Shown here: positions 1 through 64,000 of the stretch, one piece after another
Numbering within the stretch: position 1 is the stretch's first letter
Layout: each line of letters opens with the position of its first letter
NCBI GenBank assembly: GCA_905160935.1
Contig: CAJHZI010000876.1
Location: forward strand, 68,501 to 132,500
DNA: 64,000 nt
Reading direction: 5' to 3'
From: Enchytraeus crypticus
Lineage: Eukaryota; Annelida; Clitellata; Enchytraeida; Enchytraeidae
Translations under genes and position numbers: made by a program
Notes under the pieces: model-generated
Database searches by the model: none
Told to the model about the DNA's origin: nothing
What the model saw: the letters and a program-made list of their open reading frames with translations, nothing else

Positions 1-1778
1 AAGCTGCACTGATCTACGCCCAGCCCACGATGACATCACGCACTCTGACACAGTGGACGACTTTCTCATCGCATTGCTGCTTAGTCGAGACATCGAAGAA
101 ACAGAATCAGGTTGGAATGATTTAAAGGTGTCCGCACCGGAAAGGACTCTTAATACGATAGTCTCCGGGAATTTCATCCTTAAGTCTAGTCGGGATGATG
201 CCAAATCGAGGAATATTTCTGATGCTCCGGTAAATAGGAAACAGAATCTAAGTAGGAGTGTTCCTGATGTTCGAGGTGGTCAGCTGTATGGTGCTAGATT
301 GGAAAGATTCAAGGCCAACTGGCACATTCAGGATTTGAACCTGGTGCCCAATAACGAGCCGTTTGACTGCCCGATATGTTACTCGACTATTGATCAAGAT
401 GCCGGGGTTCAACTTCACGAATGTCTGCATTGCATTTGCAGGTAAATAAAGTTAAAACTTATTTTGAAAAATATAAATCATATTTTTAGAAATGTTTGAC
501 AACCGGAGATAGTTACAAAACCATTAAATGGCATAGCAATGCAAAACACAGAGTTTTTTAAAGTTTTATTTAGTAGGCAGGTTCATTGCATAAAATGCCT
601 CCAATATTCTCTGTTTCCTGTTTTCTTCTTCATGTTCGCTTGTGCATTCTAAACTTGATTACTGTAACTCCCTGCTGAATGATCTCCCAAAGTCCTCTCT
701 AATTCGTCTCCAACACGTTCAAAATTCTCTTTCTCGAGTCGTCTGTAATGAAAATGCTCAAATCCCACACCTCTCCTTTTCTTAAGAAACTGCACTGGCT
801 ACCAGTATCCCAGCGTATAATATTCAAGATAGCTTCCTTGACCTTCAAAAGTTTAAATTATGGTAAACCATCCTATCTATTTGATCTTTTATCCATCTAT
901 CAACCCTCTCGTAGTCTTCGTTCCTCTAGTAAAAACCTTATCACTATACCAAATATTAAATCTGCCATGGGCAGACGCTACCTCATGTTTTCTGCTCCGA
1001 CAATATGGAACTCTCTGCCACAAGACCTTCGATCTTGTAATTGTATTGGTACTTTCCTTGGCAAATTAAATATCCATCTCTTTCCGCCAAAGGTCTAAAT
1101 TTTGACCCGCTTGCCTTTGATCTTGGACTTGCACTGTTTGATCTCGCTTTCTCTAGTGGTCTTTGTGTACTCAGTCGTCATCGAGTGGTGCTTTGGCGCC
1201 TGTTTTGTGTAGTGCCTGCAAGAGACGTCCCTGACATTGCCTTATAACGAGGAACCGGACGTTAAATTCTTATTGATTGATTGATTGATGTTCACATTTA
1301 ATCACATTAAGGTTTTTTATTCAAGGAAAGTAATGGAAGATTATTGAAAGCTACAAAACTTCTAAATTATTGTAGCAAATTCATATTATTGCTGTACTGT
1401 AAAATTAATCAATTTAGAATTACAAGCAGTAGTGAAATAAATTCTAAATTTAAAATTGATGAGCAGAAAAGAGAAATAGGTTCCAACTCTTGTTAAAATT
1501 ATAAAACGGTATATTTAAAATGTCACTTTCGAGGCAATTTACTTCTCAAATTGACCTCTACACTCATTATGCAAGTTTATTACATTTATTGTATTACATT
1601 TTATAACATAACACACGAGTTTATACAGTAGGCCTATACATGTATATATATATATATATATAATAAAGGTTACTATATATATATAATAATAATTAATAAA
1701 TAAAGGTTTAACGTCCGTTTCCTCATCCAGAGATGACGTCCGGGACGTCATATGTATATATATATATATATATATATA

Positions 1779-1820
<42 letters not shown>

Positions 1821-1910
1821 AAGGTTACTATATATATAATAATAATAATAAATAAATAAAGGTTTAACGTCCGTTTCCTCATCCAGGGATGACGTCAGGG
1901 ACGTCATATG

Positions 1911-1961
<51 letters not shown>

Positions 1962-4900
1962 GGTGTATTTATCCTTCGTTAGAGTTTCCCTATATAAATA
2001 ATTGTATTTCCAGCTAGTTTGAGGTTCTATTGTAACTTAATTAATACACTAAAATACTCGATCACTTATAGCCGTTTGATTGTTTGAATATATGCTTGAT
2101 TGGTTTGAGTACCTGGTTGGTTAATTGTTTGATAGTTATATTGACTGATTTATTGATTTATTAATTGATTGATTTGTATGTAATTACATATTGTGCACGT
2201 AGAGACTGTTTGAAGCAGCATATTCTCACGCGCGACAGTGCAGAAATCAAATGTCCCTGGATTGGCGACGATCATAACTGTGATTCACTTCTAGTGGAGC
2301 GAGAGATCAAAGAAGTGAGTAACCTCCTCTTCTTTTATTGTACGTTACTATGTTTCGGTCGTTCCGTTTGTCAGCTAGATAGAGCTCAATTGTGCTCATT
2401 CTGACGGCCGTTTTATTTGTATTCTGTCTCGTTGTGTGTTCGCTTTGTATATAGTTTGATTCAGTTACAAATAAATGATCATGGTTCTCTCTCTCTCTAT
2501 ACTGCAGAGATTTATGAAGTGAGTAGCCCCCTTTTCTTTAATTCTGAAGAAGTGAGTATCCTTAATTTAACTAAACTGATTCAGGAAGCCGTTAAGACGT
2601 GTAACACCAGTCTAGTCGTAATAATATACCTCATCAGATAAAAAATTAAAAAAGGGGAGGGAGGATACAGAAATGTCATACCTTGGCGAGTTAATCCAAC
2701 TTAAAAAGAGACATACATACCAGTTCACACACGCCACCACCATTACATACCTTCCTAGTCTAATCTACCTAACATATTTCAGTACTTACCAAAACATAGC
2801 CTAAAGTGTACGGTTCATTCGTCTCCTTTTCTTTAATTCAGTTAGGGCCTAATCTTTGGACTGGTTTTATAGATTTAGAATTTTTGCATCTTCTTGGACC
2901 TTCCTTTTACTCACTGGCTTGGATTTGTCTCAATAGTGCTAGATATTGTCAAGGACGACAGTGGCACTCTAATTGATGTTACTCTGCTATAAGTTAGGTA
3001 TAGATTCAAATTCGTTTGGGAATGATAGTGTTTAAATAGATGATTGCGCAATTAGTGTATCACGGACGACTGTTTAATGTTTAATGTTTAATAGAGTATA
3101 TCATGCTAAGGCATCTCTATACTTTGCAACAGTTACAGTAAAACAAGCAATATACAGCAAAATGCACACAGTTAAAATCACTAAAATATCAAACTATCAC
3201 ACGTAACGTAGCTTAAATATTGCAATCTGAGAAATTTATCAGTGAGCAGAATTTAAATGGAATGATCAAGCCAAAAGGTGTGTCTTAAGACTCTTTTAAG
3301 GCAATCAGGTTTATCAGAATGTCTTATAAATAGTGGAAGTTCATTCCACAATTTGGGACCAGCTACAGGAAACGACATGTCGCCTTAGCAACTGTAACAC
3401 AATAGTTGTTACTGTTGTTGTTGTTACTACTCAGTTACTATCTGTATTGTCATGGACGCCTGTAGCACTCTAGTTGTTGTTGTTGTTGTCACTGCTGAGT
3501 CGTTACTATTGTCGCTATGGACACTCTTTATCATTGTAGTTGTTTATTGATGCTCAGCTACAATCTATGTTATCATGAACGACTGTAGCACTCTAGTTGT
3601 TGCTGCTCAGTTGCTATCTCCGGCAGAGTACGAGTCCTACCAGGCTCGCTGCGTACAGCAGGCCCTGGCCGTGGTTCTCGGCAAGGTGCGCTGCCCCAGG
3701 GAGGGCTGCCCCTGGTGGGCAGAGAGAAACCCCAATGAGACGCTGCCCCAATTTATCGAGTGCCCTGATTGTGGGAGCATAATCTGCGTACAGTGCGAGG
3801 CGATACATGAGAATCTCTCCTGCGAGGAGCATCAGGCTAAGGTACGAGGAGCCCGGGACCTGAATGAGACAGAGAAAGCTATCCAGGTAGGGCATAGAGT
3901 ATACCGTAATTAGTTCTAGTAGTATGCGATGGCAGAGTGATACACATTATACTGTAGATTGGATGTGGTTGAACAGTAATTAACTAATTAATTCATTAAT
4001 TGATTGACTGCTTGGATTATTGACTGCGAGATTCCTTGACTCAAGGGTGGAATGATTGATTTAGTGATTAACTGTTTGACTGATTGATTAATTGATAAAC
4101 TGGTCGATTGAACGAATAACTGACTGACTGACTGATTAGTTTTTATCGTTTAGTATCGTTTATTTGTTCATCACAGCACAGATTATACAAACAATTGGAA
4201 CGTGCATGTAGTTAAATAAACAGATAACAATATAAAAGAGGCTACCATAAAAGAGCCATAGCTCTGTTCTGTAATACCATAATTAGCAGCTAAAGCAGAG
4301 TCTACTTATTTAACTGATTGATTAATTGATTGACTGATTTACTGACTTTCTGATTCAATTACTGATTTCTTTTGCTTGATGATTGGTCGGTTCACTGACT
4401 GACTTATTAATTGATTGATTGATTGATCGGTCGATTCACTGACTGAGCGATTGATTGATTGATTAGGAAGGGATATCTCGGGGGGAGCTGATGAGGTGCC
4501 CAGGATGCTCCCAGGTGCTCAGTAAGCTCTCGGGGTGTGATTGGCTCCAGTGTCTCGGGTGTCGTCTAGAAATCTGCTGGGCCACCAAACAGCGACGCTG
4601 GGGACCAAATGTACGCTAGATCAATCAGTCAATCAATAAATGGGTCAATTAGTCGGTCAATCAATCAATCAATCATACAATTAGCGATTAGTTCATAAGT
4701 AAATTAAAAAATTAAATAACTATTCAATCAATCAATGCTAAATTTCTATAAATAAATCTGGCCGACTGTCATACTAACTCATTTACTCACTCACCCACTC
4801 ATTCATTCACTAATTCACTCACGCACTCACAAAACTCGCTCACTCACTCACTCACTCACTCACTTAATATTTTCTAACTGCCTGATTGGTTAAGTGTTTA

Positions 4901-5123
4901 TTAATTTATAATCTATGGATTGATTTCGACAAAGCACTGATCCAAATCAACATCAGAAAGAGCATTCGGTTGGTGGGCGTCTAGGCTCCATAAATTGCTA
5001 CGAAATTTTCTATTCTCGACCTTAGGTAAGCTGAGATTCCAGGAAATGATGATGATGATGATGAGGATGAGGATGATGATGATGATGATGATGATGAGGA
5101 GGAGGACGATAATGATGATGGTG

Positions 5124-5155
<32 letters not shown>

Positions 5156-5307
5156 GACGATGATGATGATGATGATGATGATTTTTATTGATTGATTATA
5201 CAATATGATGTTTGCAGGGGAGGGGAGACACGTCGGCAGGTTGTAAGTGCAAATCACCTGAGAACGGTTATAAACGATGTCATCCTCAATGTGGCAACTG
5301 CCACTGA
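1..5307 (+). CDS. RBCK1-like: RBCK1/HOIL-1-like RBR E3 ubiquitin ligase, copy 1 (5' end outside window)
   Basis: Coding exons by reading frame and splice phase: 1-441 (open to the window edge), 2203-2314, 3611-3886, 4467-4610, 5218-5307 (stop TGA). All junctions are GT-AG and the phases join. Seen: RING1 ([34 protein letters not shown]), an IBR with [30 protein letters not shown], and RING2 with CPGC..LSGCDWLQCLGCRLEICW followed by TKQRRWGPN, GDTSAGC and the terminal CHPQCGNCH. The segment after RING2 is the mark of HOIL-1, which ends the same way. By homology the GC in SGCDW is the catalytic cysteine that receives ubiquitin. In vertebrates HOIL-1 works in the linear ubiquitin chain complex and also makes ester-linked ubiquitin. 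The UBL and zinc-finger part of the family would lie left of the window, so its presence cannot be judged. Introns hold LINE/SINE pieces and microsatellites. A paralogue lies at 14400-19427. Confidence 0.85.
560..631 (-). mobile_element. RTE-like LINE 3' remnant in RBCK1 copy 1
   Basis: GTAGGCAGGTTCATTGCATA and CCTCCAATATTCTCTG correspond to the RTE-like end at 15048-15155. It is split from its continuation (1288 onward) by the CR1-like insertion. Confidence 0.65.
638..1287 (+). mobile_element. 5'-truncated CR1/L2-like LINE copy with 6-bp target duplication
   Basis: Near identical to 25938-26600 of the larger copy (IWNSLPQDLRSCNCIGTFLG, then the GGAACCGGACGTTAAATTC tail and ATTG repeats). 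Flanked by ATGTTC at 632-637 and 1288-1293. The matching intron of the paralogue (around 15135) is uninterrupted, so this is a clean post-duplication insertion. Confidence 0.9.
1640..1960 (-). repeat. Tandem family G tails embedded in TA microsatellite
   Basis: Two units, 1660-1760 and 1822-1925, each AAGGTTACTATATATATA, GTTTAACGTCCGTTTCCTC and GATGACGTC followed by (TA)n. They share junctions, so the whole unit of about 165 bp was duplicated. Lies in RBCK1 copy 1 intron 1. Confidence 0.7.
2300..2560 (+). repeat. Echoes of RBCK1 copy 1 exon 2 donor
   Basis: GAAGTGAGTA occurs at the true donor (2313) and twice more (about 2516 and 2548), with a shared CC(C)TCTTCTTTTATT-type continuation. Confidence 0.7.
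2835..2975 (+). mobile_element. Family I LINE 3' end
   Basis: GGACTGGTTTTATAGATTTA, then TCTCAATAGTGCTAGATATTG and GTGGCACTCTAATTGATG. The equivalent piece in the paralogue is 16670-16795, so it predates the RBCK1 duplication. Confidence 0.65.
3415..3612 (+). repeat. Echoes of RBCK1 exon 3 acceptor (also 17455-17598 in copy 2)
   Basis: Blocks TACTACTCAG plus (T/C)TACTATCT precede the true GCTGCTCAG|TTGCTATCTC in both paralogues, each linked to GACTGTAGCACTCTAGTTGT text of the family I LINE tail. Confidence 0.68.
5045..5186 (+). repeat. GAT/GAG trinucleotide microsatellite
   Basis: (GATGAT)n just before the last exon of RBCK1 copy 1. Other microsatellites: AAT at 8285-8365, GA at 27130-27320, TA at 29140-29220, CATCAT at 61639-61672. 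Confidence 0.9.
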
Positions 5308-5394
5308 CACAACCACAACAACAGCAACAGCAACAACAACAACAGCAACAACAACAACAACAGCAACGTTACTGCGTTCATCCTATATCGTGCT

Positions 5395-5790
5395 AGAACT
5401 TTTAATACGTTATACTTTCTACTTACGCCTTATACTTTCTAATTATACTTATACATTCTACTTCTTCCTTATACTTTCTACTTATACCTTATGCTTTCTA
5501 TTTATACTTTATACTTTATACTTATACCTCTTGCATATATCTTATACTTTCTACTTGTACCTTATGCTTTTACCTTATAGTTTCAACGCATACGTTATGT
5601 CAATACCTAATATTTTCAACTTATACCTTACACTTTTACCTTATAGTTTCAACGTATAGGCCTATGTTATAGCAATTCCTAATACTTTAAACTTACACTT
5701 TATACTTATACCTTATAGTTTCAACTTATAAGGTATACGTAAACCTTATACTTTCAACTTATACACTATAGCTGGTATTTTCGACTTATA
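5395..5790 (+). repeat. Degenerate CTTATACCTTATACTTT minisatellite
   Basis: About 400 bp of loosely repeated CTTATAC and ACTTTCTA blocks immediately after the RBCK1 copy 1 stop; likely 3' flank. Confidence 0.75.
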
Positions 5791-5999
5791 CCATATTCTC
5801 TGTTGTTAATCGATCTCACTAACGAAGCTCTTTCGCTAAAACAATGGATAAATCAATCATTAAATCAATCGATAAATCAATCATTAAATCAATCGATAAT
5901 AGCGATTCGGTGTTGATTCAGTATCAATCGATTGATTGATAATCAATCGATTTAATGATTGATCAATCGCTAAACCGATAATCTCTAGAACCTTATAAA

Positions 6000-6118
6000 G
6001 CTTAGTTTGACGTTCGTTTAATACCACAAGGGATTCTGTCAGAGACGGTTCGACTGGGATTCGAACCGCTGAACTCCTGCGTATTAGGCAAGTGTGCTAA
6101 CCACTAGACCATCATAAC
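6000..6118 (-). mobile_element. tRNA-derived SINE, family B
   Basis: On the minus strand it reads TGGTTAGCACACTTGCC, GGTTCGAATCCCAG (B box) and a 3' part with GACGTCAAAC-like text. Related copies at 13203-13325 (-) and 40950-41080 (+). Confidence 0.68.
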
Positions 6119-6790
6119 GATACTATAAAACGCAATCGTTTCTCTAGTTTAAATTGGAAATCGTTCGATTTATCTCGTCAAGACGTCGATATTGACGGTA
6201 TCACTTTGTTCAGCTTCTTATCAATCAATTAATCAATTTAAGTCCAGTGATCGTCACTGACATGCTCTCGAGCTAGAAACTGGCGTTAAACATGGCTCTA
6301 GAGTTTATCATTTACATTTTTTCAGCCATTCCTAGGCTCCAGAAATTGCTACAAAAATTTAAATGAATTGAAAAGTCTCAAACAGGGCATTGACTGGTGG
6401 TTGTTGTGATGTAGGATAGAGAGGATTTGAGACGATCTATTCGTATCCGGACCCTAGTTAAACTGGGATTCAAAGGGAAGAAGATGATGATGAATTCATG
6501 CCTAGTTGGTGAATTTATTTAATTAGAACTGAATCTTCAGCAATAATCTTACAGTGCCAATTAGATACATGTATTATAAATTGAAATTGGTGCGCCTACT
6601 GTAGCTTTCTATTCCTCTATAAAGTGATTATTTCGTAAGAAGTCCACGAATGCTATTACATTTCAACTGTTTACCATCGAAATTTCGTTAAATTTATATA
6701 CATGTAAATAGTTTGACATAGGTGCTAACTTTTAGAATCAAAGAGATCCTTGATATTAGCTTGCGCTAAGATGTCTTAGAGGCTATAAAG
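6119..6790. other. No gene or known repeat seen
   Basis: A short stretch near 6330-6470 (CTAGGCTCCAGAAATTGCTAC) recurs at 4985-5030, 19735-19750, 59715-59735 and 63970-64000 (GGCGCCAGAAATTGCTACAG), so a further dispersed repeat exists, but I cannot define its ends. Confidence 0.5.
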
Positions 6791-6794
6791 CTGC

Positions 6795-7262
6795 TGATTA
6801 TATCTGCTAATAATAGCTGCAAATAATAGCTGATGATTACAGCTGCTGACTATAGCAGCTGATAATAGCTGCTGATTATAGCTGCTGATTATAGCTGCTT
6901 ATTATAGCTGCTGATTATAGCTGCTGATTATAGCTGCTGACAGCTCGTTATAGCTGCTGATTATAGCTGCTGATTATAGCTGCTGATAGCTGCCAATAGC
7001 TGATCATTATAGCAGCTGATTATAGCAGCTAATAGTTGACTGTAGCTGTTGATTATAGCTGCCAATAGCTCACTATATAGGTGCTGACAGCTGAATATAG
7101 CTGATGACAGCTGATTAGGCCTATAGCTGCTGATTATAGATGCTATCAGCTGACTATAGCTGTTGATTATAGCTACCAATAGCTGACTATATATAGCAAC
7201 TGATAGCTGATTATAGCTGCTAACAGCTGATTATAACTGCTGACAGCTGACTATAGCTATCT
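6795..7262 (+). repeat. TAGCTGCTGATTATA minisatellite
   Basis: About 15-bp units of AGCTGCTGATTAT with AGCTGACTATAGC variants. Abuts the hAT-like MITE. Confidence 0.85.
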
Positions 7263-7270
7263 CTCATATA

Positions 7271-7992
7271 CAGTGGCGGATCCAGTGGCCTCCCCTTAGG
7301 CCCGCCGGAATTTTTTTCAAACTATATTTTCATTGTTTCTATGGCAATTTCGATGTGTAAATATGTTTGTAAGGGCAGTGATTGATTGGGGGGGTGGGGG
7401 GTACGAGAGGGAACTAAGTATCCATTAGCTCGATTTTTTTCAAATATGGACCCCACTAGGGGCCCATAGTGATATACTAGGAGCCTAGTATAATGGAAGG
7501 GGGGCCCGAAAAATGTTGACCGCTTCACTAGACTCAATTGTCACTTTAACCACTGTATTAGGGGAAAAAAGGGCGTAAGTAAAAAATATGAACTCTGTCC
7601 CGGAGCAGTGGTGCAGACAGCCTTGGCTGGGAGGGTTCTTAAACCCCCGCCCTACCGCCAAAATTAGGTCACTTTTGCAATTCGTCCAGATCCGCTGAGT
7701 TTCTTTAGAGGTGAAAATATTAACCTACATTTTTCCAAAACAAATGTAGGATTTTGGCATTTTAGGTTTTCCCCTGACTTCAGTAAGGGTATGATTGTGG
7801 GCGGGGGGTAAGATACGGGGATACACTCGCTCTATGAGCATTCAGTAGTGAAAATATTTTGCGCCCCCCACAGCATTGTGGTTGCGTTCTGGTTGCGTCA
7901 AATGTCCCGAAGAAGGCGGGGCGTAAGCAAAAAGTGCGTACTCTCCAAAAAAAACTATCGGGCCATTCCTAAAAGAATTCCAGGATCCGCCC
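7271..7992. mobile_element. hAT-like MITE (about 720 bp)
   Basis: Begins CAGTGGCGGATCCAG and ends CCAGGATCCGCCCCTA, imperfect terminal inverted repeats, flanked by CTCATATA and CTCATACA (7 of 8), the 8-bp duplication expected for hAT. Interior is G/C runs and no coding sequence. A related, rearranged copy in the opposite orientation is at 57008-57650. Confidence 0.6.
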
Positions 7993-8306
7993 CTACTCAT
8001 ACACATTACCATAGTATAATCTTAGCGTTAGCGGCCTATACAGATTTCATAAAGAGCTTTTAGATCCTGTTGAGACCTCATAGTCTACAGACTGCTAAAC
8101 CTGCTTAGAAATTTTACAATATAGGCCTAAGGTACACAGCTACGTAGCAACAACGTAAATATATGTACTTACGTAAATATATGTTAATATATGTACGCAA
8201 ATGTATTCTACTGCAGGTATTATATAAATCAGGCATTTTCATCAAAACCAGGTCCATACTATTCCGTGTTTGTCTAGGTCTTTAAAATAATAATGATGAT
8301 AATAAC

Positions 8307-8341
<35 letters not shown>

Positions 8342-8344
8342 TAA

Positions 8345-8500
8345 TAATACTAATAATAATAATAAAGGTTTAACGTCCGTTTCCTCATACAAGGATGATG
8401 TCAGGGACGGAAAGAATAAGACACAATTATACTACAAGTGTCGTAAGAGGCGACTAAGCACGAACTGAAGAAGGCAAAGGAAAAAGGAAAACTACTTCAC
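8345..8500 (-). mobile_element. Family G repeat 3' part
   Basis: AATAAT tail, GTTTAACGTCCGTTTCCTC and GATGATGTCAGGGACGG. A similar short end is at 22880-22932 (-), and another at 15508-15560 (+). Confidence 0.62.
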
Positions 8501-8689
8501 AATCCATATTTTTGCTAGTTATAAACTAAACGCAATTGTAGATTAAGCTAGCAATTTGATTAAAGGATTAACTTGTTGATCGAGTGTGTGCTCTTTAGTG
8601 AGCGAGATAGCAAATGAATTTTCGCACTGATGTGTGCGCCTGTCTACCAGTTTATTGCCAAGACATATACCAGTATATATGCACATATT

Positions 8690-8945
8690 ATTTAGCAGCA
8701 AAATTTAACATGATATGTTTAACATATAGGCCAACTAGCATATGATAAGTTTAACTAAGTTGCTAACATATGATATGATTATTCTATTCAAACATATGAT
8801 ATGTTTAACATATGCTAACATATGATATGATTAACATATGCTAACATATGATATTTTAACATATGCTAACATAGGATATGTTTAACATATGCTAACATAG
8901 GATATGTTTAACATATGCTAACATATGATATGTTTAACATGATAA
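8690..8945 (+). repeat. ATATGCTAACATATGATATG minisatellite
   Basis: Units of about 26-27 bp with AACATATGCTAACATA; the CATATG palindrome recurs throughout. Confidence 0.85.
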
Positions 8946-9002
8946 CATGAGGTATTTAAACTACATTAGACTTAACATACGATATAATTAACAATGATAA
9001 GG

Positions 9003-9075
9003 ATTGATATTTACCTCTCAGGAACCTATAAAGTTATTTCGAAGACCGATCACCGGACATGCCAATGCTGTTGAC
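9003..9075 (+). mobile_element. SINE family D 3' fragment
   Basis: TTTACCTCTCAGGAACC, TTTCGAAGACCGATCACCGG match the 3' part of family D. Confidence 0.55.
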
Positions 9076-9079
9076 ATTT

Positions 9080-9500
9080 TCGGAGCTTTATTATTATTCG
9101 GATTTTTATTTTTATTAACGTCAATTTTCGAGTGGGCTCGAGATTGTCATGAACGACTCGTCTGAGATTATAACCAATAACCTTCTGCTTATCAAGCAAA
9201 CGTGCTAACAATCCTGCCGTCTAACCGACCCATTCCCCTACCCAGTGGTTAAAGTGGGAATTGACCGCCATGGGAACGATCATAATTTTTCGGCCCCTAT
9301 AATGTTTTAACCCTACCAGGGGAACGCACCTGAGAAAAATGCTACCTAGGCAACGCAATTCCCCTGCATCCCCCTCCACTTAAAACCTCTCCCTCCCCCC
9401 CCCCGAATTTCAAGATTGATTGGCCTCGCATACGATTGGAATTCCCCCTTTCCTTGTTTAGCTGGCTAATTCCCCACGAATATCATGCTATTTTATTTTA
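9080..9500. other. Unassigned sequence
   Basis: 9110-9240 has a decayed tRNA-SINE look (CGTGCTAACAATCCTGCCGT, TCTAACCGACC). 9300-9470 is C-run rich without coding potential. Confidence 0.4.
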
Positions 9501-12500
9501 TTTATTTATTTTTTTTAAATGCCCTGGGCTGTAAAGGGCCCTGGGCTAAAAAATAAGATAAAAGAGACTTTATTTAATTAAAAGTTTTTAAAAAAGCGAT
9601 TAAAATAATTCCTCTGCACTCTGGGAAGCCGCTTTAGCCAAAGTGCCACTGAAGCAGACTGCTTTGAATCGCCGGAGAGCAGTAGACAGTCGCTGCCACA
9701 GAAAAGATTTTTCGCGCTTATCACCAGTAATGGCAATGGTCCTCCTGCCTATTTCGTCAATAAAGTCTGATGCGAGAGAGTTGATGGGCCCGAGGGTCTC
9801 AAAGGCAATAGGCATGAAGATATAGTTGCCAGATATTTCGGCATACTTCAGAGTTTTCCTATTAGCCGCGGCCTCTGCTGCAGCACCAGCAGCAGCGCAA
9901 GAAAGACCGAGATTGCTTACTGAGCAAGTGTCCGTAACAGTGACGTCCCAGCTAACACACTTCCCCTCTGCCCATGGAATTTGAGAGACACCGTCTGGAC
10001 GTTTACCATCAGTGCGGATCAATCCCAGGGGCTCTTTAATGGCTGGGATATTCGCTCGACTCAGGGCGCGCCAGATCAAGTCGTTTATGAACTGATGTCT
10101 GCTGATTCTGCCGGCACTACGCTTGCACGACAGGCCGTGAATGCCTAACGCATTGACTGAGACACCACAAATGCAGTTGTGTGGCTCACATAAGGTAGTG
10201 CCCAGACGAAGACCGGCCGCGACTCTGACTGCTTCGTCGTCCAGACGGAGGCCGCATGATGAGATTGGTAAAGCCTTGATCCAGTCTCCACTATGGGGGG
10301 CCGACACTGCGAGCAGCCGCGCCTTTTCTTGTGGCAAAAGTGGCTTCGCAAGGAGTTCCGTGTGCAAAGCAGTAGTGACCTTTGAGTCCCAAGCCTTCAT
10401 GCTATTAGCCATCATACCGATTGGAGGTTCGGATGTGGACAGAGCAGTCCAAATGCCCTGAATCCTGAATATCTCCAAGTCGGGAATTTCAAAGTATCCG
10501 GAAAGGATTGAATCCTGTAGAACGCCAGTCCCCGCGGCTGAAGCCAAAAAGGCAGAAGGTGCCGGCGACGAGACAGAACGTATACCCAATCCTCCGTAGC
10601 ATATTGGCAGGCTAGCCTGAATCCATTGAGCTTCGTTAACATTAATATTAACGATGCTACTGAGCGACTTTCGCATGATGGAATCATAATTCTGCAATGC
10701 TGGATGACCCGCACATGGAGAGGCACGCAATATGTATATGAGTTTTGAAGAACCTACACGCTCCGCAATATCGTTAGAGCGTCGTGTGCGGAGATGAGCT
10801 TCAACCGGCTCGCGGCTCTCTCTAGTTTAGAGCACTGAGTATTGAGAGCCAAATCCATAGCTTGACCCGTCTGCAATGGAGCTCCAAGTAGACTGGCTTC
10901 GACAGGCTTTACACGAATGAATGTATTGATGGCCGGAAAGTTACTGTCGGATCGAGTGGTAATGAGCTCACATTTATTTATATTCAGGCTTAGCCCCAAA
11001 GCCTTTCCCGCAACCATCAGCCTTGAGATATCATCCGCCACGGTAGACTCAACCCCGCCCATAGTTATGTCGTCTAAGTAACCTATTTTCAGAGAAGAAG
11101 ATAGCGACTGGAGCAACGGGTGTATTGTCAAACTGAACAGGAGAGGGCCCAAAGGGTCACCCTGTTGTACCCCCTCGCTAGACATGATCACCCGTTGACC
11201 GAACGTAGAACACTTGGGTCTTCATAGGACAGACGGCAGAAAGGCCCCAGCTCAGGTAGTGAAGAGTCTACAGCTTCTAGCATGGGAACCCTTTTCAGGG
11301 AGTTGAAAGCGTTGCAAAAGTCCAGTTTAGCCACTACCCAATCGTCTGGCATGCTGCTAATGAATCGTCGGGTGGCATGCACGGCAGCTTCACAACCTCC
11401 TTTGACACCCACGCCTACCTGGATAGATTGAAGAGAGTTTGAGAGCCTGTCTAGGGCGAAGGAATTAGCACATTTGGCAGCGACCCTGCGCCAAGAGTAG
11501 CCCACAGCAATCGGTCTAAGCCCGCCTGTCTTTTTCTTCAGAGCAATCAGGGTGGCTCCAAAAAGAAACGGCTTGACTTCCAGGTGACATTTACCCAGCA
11601 AAAGGATATTTACAAAACCGGTAATGGCTGTTAGAGTCTCCCTGCCCATTATGGGGCACGTCACCAGCTGCAGGATGTGCTGTGGCGTCAGACCATCCGG
11701 GCCCCCAGAAGAACCGGCGGGGAAACTTTTCACGGCATTCATTACCTCCGCTTCAGTGACTTGGAGCGTATTCGCTTGGGGAGAGGCTGAGCTAAGAAGA
11801 CTTCGGGGTGTACTGTCCGCTGATGGATGTTTCAGACTCAGCTCTCTGTATGTTTCATCATTATTCGGGGCCAGCGACTCTTCTGAGCACAGGATTCGCA
11901 CGGCTGCTCTTAAATTTCCGTCTTCGATCTTTGAGGTCACTATGGATCGGAGTACGCGGCCTGGAAGATTTGCGAAACTTCGCTCTTTCGTCATCTGAAA
12001 CAGGAACGTCCACCCCGGACACTCTTTTGCGAATCAAGGACGCCATATTGTGCCTTTTCCCTGTTCTTTTAGGTGCTAGCAATATGTCTTCGCCAATGGC
12101 AAGAAGAGATTTCCATGCTTCTAAGTCGTCCACGCACTTAGAGATTCTATCAAGTATATTTATCAAGTAGGTGGCGCAAGTGGCTCGAACAGATTTAGGA
12201 ATATGCTTGATAGTACCACTGGTAAGGTTGGGATGAGCAAATACTGTAGCTGCATCAGAAGGATGGCGTATCGGGGGGATGCTGTTTGATGGAAATACGG
12301 GTGGATGGTGGTCCTCATCCCTTACATCACTAGAGGAGCGTTGTGATGAGAATGTCCCCTGAGCTTCAATTGGGGGCTTGTGAGACCCTAGGCACCGGTT
12401 GTCACGGGGGCCATGTAGGTGAACAGACCCGTCTCTAATGTGCAACTGAAACACTTCTAAGCACACACTGCAAGTACCGTTTCTCTTGTTAGCATCCTGA

Positions 12501-12740
12501 GACAGAGACCATGTATGCTTGCGAGGCGGCATTCAAGCGTGAAGTTATAAACAGCACCGTGAATATCGAGTCTATTTATAGCCTTGGGAAATCCTGTAAA
12601 CAGATTCACACCTGTAGCGGATGAATTACTGAAGCTCAATCCTTCTGTTGGCAGAATGACGAGGCCTGGGGTTGGCTAATAAATAATAAAAATCGCGAAA
12701 AGGCAATGTTAAGGGCGCGAAAGGTAAACAAACGCAGCCA
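9500..12740 (-). mobile_element. RLE-type (R2-superclade-like) non-LTR retrotransposon, nearly full coding length
   Basis: Coding pieces 12532-11861, 11994-11188, 11191-10754 and 10730-9600 follow one another with about three frameshifts, so a single ORF of about 970 residues has been broken. In order: an N-terminal zinc-finger-like motif (CSVC..H..H..C); reverse transcriptase with ALKKKTGGLRPIAVGYSWRR, KLDFCNAFNSLKR, EGVQQGDPLGPLLFSL and GYLDDITMGG (YLDD instead of the usual YADD); then a CxC..HxLSC knuckle (CICG..GIHGLSC) and a PD-(D/E)XK-like endonuclease region (GKRPDG..WAEGKCVSWDVTVTD). That C-terminal arrangement is shared by R2, R4, NeSL, Hero and Utopia type elements and contrasts with the N-terminal APE endonuclease of the CR1 and RTE elements in this window. 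Clade not resolved. Three visible frame breaks suggest a fairly young but dead copy. Confidence 0.8.
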
Positions 12741-12779
12741 GCACGGACCTCCCAGAGCAGAGAATGATTTTATTGATTA

Positions 12780-13200
12780 TTATTTTTTATTTTAATTTAT
12801 TTTACTTTATACCCCCATTTCCACGAAATACTTCAATATTGCATATATCTCCAGGGGCACATCCAGATTGTTTCTGACAGGGGGCGACATAATGTTTCGG
12901 AGAGTGTCATTTCTTCTTATAGGTACAGTGTTATTATTTACTCACTCCCTCTTTCTACTCCCTCGCCCCCTTACCGCCTCTGAATTCTCGCCAGTGTATA
13001 TCTGATAGGCAAATAGGCGTTTACAAGTTTAGGTCAGGTTCAAGCGTTGCCTCTTAATACAGCCCATTGCTCTGTTTAACAATAGTATTTTTATATAGCG
13101 TTGTTCATGTCTAAACGAAAGCGGTAGAACAGTTACGGTATAATTATAGGAACAGAAATAAAATAAATACAATTTATTTTAACTCGTAAATCCTAACGTT
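12780..13200. other. Unassigned A/T-rich sequence
   Basis: No gene. CACATCCAGATTGTTTCTGACAG at 12850 suggests another small mobile remnant. Confidence 0.35.
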
Positions 13201-13202
13201 CT

Positions 13203-13325
13203 GGCTTAAAGCCGTGTTTAGCGCCCGTTTCTGTGCTACACTGGATTCTGTCGGTGAAGTTTCGGCTGAGATTTGAACCGATGGTTTTTCAGTTATCATC
13301 CAAGTGTACTACCATTTTGATTTAC
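13203..13325 (-). mobile_element. SINE family B, decayed
   Basis: GAGATTTGAACCGATGG (reverse B box) and GTGTACTACCATTTTG correspond to the 6000-6118 copy. Confidence 0.58.
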
Positions 13326-13914
13326 CAAACTGTGGGCCTCTAAATTAGTTCTAGCAGTAGGCCTAGAGACATTTTTCTAAATTATGAATTAACCTCAAAT
13401 ATATATAAGATTTCAATTTGTCTTATTGCAAGTTTGAGAAGACAAAATAATTAATTTATCGTTATTAGTTAATAAATTAATTAATTACACTTCCGTTATA
13501 AAAATAATTATTATGGGAGGATGTCTACGAAAGTGCAAGAAACCCAGAGAAAATGATGAGAAGAGACGAAGGAAAGAGAGAGAGAGAGAAAAGGAAGATT
13601 GCGGTAGGTCCAATTGTTGTCTATCGATCATTCACAATTTTAAAAATATCTCCACATTTCAATTAACCACGGGATCAATAATTTGATCTATATATCAATC
13701 AATCTTTTAAGTAATCAATCGTTCATCAATCAATTAAAATATATCAAATGAAAATTGGACATGAAAGTTACAAATCCTGAATTGATTGGCGAATTCTTTC
13801 TCTATCTTACTCTGTCTCGTTCTCAATTTCTCTCTCTCTCTCTCTCTCTTTCTTTCAGTGTACTGCATAATATCTGTACATATTTACATTTACACATATG
13901 TCTACATGTATTTA

Positions 13915-14022
13915 CATGATTGTATAATATATATATATTGGCCTATATATGTGTGCGTGTATGTGTGTTCGTATGTGTGTGTAGGCCTACATGTTCCTGC
14001 ATACCTGTATAATTTATGTATG

Positions 14023-14067
<45 letters not shown>

Positions 14068-14092
14068 TTATACACATATATATATATATACA

Positions 14093-14128
<36 letters not shown>

Positions 14129-14247
14129 GTATGTGTATATATATATATATGTATATACTGTATATATACATGTATATATAAATGTCTCTCTCTCTCTTTC
14201 TCTCTCTCTATCTATCTCTATATCTATCTATCTATCTATCTATCTAA

Positions 14248-14290
<43 letters not shown>

Positions 14291-14319
14291 ACTATCTATC
14301 TATCTATCTATATATATAT

Positions 14320-14373
<54 letters not shown>

Positions 14374-14375
14374 AG
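13915..14375 (+). repeat. TA and TCTA microsatellites replacing upstream RBCK1 copy 2 sequence
   Basis: (TA)n 13930-14180, (CT)n and (TCTA)n 14185-14315, (TA)n to 14371. Open frames here are only Tyr/Ile repeats. Confidence 0.9.
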
Positions 14376-14415
14376 AAAACTTTCTCTGCGTCTTTATTTG
14401 TTCAATATATTCCCA

Positions 14416-15456
14416 TGCTCCTGTAGAAGGGAAACAGATTGGGAATCTAAGCCAGCGAATCCCGGATGTTAGAAGTGGTCAACTAGATGGTGCTACATTG
14501 GAACGGTTTAGGGCCAACTACTATATTCAGGAGTTGAACCTGGTGCCCAATGATGAGCCGTTTGACTGCCCGATATGTTACTTGACCATTGATCAAGATT
14601 CGGGGGTTCAACTTCACGAATGTCTGCATTGTATTTGCAGGTAAAATCTATAATTACTAATTAATTATAATTTGTAGTCTCAATAGCGTAGGGGTAACGT
14701 CATGAACTTTTAAGTGACAGATTCTGAGGTGAATTGAACCCTCGCGGATTCAAATCCCAGCCCCGTTGATCTGAGAGTAACATCTCGGACATTCACTGGA
14801 CTGGTTATACGGAAAATGGACTAAATTGTCTAACTGTTTAAACATGTTGTATTAAAAGTGATAGATATCTATCGCGTTTAAAAATAAAACTTATTTTAAA
14901 AATACACATTTACAGTATATTTTAGTAGCCTTTGACAACCGTAAATATTTAAAAAACATTAATTGGCATAGCAATGCAGAATACAAAAAGTTTTTAAAGA
15001 AGCCTTAAAATTGTTACAGTTTACCATCGTAATTTAATCATCTCTCTCACTCTCTCTTAGTGCACTGCCTACTGGCAGGTCCATGGTATGTAAAACCTCC
15101 ACTATTCTCTATCTTCTGCTTTCCTCTTAATGTCCACATTTAGTCACATTAAGTTTTCTTTACTCAAGGAAAGAAAAGGAAGATTATTGACAGATACAAA
15201 ACTTCTAAATTATTGTAGCAAATACAGTATTACTGTTGTATTGTAAAATTAATCAATTTAGAATTAAAGCAGTAGAAAAATAAAGCAAACATTTAATATT
15301 GAAGAGCATATAAGAAAGATATGTTCCAACTCCTCGTCAAAATTATAATAGGCCTAGAGTGTAATTAAATCTTTCGGGCTTTCGAGGAAATTAACTTCTT
15401 AAATTGACTTCTGCACAAGTTTATACAGTAGGCCTATACATGTATAGAATTTATGT

Positions 15457-15508
<52 letters not shown>

Positions 15509-15577
15509 TACGTCCCTGACATCATCCTTGTATGAGGAAACGGACGTTAAATCTTTATATATATATATATATACATA

Positions 15578-15624
<47 letters not shown>

Positions 15625-16281
15625 TATATATAGTATTTAATCACATCGGCCTTTGCTTTCCTATGAGCAGTTCCATAAGCAGTTGAAGACCTATCTTTTC
15701 CATCTCTCTTTTCCATCCAGTGTCCATGAGCAGCGATCTGTGCCTAAACCTCCTTTTCTTTAATTCCCTGTACTTTGGACTGATTATCTGGATTTTGGAA
15801 TTTGCACCGTTTGGACCATCTTTTTGCTCGCCGGCTTGATTTTGTCTCAATAGTGCTCGATGTTGTCATTGAAGACGGTAGCACTCTAATTATTATTATT
15901 ATTATTAATTTTATTTTTATTTTTATTCGTTAGAATTGCCCAATATAAATAATTGTAATTCCCAGCTATTTTGAAATTCTGTTGTAACTTAATTAATACA
16001 CTAAAATAAGCGATAACTTTTTGGTTGCTTATTTGAATAGATGATTGATAGGTTTGATTACCTGATTGGTTGATTAATTGTTTTATAAATTGATTGATTG
16101 ATTGATTTATTGCGTTGTATATAATTACATGTTGTGTGCGTAGAGACTGTTTGAAGCAGCATATAATCATGAGCGACAATGCAGAAATCAAATGTCCCTG
16201 GATAGGCGACGATCATAACTGTGATTCTCTTCTACTGGAGCGAGAGGTCAAAGAAGTGAGTAACTTCCTCTTCTTTTATTC

Positions 16282-16325
<44 letters not shown>

Positions 16326-19300
16326 GAGAGAGGGAGATCAAAGAAGTGAATAACCTCCTCTTCTTTTATTTTAGAGCGAGAGATCACGTAGTAAAGAAGC
16401 TTAACTAACTGAACTAAACATGTTTATGAAGTCGTTGAGACTTGCAACTTGTAATAATATAGTTCAAAAGTTAGCCTCATCAAACATAAAATTGTGAAAG
16501 GGAGGTGGGAATACAAAATTTCACACCTTGATGTGTCAATCCAACTTAAAACGAGACATACTTACCAATACACACACACCACTACCATTACATACCTTCC
16601 TAGTCTAATCAACCTAATAGCATACAGTAGCCTACTTAGCAAAACATATACGGCTCATTCGCCTCCATTTCTTTAATTTAGATAATCTGTGGACTAGATT
16701 TATAGATTTTAGAATTTTGCACCGTTTTAGACCTTCTTTTTACTTACCGGTTTGGATTTGTCTCAATGGTGCTCGATATTGTCTCGATGTTGAGCCGGAG
16801 GTAAACAATATCAGCTGATAGTTACTTAAAGGTATAAAACAATGAACCTTTTGAACGTTTTTAGAGCTTCTGAACGATGATGAAATATTTTATGAGCACA
16901 TCTATCGTCATATCTATCACTTGTATCGTCATATCTATCACTTGTATCGTCATATCTATCACTTGTATCGTCATATCTATCACTTGTATCGTCATATCTA
17001 TCACTTGTATCGTCATAACAAAGTATTATTTGAAACGTTTTCATATTAATTAGTTAAATAATTTTTATATTACAGAACGCACATAAATATTATTTCAAAT
17101 TTTTAAAGGATATTCCTCGTTTTCTAGTGTCCGGAATACCCTAATTTGTACACCCAAATGCGCAACAATACATCATCCTAAAACCGTTTTGAGGCCGAAT
17201 ATTCTGAAATAAAACTGAAATTGCATAAATTTCTATAATTACACATATGCTAAAGGGGTTTTGTTTACCCTCACGATTAAAAGCTGGAAATCAAATCGCT
17301 CTTGTTACAAAACTTGTATCACTGAAACAACAGTCATACCATATCTACTTTATTTTAAAGATCTCTGTCTCTGGCTCTGCTGCAAGTTACACAGATTCGT
17401 TTGGGAATAATAGTGTTTAAATTGACGTTTGCGCAATTAGTATATCACGGTTGTTGTTGATAATACTCATCTACTATCTACATTGTCATGGACGACTGTA
17501 GCACGCTAGTTGTTACTGTTGTTGTTGTTACTACTCAGCTACTATCTTTGTTGTCATTGACGACTGTAGCACTCTAGTTGTTGTTGTTGTTGCTCAGTTA
17601 ATATCGCCGGCAGAGTACGAGGCCTACCAGGCTCGCTGCGTTCAGCAGGCCGCTGCCGGGGTTCTCGGCAAGGTGCGCTGCCCCAACGAGGGTTGCCCCT
17701 GGTGGGCAGAGAGAAACCCCGATGAGACGCTGCCCCAATTTATCGAGTGCCTTGATTGTGGGAGCATAATCTGCGTACAGTGCGAGGCGATACATGAGAA
17801 TCTTTCCTGCGAGGAGCATCAGGCTATGCTACGTGGAGCCCGGGACCTAAATGAAGCCGAGAAAGCTATCCAGGTAGATCTTTGATAGTCGAATGAACGA
17901 GTGAGTCAAATAATTAATGAATAATCAATGAAAAATCATTGAGCCGAATGATCGAACGACCCTTAGTACAATCATTCAGTTATGATTCATTGATTGATTC
18001 GTTGATTTATTAATTGATTGATTGATTCATTCATTTAATCATTCAGGCATTCATTAATTAATTTTGCTCAATAATAGAATGTATGAAGTGTGTATTTCGA
18101 TCCAATTAGGCTAACTGTAACTCTAACTGTTTAAATGGTGGTGGTTTATTTTTGATCCTACTGTTTATGCTGTTTGATTTGTTTACTGTCAAATGTTGAC
18201 GAATAACGTGATGGATATTAATTAATTCGTTCGATCATTGATTGATTAATTGACTAATTCATTCATGAATTCATTCATTCATTGATTAATTCATTCATTA
18301 ATCCATTCATTTAGTCGTTCATTCAAACATAGAGTCATTCGTAGACTAAATAATTCATTCATTCATTCACTCATTCGTTCATTCATTACAATCGGTCATT
18401 CTTTAATTAATTAATGCATTCATTCATTCATTCAGTCGTTCATTCATTCATGCAGCCATTCATACATTAGATAATTCCTTCAATAAATCAATCATTCATT
18501 CAATCATTCATTCAATCATTCATTCAATCAATCATTCATTCAATCAATCAATCACTCATCCATTCACTCATTCAATCATTCATTCATTCAATGACATACA
18601 ATACAAACAGGAAGATATTGACAGAGGAGAGCTAATGAGATGCCCAGGATGTAGACAACTCCTGCAGAAGATAGACGGGTGTGATTGGGTCCAGTGCTTG
18701 GCCTGTAAGCTTGAGATTTGCTGGATAACAAAACAGAGGCGTTGGGGTCTTAACGTATGTCTGAAGATTTCTCATAAATTTAGGACTCTCTATTTCTCTC
18801 TCTCTCTCTCTCTCAGTGAACGGCCTACTGGCAGGTCCATGGTTTATAAAAAAGGCTGGTAAAGCTAATGTTAACGTCAGTTTCCTCACTCGAAAGCGAT
18901 GTCAGTGACGGGAGAGCCCAGCCTGACTTCGCCACTGGCTCCAGCCATAATGCCTCCACTCATCTCTATCTTTCGTTTTCCTCTTCATGTCCACATACGA
19001 GTGGATCTTTAAATCATCTATAACATTTCTTTTGATATACCATTATTTGGGGGGATTCTACTTATGATGAGGTTATTAATCTCACTCTCTCTCAGAGCAC
19101 TACCTACTGGCAGGTCCTAGGTATATAAAGCCTCCACTCTTCTCTCTGCCGATTTCCTCTTCGTATCCACGTATGAGTTGTCTTTAAATCATCTAACACA
19201 CCTAATCTCGGCCTTCCTTTGCCTCTATTTCCTTCCATTCTGCCTTCTATGACCTCTGTTAAAAGACTTTCCGAGTGGATCTTTACATGATCTATGTATA

Positions 19301-19427
19301 GCTTTGTGCCGTTGATTGATTGATTGATTGATTTCAGGGAAGGGGAGACACCTCGGCTGGGTGTAGATGCAGGGCGCCTTCAAACGATGGTAAGAAGTGT
19401 CACCCGGACTGCAGGAACTGTCACTGA
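14416..19427 (+). CDS. RBCK1-like: RBCK1/HOIL-1-like RBR E3 ubiquitin ligase, copy 2 (tandem paralogue, 5' end uncertain)
   Basis: Exons: about 14416/14435-14640, 16144-16255, 17598-17873, 18611-18754, 19338-19427 (stop TGA). Exons 2-5 are 112, 276, 144 and 90 nt, identical to copy 1, with the same phases. All RING1, IBR and RING2 cysteines are kept, including the catalytic one in [10 protein letters not shown] and the terminal CHPDCRNCH. Most differences are silent or conservative, which argues that both copies are or were functional. Similarity to copy 1 begins near 14406; further left the copy 1 exon sequence is replaced by a TA/TCTA microsatellite. A likely acceptor is the TGTAG ending at 14434. 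Whether copy 2 has its own promoter and N-terminal exons cannot be seen; it could be a truncated product, or be joined to upstream exons by splicing. The long open frame upstream of 14400 is microsatellite and should not be read as protein. Confidence 0.78.
14675..14885 (+). mobile_element. tRNA-derived SINE, family C (only in RBCK1 copy 2)
   Basis: AATAGCGTAGGGGTAACGTC, GATTCAAATCCCAG (B box), GATCTGAGAGTAACATCTCG and the end GTATTAAAAGTGATAGATAT. The paralogous intron of copy 1 lacks it, so it inserted after the duplication. Confidence 0.8.
15048..15155 (-). mobile_element. RTE-like LINE 3' end (shared by both RBCK1 copies)
   Basis: CTCTCTTAGTGCACTGCC, TGGCAGGTCCATGGTATG and the following stretch are the reverse complement of the RTE-like 3' end. 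The equivalent, more decayed piece is at 560-631 in copy 1, so this insertion predates the duplication. Confidence 0.75.
15450..15628 (+). repeat. TA microsatellite with a family G tail
   Basis: (TA)n on both sides of a family G 3' end at 15508-15560, in intron 1 of RBCK1 copy 2; the arrangement parallels 1640-1960 of copy 1. Confidence 0.82.
15640..15905 (+). mobile_element. Second L2/CR1-like LINE, 3' end (family I)
   Basis: A C-terminal ORF2 remnant ([17 protein letters not shown]) is followed by a 3' UTR containing TTTTGTCTCAATAGTGCTCG and GTAGCACTCTAATTATTATT. Other 3' ends of this family lie at 2835-2975, 16670-16795, 21322-21372 and 31690-31820 (+) and 19540-19585, 30415-30545 (-). 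Confidence 0.65.
16240..16400 (+). repeat. Echoes of RBCK1 copy 2 exon 2 donor
   Basis: CAAAGAAGTGAGTAACTTCC (true) and ATCAAAGAAGTGAATAACCT at about 16337, both followed by CTCTTCTTTTATT; a third partial GAGCGAGAGATCA lies at 16374. Separated by (AG)n. Confidence 0.82.
16670..16797 (+). mobile_element. Family I LINE 3' end in RBCK1 copy 2
   Basis: GGACTAGATTTATAGATTTT and TTTGTCTCAATGGTGCTCG; orthologous in position to 2835-2975 of copy 1. Its tail is lost. Confidence 0.62.
16904..17020 (+). repeat. 21-bp tandem repeat, about 5-6 copies
   Basis: TCGTCATATCTATCACTTGTA repeated almost perfectly; open on the minus strand as YDDTSDR but in an intron of RBCK1 copy 2. Confidence 0.88.
17905..18605 (+). 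repeat. ATTC/TGAT degenerate microsatellite
   Basis: About 700 bp of ATTCATTC and TGATTGAT variants filling RBCK1 copy 2 intron 3. Copy 1 has the similar 3960-4466 and 4615-4870. The motif matches the LINE tail repeat ATTG. Confidence 0.85.
18795..19015 (-). mobile_element. RTE-like LINE 3' end split by a SINE
   Basis: CTCTCTCAGTGAACGGCC and GGCAGGTCCATGGT end at about 18843; the same element resumes at 18947 with ATAATGCCTCCACTCATCTC. Between them lies a SINE-A copy (18855-18946). A second RTE-like end follows at 19078-19300. Confidence 0.8.
18855..18946 (-). mobile_element. SINE family A with internal deletion, nested in an RTE-like LINE end
   Basis: Reverse copy: TTAACGTCAGTTTCCTCACT to GCCACTGGCTCCAGCC, missing the middle with the B box. 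Confidence 0.8.
19078..19300 (-). mobile_element. RTE-like LINE 3' fragment
   Basis: CTCTCAGAGCACTACCTACT then GGCAGGTCCTAGGTATATAA and coding-strand remnants (reverse of [21 protein letters not shown]). Lies in the last intron of RBCK1 copy 2. Confidence 0.72.
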
Positions 19428-19621
19428 TCTAAAGCGACCACTACGCAAGACTAAAAATTAGGCAAAATCAATTCCAACTTTCTCCGGCATTTTCGAGCCG
19501 CTGTACATTTATAAAGGCATCACCACCACCACAACAACAACAACAATTAGAGTGCTACTGTCGTCAAGACCAAATTCCGGAATATATTTCTCGAGAGGCT
19601 GCACAAACCACCATAGTCATC

Positions 19622-19653
<32 letters not shown>

Positions 19654-19869
19654 AACAGCGGCAGCAACAACAATAGCTGCAGCAGAAACAACAATTAAAG
19701 TGCAAATATTTTCATTTGTTTTAGACAATTTTGTAGCAATTTCTGGAGCCTAGGCACTCTTCAACCGAATGCCCTTTGTGGTGTTGGTTTGCATCTTAGT
19801 GCTTTGTCGCCATTTTGCGACACGTGCAGTCCACGGCTGGTCTATTCTTCAGCAGCTCGGACACAACAC

Positions 19870-20000
19870 GGGTAAAAGGATAATGTGAATTTTGCCTCAG
19901 AACTTCACCTCGGGTTTTGAGACTTGATTTCAAGGTCAGCATTTACTAACCTTCAATTTCACGGCAGAATATTCTTAAATCTCTCAACCTTTACAAGAAA
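19870..20000. mobile_element. tRNA-like repeat, family E (pair with 21085-21190)
   Basis: TCGGGTTTTGAGACTTGATT, CAGCATTTACTAAC and ACGGCAGAATATTCTTA recur at 21085-21190 as TCAGGATTTTGACACTTGAT, and ACGGCAGATTATTCTTA. About 110 bp; possibly a diverged SINE. Confidence 0.5.
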
Positions 20001-20044
20001 ATATAAATAGATGAATAACTTTTGTGGGAGTTACTTTTTACAAG

Positions 20045-20198
20045 GGCTGAAGCCATTGGCGATGGCGGTAAGGTATTCGATCGCGGATCAGTAGCCTATA
20101 TGTATGTGCGGGGTGCTAATCCTGGGCTCGCCCGAGACTAACATCGCTTTCAAGTGAGGAAACTGGCGTTCAAATTAGCATTGACATTAGCTTTTTTT
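20045..20198 (+). mobile_element. SINE family A
   Basis: GCTGAAGCCATTGGCGATGG to GTGAGGAAACTGGCGTTCA. More diverged, with a short insertion of about 10 bp before the B-box region. Confidence 0.78.
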
Positions 20199-20794
20199 AC
20201 AGAAAGTAATTAATTATAATGATCGCAAAGCAACTTTCTAATAAATTTGTACTTTTATATTTGCTCCTAATACTACATGTTATATTCACATTTTTATGAG
20301 ATCATTATTTTATCTTTTTTTAATTACTTTGATTTAAACTTGTAGAACGATTGTACACTAGGTAACTAGGTGGTCAACTTGATAGGGTGTCTTGCACCCG
20401 CTTTGTCGGCCAAGTATTTGTATGGATTCGTTTGCATGATCTGTATTTAATTATTATTTTTTATTATTCTTTACTACTATTAAGTTTACTGAAATTGATG
20501 GGCTTTGTACTTGTGTTGGGATGTGAATTGAAAATATATTTAATATGTGTAAAATTTTAATATATGTATTCCTCTTCTTCTTTATCTTGAAAAGTTATGT
20601 GGACTATTAATAAAAGGCTAAAATGGAGAATAAATTAAGGTTAAAATGAAATTATTTTCCACGTTGACGTAGGATTAAACTGATTATAGTTATATTTATT
20701 TAATTAATTAATTAATTAATAGTGTAACATCATAACAAGGCTGGTCCTGGTATATATGGATTTCTATTTAACTTTATGAAGTATCTCTCTCTTC

Positions 20795-21025
20795 AGTGCA
20801 CTGCCAAGTGGCAGTTTCCAGGCCTACATTCATACTCAAAGTCTGTTTTCTCGCTCCATAAGAGCACTCCTTAGATCAAAAAGTTAATCCCTTCACAAAG
20901 TCTATACCTAATCCATACCTTATGTAGCCTATAGCTTGGGAAAAGTAAGGCTTCTGAGGTGCTTTCCCGTTGCCTTCCAAAGTTAGATGGATTAACTACC
21001 ATTTAATCCATTTACGAAGTATATG
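20795..21025 (-). mobile_element. Family H repeat
   Basis: CAGTGCACTGCCAAGTGGCA, TCGCTCCATAAGAGCACTCC, CCTTATGTAGCCTATAGC and TCTGAGGTGCTTTCCCGTTG. Same family, in various lengths: 32295-32520 (+), 43500-43640 (+), 48250-48385 (+), 49100-49205 (+), 49755-49930 (+), 60848-60945 (-), 61340-61525 (+). Confidence 0.65.
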
Positions 21026-21480
21026 AAATATAATTTTCAAATCTTCTCACGAGAGAGAGCGAGGAGCAATACTAGAGTCATTGATAGCGCCTTCGCCTCA
21101 GGATTTTGACACTTGATTTCAAAACCGGTGTCGACGCGTATTGAGTAACATTTAGTTTGACGGCAGATTATTCTTATATCTGCGCTGATAAATTGTCATA
21201 TGGGCTAATAAAGGACCATGAATATTCGTGAAGCGAGGAAATACAGAGAAGGGAAGAAATCTAAACAATTTTAAGCGTTTGTAAACTATATATACAAGTA
21301 TAGGGCCTATTTAAAACTATCTCAATAGTGCTCGATGTTGTCATTGATGACTGTAGCACTCTAATTGTTGCTATTGCTATTATTACAATTAGTCGAATAA
21401 AACTACGAATAATTGCTACAAATAGCCGAACTTCAAGGCTTCCGCTAAGAGTAAAAACCCTTGTCAAATGGCCGAAACTT

Positions 21481-21897
21481 CTACTCGACTCTGGTGATAT
21501 CTCCGAGTGAATCCCTCATCCTGTTGTCTCTGAAGTACCTGTGCCCGTGAATGGGGTCGTCCACGCTGACATCTACTGGACCGGTAGAGGCGGGCCGGTA
21601 GGTGACGGGGCGATTACTATCGGTGTAGGAGGGGACTTGGTCTAGTAGGGTGTGAAGATTCTTCAGACCGTTGTAGAGGTTGTGAGCCTGGTTCCTGCAT
21701 GATATCTGTCGTTATCAATCAATCAATCAAATGTATTCTATATCGATCTATCGATCGGTTGTGAGCCTGGTTCCTGCATTTGATTGATATCTGTCGTTAT
21801 CAATCAATCAAATGTCATCGATATTGAGTTATCGATCGGTAAATTAATTTCTAAATTAATCAGTCAATATTCGCGCAATAAATCAATCATATATAGG

Positions 21898-21944
<47 letters not shown>

Positions 21945-22031
21945 CATACATACATGTATATATATACAGTATATATATATTATATATATATAAATATAAA
22001 TATAGGGGCCTATATATATATATATATATAC

Positions 22032-22073
<42 letters not shown>

Positions 22074-22118
22074 CCTATATATATATAAATATGGCCTATA
22101 CATACATACATACATACA

Positions 22119-22207
<89 letters not shown>

Positions 22208-22754
22208 CAATACATATACTAAATAAACACAAGAAAGCACGGACCACTAGGGGGTACTCATCCCGATGCAGCTGTTCTCTCAGATGGGGCGGCAGCTCTG
22301 ATGTGTCTATGGCCTTATCTCTCTGTCTCTCCTCCACATACACCCCCTCATCCAAAGCGGTTCCTATCACTCTTCCCATCCCAGAAAAATAGAAAATCGT
22401 CTTGAAAAAATCCTCCGGCAGAGGTTCGTAGGTAGAAGTTGACGCCGCGAATTCGGCCAAACTAGGGGTCTGAACCCTTGGGGGGAGGGAGGCCCCCTGG
22501 GTCGAATAGACCCCTTCTACCCTAGGTGATGTCACATTTCCTCCGGAGAATTGTTGGGAGGTAGCCTGGGAGGTTTCAACCCTGGCTGGGGTTGGGTTAG
22601 TTTCGATTCGGGGTTCGTGATTTGAGGAGTTAGGTCCCTGATTCGAAATGGGTTCGTAGTTTTGGGGTATGGGGGAGGGAGCGGTAGCCTCCCCGGCGTA
22701 GCTTAGGGCCAGGTCGTCAATCTCAACTGAAACTGTGCCCGTGTCTTCAGACAT
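21481..22754 (-). CDS. Unrecognised two-exon protein, 245 residues
   Basis: Exon 1 is 22754-22231 (ATG at 22754) and exon 2 is 21694-21481 (stop TAG). Joining donor CTT|GTGTTT to acceptor ATGCAG|GAACC keeps frame and gives 245 residues. The first about 110 residues are rich in P, S, T, Q and N and look disordered. The next part is compact and looks conserved: [20 protein letters not shown], then ERQRDKAID and [20 protein letters not shown], continuing in exon 2 as [20 protein letters not shown] and ending near [12 protein letters not shown]. No signal peptide or membrane helix is evident. I do not recognise the family. The donor is weak, so an additional small exon could exist. The intron is nearly all TA/CATA microsatellite and contains a second copy of the exon 2 acceptor edge. 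The gene converges with RBCK1 copy 2. Confidence 0.6.
21690..21812 (-). repeat. Duplicated acceptor of the unrecognised gene's exon 2
   Basis: GGTTGTGAGCCTGGTTCCTG at 21679 recurs at 21759, each followed by ATATCTGTCGTTATCAATCA. Confidence 0.88.
21895..22205 (+). repeat. TA/CATA microsatellite
   Basis: Fills the intron of the unrecognised minus-strand gene. Confidence 0.92.
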
Positions 22755-22934
22755 CACTGTACTGAGGCGATATTTAATTAATTTAATTTATTTTACTTTA
22801 AAATTCTATAATTTTCCTTTAATTCAAATCAATTGGTTCATTTCTGGAATTACAAAAGTCAATAATAATAATACTATAATAATAAAGGTTTAACGTCCGT
22901 TTCCTCATACAAGGATGATGTCAGGGACGTCAAT

Positions 22935-23600
22935 GAATCAATAAATTAATTTAATGGCGGCTTAAGCTATTCAGCAGATAAATGACTTATTTCTTAATTT
23001 TCTTTAATAGAATTAAGATTTCATGAACTTTCTTTCTTTTCTTTACTTTAACTGTACAGTAGGCCTATATTTTATTAATTTAAATTAAAAGAAGCTACAA
23101 AATTTAATTAAAGAAACTACATTGCTCGCAATGACTGAGGAATACTTGTATTTATCTTCCACATCGTTTTCCGTATAGGTAAACGTTGTATCATAAATTA
23201 CAGAATAAGTGATAGAGTGGATGGTTTCTAGTGAGGATTTAATGAATTAATGGATTGTAAGTGATACAAATTGATTAGCACTTATTTAAAACAATTATTC
23301 TATTTTATTCTACTAATTTATATTTTAAGAAGATATGAAGCTTCTAATGTGAAAGTTCGCTAACCTGTATAAATATGGAACCTGTATAGAAGTAGGCTTA
23401 TATCAAACGCATTCTGGAGAAATGTTTTGGAAAATGTTGACCAAGGAGGCTTTAAGATCAAGTAATGAACCTTAATATTTAACTAGAATTAAATAGAATT
23501 AACTAGAATTAAATATTTATCTTACTAAATATTCTTATTAAATCTTACTGATTTCTTTCTTTCTGTCACAGATATAATTAACTAGAATTAAATATTTAAC
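22935..23600. other. Gene-free sequence upstream of the unrecognised gene
   Basis: A/T-rich; short direct repeats of AACTAGAATTAAATATTTA at 23475-23620 flank the 5' end of the CR1-like LINE. No promoter motif identified. Confidence 0.4.
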
Positions 23601-23604
23601 TAAC

Positions 23605-26600
23605 CTAAATAGAATTTAACTGAAACCTGGCTCTCCTCTGATTCTCCACCTTCAATTATCAATAGTCTAACTCCCGACAACTATTCTTTCTTTCACATCC
23701 CCCGACTTGTGGGTCGTGGGGGTGGACTAGCCGCCATTTACAAGTCTATTTATTCTGTTACGCCTGTAAAAACGAGTGACTTTACATCCTTTGAAAGTAT
23801 GCTGCTAAAGCTGAATTTCGGCACAAAGAGCTTTCAATTTTTAAATGTCTATCGTCCCCCTTCAATTTCTAAGTCTCTCTTTTTGCCTGAATTTTCTACA
23901 TTACTAGAAAATCTTGCTTCTTCTCCTTCTGAACTCTTCATCATGGGTGACTTTAATCTTCATGTCGATGACCCGAACGACTCTTATGCTTCTACTTTTT
24001 TAACTCTTTTAGACACATTTGACCTAAAGCAGCACATCACATCATCTACTCACACTTCCGGTCATATCCTTGATTTACTTATAACCAAATCAACCTCCAC
24101 TATGTCTTCATGCTCTCTTACTGATTTCTTTCTTACTGATCACAGAGAGGTAAATTGTAAAATACCATCTCAAATTGTCTACTCTCAAACACGTACTACT
24201 AAAACAATTAGGAAATTATCTTCTCTTAATACCGATCATTTTTCTTCTGATATTCTCTCTTCTCCTCTCGTTTTAATCCAGAATCCTCTCTCTCTAGCTT
24301 CTATCTACAATTTGAATCTATAGTCACAGCGCTTCTAAACAAGCATGCTCCTCCCAAACAAATCGTCTGGCCCTTAGCATTCCTGAAATTCTTAAGCAAA
24401 AGAAACTTCGCTCTAGTCTTGAAGCACAGTTTAGGCGAAATAGTACACCAGAAAATAAACTGCTCTTTAAACGTCAATCGGCTATTGTTAGTAAATTAAT
24501 AGCTAAATCCAAAAGCTCCTATTTTAAAAATCTCATTACTGAGAATAAACATAACCCTAAGAAATTGTGGAATGCAATGGATTCTCTGCTCAGTAGAAAT
24601 ATACCTAAATCCCTTCCTTCCGACATCGCATCTACCACTCTCGCCTCATCCTTCTTGAATTTCTTCAGTGATAAAATTGCCAATCTTTGCTCTTCCATGC
24701 CCTCTTCTACTTTAAGTTTCTCATTTGCTGATAAATGCACTCCTTCCCCACCGACATTATCAGGTTTTCGCTTGGCAACTCATCAGGAAGTTCGTACTGT
24801 AATTCTGAATCGTCTGATTCATCCTGTCCTCTGATACATCCTGTCCTCTGATACATCCTGTCCTCTGATACATCCTGTCCTCTGATACATCCTGTCCTCT
24901 GATTCATCCTGTCCTCTGGATCTCATTACAACTAAACTTATCAAATCCTGCTTCGATGCATTTGTGCCTCCCATTACTCACTTAATAAACCTCTGTCTTA
25001 GTGAAGGTGTCTTTCCATCCCATTTTAAACAAGCCGTTGTAACTCATCTTTTGAAGAAGGCTTCCTTGCCTAAAAACGAGCTCTCCAACTATCGGCCAAT
25101 TTCTAATCTTAACTTCATTTCCAAAGTCCTCGAAAGGATTATATACTCACGTCTTTGCCTTCATTTAGATTCTTTCTAATCACTCTCACCTTATCAATCT
25201 GCCTATCGTAAATTCTACTTAACTGAAACGGCACTAACCAAGATCCACAATGATCTCTGTCTAGCCATGGACGCTCAACACGTATCTGCTCTAGTTGTTC
25301 TCGATCTCTCTGCCGCTTTTGACACCATGAACCACAATATACTCCTTTCTAGACTCAATTCTTGCTTCGGAATCTCTGACAAGGCTCATGGTCTCCTATC
25401 CTCATACCTTTCACAGCGTACCCAATCTGTAATTATTGAAAACACTTTATCACCATCCTGCACTCTACCTTGTGGAGTCCCTCAGGGTTCTGTGCTTGGT
25501 CCCCTCTTTTTCACCTTATATACCACCCCTTTAAGTCATTTGCTAACTGATTCCATGCTGAAATTTCACTTTTATGCTGATGACACCCAGATTTATGTCT
25601 CTTTCTCTAGTCCTGATTCTTCTGATGCTCTATCCAAGCTTACATCTACCCTTGATCTAGTTCACTCATGGTTTTGCGCCAATCGTCTTGTTGTCAGTCC
25701 TTCAAAAACGGAATACCTTCTCATCGGTACCCCACAGCAGCGTCATAAAATAACTAGCTCAACCATTACATTTAAAGATATCCTCTTAATACCCACAGAT
25801 TCTGCACGTAACATTGGGGTAATTTTTTATTCTAATCTAAACTTTAAAACTCATATTTCAGCATTCTGTCGTTCTTCTTTTTTCCATATCCGTCAATTAC
25901 GTCAAATTCGTAAGTCCCTTGATTTTAATTCCGCCATTGTATTAGCTAATGCGCTTGTCCATTCTAAACTTGATTACTGTAACTACCTGCTGAATGATCT
26001 CCCAAAGACCTCTCTAATTCGTCTCCAACACGTTCAAAATTCTCTTTCTCGAGTCGTCTGTAATGTAAAAATACTCAAATCTCACACCTCTCCTCTTCTT
26101 AAGAAACTGCACTGGCTACCAGTATCCGAACGTATAAAATTCAAGATAGCTTCCTTGACCTTCAAAAGTTTAAATTATGGTAAACCATCCTATCTATCTG
26201 ATCTTTTATCCATCTATCAACCCTCTCGTAGTCTTCGTTCCTCTAGTAAAAACCTTCTCACCGTACCAAATATTAAATCTGCTATGGGCAGACGCTCCTT
26301 CATGTTTTCTGCTCCGACAATATGGAACTCTCTGCCACAAGACCTTCGATCTTGTAATTGTATTGGTACTTTCCTTGGCAAGCTAAAAACCCATCTCTTT
26401 CCGCCATAGGTCTAAATTTTGACCCGTTTGCCTTGGATCTTGGATTTGCACTGTTTCGATCTCGCTTTCTCTTGTGGTCTCTGTATACTCAGTCGTCATC
26501 GTGTGGTGATTTGGCGTCTGTTTGTGTAGTGCCTGCAAGAGACGTCCCTGACATTGCCTTATGGCAAGGAACCGGACGTTAAATTCTTATTGATTATTGA
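23605..26600 (+). mobile_element. CR1/L2-like LINE, 5'-truncated
   Basis: Starts inside the APE endonuclease (ETWLSSDSPP about 23620, then RGGGLAAIYKS, FNVYRPP-like LNVYRPPS, MGDFNLHVDDP, HILDLLIT, TDHREVNC). RT follows: LPKNELSNYRPISNL, SALVVLDLSAAFDTMNHNIL, CGVPQGSVLGPLFFTLY, FHFYADDTQIYVSF, ending FLGKLKTHLFPP stop at 26409. The 3' UTR ends GGAACCGGACGTTAAATTC plus TTGATTATTGATTG. Frame breaks occur around 24323, 24400-24560 and 24834, plus a stop near 25179. A tandem 19-20 bp repeat sits at 24822-24918 inside the coding region. The 3' end occurs in other truncated copies in this window. Confidence 0.88.
24822..24918 (+). repeat. 19-bp tandem repeat inside the CR1-like LINE
   Basis: CATCCTGTCCTCTGATA repeated about five times between the endonuclease and RT parts; it introduces stops. 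Confidence 0.88.
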
Positions 26601-26635
26601 TTGAGTGATTAATAAAGGTCAATTAAAAATTAAAA

Positions 26636-26760
26636 GGCTAAAGTCAAGTTTAACGTCAGTTTCCTGCTCGATAGCATGCTAGTGACGGGGAGAGCTCTGG
26701 ATTTGAACACTGTACCTACTGATCCGCTGTTGAACAACTTGCGAACATGCCGATGTCGAG
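26636..26760 (-). mobile_element. SINE family A, diverged
   Basis: TTTAACGTCAGTTTCCTGCT, AGTGACGGGGAGAGC and TACTGATCCGCTGTTGAAC. Abuts the 3' end of the CR1-like LINE. Confidence 0.7.
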
Positions 26761-27439
26761 TCTATTTATCCTTAATACGACCCGTGTTTTTTTTTCGATC
26801 AATTGACGTGGTCGTTCCTAAGTTTCTACAATTCAATAGGCGCCGTGATTAAAACTGCCTAGAATTCTTTAACCTCCACGAAATAACTAAAAATATTGTT
26901 ATAAAATGTAAAGCTAGAACTTCTAAGCATTCCATTTCCTAATGGAAGAAATCTTCAAATGAACGTGAAAGTTTGTTGACTAACACGGCGCCAAGCCTAT
27001 AGCTAGGTTCTGCTAATGAAGAACTGGATGGTAGAGTCAGGATGTGGAAATAAATGCAAAATACTTCCAGGTGTGAACTCAAGTGGAATACTTGTGGCAA
27101 TGAAAGGGTAAGAGGTAGATAGGAAAAAGAGTTGGAAAGACAGAGAGAGAAATAGACAGAGTATCAGAGAAAGAAACAAATAGAGAGAGAGAGAGAATGA
27201 GAGATTGAGACAGAAAGAGAGAGAAATAGAGAGAGAGAGAGAGAAAGACAGAGAGAGTGAAAGAAACGAAGAGAGAGACTAAGAGAGATAGAGAGATTAA
27301 AGAGAGAGAGAGAGAAATATACAAATCAACGTTTTTCATAAAAATTTTCAAATCTGCACCAACTCTCTCCAGAACTTCCATTTAATTTGATATCGAAAGA
27401 TATAAAATGTAAATCAAATGGACTGAAAAAAAATTGTAA

Positions 27440-27825
27440 TAAGAAGAAGTGCTAAATTGGGTTGGCATAAATAGACAATTGGTAAACATCTTACGGAATA
27501 GAAAGAAGAACTGGATGGGTCATGTCCTGAGAGGGAATGGTTTACTACAAGAGGCGACTGAGAGAAGAATTGAAGGAAAGAAGGTTAGAGGAAGACAGAT
27601 CGAGACGTGGAATATTGGATGACTTGATAATCAATCAATCAATCAATCAATAAGAATTTAACGTCCGGTTCCTCGCCATAAGGCAATCTCAGGGGACGTC
27701 AACTAGGTAATATGTTGATATGAAGAAAAAATCAGAGGATATAAATATGTGGAGGAGTTATATTCCATGGACTTGCCCAAAGGCAGTGCACTAAGAGAGA
27801 GAAAGATAGAGAGAGAGAGAGGGGG
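27440..27825 (+). mobile_element. RTE-like LINE 3' fragment, interrupted by a CR1 tail
   Basis: Encodes pieces like RQLVNILRNRKKNWMGHVLR then GNGLLQEATERRIEGKK, and after the interruption at 27628-27702 the 3' end TGGAGGAGTTATATTCCATG and GGCAGTGCACTAAGAGAGAG. Confidence 0.78.
27628..27702 (-). mobile_element. CR1/L2-like LINE 3' tail fragment
   Basis: ATCAATC repeats then AATTTAACGTCCGGTTCC and GCCATAAGGCAAT, the reverse complement of the CR1-like 3' end. It lies inside an RTE-like fragment (27440-27825), so it inserted later. Confidence 0.8.
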
Positions 27826-28078
27826 GAGATAATCTTGGATAATTCAATGACTACGTCGTATTTTAATCCAGTTATCATCGCTACCAGAAAGCGTGAGATT
27901 TGTTATTTTCATTAAAAACTTCAGAATCCTGAAATCGCTGGACGCAGAGTCACAGCTTTGCGCGGCTGTGCCTCCAATTCAATCCGCTACGCCCCCTCCC
28001 ACCCCACCCGTCCTTCCCCTCACGTTCTTAACGCATTAACCATTAAATAACGAACTGCATTCTGTATATATAAAAACC

Positions 28079-28207
28079 TGGTAAAGCTAGTGTAAACGTC
28101 AGTTTCCTCACTCGAAACCGATGTCAGTGACGGGCGAGCACAGGATTTGAACACAGCGCATACTGATCCGCGTTCCAATATCTTACCGACATAACCACTG
28201 GCTCCAG
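28079..28207 (-). mobile_element. SINE family A
   Basis: Full-length reverse copy from GTAAACGTCAGTTTCCTCAC to CCACTGGCTCCAG. Confidence 0.85.
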
Positions 28208-28367
28208 TCGAGTATTGGCTTTTGTATAGTCTTAAACAACTCTTAATCTTTTAATCACGGCCATTACAAAATCTAATATATACCTAGGATATACATAATA
28301 TATACATGTAAGTGTACTTGAGCGAAATGCCATTACAAAATTAAAAAGTCAAGTTACCACAGTAACA

Positions 28368-28540
28368 GTATCTCTCAGTGCACTGCCTATTGGCAGGTCC
28401 GTTACTTAGAACATCTCCAAATATCTCTATCCTATGTTTTTCTCTTCATATCAACATACGAATTAGTTATCAAATCATCCAGCATCACAAGTCTGTCTCG
28501 GTCTTCCCTTAATATTCTTTCGTATTCATTTAAGGTGACA
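28368..28540 (-). mobile_element. RTE-like LINE 3' fragment
   Basis: TCTCTCAGTGCACTGCCTAT, TGGCAGGTCCGTTACTTAG and further reverse-strand similarity to the RTE-like end. Runs into the GGTAACAGTACGT minisatellite. Confidence 0.7.
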
Positions 28541-28960
28541 GTACGCATGGTATGGTAATAGTACGTATGGTTTGGTAGCAGTACGTATGGTATGGTAACA
28601 GTATGCTATGATATGGTAACAGTACGTATGATTTGGTAACAGTACGTTATGATATGATAACAGCATCTATGACAGCGTAACAGTACCCATGATATGGCAG
28701 ATGTAGCCCTACATATGGTATGATAACGGTACGTATGGTATGGTAACAGTACTTATGGTATGGTAGAAGTCAGTATGGTAACAGTAAGGTTACGTATAGT
28801 AACAGTTCTTAAGGTTACGTATGGTAACAGTAAGTAAGGTTACGTCTGGAAACAGTACGTTTGGTAACAGTACGTTAGGTAACAGTACGTTAGGTAACAG
28901 TACGTTAGCTAACAGTACGTTAGGTAGCAGTACTTTGGGTAACAGTACGTTATTTAATTG
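28535..28960 (+). repeat. GGTAACAGTACGTA minisatellite
   Basis: Units of about 20 bp (GTACGTATGGTATGGTAACA) on the left give way to 15-bp units (GGTAACAGTACGTTA) on the right. Confidence 0.85.
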
Positions 28961-29139
28961 CTCTTCTAGCTGCATGACCCTGTGTGTTACGCGCATTCCA
29001 CAACAGATGAGTTAATAGAACTTCTAGAATCTTAGAATTCAACGTCTGGCACACACCGATCAGATAACTTCATCAGCGTCAGTGCAATTCCTTCACGTGC
29101 TGAGTTGAACGTAGAGACTGCATGGAGGAATTACCCCTA

Positions 29140-29176
29140 TATATATATACAGTGTATATATATATATATATATACA

Positions 29177-29221
<45 letters not shown>

Positions 29222-29230
29222 TGTATATAT
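29140..29230 (+). repeat. TA microsatellite
   Basis: ATATATACAGTGTATATA type units next to a SINE-A copy. Confidence 0.88.
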
Positions 29231-29239
29231 ATACATGAA

Positions 29240-29332
29240 TATAAGCTAAGGTTAGCGTCAGTTTTCTCACTCGAAAGCGCCGTCAGTAACGGGCGAGCCC
29301 AGGATTTGAACCCCGCACGTACTGATCCGCGT
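29240..29332 (-). mobile_element. SINE family A, head missing
   Basis: Reverse copy that ends at TACTGATCCGCG; the A-box part is absent. Confidence 0.78.
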
Positions 29333-29392
29333 CTATGTACGTCTATGTTGTCCTGCATCAAGCATTTAGGACTACATAGACGATGATATGGA

Positions 29393-29670
29393 GGGGATAT
29401 GGAGCAACGGTTAGAGTGTTCGCCTCGGATACAATTAAGTGGCCTGGGTTCAAAGCTCAGTCAAGTCTAGTAATGATGCATATCCCCTTAATTGGGCCCA
29501 TGAAAGGTTAATCTTGTCTCAGAGTTTGCTGACGATTGGCGTTAACAATAGCAAAGATATGCTTAACGTACCAAGGAAAGGATTAATTATAATAACCTAC
29601 CAGGAACATGTAAAGCGGTCGCGAAGACCAGACACCGGTCAGGACACCGCTATAGAAATTCTCTGAGGTT
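29393..29670 (+). mobile_element. tRNA-derived SINE, family D
   Basis: GGAGCAACGGTTAGAGTGTT (A-box region), CCTGGGTTCAAAGCTCAG (B box), TGACGATTGGCGTTAACAAT and an end near AGACCAGACACCGGTCAGGA. The reverse copy is at 41455-41695. Confidence 0.75.
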
Positions 29671-29810
29671 ATTATTTTTATTTTTATTTTTATTATGCAC
29701 CTTGTGAGACCCAAGACATGACTCTCCGTCATGCATCAATGTCGCTTTTACATAGACAAATATTTGCAATATTTGCGGTAAAAGTCATTTGCCTGGAACT
29801 ATTTGCATGA

Positions 29811-29948
29811 CTGGAGCCAATGGCGACGTCAGTGAGATACTCGATCGCCGATCAGTATGTACGGGATTCAAATCCAGGGCTCGCCCATCACTGACATTGC
29901 TTTAGAGTGAGGAAACTGACGTTAACCTTCTCTTAGCTTTAGCTTTTG
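29811..29948 (+). mobile_element. SINE family A
   Basis: CTGGAGCCAATGGCGACGTC, GGATTCAAATCC B box and GAGTGAGGAAACTGACGTTA. Confidence 0.84.
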
Positions 29949-30061
29949 AAAATTATGTATCTAATAAGCTGTATCCATGTTTTTAAATTAGGTATCTGTA
30001 ACTATTCGTCATGCCCTCAGCTATGTGCAGTAGACCAGTAGGCCTACCTTGGACCTCTGAA

Positions 30062-30272
30062 TGTCTCCATAGCGCAATGGTTAGAGGTGTAGATAACGTC
30101 ATGAAGTTTTAAATGACAGACCCTGGGGTGAATTTGCACCCTGGTGGGTTCGAATCCCAGTCGCGATGATCTGAGAGTAAAATCTTGGACATTCACTGGA
30201 TTGGTTATATGAAAATGGACAAAATTGCCTAACGGATTTAACATGTGGTATTAAAAAGTGATAGATATCAAC
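30062..30272 (+). mobile_element. SINE family C
   Basis: CATAGCGCAATGGTTAGAGG (A-box region), GGGTTCGAATCCCAGTC (B box) and GTATTAAAAAGTGATAGATA end. Confidence 0.8.
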
Positions 30273-30414
30273 GTAGTGGAACATTTCACTATAATGTGCG
30301 TTATATTTATATTTACCTGCTACCCAAGAACATGATCATGATGCTCATGGTCAGATGTTTTGAACACTGTTAGACATAAACTATCCAATTAGTAATAATA
30401 ATAATACACAATAT

Positions 30415-30545
30415 AAACAATTAGAGGGCATCAGTCATCAAAGATAACATCGAGCACTATTGAGTCACAATCAATACGGCGAGCAAAAAGAAGGTCTGAA
30501 AACGGTACAAATTCTAAAATCCAGAAAATCAGTGAAAATTTTTTA
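30415..30545 (-). mobile_element. Family I LINE 3' end
   Basis: GATAACATCGAGCACTATTG, GGCGAGCAAAAAGAAGGTC and TCTAAAATCCAGAAAATCAG are the reverse complement of the family I end. A more decayed relative may lie at 58500-58615. Confidence 0.62.
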
Positions 30546-31484
30546 TCAAAAAAGTCCAAAAAAGGTGATGATCCTTTCCGCTTTTTATGCGCACTTGTAT
30601 TTCAAATAACTATAGTGGCCTGCTATACTGTTTGTTGAGGACCGCAAGATCTTTTTGTGATAGCGTACTACTGTTTGGAACATACGTTTTATCTTTTTGC
30701 TATAACCAACTACTGTTTCTAAATCTCTATTGTTTGCTAATCTACTTGTACTTTGTTGTGGTCGTATCTATGCAACAAATCAGGGAATTCCCATAGTGCT
30801 ATATTTAGCTATAGTAATGTTTGTTGATAAAAGTCAATAGAAATTAATTAAAATAAATCAATGAAAATTAGTCACAGTGTTTAATTGCAATTAGTTATAT
30901 TTAACTATCGTTAAATTATGAAAACTCTGAGAAAATTGATTAACATTTTCAAGAAATCTTTCCGATTTGAGAATTTAAGGCTTTAACGTTCACGCCCGTG
31001 TCGACGTATTCTCCCGTCTAATTGTAATAAAAATAAATCATTGAATAATAATAGAAAAAAAACAATATTTTTTAAGGTGTAGTTTCGTGTGCGCAGAGTC
31101 ATTTTCGATAGCATTCAAATGTGGTAATGCCTTCTTTTCGGATACGGGGGTGGGGGGGGGGTACTGAACCTCTAAATCTACACCTTGATGGCCCTGGTTC
31201 CCAATCGCGAAATTTTTCGAACATTTATCTGGGAATTGTTTAATTTTGTCAAGAGCCCCGGCAAATAAATATAAATTAAATACACATAACGTTTGTTATT
31301 TCACAGGCAAGCTAATTTAGCAAATAAGTATTAGATGACGTGGATAGGACTGTGTATAGGATGACGTTATATCTTACATGGGATAAAATTTGACTGAAAT
31401 TAGGGAACTCAGAAATGTAAAAATAGAACTAGATAATTCTATAAAACGCAATTTTAATAACTGGAGGTGAACTAAGCATAGATA
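30546..31484. other. Upstream region of the GT-like gene
   Basis: A/T-rich, no recognised repeat beyond a G-run at 31146. The promoter and 5' UTR should lie here; no clear core motif seen. Confidence 0.45.
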
Positions 31485-34400
31485 ATGGGCAGATGCATAT
31501 CATATTTGAGGCAGAGAAAGAGGCTGGTATTGTTTATAGTTACACTTTACCTAGTAGGATTCTATGCTGTATATACTCACTACTGGAATCCAGTGTCACG
31601 AATGCACGTTAGTGTCAACGTACAATCCGGGTCGTCATGGAACATGGGCCTGTGGAGTCGGGAGACGTCAGGGATCGATGAAGATGGTACGTTTTATCTT
31701 TGGACTGGATTCTTGGTTTTACACCTTTTTAGACCTTTTTACTCACCATTTTTGATTTGTCTCGATAGTGCTCCATGTTGTCATGGATGAGACTACTAGC
31801 ACTGTAATTGTTGTTATGTTATATTGAAAACAGCTAAGACTGATGTTAACATTCATTTCGTACGTCGAGAGGAAATCCGTAACGGGCGACAGCTGTATTT
31901 GAGCTGAGTGTACGCGCTGATCTATAAAGTCTGAAAATTAATCGAGTCTACCAATGGTTTTGATTATGGCTTCGGCCATGTAGTACAAGACCCAAATGTC
32001 TATTTAAGGTGTTTTATTCACATTGTTTCATAATAAACTTCTTTGTGTTTCTTATTTTTCTAACTTATTTTGTAGAAATGTTATGGGTAAGTGTTGTGAT
32101 TCATGGACAGTATGGCGTAGTGAAATGGTTAAATGAGTGCCTGGTGAAGGTAATAAATATTGCGTAGAATTTGTTCAAATGGCATTTGTTACCTGGTAAC
32201 AGAACAAAATGAGTCTTCAATAGAGATTTGTTGTAAGATACATAAAACTGATGTGTGAATTGTAAATTATATATTTTAAACCCCGTGTTCCCGCGATGTG
32301 CTCGGGTGTGGTTGGACCACTGCAGAATAGGGCAACCGCAAGCAATCTGTCACGTAGACGTAAAAGGCGATTAAGGCAGGAGCTCAGGATGGCTAGAGGG
32401 GACCCACCTAACCATGAAATATTATCCCCCAGGATTAAATGGTAATTAATCCATCTAACTGAGGAAGGCAATGGGAAACAACCTCAGAAGCCATTCCTTT
32501 CCCAAGCTATAGGCTACATCGTGCTAATACTTGCAACTCATTCTTGCAATTAAATTTTAATTTTAATTTGAATTTAATCATTCTTGCAGGTCTAGACACA
32601 GATCCTGCTGGATATTGTCATGGATCATGCTAACACTTTAACTCATTCTTGCATTTAAATTTTAATTTAAATTTAAAATGAATTGAATTTAAATTAGAAT
32701 CTAAATTTGAATTGAATTTAAATTTGAATCTAAATTTAAATTTAATCATTCTTGCAGGTGTAGACACAGATCCTGCTGGATATTGTCATGGACCATGCTA
32801 ACACTTTAACTCTATCATTCTTGCAGGTGTAGACACAGACATCCACCTTGAACTGGTTTCATCCTGCTGGATATTGTCATGGATCATGTTTTTAACTCAT
32901 TAACACATTAACTCATTAACACTTTAACTCATTCTTGCATTTAAATTTGAATTTAATCATTCTTGCAGGTGTAGACACGGACATCCACCTGGAAGATGAA
33001 TTCTACGGCCACACCGGTGAGGTAGCCGGCGACGTCCACCACGCGGAGACTAAGCCGGACGACCCGCACCGGTTTGATCCGGATCCTAAGAGCGTAGCCA
33101 TCGGCCTCGGCATCACCTCGAAGGGAATCAGTGGAGATGGCGAGAGTAACATCGCGGGGAAGTTTCAACTCTTCTACACGTTCATGCCGACCTTCTGCAA
33201 GACGGCGTCGCAGGGTTACAAGTATTCCTTCTATCTGGCGTATGACCACACCGACCAGCTCTTCTCTAAGAAATCGTTTCTCGACGCTTTCCGCAAAGCT
33301 TTCTACGAGACGACCAAGAGGTAAGCTCTTATGTGTATTTTTTATATTAAGCGATCATCCAGCTCTTCTCTAAGAAATCGTTTCTCGACTCATTCCGCAA
33401 AGCTTTCTATGAGACGACCAAGAAGTCAGCGCTTATGTCTATTTTTTATATTAAATAATTAAAACGGGTCTGCGTCCACAGGCCAACAGTTAATTTTGTT
33501 AGCAGTGCTCACAAGGGGGCAAATCAGCAACTAATTCATTGATTGCTTGAGCTAATCATTGACTGATTCTTTATAGACTATTCTCGAGCGAAGTTACCAC
33601 CTCACTGCACCTGGTGCAATGCTCGCACGCTGGTAAACCAACAATTGTTTCATTTGTTACAGGTCTGATTGATTGATTGACTTATAGATTGATTCATTGA
33701 TTTGTTAAATGACTGATTGATTGATTCATTGATTAAATAACTGATTGATTGATTAAATAACTGATTCATTGATGAATTGATTCACTGATTAAATAACCAA
33801 TTCATCCATTGATTCATTTATTGATTAAATTCCTGATTGATTGATTCAACACAGCACTGGCAACCTCACCCCCTCACTACACCTGGTGCAATGCTCGCGC
33901 ACTAGTAAACCATCAATTGATTCATTTGTTAAATGACTTATTGATTGATTGATTGATTCAACACAGCCTATGCACTAGCAACCTCACTACACTTGGTGCA
34001 ATGCTCGCATGCTGGTAATCCAGCTTTTGATTCATTTGTTAAATGACTGATTGATTGATTGATGCATTGATTAAATGACTTATTCATTGATTGATTGATT
34101 CAACACAGCCAATGCTCTAGCAACGTTACCACCTCATTACACCAGGTACAGTGCTTGGTAAACCAGCAATTGATTCATTTATAAAGGCTTGATTGATTGA
34201 TTGATGCACTGATTAAGTAACTGATTCATTGATTGATTAATTCACTGATTAAATGACTGATTGATTGATTGATTGATTCACTTCAGCCTATGCAGTAGCA
34301 ACATCACCACCTCACTACACCTCGTCCAATGCTCTCACGCTGGTAAACCAGCCTGGGCTCAGAACGACGCCATGTTAGAAGCCTACCTCGATAACGTCGC

Positions 34401-37400
34401 TTACTTCTACCGAGTCAACGATGACACTCAGATCCTAACCAGCGGTTGGGTCGAAGCCTTCATCTCGACCCTAGCCGGCTACGACCCGCCTAACATCGGC
34501 GTCGTCGGTCCGAACCACTCCGGCGGAAACACGGCGATTCTAACGTATGATTTCGTTTCGCAGCATCATCTGCGTGCGTTCGGGTTCTACTACCCACGGT
34601 TGTTCAGCGATTGGTGGGGCGATGATTGGGTGACCTTAGTGTATCAGCCCGGGAGGTCGACGAAGCTGCATCACATGAAGTTGGCTCATACGCTGGGGGC
34701 GGGACAGAGGTATGGCGTGAGCTGGGAGGTGAGAGATAAGCTACAGGGGCAGGTGGCCAGGGATAAGGTTTCTCTGCAGAGGTGTGGCTTGATAGCATTC
34801 ATTAATTATTGTCTCTGACTGTCTCTCTGTATCTCTCTCTATCTTTCTATCTATATCTTTCTCTCTCTCTCTCACTCTCTTGCTGGGCAGGTGACCAGGG
34901 GTAAGGTTTCTCTGCAGAGGTGTGGCTTCTTGATGGTATTCGTTAATTATTGTCTCTGACTGTCTCTCTGTATCTCTCTCTATCTTTCTATCTATATCTT
35001 TCTCTCTCTCACTCTCTTGCTGGGCAGATGACCAGGGGTAAGGTTTCTCTGCAGAGGTGTGGCTTCTTGATGGTATTCGTTAATTATTGTCTCTGACTGT
35101 CTCTCTGTATCTCTCTCTATCTTTCTATCTATATCTTTCTCTCTCTCACTCTCTTGCTGGGCAGATGACCAGGGGTAAGGTTTCTCTGCAGAGGTGTGGC
35201 TTCTTGATGGTATTCGTTAATTATTGTCTCTGACTGTCTCTCTGTATCTCTCTCTATCTTTCTATCTATATCTTTCTCTCTCTCACTCTCTTGCTGGGCA
35301 GATGACCAGGGGTAAGGTTTCTCTGCAGAGGTGTGGCTTCTTGATGGTATTCGTTAATTATTGTCTCTGACTGTCTCTCTGTATCTCTCTCTATCTTTCT
35401 ATCTATATCTTTCTCTCTCTCTCACTCTCTTGCTGGGCAGATGACCAGGGGTAAGGTTTCTCTGCAGAGGTGTGGCTTCTTGATGGTATTCGTTAATTAT
35501 TGTCTCTGACTGTCTCTCTGTATCTCTCTCTATCATTCTATCTATATCTTTCTCTCTCTCTCACTCTCTTGCTGGGCAGATGACCAGGGGTAAGGTTTCT
35601 CTGCAGAGGTGTGGCTTCTTGATGGTATTCGTTAATTATTGTCTCTGACTGTCTCTCTGAATCTCTCTCTATCTTTCTATCTATATCTTTCTCTCTCTCT
35701 CACTCTCTTGCTGGGCAGGTGACCAGGGGTAAGGTTTCTCTGCAGAGGTGTGGCTTCTTGATGGTATTCGTTAATTATTGTCTCTGACTGTCTCTCTGTA
35801 TCTCTCTCTATCATTCTATCTATATCTTTCTCTCTCTCTCACTCTCTTGCTGGCAGTGACCAGGGGTAAGGTTTTCCTGCCAGAGGTTGTGGCTTCTTGG
35901 TATTCGTTAATTATTGTCTCTGACTGTCTCTCTGTATCTCTCTCTATCATTCTATCTATATCTTTCTCTCTCTCTCACTCTCTTGCTGGGCAGATGACCA
36001 GGGGTAAGGTTTCTCTCAGAGTGTGGCTTCTTGATGGTATTCGTTAATTATTGTCTCTGACTGTCTCTCTGTATCTCTCTCTATCTTTCTATCTATATCT
36101 TTCTCTCTCTCTCACTCTCTTGCTGGGCAGGTGACCAGGGGTAAGGTTTCTCTGCAGAGGTGTGGCTTCTTGATGGTATTCGTTAATTATTGTCTCTGAC
36201 TGTCTCTCTGTATCTCTCTCTATCATTCTATCTATATCTTTCTCTCTCTCTCACTCTCTTGCTGGGCAGATGACCAGGGGTAAGGTTTCTCTGCAGAGTT
36301 GTGGCTTCTTGATGGTATTCGTTAATTATTGTCTCTGACTGTCTCTCTGTATCTCTCTCTATCTTTCTATCTATATCTTTCTCTCTCTGTCTCTCTATCT
36401 ATCAGCTAAGTTTTAGATAAAATTAAATGCTAAATTCTGCTATGTAGAAGTCCAATTAATTATTAGCATAGCTGCTGTTAAATATCAGAAGATTTAAGTG
36501 AAATTCACAAAAAAGACTCTGACGGTCATTTTAACGTTACTAACACATATAAGAAGTTTGAATTCTCATGAAACTCCATTAATTATAAACTAATTTATAA
36601 TAAATGTAAGCTAATAATAAATTGAAACTAGTTTATAACTAAAGCTAAAAGCTAAGGTTAACGTCAGTTTCCTCACTCGAAAGCGATGTCAGTGACGGGC
36701 GAGCCCAGGATGTGAACCCGCTCATACTGATCCGTGGTCGAGTATCTTACCGACTTCGCCACTGGCTCCAGCCTAGAAGAACGGAAGAAGAGAAGTGTGG
36801 AGGCGTTATACACCATGGCACTGCACCTAAGTATTAGTTTATAAATTAGATTCTCTCTCTCAGTGAGAGAGAGAATCTAATTTATAAACTAATACTTATT
36901 TCTATTAAATGTAAACTCATTTCTAATAAATTTAAACTAATTTATGAATAATTTAATTTATAATTTAATAAATGTAAAGAAATTTAAACTAATATGAAAT
37001 ATATTTAGAATAAAGTCTATTTTTTTATTTACTTTCAGATACGTTGCCTATCAAAAGTCACTTCTCGCCGAACCCTCAAATTACACGACCAACGGCAAGA
37101 AGGTCATCGCTATTTCTTTGTTCGGCAGAGACTCGAGACATGCGTGGGGTGCCATTCGTCAGGCGCAGACCATCGCTTGGTATTTCCCAGGCTGGACTTT
37201 CCGTGTCTACATACCCGGTGACTCCCGGGGTCTTCCGCTAGCATTGCCGAGACAAAAACCAGCAAAAATCGATGATAGGTCTGTGACGAGTCAGTCTGTT
37301 TTGACCGGTCTTAAGGAGTTGTTATTTGGTGGTGAAAGAGATGACGCGGTTGACGATGATCTACCTTCGGCTGGCCTTAATACTACGTCTAGTCTTTCAT

Positions 37401-39097
37401 CTGGAAACTCCGGTGGAAATAGAACAACGGAGAGTGGAGGAACAATCGGCGGTTTCGCCGGGGCAGGAAATTCCACTGGAGTCAAGTCCGCTCAGGAAGA
37501 CGGGTTAAGCGCAGAATTGCTCCATGCTTTGATCGTTCCCGCTCGTATACGACATAAGCTGCGTCAGCTTGGCGCCCAGATAGTTCCTGTACCGCTACAA
37601 AGCCGAACACCCGCTCGACTACTGCAATACACCGTCGTCGACGACCCGAACGTCGAAACATTCCTCGTTCGTAGAGCCGATACGAGATTTAGCGACCGAG
37701 AAGCGTCCGCTGTTTCTGATTGGTTGAAGAAGATGGAAGGAGGCGGAGATAACGCGCCATTGGTCCATTGCATGAGGGATCACAGGAACCACTCAACCTA
37801 TCGCGTAGTAGAAGGACTCTGGGGCGCAAATGCAGCGCACGTTCGTAAAATACTTCGGGGTAACAGTATGGCATCGACGCTTGCGACTTTTTTCGCCGGA
37901 CGATCACCCAGTCAGCAATCGCTGACATTAGCGGGGCCGGAGACAAAGACTTTTCTCGACACGATTCTCTGGCCTGCTATTGGTGGAAAGGTTCTCTGCC
38001 ACGAAGGTTACTGCGATGCTACGAAGCGAATTCCAGGGTACGAAAATTTTCCCCAGCAGCGTGTAGGAGACGAGTACGTCGGTAGAAGATTTGACGCCCA
38101 TCAAGAACCGGAGTCGGTAAAAAATTCACAGAGTTATTTAAGCTTAGGCACTCGACCGGAATGTGATGGTAGCGTATTAACGGATGCAGAACGTTCAGCT
38201 GCCGAAAAGTTCATTGATTCGGTTGCAGCAGAATGGGAGAAGATTAAAATTACTTCCTTTCCGCCCTTTGTAGGTGCTGCAGCTGTTCCATCAAATTCTG
38301 CAGCTGTTCCAACTAGTGCAGCAGCTGTTCCACCAAGTGCAGCAGCTGTTCCACCAAGTACCACAGCTGTTCCTCCAAGTCCTGCAGCTATTCCACCAAA
38401 TGCCACAGCTGTTCCACCGAATGCTGCAGCTGTTCCACCTAACGCTGCATCTGTTCCACCGAATGCGGCAGCTGTTCCTCCAAGTGATGCAGCTGTTTCA
38501 ACAAATGCCGCAGCTGTTCCTCAAAATCCTGCGGATGTTCCACCAAATGCTGCAGCTGTTCCACCAAATGCCGCAGCTGTTCCACCAAATGCCGCAGCTG
38601 TTCCTCCAAGTGCTGCAGCTGTTTCAACAAATGCCGCAGCTGTTCCTCAAAATCCTATGGATGTTCCACCGAATGCTGCAGCTGTTCCACCAAATGCCGC
38701 AGCTGTTCCACCGAATGCTGCAGCTGTTCCACCAAATGCCGCAGCTGTTCCACCAAATGCTGCAGCTGTTCCTCCAAGTGCTGCAGCTGTTTCAACAAAT
38801 GCCGCAGCTGTTCCTCAAAATCCTATGGATGTTCGACCGAATGCTGCAGCTGTTCCACCAAATGCCGCAGCTGTTCCACCAAATGCTGCAGCTGTTCCAT
38901 CGAATGCTGCAGCTGTTCCACCAAATGCCGCAGCTGTTCCTCCAAGTGCTGCAGCTGTTCCACCGAATTCCGCAGCTGTGCCGCCAAATGCGGCAGCTGT
39001 TTCATCTAATATTATCCCCTCTGTAGCAGCTGGAGCTGTTCTTTCAAACACAACGCCTGTGCTCACAGCTAATGCTACAGCTGCTGCAGCTACGTAG
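31485..39097 (+). CDS. Type II membrane glycosyltransferase-like protein with C-terminal heptad tail, 1035 residues
   Basis: Exons 31485-31686, 32969-33320, 34287-34781 and 37039-39097 (stop TAG); phases 1, 2, 2 match, total 3108 nt. An in-frame TAG at 31479 precedes the ATG. Residues about 13-30 (RLVLFIVTLYLVGFYAVY) form a signal-anchor, implying a Golgi/ER lumenal body. Exons 2-3 hold one module: KFQLFYTFMPTFCKTA, YKYSFYLAYDHTDQLFS, then YFYRVNDDTQ (about residue 229), IGVVGPNH and WWGDDWV, typical of a GT-A-like fold with an acidic DD pair. Exon 4 begins a second module (VIAISLFGRDSRHAWGAIRQ, YFPGWTFRVY, DDPNVETFLVRRADTRFSDR, HCMRDHRNHS, WPAIGGKVLCHEGYC, DEYVGR). Residues about 761-1005 are roughly 35 heptads of the AAAVPPN type. 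I recognise the two modules as recurring together in unnamed invertebrate and protist proteins; substrate and activity are unknown. The tail may act as a Pro/Ala-rich stalk. Confidence 0.72.
31690..31820 (+). mobile_element. Family I LINE 3' end directly after exon 1 donor of the GT-like gene
   Basis: TTTGGACTGGATTCTTGG, TTGTCTCGATAGTGCTCC and TAGCACTGTAATTGTTG. It starts within a few bases of the splice donor at 31687. Confidence 0.65.
32295..32525 (+). mobile_element. Family H repeat in intron 1 of the GT-like gene
   Basis: GGTTGGACCACTGCAGAATA, GTAGACGTAAAAGGCGATTA, GAGGAAGGCAATGGGAAAC and CCCAAGCTATAGGCTACAT. It extends the family further 5' than other copies. Confidence 0.62.
32580..32990 (+). 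repeat. Reiterated acceptor of exon 2 (GT-like gene)
   Basis: CATTCTTGCAGGTGTAGACA or a close variant ends its AG at 32588, 32757, 32826 and 32968; only the last leads into the full exon. The third copy carries about 25 nt of exon. Between copies lies GATCCTGCTGGATATTGTCA text and ATTTAAATT runs. Confidence 0.85.
33249..33465 (+). repeat. Duplicated exon 2 donor region (GT-like gene)
   Basis: CAGCTCTTCTCTAAGAAATC to GAGACGACCAAGAGGTAAGC is repeated at 33360-33450, where the donor is changed from GTAAGC to GTCAGC. About 95 bp per copy. Confidence 0.88.
33560..34350 (+). repeat. Reiterated acceptor of exon 3 (GT-like gene)
   Basis: Four imperfect copies (33569-33660, 33838-33935, 33950-34049, 34090-34190) of the true acceptor block 34270-34350: TTGATTCA..CAGCCTATGC, CACCTCACTACACC, CAATGCTC and CTGGTAAACCAGC. 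Spacers are TGAT-type microsatellite. Confidence 0.85.
34740..36400 (+). repeat. 12-copy minisatellite (about 138 bp unit) made from the exon 3 donor region
   Basis: Units start at about 34812, 34952, 35090, 35226, 35364, 35502, 35641, 35780, 35916, 36053, 36192 and 36331 (GTCTCTGACTGTCTCTCTG). Each contains GTAAGGTTTCTCTGCAGAGG and GTGTGGCTTC, the exon 3 end and its GT donor, plus CT-rich intron. The first unit overlaps the true donor at 34782. Confidence 0.9.
36640..36773 (-). mobile_element. SINE family A
   Basis: Reverse copy, TTAACGTCAGTTTCCTCACT to GCCACTGGCTCCAGCC. Lies in intron 3 of the GT-like gene. Confidence 0.85.
36775..36900 (+). mobile_element. RTE-like LINE end fused to a palindrome
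   Basis: GAAGTGTGGAGGCGTTATAC, CACCATGG and CACTGCACCTAAG are the RTE-like end (+). It merges into a perfect 71-bp palindrome at 36828-36898. A SINE-A copy in reverse orientation abuts on the left. Confidence 0.65.
36828..36898. repeat. Perfect 71-bp palindrome
   Basis: 35-bp arms (TAAGTATTAGTTTATAAATT, then AGATTCTCTCTCTCA) with a single G at the centre (36863). In the last intron of the GT-like gene, about 140 bp from the exon 4 acceptor. Confidence 0.92.
38263..39010 (+). repeat. 21-bp coding repeat, about 35 heptads
   Basis: Unit encodes AAAVPPN. A higher-order block with AAAVSTN, AAAVPQN, P(A/M)DV appears three times, so groups of heptads have been duplicated together. Because 21 is a multiple of three and the unit lacks stops in most frames, five reading frames stay open here; only the frame joined to exon 4 is protein. 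Confidence 0.92.
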
Positions 39098-39660
39098 CGA
39101 CAGCAGCAGCTGCTGCGTAGCGAATATACTCCACTATGTTGATAGGCTGTTGGATTCTTTTTAATTCATTGTATTATACAATCAAATCAACTGCTTCGAC
39201 TGCTTAGGGGCGACCACAGTACAAAGCAGGTGTTGTTATATGTCATTCTAAAAGTTGTGATAGAGTATTGAATGTATGAGAAAGAAAAGTCAGGTTAAGA
39301 AATATCTAGTGTGGTGTCATATGCCATGACCTGCTGTGGTATTGTATAGCTCCAGAATAGCTCCTGTACTATCAGGTGGTATGTGATCATAGCGTGTTGT
39401 GGTAGATTTACTATATACATTAGAATATCCAGCCGTGATATAATATATACTAGAATATCCAGCCGTGATATAATATACACTAGAATATCCAGCCGTGATA
39501 TAATTATATTCTAGAACACCTGCTATGGTATTGTTTACTGTGAAATACAGAGAAAGACAGAGAGAGGTGGAGTGAGAGAGAGAGAGAGAGAGAGATAGAT
39601 AGAGAGAGAGGGGGAGTGAGAACATTTGCATGAGTCATACTCATTAATCTCGTTAGCAGA
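39098..39660. other. 3' flank of the GT-like gene
   Basis: Contains four to five imperfect copies of TAGAATATCCAGCCGTGATA (39410-39525) and a (GA)n stretch 39545-39610. Confidence 0.6.
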
Positions 39661-39764
39661 AGCATCTAGTTATAGTGGAATGAAATATTGCAGTTTTATG
39701 CAAATAATGACGATTCTAAAAATTAACGAATGTTCTGTACCCATTGAGGCAATCGAGTCAGATT

Positions 39765-39956
39765 TCTGACGAATGGTCGGCCATGAGTCTACTAAATGGA
39801 AGGAAAAAGAGGCAGAGGCAGACCGAGATTAGGTATGTTAGATGATTTAAAGACCCATTCATATGTAGAAAAGAAGAGGAAAGCGGAAGACAGAGAAGAG
39901 TGGAGGCGTTATATACCATGGACCTGCCAATAAACAGTGCACTAAGAGAGAGAGAG
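39765..39956 (+). mobile_element. RTE-like LINE 3' end fragment
   Basis: Sequence encoding MEGKRGRGRPRLGMLDDLKT-like text, then GAAGAGTGGAGGCGTTATA, CCATGGACCTGCC and CAGTGCACTAAGAGAGAG. Matches 48925-49085. Confidence 0.8.
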
Positions 39957-40315
39957 AATCTACTTTATCCAAATTGTTTGGTTCTCTATTTACCGTCAGA
40001 TTATATACTATGCTCGTCAGCAATACGTTCTTAGTATTGTGCACTCTTTATTCTTACAGAAATCATGGAAATCAGGCAAATCCCTTCACTAATCGCGTCC
40101 GTAACACAGCGGGTTAGTTTCCAGACAGTGATTAGATTTAATCTAATTGCATTAATTAAATTAATTTATTTAATGTATTAATTAAATTAATTAATGTAAT
40201 TTAATTAAATTACATTAATTAATTTAATCATGTCCGCTCTGTTTCTGGGAGAAACCGTTTAACCTCTAGTCTTTACCAGGACTCGGTGTCTTTGTTCGGC
40301 CAATTTTTTTATTTT

Positions 40316-40365
40316 CGTTCGGCCAATTTCGTGAAAACGAAAATGTTGGCGAAATTGGCCGAACG
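40316..40365. repeat. Inverted repeat, 16-bp arms
   Basis: CGTTCGGCCAATTTCG and its exact reverse complement with an 18-nt spacer; a third partial GTTCGGCCAATTT lies at 40294. Adjacent AT-rich inverted ATTAATTAAATTA blocks occupy 40130-40230. Confidence 0.8.
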
Positions 40366-40949
40366 GAAAAATGACCAAAATTGACGGAAATGTTAGTTAA
40401 CTTTGCTGGATCTTAGTCCTAGTGGACGCGAATATTCACCTTTAAACTGATGTGATGGGTAAAGAATCATGGTGGTTCAATTTGTTGATTTCTGTGTATT
40501 CCCAATATTCGTCGTTTCATTTCCGTTGCCAAATTTCTGAACTATAATTGCAATTGTTGCTGCTGTAGTATACACTTGTATTTCTGTAGTATTGTTTCGG
40601 AGTCTATGTTGGCCGTACTGGATGTATTTATAAACTTGGGTGATTGTATTGTGCTTCAATGTAGAATTAAAATGAACGATGATAATGACAGATTATGCTA
40701 ATCCTCCCCTGTCGCTTGCGTGTATTTCTAACCATTGCATTAATTTTCACCATCTCTATAAATTATTTATTTATTTTAAAATAGTCTGTTCTGGCAACTA
40801 ATCTGCTTTAGTTCTTCTTTCAACTATATGTTTGTTAGAAGGGAGTTTCAAAAAAGGAGTTTCAAATATGTTTGTTACAAAGGAGTTTTGTTAGAAAGTT
40901 GTTTCAACTACTTCTCTTTATGTTCGTTAGAAAGGTATTATAGAGTCAG

Positions 40950-41080
40950 GTTGTTTGGCCGAATGGATAGCATACTTGCCTGAGAAGCAGCTGGCCATCA
41001 TCGGTGTGAGTCTCAGCAAGACCGTCTCTGAAATATACCCAATGATGTGAAAACAGACGTTAAACTTTACAGCTTTTTAA
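40950..41080 (+). mobile_element. SINE family B
   Basis: TTGTTTGGCCGAATGGATAG resembles an A box; GTGAGTCTCAGC is a weak B box; the end is AACAGACGTTAAACTTTAC. The terminal ACGTTAAA is shared with SINE A and the CR1-like LINE. Confidence 0.62.
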
Positions 41081-41084
41081 CGCT

Positions 41085-41220
41085 CTCTTGTGGTCTCTGT
41101 GTACTCAGTCGTCATCGTGTGGTGCTTTGGCGCCTGTTTTTGCAGAGTGTGCAAGCGTAGTCCCTGACATTGCCTTGTGGCGTGGAACCGGCCGTTAAAT
41201 TCTTATTAATTGATTGAGAC
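41085..41220 (+). mobile_element. CR1/L2-like LINE 3' fragment
   Basis: Matches the 3' UTR of the CR1-like LINE (CTCAGTCGTCATCGTGTGG, then GGAACCGGCCGTTAAATTC and ATTG-type end). More diverged than the 638-1287 copy; directly follows a SINE-B copy. Confidence 0.8.
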
Positions 41221-41279
41221 GTAATATGTTTTGCAGTAATACAGCAGCTAGCCCATATAGGTATGAAGCGCGCTTAATG

Positions 41280-41345
41280 CTAAAGCTAGAAAAGCCAAGT
41301 TTAACGTCAGTTTTCTACTCGATAGCATGTCAGTGATGGGGGGGG
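41280..41345 (-). mobile_element. SINE family A 3' fragment
   Basis: GTTTAACGTCAGTTTTCTAC and AGCATGTCAGTGATGG; only the 3' domain remains. Confidence 0.6.
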
Positions 41346-41454
41346 CACTAAAAATTTAGAGAAATTTTTACATAGGCATAATATGCTACTGTCTCTTTAT
41401 CCATTCCATGATTTAATTCGTTTATGATAACTTTATTTTTGAAACGACCATTTC

Positions 41455-41695
41455 TTCAGCAGTGTACGGGCTGGTAACCGGTCTTCAAGACTGCTTTACA
41501 CCTTTTTGGCACGTTCTAGTAATCCTTTCATGTTTAATCGTGTCTTTACTGTTAATAGCGCCAATTGTCAGCAAGTTTTTGATACATGATTAACCTTCCT
41601 GAGGCCTTAGGATATATACTTGTTGACTGACCTGGGCTTTAAACCCAGGGCACTTGTTTTCGATGTGAATACTCTAACTGTTGCATCAAACCCCT
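41455..41695 (-). mobile_element. SINE family D
   Basis: Reverse copy: GGTAACCGGTCTTCAAGACT, GCGCCAATTGTCAGCAAG, then CTGGGCTTTAAACCCAGG and ACTCTAACTGTTGCATC. Confidence 0.72.
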
Positions 41696-42049
41696 TTCGC
41701 AAATGACCTCGTTATATCGTAGTCTTCGGGAAGGTCTTTATTATTTCTGTTGCATAATAAAACAACGAAACAATGAAAACAGAAAATAAGAGAGGAAACT
41801 ATGTAGCACATGTGGTATGTCATGTGCGTAACTACGCGAACAAAAAAATAAAAAATAAATAAAATAAAATTAGTAAGCTTGAGACTTGAGCTTGTGGCCT
41901 CCTGCTTAGCAGGAAAGTGTTTTGTGCATTGAACCATATGACGTGGTGTTGTCTAGTATTCAGAACTGATTTAATCCCGATTTATATTCATAACGTATTT
42001 ATAAGATGTTTGTAAGATATCAATACTCGTAACTTACTGAAGAGTGTTC

Positions 42050-42215
42050 TACAATACCAATCAATACATTCGTATTTAGTATTATGTACACTATTAATAC
42101 TTACGTATTTAGTATTGTCCAGAATACTAATACATACATATTTAGTACTATCAACAATACTAATACATATTTAGTATTATATACAGTACTAATACATATG
42201 TATCATTATTGTTGT
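42050..42215 (+). repeat. AATACATA..TTTAGTATT degenerate repeat
   Basis: Repeated ATTTAGTATT and CTAATACATA blocks of about 40 bp. Confidence 0.65.
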
Positions 42216-42289
42216 TGTTGTTATTCGCTCAATTGTAAAGATACCCTGCTAGAATATTTAGAATATTGATTGATTGAATATTGATTGAT

Positions 42290-43090
42290 TGATGGACTGT
42301 TCTAGTGTCGGTTGGTAAATTAATTGTGTTATAGTCTGTTTTAAAACGTGTTTGATTAGTTGTGTGATCGATTAATTTGTTGATTGATTGACTGTTGTGT
42401 GTAAATTAATTTATTGTGGTAATTATTTTAAATGTAGTTGATTAATGATTGATTGGTTGATTGTCAATTTTGAAGTTAATTTGTTTGAATGGCGCGTCGA
42501 CACATTGATTTCGACCATTTTGTTGTAAACTTTAAAATTGCTGATAGGTTGAAAGGGACGAAGGGACGCATATAATTAGTTATTTTCAGATAAAAATTAA
42601 TTAATGCATAAATTTGTTACAGGAAGCTGGGCGCTTTTCTTTTCAGCATTACTATAAATAAATAATTAAATGTTAGCTTTAATGTAACAAATTAGATTGG
42701 ATTAGATTGGATTTTAGCAGAGGTTAAAATGGTAATTAAGAGCTATGGTAGTGTAATCTTCTCCTATTTTATTATCACCATCCAAGAATTATTTTTTAGT
42801 TAGTTGATAGAAACATTCTTCCAAATATATTAGATTGTTATTTAACAAGCATATAGAGTACATCCCTTCAATATCAATTTGACAGTGTTTATATGTCTCC
42901 GCTCTCACTACGAAATTATGAAAAAGCTAAATGTCGACCATTTTTTTGCTCTATGTTTGTTTTGCTAGGATGTTCCAATATGTGTATATATTGTGTAGTC
43001 AGATGCTAGAATTGGGGCAGGTAATGGTAGTATAGAACAGAATATTGTTGTATTACTTTTGTATTCAGTATACGGGTTCTGAATAGCCGT
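42290..43090. other. Gene-free A/T-rich sequence
   Basis: TGATTGATTG runs at 42260-42460, then unique sequence with no open frame of note. Confidence 0.45.
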
Positions 43091-43097
43091 ATACCCG

Positions 43098-43355
43098 TTC
43101 CCTGACATCATCCCTGGATGAGGAAACGGACGTTAAACCTTTATTATTATTATTATTATTATTCCTGTTCTGATCGTCCCTGACATCATCTTGGAGAAGT
43201 CCCTGACACCATCCTTGGATGAGGAAACGGAAGTTAAACCTTTATTATTATTATTATTATTATTACTCCTGTTCTGAACGTCCCTGACATCATCTTGGAT
43301 ACGTCCCTGACACCATCCCTGGATGAGGAAACGGAAGTTAAATCTTTATTATGCA
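43098..43355 (+). repeat. Three tandem family G 3' ends
   Basis: Units 43103-43165, 43168-43265 and 43278-43352, each with GTCCCTGACA, GGATGAGGAAACGGA, GTTAAA and a TTATTATT tail. Looks like a tandem duplication of one inserted tail. Confidence 0.7.
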
Positions 43356-43499
43356 CGTTTAGTGTTTGACGACTAGTGAGTGATGTACATATTTCTTCTT
43401 GTATTTGTTATTGCGATTATTCTTATAATTTCAATTAATTTGTGATAGCATCTAGAAAACAAGAATGGTTATTTATCGGACCATCTATGTGTTTGTTGA

Positions 43500-43645
43500 G
43501 GAGGGCAAAGGGAAACAACCTCAGACGCCATATTATTCCCAAGCTGTAGGCAATATGAGGCGTGGATAAGGCGTAATCTTTTTTATAAGAGATTAACTCG
43601 TTAATCGATGGAGTGCTCTTTAGGAAGCGTGAAAGCTGCATGTGA
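43500..43645 (+). mobile_element. Family H repeat
   Basis: GGCAAAGGGAAACAACCTCA, CCCAAGCTGTAGGCAATAT and ATGGAGTGCTCTTTAGGAAG. Confidence 0.6.
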
Positions 43646-43649
43646 GTAG

Positions 43650-43825
43650 GAATTTCTATCACTTTTAATACCACATGTTTAAACCGTTAGACAATTTAGA
43701 CCATTTTTCGTATAACTAGTCCAATGAATGTCCAAGATTTTACTCTCAGATCAGCGCAACTGGGATTCGAACCCACGAGAGTTCAATTTACATCAGGATC
43801 TGTCATATAAACTTTTAAACAATTG
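43650..43825 (-). mobile_element. SINE family C
   Basis: TATCACTTTTAATACCACAT at one end and ACTGGGATTCGAACCCACGA (reverse B box) at the other; the tRNA head is partly lost. Confidence 0.78.
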
Positions 43826-44064
43826 ATTTAAAATTTAACGGATTAATTGTTATTAAAGGATTTGTTAAGGATTTACAATTGTTTAAGATTTAATCGGATT
43901 TAGAGTTGATAGTTTCAAATGTTAATTACTAATTCCAGCAGCTGCTGTTGGTATGCCGCGTCCGTCAGGATTATGATGTATCAGGGAATTCTGAGGTGTT
44001 TGTCATTTTTACTTGCTTCACTACTAATTATATCAAGATTAAACCACTGTCAATAACTTTGTTA

Positions 44065-44074
44065 GATTTTGATA

Positions 44075-44118
<44 letters not shown>

Positions 44119-44480
44119 AGTACCTATTGGCAGGTCCATGACATGTAACTTCTCCATATAATCTTATTCTCTACCTATCCCTTCATATCAACGTATGAAT
44201 TACATAGTCTATCAAATAATCCAGCATCCCAAGTCTCAGTCTCCCTCTAATTTTTTGCTTCTATACTTCTATTTTGATGTTATAGAATTAATATTGAGTT
44301 GATTCTCTCTGTTTCTCTGAGTTGGGCCTAACGGCAGGTCCATAGCATATAACTCTTTCAACCAAATCTATCCTCAGCCTTCCCTTTCATCTCTAAGAAT
44401 TCGTTATTAAAATATCTAGCATCCCTTGTCTTTGTCTGCCTCTAACTCCAATTCCTTGCATTGATTACATACACCTACAA
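44065..44480 (-). mobile_element. Two RTE-like LINE 3' fragments in tandem
   Basis: First unit 44065-44270 (CT repeat, then CAGTACCTATTGGCAGGTCC), second 44300-44470 (GTTGGGCCTAACGGCAGGTC). Both are reverse-strand copies of the RTE-like 3' end with different divergence. Confidence 0.68.
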
Positions 44481-44767
44481 TCAATTTTAGATTGCTTTAG
44501 TCTTTATTTCGATTATATAGAGCAAATATAATAAATATAGATAGATATTTTATTTTCACGAAAATCACAATGACACTATACAACCTGCATAGAAAGACGT
44601 GAAAAATGGACATACAGGCCCGAAGGCTCTGACGCATGCCCACATATAGGCCTAATAATGAACAGAATTTTAACAATTATCTTTCTCAGAACAGTAATCA
44701 ATTTTATATCTAAATCAACTTCCACTCCATCATCAGAAAAGTACAGAGCATATTTAGCTTAAATAAA

Positions 44768-44901
44768 CCAACTTAAATATAACTTAAATTAATGCTGTAA
44801 AGCTAATATAACTTAAATTAATGCTGTAAAGCTAATATAACTTAAATTAATGCTGTAAAGCTAATATAACTTAAATTAATGCTGTAAAGCTAATATAACT
44901 T
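44768..44901 (+). repeat. 29-bp tandem repeat, about 4-5 copies
   Basis: AACTTAAATTAATGCTGTAA plus AGCTAATAT units, nearly identical, ending exactly at the TIR element at 44902. Confidence 0.88.
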
Positions 44902-45208
44902 GCGCTTAAATTCAGCACAAAATGCCCATTGATCCGGTCATAATTTTATTTAAGATTTCATTTTTTCTTTTTTAAACTATCCCTAACCCTACCCTTTACC
45001 CTAACCCTAACGTACCACATACCTAAGAAACTGATAAAATTAAGTCAAACTTTAAAAAATAAAAGTGACTAGAGCCAGAGTCGAACCCCGAACCACAAGA
45101 TCTACAGTCTAGCACATATACTATTGAGCTATCTATTACTCATAAGACCTTAGTAAAGAAATTAATATATAAAAGGATCAATGTGCAATTTGTGCCGCAT
45201 TTAAGCGC
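44902..45208 (-). mobile_element. 307-bp TIR element with tRNA-like core and telomere-like motif
   Basis: Terminal inverted repeats 44902-44935 and 45175-45208 match at 30 of 34 positions (ends GCGCTTAAAT and ATTTAAGCGC). Inside, 44986-45018 is CCCTAACCCTA-type telomere-like sequence, and 45063-45140 on the minus strand reads as a tRNA with TAGCTCAATAGTA (A box) and GGTTCGACTC (B box). No clear target duplication. Confidence 0.65.
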
Positions 45209-45229
45209 TAGTCTAATATTAATTTAACG

Positions 45230-46110
45230 TCAGCGTCAGGAACCCATATATTATTCCATATATGGATCCCTGTTTCCGTCTGTGTTCTTGACTATATTAA
45301 AGAATATGTGGACCTATATAACGCCTCCATCTAGATCCTATTACAAGAAAGGACAGGTAATGTCTCAGATCTGGGTCTACGTCTGTGAATATCGAGTCAG
45401 TCGAGTTTTGAAAGTCGAAGAGGAGGATTAATTTGAGACGTCAAACAGAGCTGTGTTTTAGAGATTAAAGGAGAGAAATTACGTTTTTGAATTACGGTAT
45501 TAAATTGAGTTAAATGGTAATTAAGAGGAGGATGTGAAATATTAGCAATCAGTTAAATGAAGACATTGATACTATTATAATTCTATTATTTAAATTATTA
45601 TTATATTTTCTTTATATTTTACTGGCTCCAACCAATATAATTTGTATTATTTAAATTATTATAGTATTTTTCTTTATATTTTTCTGGTTCCAACCAGTGG
45701 CGATGTCTGTAAAAAAAAACTTAAAATAACTTAAATAAACTAAGAACTCTAGAACTTGATGAATATCACTCAATTTTAAAACTTAAAAATAACTTAAATA
45801 AACTATGAACTCTAGAACTTAATGAATATCACTCAATTTAAAATTTAAAAATAAATGGTAAAGTAAAATTTAATCAAACTCTTAAACTTAAATCTAAACA
45901 ATTAAAACAAATATAAATGCAGAACGCCATTTAATAAGGACATAACAGGTCGTTAAATCGTCAAACTAAAATAAACCTCAGCATACTCAGCTACTTTAAA
46001 GTTGCCCCACTCCGTTATAAACTACCTGAAGGCTAAACAACATTTATAAAACATCTTAATTATCTGTTACTTATCAAAATACAAGCTAAGCATGCTAAGT
46101 GACTGTTTTA
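45230..46110. other. Gene-free sequence, possible Gemin5 3' UTR and flank
   Basis: Two imperfect direct repeats: 45600-45650 against 45650-45690 (TTTCTTTATATTTT(A/T)CTGG), and 45717-45770 against 45775-45830 (AACTTAAATAAACTA(A/T)GAACT). Confidence 0.5.
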
Positions 46111-46111
46111 A

Positions 46112-46224
46112 GAAGAATTTAAGTCAGTATACAAGTTGATAGTTATCAACTTGTATACTGACTTTTAAATTCTTCACTCTTAAAAAAGTTTGGATTCGGC
46201 GTGTTATAACACGCCGAATCCAAA
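46112..46224. repeat. Two adjacent palindromes 3' of Gemin5
   Basis: 46112-46175: 30-bp arms (GAAGAATTTAAGTCAGTATA...) with a 2-nt difference and a minimal loop. 46189-46224: perfect 36-bp palindrome built on GGATTCGGCGTGTTA. They lie 170-280 nt past the Gemin5 stop and could fold in its 3' UTR. Confidence 0.85.
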
Positions 46225-46317
46225 GCAAGTCGGCTTCCTAACAAAATGTAGATTTACATTAGACTTAACCGACCCATAAACAAAACCACTATCTGTAATA
46301 ATTTCTCATTTCTTTCC

Positions 46318-46420
46318 TTGGATGTTCGATCATTTCTCTCCTTCGACGTTCCGTCATTTTTCTCCTTCGACATACGATCATTTCTCTCCTTCGATCATTT
46401 CTCTCCTTCGTCGTTAGACT
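46318..46420 (-). repeat. Tandem copies of the Gemin5 stop-codon region
   Basis: On the minus strand GAAGGAGAGAAATGATCG is present at the true stop (46397) and repeated about three or four times downstream with variations. Confidence 0.82.
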
Positions 46421-49209
46421 CGACAGATTGCTGCTTCAGTCCGAGCAGCCTAAGTCTCGACGCAATCTTTCCAACGCTCAGATCTTCACCAGATGGCGCA
46501 TGCAGCAGTCCGGCCTCTCTCAGAGACGCAACGGTCGGCTCAAGAAGCGGCTTAGCCGCCGGTAGAATCAGCCGAACGACGTTCTCCGCGTTCTCCTCCG
46601 ACAAGCCATAAGCCAGTCGAGCGGCGGCCTCCACGAACACCCGACACGCTCTCTCTGTCAGCTCAGGAGTTAGCAGCATGAGAACTCCGAGAGCAAGGTC
46701 CTCCGAGACGGCGAGAAGAAGTTTCGGCAGCGAGTCACTCGACTGTCTGCCACGTCTTATCAAGAGAAGCCTCGCATGCAGCTCCTCGTGGTCAGTGGAA
46801 GATAAGTCCAAGCATAGGTGGTGAGTCCAGCAGGAGAGCAGGTGGAGGAAGAAAGGTCTACCACAAACTTGGAGCACATCCCACGGACTCGACTCAGTGT
46901 CGAGACGACGTAGATGCGGCGGTAGAGAGGAAAGGATATCGGACGGAAAAGAAGTGGAGGAAAGGATATCGGACGTAAAGGAAGTGGTTTTCGTGTCCGA
47001 GGAGGATGACTTATGGAGGTGACCTTCAGCAATGGTGCCCTGGGTGGATGGAGGCTTCACTGCAACACCCGCTAACTGTCCGCCATCTCCAGTGGCGAGT
47101 GAAGCATCTTCTCCGTCAGTAAGAGATAAGAATTCTCCCAAATTCTTCGCAGTTTCTCCATATTTGTTTCCTCTTGATTTACCAACACTATCTCCAGCAT
47201 CTCTAAAGTTTCCTTCATATTTGTTCCCTCCTGATTTACCAACACTATCTCCAGCTTTCGTACCGCTTTCTCCAGATCCTGCAGCACTATTTTCCACAGA
47301 CACAACACTCTCAGACTGAGGAACGGTTATCCAATCTTCTGGCGGAAGCGCCTCGAACAACGAACACCCAAAATCTTCTCTTGCCAACCTCCGAACAAGC
47401 AGCATATAACTGCAGGCTATCAGTCCAAAATACCGATACTCGACGCTCGACGTCACAAACTCCATGACCGGCCTCCAGTCACCAACCAGCAAACCTTCGA
47501 GGACGAACTTCTGAGCATGCGAGAGAGAGATCTCGACAAGATTGGACGACAGAGCCAACATGGCTGCGCTCTTCATCGAGTCTCTATCGGCACGTCTTGC
47601 CAGACAGTTAGCCGCTTCGGCAGAGTCGCCCACCGCAACGAAACATTTAGCCGCCAGCTCGTAGTTCCCGTCCCGCAGGAGAGAGTGACCCCACGCCGAG
47701 GTCAGGTCCTTGATGAGCGGGTCAGCGGGTGAGAGGCGGAGCCTGGCCAGACTGACAGCGTCTCGATGGAGGGTGTGGTCTCGTAGCAGCTGTACCGCGG
47801 CATGGATTCTGTTGATGGCGACGAGGTAGGTGGCTGCTTTGTGGTAGCAGCCTTCAGCTGTAAGCTGCTTAGAATAGCTAGAGATAAACAACAAATACTA
47901 ATAATGACAATAATAAAGGTTTAACGTTCATTTCCTCATCCAGAGATGATGTCAGGGACGTCCCCAACAGCACACATCAGTACAGATCAGTTCACCCAGA
48001 CCAATCTGCAAAAGAAATGTGCTGAGAAGAAGTAAGGTCCTAAATGAAAGGCAGTCCAGTGATCAAAAACTGGTTAAATAACTGGTTAAGTGAGGTAGAT
48101 GGCTGATTTGTGGTAGCAGCCCTCGGCTGTCGGCTGCTTAGAGTAGCTAGAGATAAAAAACAAATAGTTAAATATCTGAGTACATTAAGTAGGTAAGTAG
48201 TTAATACGAAGATACTCAACTGCGGATCAGTATGTGTGGGGTTCAAATCCTAAGCAATGGGAAACCACCTCAGAAGCCATACTTTTCCCAAGCTTTAGGC
48301 TACATAAGCTATGGATAAGGCATAGTCTTTGTGAATGGATTAACTTGTTGATTTAAGGAATGCTCTTGTGGAGCGAGAAAACATACTTTTTTTTCATATA
48401 GTTACACACTATATGAAATAAATAAAAAAAACCAAAGTTTTCACTATCTCTATCTTTGTCTTTCTTTAGACTTTTTGTTAATAGTTCTTTTCTACTACCA
48501 AAGGCCGCTTTTGCTAGTGCAATCCTACTGCATATTTCTGTCTCGCACTGGGAAATGTGAGACAGAAATATGCAGTAGGATTGCACAAGCAAAAGCGACC
48601 TTTGGTAGTAGAAAAGAACTTTTAACAAAAAGTCCAGAGAAAGACACAAAGATAAAGATAGTGAAAACTTTGGTTTGGACCACGCTATTATATGGATGTG
48701 AAACATGGACCTTAAGAAAGGAAGATATTAGGAAACTGGAGGCATTGGAAATGTGGATTTGGAGAAGAATGGAGAGGATTCGCTGGACTCAAAAGGTTAC
48801 AAATGAGGAAGTCCTAGAGAGAGTTGGCACAGATAGACAGTTGATAAATGTATTAAGAAATAGGAAGAAGAGATGGATAGGACACATACTAAGGGGGGAA
48901 GGTCTATTAAAAGAGGTCATAGAAGGTAGAATGGAAGGAAAAAGAGGCAGGGCAGGCCGAGATTAGGTATGTTACATGATTTAAAGACCCACATATGTGG
49001 AAATGAAGAGGAAGGCGCAAGACAGAGAAGAGTGGAGGCGTTATGTACCATGGACCTGCCAGAAGACAGTGCACTAAGAGAGAGATAGTTACACACATGA
49101 CATACCGCATGTGCTTACAATGTTTCCTTTCTTAAGTTTCTGTGACTTTGAGTATGAATATGTACCTTGAACCTGCCACTTGGCAGTGCACTGAAGAATA
49201 TATATCATA

Positions 49210-49305
<96 letters not shown>

Positions 49306-52300
49306 AGATATCGTGGGGCAGACCTCTCGCAGGTCATTTAATATAAAATATATATAAGATGTATATATATAATATATATATATATATAATAAAAGATAAG
49401 ATATTAAAAGATATCTATAAGATATATATATAAGATATATAGATTTTTATATCTATAAGATATATATATTTGTTATTATGAGATATATATTATAAAAGAT
49501 AAGATATATATAATATATATATATTAAACAAGATATCGAGGGGCAGACCTCTCGCAACCCAGCTCCCAAGATATATATATATGTATATATATATATCCAT
49601 TTCCTCCTTCCTCTGCATCATTATTAGTAAATCGTTCCCTTTTGATGGCGCATCAATTGCAGCCGGCACGGATTTAAGAATAACCTTCCATCATCCTGGG
49701 ATTTTTATAATAATACGAAGATAAAATATAGTATATAGTAGCGCAATATAATGTATAGTATAGTATAGTATACTTTTCCCATGCTATAGGCTACATAAGG
49801 TATGAATGAGGCATAGCCTTTGTGAAGAGATTAACTTGTTGATCTAAGGAGTGCTCTTATGGAGCGAGAAAACACACTTTGAATATGAATATGTACCTTG
49901 AACCTGCCACTTGGCAGTGCACAGAAGAAGTATAGTATATAGTAGCACAATATAAGATATAGTAGCGCAATATAAGATATAGTAGCGCAGACCTCTCACA
50001 AGCTAGCTCCCATGCCTCCACCGATACTCCGGCGGCGAGAGCCACGCTGAAATCGTCCAGCCGCTTCTCTTCCATCGCTTCCTCCACCGCCTCCGCCATG
50101 CCTCCCCTGAACGACTGCAGCATGACGAGTGCCTCGAAGCTCCGCCTCTCTCTATGCCCCGCCTCCTCCTCCCTACACTGACCCAGCATCAACCGGCGAT
50201 CAGAAAAACAGCCCAGGTGCTTTTCCAGTGCCTTCATCGGTTCCTTCATAGGACGTCCCAAGGATGTTGTCTCTCCAAATCCGCCCGGCTTTGTTCCACC
50301 GTTCAACTTTGTCTCTTGGCTCGTCGTTGTATTATTGATAGATTTAGCAGTGAGACCTTTACAAGCTTCTTCTTCACTCGATTTCTGCGGGTTTGTCGCT
50401 AGGACAGGCAACTCGTACTTTGGTTCCTTCTTGAAAGATTTGGCAAGTCTCTGGCTTATCTCACTCTCCGACGAAGACGATACGCAGCCATATTTAAACT
50501 TTGCGAGGTCAACACAATCCTGCTGAGTCAGCTGCTTGCCACGATTGTCGGCTGAGCTGGCTTTAGGAAACAGCGATTTTCTTCCGGCTCTCTTCTTCCG
50601 ATAAGCCGCAATGCTTCCCTCCGACGACTTCACAACCTTTCTTTCGCTCGACCCATCTGCCGCTGAAATGCTGTCTGAATCGCTGCCCGAGTCTCGTTCG
50701 TCCCTTCCGGAAATCACCTTATCCTCGTGATTGTTCGTCGCGGCCGAGGAACCATTGACCACGGCCGCTGTGTTGCGAGCCCGCAGCGACTCTCGCTTCT
50801 CTTCCAGAAGAGCCAGAAGCTCAACTCTCTCGTCTTCTTTTAACTCCACTCTCGCCAAGCTCACGTCACAAGCAGAATCTACCCCACTCTCCGCCTCACC
50901 GACCTTCCCCGCCGCCTCTTTCTGGTGTGACTTTCCTTTTGGTCGAACCGTCTGCCCACGACGCTTTCCCTCGGGTGGTTTGACGTCGACTTGACGCGAG
51001 ATCCTCCATGTCATCATGGAGTAGTCGTCGCCACCGCTGTAGATGATGTCGGGGTCTGAGGTGTTCCAAGCAACGCTCAACAGTCTGCCGTTGTGACCCC
51101 GAAAGTTGGTGACGTAATGTTCGCCGATGGTTCGATGCGGTACCTTGCCCGCTGAAGACTTTGTAAATTCCTCGGCAGTTAGTTTCGTTCTATCGTCTAG
51201 AGTATTTTTTGCAGTGATATTAGACGGAATCTTTTCGTTGGAAATATTTCCACTGTTCAACGACTGTCCACTGGGAGCCGACCGTGTGTCATCGTGGAAT
51301 GTTCCATTTGATTCAGCGACATCATCACGGAGTTTTCCATTTGATTCCGCGACAATCAGAGTGTCCCAAGAGTCCTGAGAGGTCTTACCATTCCCACCCG
51401 CGGACACAGCTGAATTATCATCCACAACAGCGGAGGATTCTTTAGCGCTCGCGGATTTATTCGAGACGACAGCCGTATCGCAGAGACCCCTACTGCCCGT
51501 CCTCTTTATATCCCACACCTGAACCGTCCAGTCGTAGGAGGCCGAGGCAAGCAGCCCATCCTCATGGCTACTCCAACTCAGCGCAGTGATCTTGTTTGTG
51601 TGGCCGTCTAGACGACGGAAACTTTCCACCACTGTAGGAACCGGCGTCCGAGGAAGCGATCCGCCAGAAAAGCCGGGCAGAACACCCATCTTGTCATCGA
51701 GAAACTTTTCGGTAGCCGGGTCTTTGGTAACTGTCTCCTCAACAACTGTTTCAGATGTTCCACTTTCTTCTATGACAATTGCCGGTTTTTTAATGCAGTC
51801 TTTTAAGTTCGAAGGATTTCGCGAAGACGCAAGCACTTGCTCCAGGTTGAATATATTTACCGTGGACTCGTTCGAGCCCGTAGCTAGAAAATACTGGTAG
51901 GGGGAGGGTTCAGTGGAAGCCGCGGTGAACTTTGGATGCCAGCGAATGCAGTTGATAAGCTTACGATGAACCCGTATCACACAAACCTGAGCGAGGGAAG
52001 GTCGTACCGCAAAAATCTCTATTTTACCGTCTTCAAAACCGACGGCAAAGTGAGACAAGTCCGACTTCCAGGACATTTCCGTTTTCATCGCACAATAAGT
52101 CTGTTTGGCTTCGCCGGTTGATTCGCCGTCAGCATCTGTGGCCCGGCTACTGGCTTTCTGCAGTAACGGTGCGATGTCTCTAGCCGGAAGTTGTCCAAAG
52201 TTTTCCATCGAATGTTCCAAAATCACGCCGTCTCCAACGCTGTACAAACTCGGAACAGATTCCGCAAAAATATCGTCAGAGCCGTCAGAATTCCCGTGAA

Positions 52301-54583
52301 GCGGTTCGCCCCAGGTTACCACGTAGACTGTTCTCTTGTGATAGGTGCACGAGACGATGGCCGATTTGGAAGAGAGTACGTCCAGTATCCCGACTCTTCC
52401 GTCTTCCGTGCCATATCCGAGTAGACCTTCTCTGGTGGGATGCCATGCGAGAGCGGTCACCTTTGATCTGATACCCTGCCAGTATGTCTGAACACTATAG
52501 GGATCAACGGTACTGCAGAGTCTAATCATATTATCACCCCCCCCCACCGCACATCTGCCCGGGTCCAACGGCGAAGGCGCGATGGCGTAGACGAATCCCC
52601 CGAAGCTGGGAATCGAGACAACGGCAGACGCCATAGCCGCTTCCCACACGATAATCTGCCTGTCCATCGACACGGAGACCAGTAGAGAACTGGAGTGAGA
52701 GCGGGGGATTGACGCGATGTTGAAGATCATTCTGTTGTGAGACAGAGCGTTCTTACCCTGCGAGAAGAACTGGAACTTCTGCTTCGCCTGAGTGTCTGAG
52801 AGATTCCAGCGAATCATTTCTCCATTACAGCCGCTCGAAATCAGCTCCGTCCTACCCGCAGAATACAGCCACGTCAGCGCAATCCAACCCTTCTGTCTAT
52901 AGCCACCGCTTTCCTCTCTGTCCCGCCCGCGATTCTGCCCGGGCAGGCGAAGCGTCTGGACGCACACGCTCTTGCCTGTATTCCAAACCCGAATCGTTTT
53001 ATCTCGACAGCTAGAAGCGATCAGATCGCTCGAAGAACATCCGCCGAATTCTTCTCCCACAGAGTCCACGTCAACGACTGGAAACCACACGAGAGAGTGT
53101 ACCTCTTCGTCGTGACCTCTCAGGCGAGCGACAACCGGGTTACTCCTGTGCGATACATCGAGAATCATGATCGCGCCAGTTTTGTATCCGACAGCAAGGC
53201 GAGTTTTTCGATGCGGGGAAAATTCGAGGGAGACGACGTGGGTGTGCGGGTGCTCGGGGTGCCAGGTCCACCCGTCACGCGAGGCTACATCGTAGATTAC
53301 GCGGCCACCGCGATCGTCACCGCTAGCAATGAGGTTGAGATCAGCGGGAGACCAGTGGACGGTGGTGGGTTTAGAGCGGTGTAGAGAATGCTCTAGTACT
53401 AGTTCTGCCTTGTCTATATCCCAGACCTTTATCTAAACATAATAAGTATAATAATATACGAATGTAGAATGTATAGGTCTATATCCCAGACCTTTACCTA
53501 AACATTATAAATATAATAGTATATGAATAAAAATTGAATATAGAAAAAAAACAAAGAACAATCACTAATACGTCAGGCATTCAGTTACATTGATCAATAA
53601 AAAGAATTCAAATAATTCAGATCATCAACCCATCCTTACAAGCAGAACAGTAGGTGATGAGTGTTAGTAGAAAAAGCAAGCTATATAAGTATTCTAATAA
53701 CTTTAATTCAGAATCTTATCAATTCAGGAACTAATTAATACCTTTATGATATAAATTGTTAACTTTAGTTGCGAGGTAGTAAACAATGTAAAGGAATTAA
53801 TATTTCAAACAAATTCTAATTAAATACTATTACTATGTTATTTAGCATACATTTTAGCATATTTTTTTAATGTCTATGTATGTAGCGTACCTTTCCATCT
53901 TCTCCAGCAGAACAAACTTGCAGGTAAGCAGTAGTAGCTGGAACAGCTGCTGCCTTTGATAAAGCAGCTGCAGCAGAAGACGAAGGACCAGTAGCTGAGA
54001 CTGCAGGTGTAATTACAGCTAGTGCATCAACAGCTTTAACCCAAGCAGCAGCAGCAGAAGCCTCGGCATATCCAGTTATATCTGAGGATATTTCAAGAGC
54101 TATGGAGCTACTAACAGCTGCTTCAGCAGCTGTATTGATGCTGTTAGCAGCTGTAGAATTCAACTTTGAATTACCAGCTGCCTCAGTAGAACCAGAAACT
54201 ACTGTATTAGAGTTGTCAACACTATCCAAGCCTCTACAACAATCACTGATATTAGTGGCAACAGTGTCAAAGGCATTAGTCGAATCAGCATTGCAGGTGT
54301 CGGCCTGCCTTGGAGTTGCAGCATCAGCCGATGTGCTGGCAGCTGCAGCAGATATGTCACACGTTGCACCGTTAATAGCTGTCACAGTAGGCTTACGCAA
54401 AGAAACTCCCACCACTCGTTCGCTGTGAGCCGGTACTTGTCGAATGAATCTCGGCCGCTTAGGCTGACTGATATCGAATATATACAGCGAGTTCTTGGCT
54501 CCAAATATAAATATGCCATCACTGTTAGCATCAATTACTCGACTACAGTACCAGTTAGGCGATGCGGGATAAATGTATTCCAT
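46395..54583 (-). CDS. GEMIN5: Gemin5, SMN-complex snRNA-binding WD-repeat protein (1871 residues)
   Basis: Exons 54583-53891, 53432-49993 and 47877-46395 (stop TGA); phases 0 and 2 agree and total 5616 nt. ATG 54583 starts MEYIYPASPNWYCSR, matching the human SPNWYC start; an in-frame TAA lies upstream. Exons 1-2 hold about 14 WD repeats (for example LRGHDEEVHSLVWFP, SMDRQIIVWE, FGGFVYAI, KVTALAWHP, LDGHTNKITALSW, FRGHNGRLLSVAW), the double propeller that reads the Sm site and cap of snRNAs. Aromatic residues known to contact RNA are kept (W11, Y12, FVY). Exon 3 carries the TPR-like dimerisation region (YHKAATYLVAINRIHAAVQL, RLSPADPLIKDLTSAWG, YELAAKCFV). A Ser/Ala/Thr-rich insert at about residues 62-218 splits blade 1. 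The protein ends without an obvious match to the far C-terminal RNA-binding part of vertebrate Gemin5. Exon number is very low for this family. Confidence 0.93.
47912..48075 (-). mobile_element. Family G repeat (3' part, about 165 bp)
   Basis: On the minus strand: GGACCTTACTTCTTCTCAGC, GATTGGTCTGGGTGAACTG, GGGGACGTCCCTGACATC and GAGGAAATGAACGTTAAACC. Matches 60520-60670 (+). Confidence 0.7.
48090..48168 (-). repeat. Intronic copy of the Gemin5 exon 3 acceptor edge
   Basis: GAGGTAGATGGCTGATTTGT and GGCTGCTTAGAGTAGCTAGA match 47823-47890 (GAGGTAGGTGGCTGCTTTGT, GCTGCTTAGAATAGCTAGA). About 70 bp, with the acceptor AG kept. Confidence 0.88.
48199..48253 (+). mobile_element. SINE family A fragment fused to family H
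   Basis: GATACTCAACTGCGGATCAG to GGTTCAAATCCTAAG, running directly into GCAATGGGAAACCACCTCAG of family H. Confidence 0.7.
48431..49090 (+). mobile_element. RTE-like LINE 3' part with 5' fold-back
   Basis: 48556-49060 encodes the C-terminal end of an RTE-type ORF2: TLLYGCETWTLRKEDIRK, MWIWRRMERIRWTQKV, LRNRKKRWIGHILRGEGLLK, then EEWRRYVPWTCQ, and the end GCAGTGCACTAAGAGAGAG. Its 5' end is an inverted repeat (48431-48544 against 48559-48674, about 115 bp, loop 14 nt). It lies in Gemin5 intron 2. Confidence 0.82.
49200..49520 (+). repeat. CA, TA and AGATAT microsatellites
   Basis: (CA)n 49210-49264, (TA)n to 49300, then ATAAGATATA-type units. In Gemin5 intron 2. Confidence 0.9.
49310..50015 (-). 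repeat. Intronic echoes of the Gemin5 exon 2 donor edge
   Basis: GGGGCAGACCTCTCGCAGG (49316) and GGGGCAGACCTCTCGCAAC with CCAGCTCCCAAG (49534) resemble the true edge GCGCAGACCTCTCACAAG, CTAGCTCCCATG (49986). Set in TA microsatellite. Confidence 0.78.
49755..49930 (+). mobile_element. Family H repeat in Gemin5 exon 2/intron 2 border
   Basis: CCCATGCTATAGGCTACATA, GGAGTGCTCTTATGGAGCGA, TGTACCTTGAACCTGCCACT and TGGCAGTGCAC. Lies just downstream (minus sense) of the exon 2 donor at 49992; another end of the family at 49100-49205 and 48250-48385. Confidence 0.62.
53410..53530 (-). repeat. Duplicated Gemin5 exon 2 acceptor
   Basis: GTCTATATCCCAGACCTTTA followed by (T/C)CTAAACAT occurs at 53411-53440 (true acceptor) and 53476-53505 (intronic copy), both followed by AATATAATA-type sequence. 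Confidence 0.88.
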
Positions 54584-54589
54584 GCTTGA

Positions 54590-55260
54590 CAATATGGTAA
54601 TCACGATAAATTAATTCTGAAATAAAAAACAGAATTTATGAAAGTCAAGCTAAATAAGGCAATAGTTTTAGGAAAAGGTCTTATTACATTAGCAGAAATT
54701 ATTAGATTAAAAATAAATTTTACACTACTTAATAATATTTTATACGAAATTTTATTTTACAAAATTTGTAGAAATTTTATCATATTTTTTAATTACTTAC
54801 ATTTAATTAATTAACTTCACTTTGTTATATAGCCTAGTAAGGAGACAGCAGGGTGAGGACTAGAGTGAGAGTAGAGAGTGGACAATCTGAGAATTTTGAG
54901 ATTTTTTAAGAGGTTTTAAGAGCAAGCTTTCACATTTCTTTATTTACTCCAATATCGCTCAAAACATGGTAACTTTTATTCTTGTTTTACATCTTTCTCA
55001 GTTTTGTTGGTTTCACATTTTATATCGTCGATTTTTCTCAATCACTGGTTGTTTGGCGTTTCAAGATATCGAAACCTGAAAAATACCTAACAACATTCAC
55101 GAAAACCAAGCTGAATTTCATAAGGCCAAAATACTAGATGCATTATAATTTATAAAACGATTCATCTTGGTGTGATTTAATTAATTTGTAGACAAACAAA
55201 ATAATAAATTATTAACCAAGATATGAATTATGTCTAAAATGTTCAGTACCGAATTCATGA
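54590..55260. other. Upstream flank of Gemin5
   Basis: No repeat or gene seen. Gemin5 and KMT2 are divergent with 4.3 kb between start codons, filled by repeats at 55265-57865. Confidence 0.45.
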
Positions 55261-55264
55261 CCTG

Positions 55265-55475
55265 TTATATAGTTTAAAGTAAGTCGTATAACCAGTAGTA
55301 CCGATTATATAACCAGTACTACAGTACTGGTTACATAACCAGTAGTACTGGTTTTATATTAATAGTATTATAAGTATTATTGTAATAATATTCTGGTTAT
55401 ATAATAATATTCAAGTATATAACAGTACTGGTTATATAACCAGTAGTACTGGTTATATAAAACCAGTACTCCTGA
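55265..55475. repeat. Self-complementary ACCAGTACT repeat cluster
   Basis: Many copies of ACCAGTA and TACTGGTT in both directions, for example AACCAGTACTACAGTACTGG at 55311, joined by TATATAA. Can form several alternative hairpins. Confidence 0.8.
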
Positions 55476-55555
55476 GAATGTCTAACATTTTGTTTTATTA
55501 AAGCTCACATACTGATCGAGAATTAGCCCGTCGACCGACATTGATCGATTAATAG

Positions 55556-55745
55556 TAGGAATGGCAATCGAACCGAACCCGAACCGAACCTTAAAATCTG
55601 GAATTTTGACAGAACCGATCCGAACCCGAACATAGACTCTGGCCTAACCGAATCTAACCCGAACCCACACTCTGACCGAACCCGAACCGAACACGAACCC
55701 TGACTTCATCCAAACCCAACCCAACGGAACTCTTGAAATTCCTTT
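55556..55745. repeat. CCGAACC-type degenerate array (left)
   Basis: GAACCGAACCCGAACCGAACC and looser copies to 55740. A second array of the same motif is at 56608-56750. Confidence 0.75.
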
Positions 55746-56065
55746 CTCCTTCACCTTCAAATATTTAGGTCGTACTATAGCAGATGAGGGAAAATGTGAG
55801 ACTGAAATCTATAGTAGGATTGCACAAGCAAAAATAAGCCTTCGATAATATGAAAGAACTTCAAACAAAAAGCCTACAGAAAAAGATAGCTATACAAGAT
55901 TTTAAAAGATAGCTAAAAAGATAGATAAGATAAAGATAGCGAGAACCTTGGTATAAACCTCCCTATTATATGCATCTGAAACATCAAGGAAAGAAAATAT
56001 CAGGAAATTAGAGGCATTGGAAATGTGGATATGGAGAAGAATGGAAAGGATTAGCTGGATTCAAA
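55745..56065 (+). mobile_element. RTE-like LINE internal fragment
   Basis: Reads FKYLGRTIADEGKCETEI then SRIAQAK and, after frame breaks, a stretch like LEALEMWIWRRMERISWIQ. Same region of ORF2 as at 48556-48800. Heavily decayed. It sits between two CCGAACC-type arrays. Confidence 0.75.
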
Positions 56066-56607
56066 TAAACTCTTAGTTTCAAATTTGAAACCCTAAGGCA
56101 AATTATGAAATTTATTACTGGTTCAGTTGATAGCAAATGGTATTTATTATGATCATTTTTCTGTGGAAGTACACCGGTTTAGCAAAACGTCCTTATTTGA
56201 CATTTTTATAGTAATAATTAAATTGCACCTTGTCTCTGAAGTATTGGATCAAATTTTAGCCAAGACATTTCCACTTAATTATAAACGTTTCAAAATATAG
56301 GCCTTGTGACAAAATTTATTTTTAAATTGATGAAGCATTCTATTTCATATTTCAGATATAGAAATAAAGCTACATATCTATGTTATGAACACTTGTTGGT
56401 CAACTTGCAATATTTTAAGAAAAGTACAGGAATAAATACCATATCTCTCCTCTGTTCATTGTCATATTTTTTACTCTGGTGAAGAATGTGGCAGTTATTA
56501 TGACGTCATGTATTTTAAGCACATTTACCATAAATCATTTTGGACATGTTTATATTAATCATCATTATTATAGTAGCCTAATGGTAAACAATTGCAACAT
56601 TATCCAA

Positions 56608-56750
56608 ACCAAACCATTTCGAACTCGAATCGAACTTTTGTGAGGTGGAAAGCAAGCCGAACAGAACCTGAACCCTTGTTAGAAGGAAGCTGTACCCGAA
56701 CCAAACTTTCATTTTCAACGAACCGAACCGAACTCAACTCTGGAAATTCA
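56608..56750. repeat. CCGAACC-type degenerate array (right)
   Basis: CCAAACCAAACC, AGCCGAACAGAACCTGAACC and GAACCGAACCGAACTCAAC. Same direction as the left array. Confidence 0.72.
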
Positions 56751-57007
56751 TAAAATTCCCATATCGAATTAATAGGCATTGAATGCATGTATTTGTTGTA
56801 AACAGCGCCGCAGTAAATAAAATTACACATTGGGACCTAGTGTAAAACTCTTTCAATCGGTAACTATGCAACGATATAATTAAACTATATTTTTAATTAA
56901 GTCAAGTTTATATTCACTAAATATAACTATTTCAATCATTAACTGTAATAGGGACCCAGTGTATAACTACTTCAACCATTAACTATAATCAGATATAATA
57001 GCTAGCA

Positions 57008-57650
57008 GGGGCCGATCCAGGAATTTTTTAAGGGGGGCCCGAAAATTTTTTAGAGTACATTTTTTTTGCTTAAGCCCCGCCTTCTTCGGGACATGTAACG
57101 CAATCAGACAAATTTCTGTAGAAGGGGGGGGGGGGGGCTCAAAATTTATTCACTACTTCGGCTCATAGAGCGAGTCTATCCCCTTAACTTACCCCCCCGC
57201 TTGTACCCGTATATCTGTTGTAAATTGTTTACTAAAGTCAGGGGAATACCTTAACTCCTACATTTGTTTTGCAAAAAGTAGGTTAATTTTGTTACCTCTG
57301 AAGAAACTCTGAAGATCTCGACGAATTGTAAAAGTGACCTAATTTTGGTGGTGGTGGAGGGGGGGCTTAACCTCTCCCATCAAAGGCTGTTGCACCACTA
57401 CTACGGGACAGAGTTCGCATTTTTTACTTAAATCCTTTTTGTTCCAATGCAAATTTTTTGTTCAAGTGAAAATTGAGAGCTAGTGAAACGGTCAATAATT
57501 TTTGGACCTCCTTCCATTATACAGGGCTCCTAGTATATTCTAGAAAAAATCGAGCTATTGGAAATGAGTTCCCCATCGTACCACAGGACATGTAACGCAA
57601 TCAGACAAATTTCTGTGGGGGGGGGGGGGCCCATATTATATATTCAACCT
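57008..57650. mobile_element. Relative of the 7271-7992 MITE, rearranged
   Basis: GGGGCCGATCCAGGAATTTT start, then GCCCCGCCTTCTTCGGGACA, GGCTCATAGAGCGAGT and GTAAAAGTGACCTAATTTT, all matching the other copy in reverse. A block ACATGTAACGCAATCAGAC occurs twice (57091, 57588), so the right part is duplicated. Contains G-runs of 13-14. Confidence 0.55.
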
Positions 57651-57751
57651 GTAACTATAATCACATAAGGGGGCCTAGTGCAGAACTTTTCACGCAGTTG
57701 CTATATTGCCCATGTACCGACACAACTTTTGGATGCCGTAACAGACTGTTG

Positions 57752-57865
57752 CTATCTCTCTTAGTGCACTGCCTACGGGCAGGTCCATGGTACATAACGC
57801 CTCCACTCTTCTCTGTCCTCCGCCCTCCTCCTCACTTCCACAAACGAGTGGGAACTGTTGTTATA
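57752..57865 (-). mobile_element. RTE-like LINE 3' fragment
   Basis: TCTCTCTTAGTGCACTGCC, ACGGGCAGGTCCATGGTA and ACGCCTCCACTCTTCTCTG; reverse complement of the RTE-like end. Confidence 0.75.
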
Positions 57866-57869
57866 CAAA

Positions 57870-58859
57870 TTATATAATTAACGGAAGCCCGACGCAGTAG
57901 AATCTTTTGTAAGGTGGTTTGCCGTCAAAATCTCAGTTTTTAAATTCTAAATTTTATCTTTTCCTTTAATAAAATATTTTTCCATCGCAATTGTTGATAC
58001 TATTAATATACTTGTAATTTTCTTCTTTTAATGACATTTTAGTTATCTTGAAAAAGTTTTCGAGGGACTTAATTTTGTTCGCGAAGTAATGCGGTCGCAA
58101 TAACAATATGGTGGCAATGTGATTAAAATTAAGTATGAAAACATTGTTTTAAAATCTTAAATTTCAAATTTATTACGTCCTAATATTTGCCTAATTCACA
58201 GGGCATCTATTTCACCTCATTGTGTTGTAGTAGTGTTTTTCTTAATCTATCTAAAGTAAAGGCGATGCACTTTTCGCAAAAGTTATCCGTGTTTTTAGGT
58301 TATAGTTTGATAGAATTCGCCGCTTTTTGTTCATATATCGTGTTAAGCGAGTGTTTTAGATTTAATCATAAGAAGGTCTTGCATAGTTTCTTATTTTATG
58401 AGGATTTCGATTTAGTTATTTGCTCACTCATCATTCTAATTGTTCCGGCAGTTTTAAAAATGTTTATAAATTCGAACAACAATTATATTATTATAGTTCT
58501 ACTATAAACAGTGACAACATCGAGCACTATGGAACCGAAGCCAGGACTATAGACCTAAAGAAAAATCAAAGGGTTCAAAAGCGATGCAAGTTAATTATCT
58601 AGAAAACCGTTCCAAATCTGATGAATTAACAGTTTAAACAACTGGAAATAAAGTTTGTGGAAAATGATATTAGTGGTTATTAATTACTGAATATTAAAGA
58701 CTGATATAATTTGGAATAAGGCATAATTTGATTGTATCATCAACATCTATTATATATTGACTGTGTAAATTGAATTGCTACTGTAGAAAATACCTTTCTA
58801 AAGTTGGATAATATCGATCTGTAGTAGTTGAGATACTTGGATATGACTAATTCTTAGCG
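57870..58859. other. 5' flank and 5' UTR of KMT2C/D
   Basis: A/T-rich. A 106-codon open frame at 58187-58507 (+) encodes a hydrophobic, low-information peptide without a recognised domain; it may be chance or an upstream ORF. A weak family I remnant covers 58500-58615. Confidence 0.4.
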
Positions 58860-61527
58860 ATGAGTGATAATAAAGGAGATGAAGCGGCCACGGCTGCCGA
58901 ACCTGTTTCAATGGAAGTGGCGGGAGAAAGTAGTTCTCTCGACAATTTCTCCATGGATAGAATGGACTGCGACGCCGGATCATATTCACCGTCTTCCGCC
59001 GGAACTGAGTCGATCGATGGCACCGCGTCCTCCAGCGCAGGTGAAGGTCGCCGTGCCTCAAGGTCAAGGTCGGGGGGTTCTACAGTTCGAGGGCCTGGCC
59101 GGCCGAAGAAGGAGAAAGAGACGAAGGAGCTGGAAGCAAAGAAGCCAGAGAGGTTAGAATGCTGTTTGCTAGCGCGTAGTGGAATTATACTGGATTAATA
59201 TTGGCTGGAGCAAGTAGCGAAGTCTGTAAGATGCTTGACCATGGATCAGTATGTGCAGAGGTCAAATCCTGGGCTCGCCCGTCACTGATGTCGCCTTCGA
59301 GTGAGGAAACTGACGTTAACTTTAGCTTTTTTAGCTTTTTATAATAGAGTGCATTAAATTGTTATAGCTGTGTGTACATCTGCTTGTGATTGGCTAATTA
59401 TTGCGAGGGGTTGATGCATTTTTGTTTTTTATGCAACGGATATGCCTTTTTTATTATATGATCAGGGCGAGAAATTGTAAATAAAGCTGTAATAGGTTAG
59501 AGATGTGATTTTATAGTCTTTGGTCAGGTTGAAGATCATCAAATTCTCCCAGATCTACGAGTTAGGACATCTTCATCATCATCACCATCTTCCCTTGAAT
59601 CCCAGTTCCACTATTGTCGAGATACGAATAGACAGTCTAAAATTCTCTCTGTCCTACGTCATATCATCAGCCAATCCCCTATTTGAGACTTTTCCCTTCG
59701 TTAAAATTTTTGTAGCAATTTCTGGAGCTTAGCTGCTCACCAATCAAATGCCTTCCCTGACATTGGTGTGGATCTTAGTGCTTTAGTCGCCTTCTATGAC
59801 ACGTGCAGTCACCGGTTGGTCAATTCTTCGAACAACCCGTACATGACACGGGGAATCCATGAGTTACGACAATTTTGATTTTTTTCAATTTCACTATATT
59901 TGCAGCAAAACTAGATTGTCTAGACGCAACACAGGAGGTGGCAACTCTGCGCCCCCGTCGAGCAGGGCCGACAGTCCCCTCGTCCATGATGACACCAGCA
60001 CTTCCACGGCGGGGTTTGACTCGACGTCGGGGTCGCTGGTGGACATTAAGGTGGAGCCTGGGATCTTGGAGGTGGAGCCACCTGGTGGACACAGCGAGGG
60101 TATGACTACGAGATCATCGGCAGCTCAAGTAAAATCCGAATCTGTCGCCTCCACGCAGGGTGGAATGGACGCATCGTCTGATAATACTTGTTAGTATTAC
60201 TCAAACTTGTTACTCTATCTGCAGAATTATACTTGTTAGTCAAGTCTATGTGCAGAATTATACTTGTTAGTCAGCTCTATCTGCAGAATTATACTTGATA
60301 ATCGGAATTTACTTAATATTTACTTTATATAATTTATTATTATATTTATTTATTTATTATTATATAATTTTAGTTTCTGTTTGATGCTACATATGTTGAT
60401 TCTCACTTTTGTCTGCTGATTTATCTGTTTTCACAATTATTTGTCAGTGTTTGATGAATTTCTAAATAAACATATGTACTACTACTACATCCCTGACATC
60501 ATCCCTTGATTTTTTGATCACCCGACTGGCTCTCGTTTAGGACCTTACTTCTCCTCAGCACATTTCTTTTAGGAGATTGGTCTGGGTGAATTGATCTTTA
60601 GTGATGTGGGCTGTTGGGGACGTCCCTGATATTATCACTGGATGAGAAAACGGACGTTAAACTTTTTTTACTAATAATATTATTATGATACTGGTTAGTC
60701 ATCTCTATCTCAGAATTCTACTTGAAAATTTACTTTAAATACCAAATCATGTGCCTCCTTTAATTTCTGCTAGTCAAACTATCCAGCCTACTGTCACAGA
60801 ATTTAAGCTCTGTTGTAACCACACTGCTCTAGTGTCCGAGTCTATGGTCTTCTTCAGTGCACTGCCTAGTGGCAGGTTCAAGGTACATAGTCATACTCAA
60901 AGTCTGTTTTCTCTCTCCATAAAAGCACTCCTTAGATTGATTGCGTGATTGATTGATTTCTTGATTGACTGATTGCTTGCTTGATTGATTGATAGATGAT
61001 TGCTTGATTGCTTGATTGATTGATTGCATGATTGATTGCAGGTGGCAGCAGTTCCAGTGGAAAGAAGGCAGCTGAAGGAAATTCTAGGTATCCACTGATT
61101 ATCAGTGAATTAATTGATTTTAAAATTTACGCTCTAATTTTAATTTATCACCTAATTATGCTATTGTATTATTGATTGAGTTATCTACTGGTTAAGAGAC
61201 TAAACAGTGGCGACGTCGGTAAGATACTCGACTGCAGATCAGTATGTGCGGGGTTCAAATCCTGAGCTTAGCCAGTCTTTTGCTGTTACTTGTTAATAAA
61301 TAATAGTCTCTGGTATGTGAAGGTAAATAAACAGGCATCTTTGTGCAACCTAATGGGAACCATCCCGTAAGCCATGCATTTCTTCCTAGCTCTAGGTTAC
61401 GTTAAGGTGCGGGTAAGGGAAAGTCTTTTGTTTTGAAGGGATTAACTGATTGATTGATGGAGTGCTCATTATGGAATGTGAAGTCAGAATGTGAAGTGTG
61501 TACCTTGGATCTGCAACTTGGTAGAAT

Positions 61528-61561
<34 letters not shown>

Positions 61562-63320
61562 TAAATCATCATTGCTGAAATATTGGCTTGAGCAGTCACT
61601 TGGATAAATTCCTAACATAGGATCATTACGTCAATCATCATCCTCTTCATCATCATCATCATCATCATCATCGCCATTCATCCCTAATATTATTTAGAGA
61701 AGCTGACTTTGTTGAACTAGCTTTTTAAGCTTGTATACGTTAATCTGAAGATTAAATGTTCTTTGATTTATTTATTGTAATATTTATTATAATGACTGGG
61801 CAAGGCAATCAAGAAACACTGAGCCACATGAAGTATGCTCTAACATTAATTTCTGTAAGAAGCTCAGCCTTTTTGATGGCTTCACCTACTGCACCCACTG
61901 CATGTGAAATCATATTTTGAGTAGGACTATATGTTTTTTAACTGCCACATGGCCGAGCTGGAGCCAGTGGCGAAGTCGGCAAGACACTCGACCGCGGATC
62001 AGTATTTGGGGGTTCAAATCCTGGGCACGCCCGTCACTGACATCGCTTTCGAGTGAGGAAACTGACGTTAACCTTACCTTTACCAGAGATTACAGAGCGA
62101 GTGAGAATATATGTTCATTTATTTCAGGTTATCGATGTCGTTAATGGAACGCGACGCTTACTCTTATCATACCACCAGGTATGTTCTTGTTTCTTACTCT
62201 TATCATACCACCAGGTATGTTCTTGTTTCTTACTCTTGTCATACCACCAGATATGTTCTTGTTTCTTACTCGTATCATACCACCAGATATGTTCTTGTTT
62301 CTTACTCATATCATACCACCAGATATGTTCTTGTTTCTTACTCATATCATACCACCAGGTATGCTCTTGTTTCTTACTCCTATCATAATACCAGGTATGC
62401 TCTTGTTTCTTATGAAAAATACTAAATGTTACTAACACAAATATTAAATATTAACTTATGCTTAACAGGTTGTGACGGTATAAAAAATAATGTATGGTAA
62501 TAAAATAATTGTGCTGCTATTTTGGTATTATTGGCTGTCAATGTTTTGCGGTACAACGGGATGTATCATTTAATTTCTGAAGATATCATTTATTATCTGA
62601 TTGTTTCCTCTCTCTCTTAGTGCACTGCCCACTGGCAGGTCCATGGTATTTAACGTCTTCCGTTTTCTCTTCATGTCCACCTTCAAGTGGACCTATAAAT
62701 CATCTAACATGATATGCCATTATTCTTAGGAGATTCTGCTTATGAAGATATGGGCCCCCTATGCCTTCCTCAGCTTCGACTAACTTTATTTACTGGGCAG
62801 GGGCATCATTCCCTGAGAAAACAATCCTGTCTACCCCGAAGCTATGTTTTATGATTTTACATTTTGACAATTAATAGCGACGTTTTGCATTAAATTCAGT
62901 GATAGGATGGACAGGGTCCCCTATGATATCGAAACAGACATTAAATTTAGAAATGTTAAATTTATAAAATTAAATTTCGGTATTATAAGCTGCGACTGTT
63001 TTGCGTTCCAGCGGTAGGATGGATCGGGTCTGTTCATTCTGTTCTCGGGGAGAAAAGAGTCTACTGGGTCAGGGTGATCTTACGCGCTATGAACCCACTC
63101 CAGGGTTTAACCCATTCCGTAAACTGGCCCAGAGCGGGGGGGTGGGCGCCTCGGGGGCCTCGGCACGGGCCGCTAGGGCTCAGAGGGGCAGCGGGTCAGC
63201 TGAAGGGGGTTTGGAGGAGGTAACAGGGGCTGGGGTGAGGCGGAGTTCAGCAAGTGTTGTGCTACCCAGGCCTGGCAAAGTAACGAGGAATTCATCGGCC
63301 AAAGCTCAACAGCTTGAGTC
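58860..63320 (+). CDS. KMT2C/D: KMT2C/KMT2D (MLL3/MLL4) histone H3K4 methyltransferase, N-terminal part (continues beyond window)
   Basis: Exons 58860-59152, 59906-60189, 61042-61087, 62128-62178 and 63012-63320, all GT-AG, with phases 2, 1, 2, 2, 2 that join without a stop; together about 327 codons. ATG 58860 has an in-frame TAA at 58848. Exon 1 is acidic and Ser-rich and ends in an AT-hook (RGPGRPKKEKE). Exon 2 is low-complexity. Exon 5 opens RVCSFCSRGEKSLLGQGDLT and continues RYEPTPGFNPF, the start of the first extended PHD module of KMT2C/D, whose human form reads CAFCYCGEKSSLGQGDL. The remaining PHD fingers, FYRN/FYRC and SET domain would lie to the right. The enzyme monomethylates H3K4 at enhancers within the COMPASS-like complex. 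Introns contain SINEs, and donors of exons 2 and 4 are tandemly reiterated (see separate entries). Confidence 0.88.
59203..59340 (+). mobile_element. SINE family A
   Basis: GCTGGAGCAAGTAGCGAAGTC to GAGTGAGGAAACTGACGTTA with a TTTAGCTTTT tail. Lies in KMT2 intron 1, 50 bp past the exon 1 donor. Confidence 0.85.
60181..60300 (+). repeat. Reiterated donor of KMT2 exon 2
   Basis: AATACTT|GTTAGT at 60190 recurs as TATACTTGTTAGTCA at 60235 and 60266 and decayed at about 60295, with CTATCTGCAGAATTA between; another relative at 60690-60725. Confidence 0.82.
60485..60680 (+). mobile_element. Family G repeat
   Basis: GGACCTTACTTCTCCTCAGC, GGGGACGTCCCTGATATT and GATGAGAAAACGGACGTTAA. A partial 3' end of the same family (CCTGACATCATCCC) sits at its left edge, so two insertions may overlap. 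In KMT2 intron 2. Confidence 0.7.
61197..61278 (+). mobile_element. SINE family A, 5' half
   Basis: AGTGGCGACGTCGGTAAGAT, GATCAGTATGTGCGG and GGTTCAAATCCTGAGC; stops before the 3' domain. A family H unit follows. Confidence 0.75.
61340..61525 (+). mobile_element. Family H repeat in KMT2 intron 3
   Basis: CCTAATGGGAACCATCCCGT, ATGGAGTGCTCATTATGGAA and TGGATCTGCAACTTGG. A reverse copy of its end lies at 60848-60945. Confidence 0.6.
61957..62090 (+). mobile_element. tRNA-derived SINE, family A (full-length reference copy)
   Basis: Head GCTGGAGCCAG, an exact Pol III A box TGGCGAAGTCGG and B box GGTTCAAATCC, then GGATCAGTATTTGGG, and a 3' domain GTCACTGACATCGC plus GAGTGAGGAAACTGACGTTA. Lies in KMT2 intron 3. 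Confidence 0.85.
62150..62410 (+). repeat. 7-copy, 36-bp tandem repeat carrying the KMT2 exon 4 donor
   Basis: Unit TTACTCTTATCATACCACCA plus G|GTATGTTCTTGTTTC. Donor positions 62179 (true), 62215, 62251, 62287, 62323, 62359, 62395. Copies 3-5 read AGATATGT, losing the GT; copies 1-2 have GTATGT and 6-7 GTATGC. Confidence 0.92.
62515..62925 (+). repeat. Partial copies of the KMT2 exon 5 acceptor block
   Basis: True block 62975-63030: GACTGTTTTGCGTTCCAG then CGGTAGGATGGATCGGGTC. Relatives at 62517-62560 (TCAATGTTTTGCGGTACAAC) and 62878-62925 (GACGTTTTGCATTAAATTCA, then GATAGGATGGACAGGGTCC). Confidence 0.72.
62605..62760 (-). mobile_element. RTE-like LINE 3' fragment in KMT2 intron 4
   Basis: CTCTCTCTTAGTGCACTGCC then CACTGGCAGGTCCATGGTAT and a decayed continuation ending near 62760. 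Confidence 0.75.
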
Positions 63321-63344
63321 GTAAGTGTTCTCCGTTGTTCCTCT

Positions 63345-63735
63345 TGCCTATGGCTATTTGATTCGTACAGAGTCGTTGTGATTCGTTGCTCTGTGATGAG
63401 TTATTGTGATTCATTGCTCTGTGATGAGTCGTTGTGATTCATTGCTCTGTGATCAATCAATCAATCTATCAATCAATAAATAAGAATTTAACGTCCGGTT
63501 CCTTGCCATAAGGCAATGTGATGAGTCATTATTGCTCTGTGCTCTGTGATGGGTCGTTGTGATTCTTTGCTCTGTGATGAGTCGTTGTGGCTCATTGCTT
63601 TGTGATGAGTCGTTGTTACTCTTTGCTCTGTGATGAGTCATTGTGACTCTTTGCTCTGTGATGAGTCATTGTAGCTCATTGCTCTGTGATGAGTCGTTGT
63701 GATTCGTTACTCTGTGATGAGTCATTGTGGCTCAT
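63345..63735 (+). repeat. 29-bp minisatellite after KMT2 exon 5
   Basis: GATGAGTCGTTGTGATTCAT plus TGCTCTGT units, about 10, interrupted by the CR1 tail at 63452-63520. GAGTCGT(T/A) echoes the exon 5 donor TTGAGTCGTAAGTG, so it may be another donor-derived array. Confidence 0.82.
63452..63520 (-). mobile_element. CR1/L2-like LINE 3' tail fragment inside a minisatellite
   Basis: ATCAATC repeats, AATTTAACGTCCGGTTCC and GCCATAAGGCAAT in reverse orientation. It interrupts the roughly 29-bp repeat that runs 63350-63735; TGTGAT flanks both sides as a possible target duplication. Confidence 0.8.
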
Positions 63736-64000
63736 TGCTCGGTGAGTGCTTGTTTCACTTTAAAGAAGTGCTTGTTTCACTGCGTCTAATCTAAAGCGCG
63801 CCACCCTCTTTCTTCGCGTAGGTAGCAAGCTGTAGCTGGGAACAATGAAGGTTGTAGTATTACATAGGCAATAGATGCTTAACCGGTGGAATTAGAGATG
63901 ATAAGTCACCCAGTTAATATGCAGACCTTAGTGGCTCAAAAAGTGTTTAGAAAATCTAAAAGTGACTAGGCGCCAGAAATTGCTACAGAATTTTCTAAAG

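Follow-up and report, generated by a model that had tools for sequence, protein, structure and literature searches.

Exon edges copied into neighbouring introns of a 64-kb animal window probably stem from tandem duplication across intron-exon boundaries

To determine how the ends of exons, together with their splice sites, come to recur inside the adjoining introns, we analysed a 64-kb stretch of DNA (the window, at its full length), which reads as animal nuclear DNA. Three gene families carrying such copies were placed by homology. The joined exons of RBCK1-like gene A match PDB 7yui (E 4.6e-22), a record named 'RanBP-type and C3HC4-type zinc finger-containing protein 1', for which RBCK1 and HOIL-1 are short names; genes A and B form a tandem pair of RBCK1/HOIL-1-like genes (212-3890 and 14404-17877, ∼14 kb apart) whose exon-bearing blocks are ∼82-89% identical and whose alignable intron blocks are ∼74-79% identical. 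For a GT-like gene, annelids account for 11 of the 12 organism-named relatives, and Lingula is the 12th, among the best 120 of 166 matches. Gemin5 matches the Pfam family TPR_GEMI5 and has relatives in Lingula (38%) and Antedon (36%) over 54% of the query. Thus, the claim of the first-pass annotation that five unrelated genes are affected holds for three families by homology, but not for an ORF at 21.5-22.8 kb and a gene named 'KMT2', neither of which gave a match in Pfam or a significant one in PDB. The latter name comes from that annotation, and the gene shows no more than a resemblance to KMT2 motifs. A search of the window with Rfam at gathering thresholds returned nothing beyond one borderline tRNA, at 6046-6118 (-), which at 29.2 bits just passes the cut-off of 29 and is perhaps a tRNA-derived repeat.

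Thirty exon edges were set from homology, reading frame, and splice consensus. Of these, 22 edges in the four homology-supported gene copies (RBCK1-like A and B, GT-like, and Gemin5) comprise a strict set, in which the donor of GT-like exon 1 was picked to suit the frame and that of Gemin5 exon 2 by phase between two GTs, and that of RBCK1-like exon 4 was placed by consensus; a 26-edge 'homology-backed' set, used in part of the tests, still includes four KMT2-like edges with frame support only. Exon phases fit by hand for GT-like exons 2-3 and 3-4 and for Gemin5 exons 1-2. The window was scanned for ungapped direct matches at offsets of 10-1500 (match +1, mismatch -2, score at least 14), which returned 2274 local blocks, whereas three dinucleotide-shuffled versions returned 0, 0, and 1, so local repeats exceed chance. 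A copy within 700 bp that takes in 6 nt or more on both sides of the edge was found at 13 of the 30 edges and at 11 of the 22 strict ones (10/30 and 8/22, respectively, at a score cut-off of 18). At all 13 edges the copies are direct, with best-block offsets of 36-669 bp. The copied segments are contiguous exon and intron DNA reaching at least 5 nt to both sides of the edge; divergence within the matched blocks is 0-18%, and the splice dinucleotides are often retained in the intronic copies.

The GT-like gene, which has relatives in annelids and whose exons 2-4 were placed by tblastn, carries such copies at the following edges.

31485-39094 (+): GT-like gene, with exons at 31485-31686, 32969-33320, 34287-34781, and 37039 to about 39094
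32535-32994 (+): exon 2 acceptor and three upstream copies, with TTCTTGCAG/GT retained in all three
33255-33454 (+): exon 2 donor and a copy 104 bp downstream, 89/96 identical
33558-34352 (+): exon 3 acceptor with the first ∼60 nt of the exon, and two or more upstream copies interspersed with TGAT arrays
34747-36396 (+): array of 12 x 139 bp, holding 35 nt of the exon 3 end, the donor, and 5' intron

The exon 2 donor duplication includes 66 nt of exon and leaves an 8-nt spacer, and its copy reads GTCAGC where the functional donor reads GTAAGC. In the most upstream copy of the exon 3 start (33566-33643), the conserved residues are still readable and tblastn matches the relatives; by eye, the phase of this copy fits, and its differences from the functional exon are partly silent. 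Tandem Repeats Finder (TRF) resolved the exon 3 donor array into 12.0 units of 139 bp with 96% matches, and the donor GT is retained in eight of the nine intronic units found by exact motif. Among the self-comparison matches listed for the forward strand of this window, the 139-bp unit matched only its own array. By eye, the unit has a (TC)n tract and a CAG as well as a GT donor, and 29 nt of it derive from the exon; with this arrangement, the units could serve as tiny cryptic exons. The ORF of the last GT-like exon further contains a 21-bp minisatellite of 34.6 units (38274-39010).

In Gemin5, copies were found at three edges.

47823-48166 (-): exon 3 acceptor (exon starts at 47877) and a copy 269 bp upstream, 67/75 identical
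49288-50012 (-): exon 2 donor (exon ends at 49993) and two intronic copies, at ∼49530-49568 and ∼49300-49333
53412-53528 (-): exon 2 acceptor (exon starts at 53432) and a copy 65 bp upstream, 47/52 identical, with a 13-nt spacer

The exon 3 acceptor copy includes 55 nt of exon and is separated from the edge by a dispersed element. The two exon 2 donor copies (scores 18 and 20, 444 and 669 bp away) both retain AGAG/GTCTGC, and another dispersed element and AT tracts lie between them and the edge.

The RBCK1-like pair carries copies at the same donor in both genes, as well as at the exon 3 acceptors.

2302-2543 (+): gene A exon 2 donor (exon ends at 2314) and an intronic copy at 2506-2543, score 17, offset 204
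3430-3619 (+): gene A exon 3 acceptor (exon starts at 3611) and upstream tandem units, score 15, offset 176
16244-16383 (+): gene B exon 2 donor (exon ends at 16255) and a copy 90 bp downstream, 43/50 identical
17450-17605 (+): gene B exon 3 acceptor (exon starts at 17598) and upstream 68-bp tandem units, score 14, offset 59

In gene A, the donor copy matches the edge at 10/13 exon and 21/25 intron positions, and the acceptor copy is weak (8/9 exon and 13/15 intron letters), with an array common to its paralogue. In gene B, (AG)n lies between the donor edge and its copy, and the insert would be in frame without a stop. The donor copies occupy matching places in the two genes, just before an aligned stretch (2563-2950 in A and 16406-16783 in B), which suggests that the duplication is probably older than the gene duplication; the edge copies shared by the paralogues at matching positions thus appear to be inherited, ordinary DNA.

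Two further loci depend on putative exons.

21678-21840 (-): putative acceptor (exon starts at 21694) with two units of ∼81 bp, 23/23 identical
62157-62412 (+): array of 7 x 36 bp from a putative donor (62178), intronic or coding

The first of these has an identical copy, but its exon has no Pfam or PDB support. In the second, GT is present in four of the seven units (the putative edge included) and AT in three, and the reading frame is open through all of the units, so these repeats may be coding.

Taken together, 12 of the 14 blocks at which exon edges had been reported to recur indeed hold direct exon-edge copies, with the splice site, in the same intron. These are 32580-32990, 33249-33465, 33560-34350, and 34740-36400 in the GT-like gene; 48090-48168, 49310-50015, and 53410-53530 in Gemin5; 2300-2560, 3415-3612, and 16240-16400 in the RBCK1-like genes; and, subject to the putative exons, 21690-21812 and 62150-62410. 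The remaining two are not confirmed as exon-edge copies: 60181-60300 is a 31-bp array with, by eye, ∼13 nt in common with a guessed donor and no block in the scan, and at 62515-62925, where ∼19/23 letters match by eye, no block scoring at least 14 extends 5 nt in both directions from the acceptor at 63012.

We then considered the orientation and the limits of the copies. Within 600 bp, low-complexity-filtered blocks number 503 direct versus 28 inverted (1874 versus 995 unfiltered), and no inverted copy with a score of at least 14 was found within 600 bp at any of the 30 edges. Exon-exon junction copies were likewise absent for all 13 introns probed, with the best junction match having at least 7 mismatches in 30, and the best blocks run 5-66 nt into the exon instead of stopping at the splice site. 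Copies that are direct, contiguous, and often adjacent, with none inverted or spliced, argue for duplication at the DNA level rather than through RNA intermediates. The spacer measures 8 and 13 nt in two of the two-copy cases and 40-194 nt in four other cases; the two short spacers are compatible with end-joining, and a break-repair step could have produced them.

The most probable account is therefore ordinary tandem duplication across intron-exon boundaries, with the copies later amplified or separated, and we hold it with considerable, if incomplete, confidence. A genomic segment of tens to a few hundred bases would be directly duplicated and would, by chance, cross an exon-intron boundary, so that each event would yield two boundary copies (when across a donor, in the order exon, donor, intron, exon end, donor, intron). 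Since the donor that is used defines the exon, splicing and frame selection would retain the exon-proximal copy, and the other boundary copy would be left in the intron, which it lengthens. Some copies would then be amplified into arrays by slippage or unequal exchange, as may have happened with the 139-bp array of 12 units, and others would be separated by the insertion of a microsatellite or a dispersed element. The splice site used in vivo is here predicted from the sequence. Consistent with this account, use of the far splice site would cause a frame shift or a stop for 11 of the 13 copies tested, which belong to 12 edges (the GT-like exon 2 acceptor being represented by two copies, and the 21694 edge and the 669-bp copy of Gemin5 being excluded). 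As the far choice mostly breaks the frame, the near choice alone would usually survive, giving the duplications a one-way look. The earlier impression that copies always point into the intron can thus be explained without a special process, but for two copies that are readable as exon, namely the RBCK1-like B donor copy and the 36-bp array, the direction is an assumption. Of the two origins that had been proposed, frequent local tandem duplication with purging of exon-facing copies agrees with the direct orientation, the contiguity across boundaries, and this loss of frame.

Whether such duplications occur at exon edges more often than elsewhere was assessed against several backgrounds, all within one window that was picked post hoc because the pattern had been noticed, with four of the edges coming from one gene and two pairs being common to paralogues. 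Counted per event, with a long array counted once, 3.7 of the 16 intronic arrays would be expected to touch an edge of the strict set, but 11 do, a value that 0 of 20,000 simulations reached; a stricter cut-off gave 8/14 versus 3.3 (P 0.004, strict set), and non-microsatellite intronic arrays gave 12/19 versus 4.4 (P 5e-5). A reduced event set, at score 18 and without the four unsupported edges and the paralogue B arrays of the first two introns, still gave 7/12 versus 3.1 (P 0.011). Per base, the outcome is weaker. Random anchors in the own intron (edges whose neighbouring intron is unlisted being assigned a random listed one) predict 6.9 of the 22 strict edges, as compared with 11 found (P 0.025), and at a second cut-off 6.3-6.6, as compared with 8 found (P 0.24-0.29). 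The first-pass annotation had named equal duplication of random intronic anchors as the outcome that would speak against its pattern; this is in part what the per-base comparison gives (6.3-6.9 of 22 expected, P 0.03-0.29), but not the per-event one. Against all intronic positions, there is no per-base excess (9/30 edges versus 30% intronic coverage), and at score 14 the same control gives 13 edges versus 9.0 expected. Since the edge arrays themselves raise this control, we added tests at the level of events, by circular shift, and within the own intron.

A joint circular shift over genic DNA gave P values of 0.001-0.20 for the 30 edges, depending on the cut-off, and 0.01-0.13 for the strict set, and intergenic anchors as the control gave 2e-5 to 0.01 for all 30 edges. 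Repeat coverage peaks at the edge: it is 0.48-0.51 in the first 30 nt of the intron, falls to 0.28-0.35 in intron DNA more than 120 nt away, and is 0.06-0.13 in exons at 30-120 nt from the edge. At score 18, 26 non-microsatellite arrays lie outside the 13 listed introns (in intergenic, element, and exon DNA) and 16 lie inside, so duplications of this kind are also common at a distance from edges. Detection bias through the conserved functional copy was rejected as the cause of the excess: simulated edge events were 0.62-0.84 times as detectable in six settings. When the null was given a 1.5x or 2x advantage, the event test returned P 0.0005-0.12 over 16 runs. The edge excess is hence moderate and test-dependent in size, and it is no more than suggestive. 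As more arrays touch an edge than position-blind placement predicts, a purely position-blind process may be an incomplete explanation.

The excess bears most directly on a reading in which exon-intron boundaries are themselves mutational hotspots for local direct duplication, with introns growing outward from exon ends and spare splice sites accumulating in them. The cause might be a boundary-linked break, for example at transcription R-loops or at the step in composition between exons (53% GC) and introns (35% GC). The per-event excess, the coverage profile peaking at the edge, the excess over intergenic anchors, the GC step, and the involvement of at least three gene families all speak for it, but the own-intron comparison loses significance at its second cut-off, the all-intron comparison lacks an excess, and the statistics stem from a single post-hoc window with partly shared edges. 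On balance, we regard a boundary hotspot, including its R-loop or composition-step form, as rather unlikely. That divergent haplotypes or mis-joined reads entered the assembly as tandem copies is very improbable, since the copies differ by 0-18% in the edge blocks, arrays reach 12 units, copies are common to paralogues A and B, and an artefact would have no reason to prefer exon edges. Template switching or reverse-transcribed splicing intermediates, the second origin that had been proposed, would accommodate non-adjacent copies such as those of the Gemin5 donor and copies that always carry the splice site (though they were sought in that way), but the lack of inverted copies within 600 bp at the 30 edges and of exon-exon junctions for the 13 introns probed, as well as block ends lying inside exons instead of at the splice site, leaves it scarcely credible.

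The window also contains dispersed elements. A short element with the core TTTAACGTCCGKTTYC is present on the forward strand at 1707, 1863, 8369, 22889, 27657, and 63487 and on the reverse strand at 1266, 15551, 26583, 43137, and 60661, and its copies mostly adjoin a microsatellite or a TGAT-like tract. One of them lies just past a LINE-like element at 23.6-26.4 kb that has an RVT_1 match, and from this position the copies may be LINE tails. A second family, with the core GTGCACTGCCNNNNGGCAGG, is present at 15063, 28381, 57767, 60860, and 62623 (+) and at 49188 and 49919 (-). Pattern scans for the dispersed repeats found no loci in viral contigs and three in prokaryote genomes, which were taken as chance.

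If the edge excess holds genome-wide, tandem duplication across boundaries would be a measurable route to longer introns and to spare splice sites usable by alternative splicing and intron gain; otherwise, the window would still illustrate how a common mutation looks one-sided when only one of the two boundaries that it creates can usually be used. In the open-licence literature, we found no report of a duplication excess at exon edges. Gao and Lynch reportedly surveyed multiple genomes in their 2009 study.

The type of duplication is itself known, contrary to the earlier remark that no named process gives this pattern: tandem duplication across an intron-exon boundary (PMC4974935) and tandem repeats at such boundaries (PMC2812944) have already been described. 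What stays surprising here is the density and the moderate, test-dependent edge excess. A close likeness is the potato RdRp gene (Ma, Lan and Niu 2016, PMC4974935), where a tandemly duplicated segment reaches from intron 1 into exon 2 and brings with it the acceptor, the polypyrimidine tract, and a putative branch site. There too, the duplicated segment crosses an intron-exon boundary, but a new intron is reported, whereas here, at the DNA level, both donors and acceptors are affected at many edges. In human genes, internal tandem repeats at exon-intron boundaries are described as altering splicing through novel introns (De Grassi and Ciccarelli 2009, PMC2812944). These resemble the present copies as minisatellite-size arrays on exon-intron boundaries, but they vary between recent paralogues in segmental duplications, whereas several unrelated families are affected here within 64 kb. 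Internal gene duplications are called commonly observed in PMC4974935, citing Gao and Lynch 2009; that work, as cited there and in PMC3443670, concerns duplicated intragenic segments, whereas ours concerns one window. Finally, a review regards tandem genomic duplication as a probably widespread way of gaining introns (PMC3443670), and in the Rogers model an intron is gained by duplicating an AGGT-bearing exon segment (PMC3443670, PMC4974935). As in that model, tandem duplication here yields extra splice sites, but where the model gains an intron, existing introns are lengthened.
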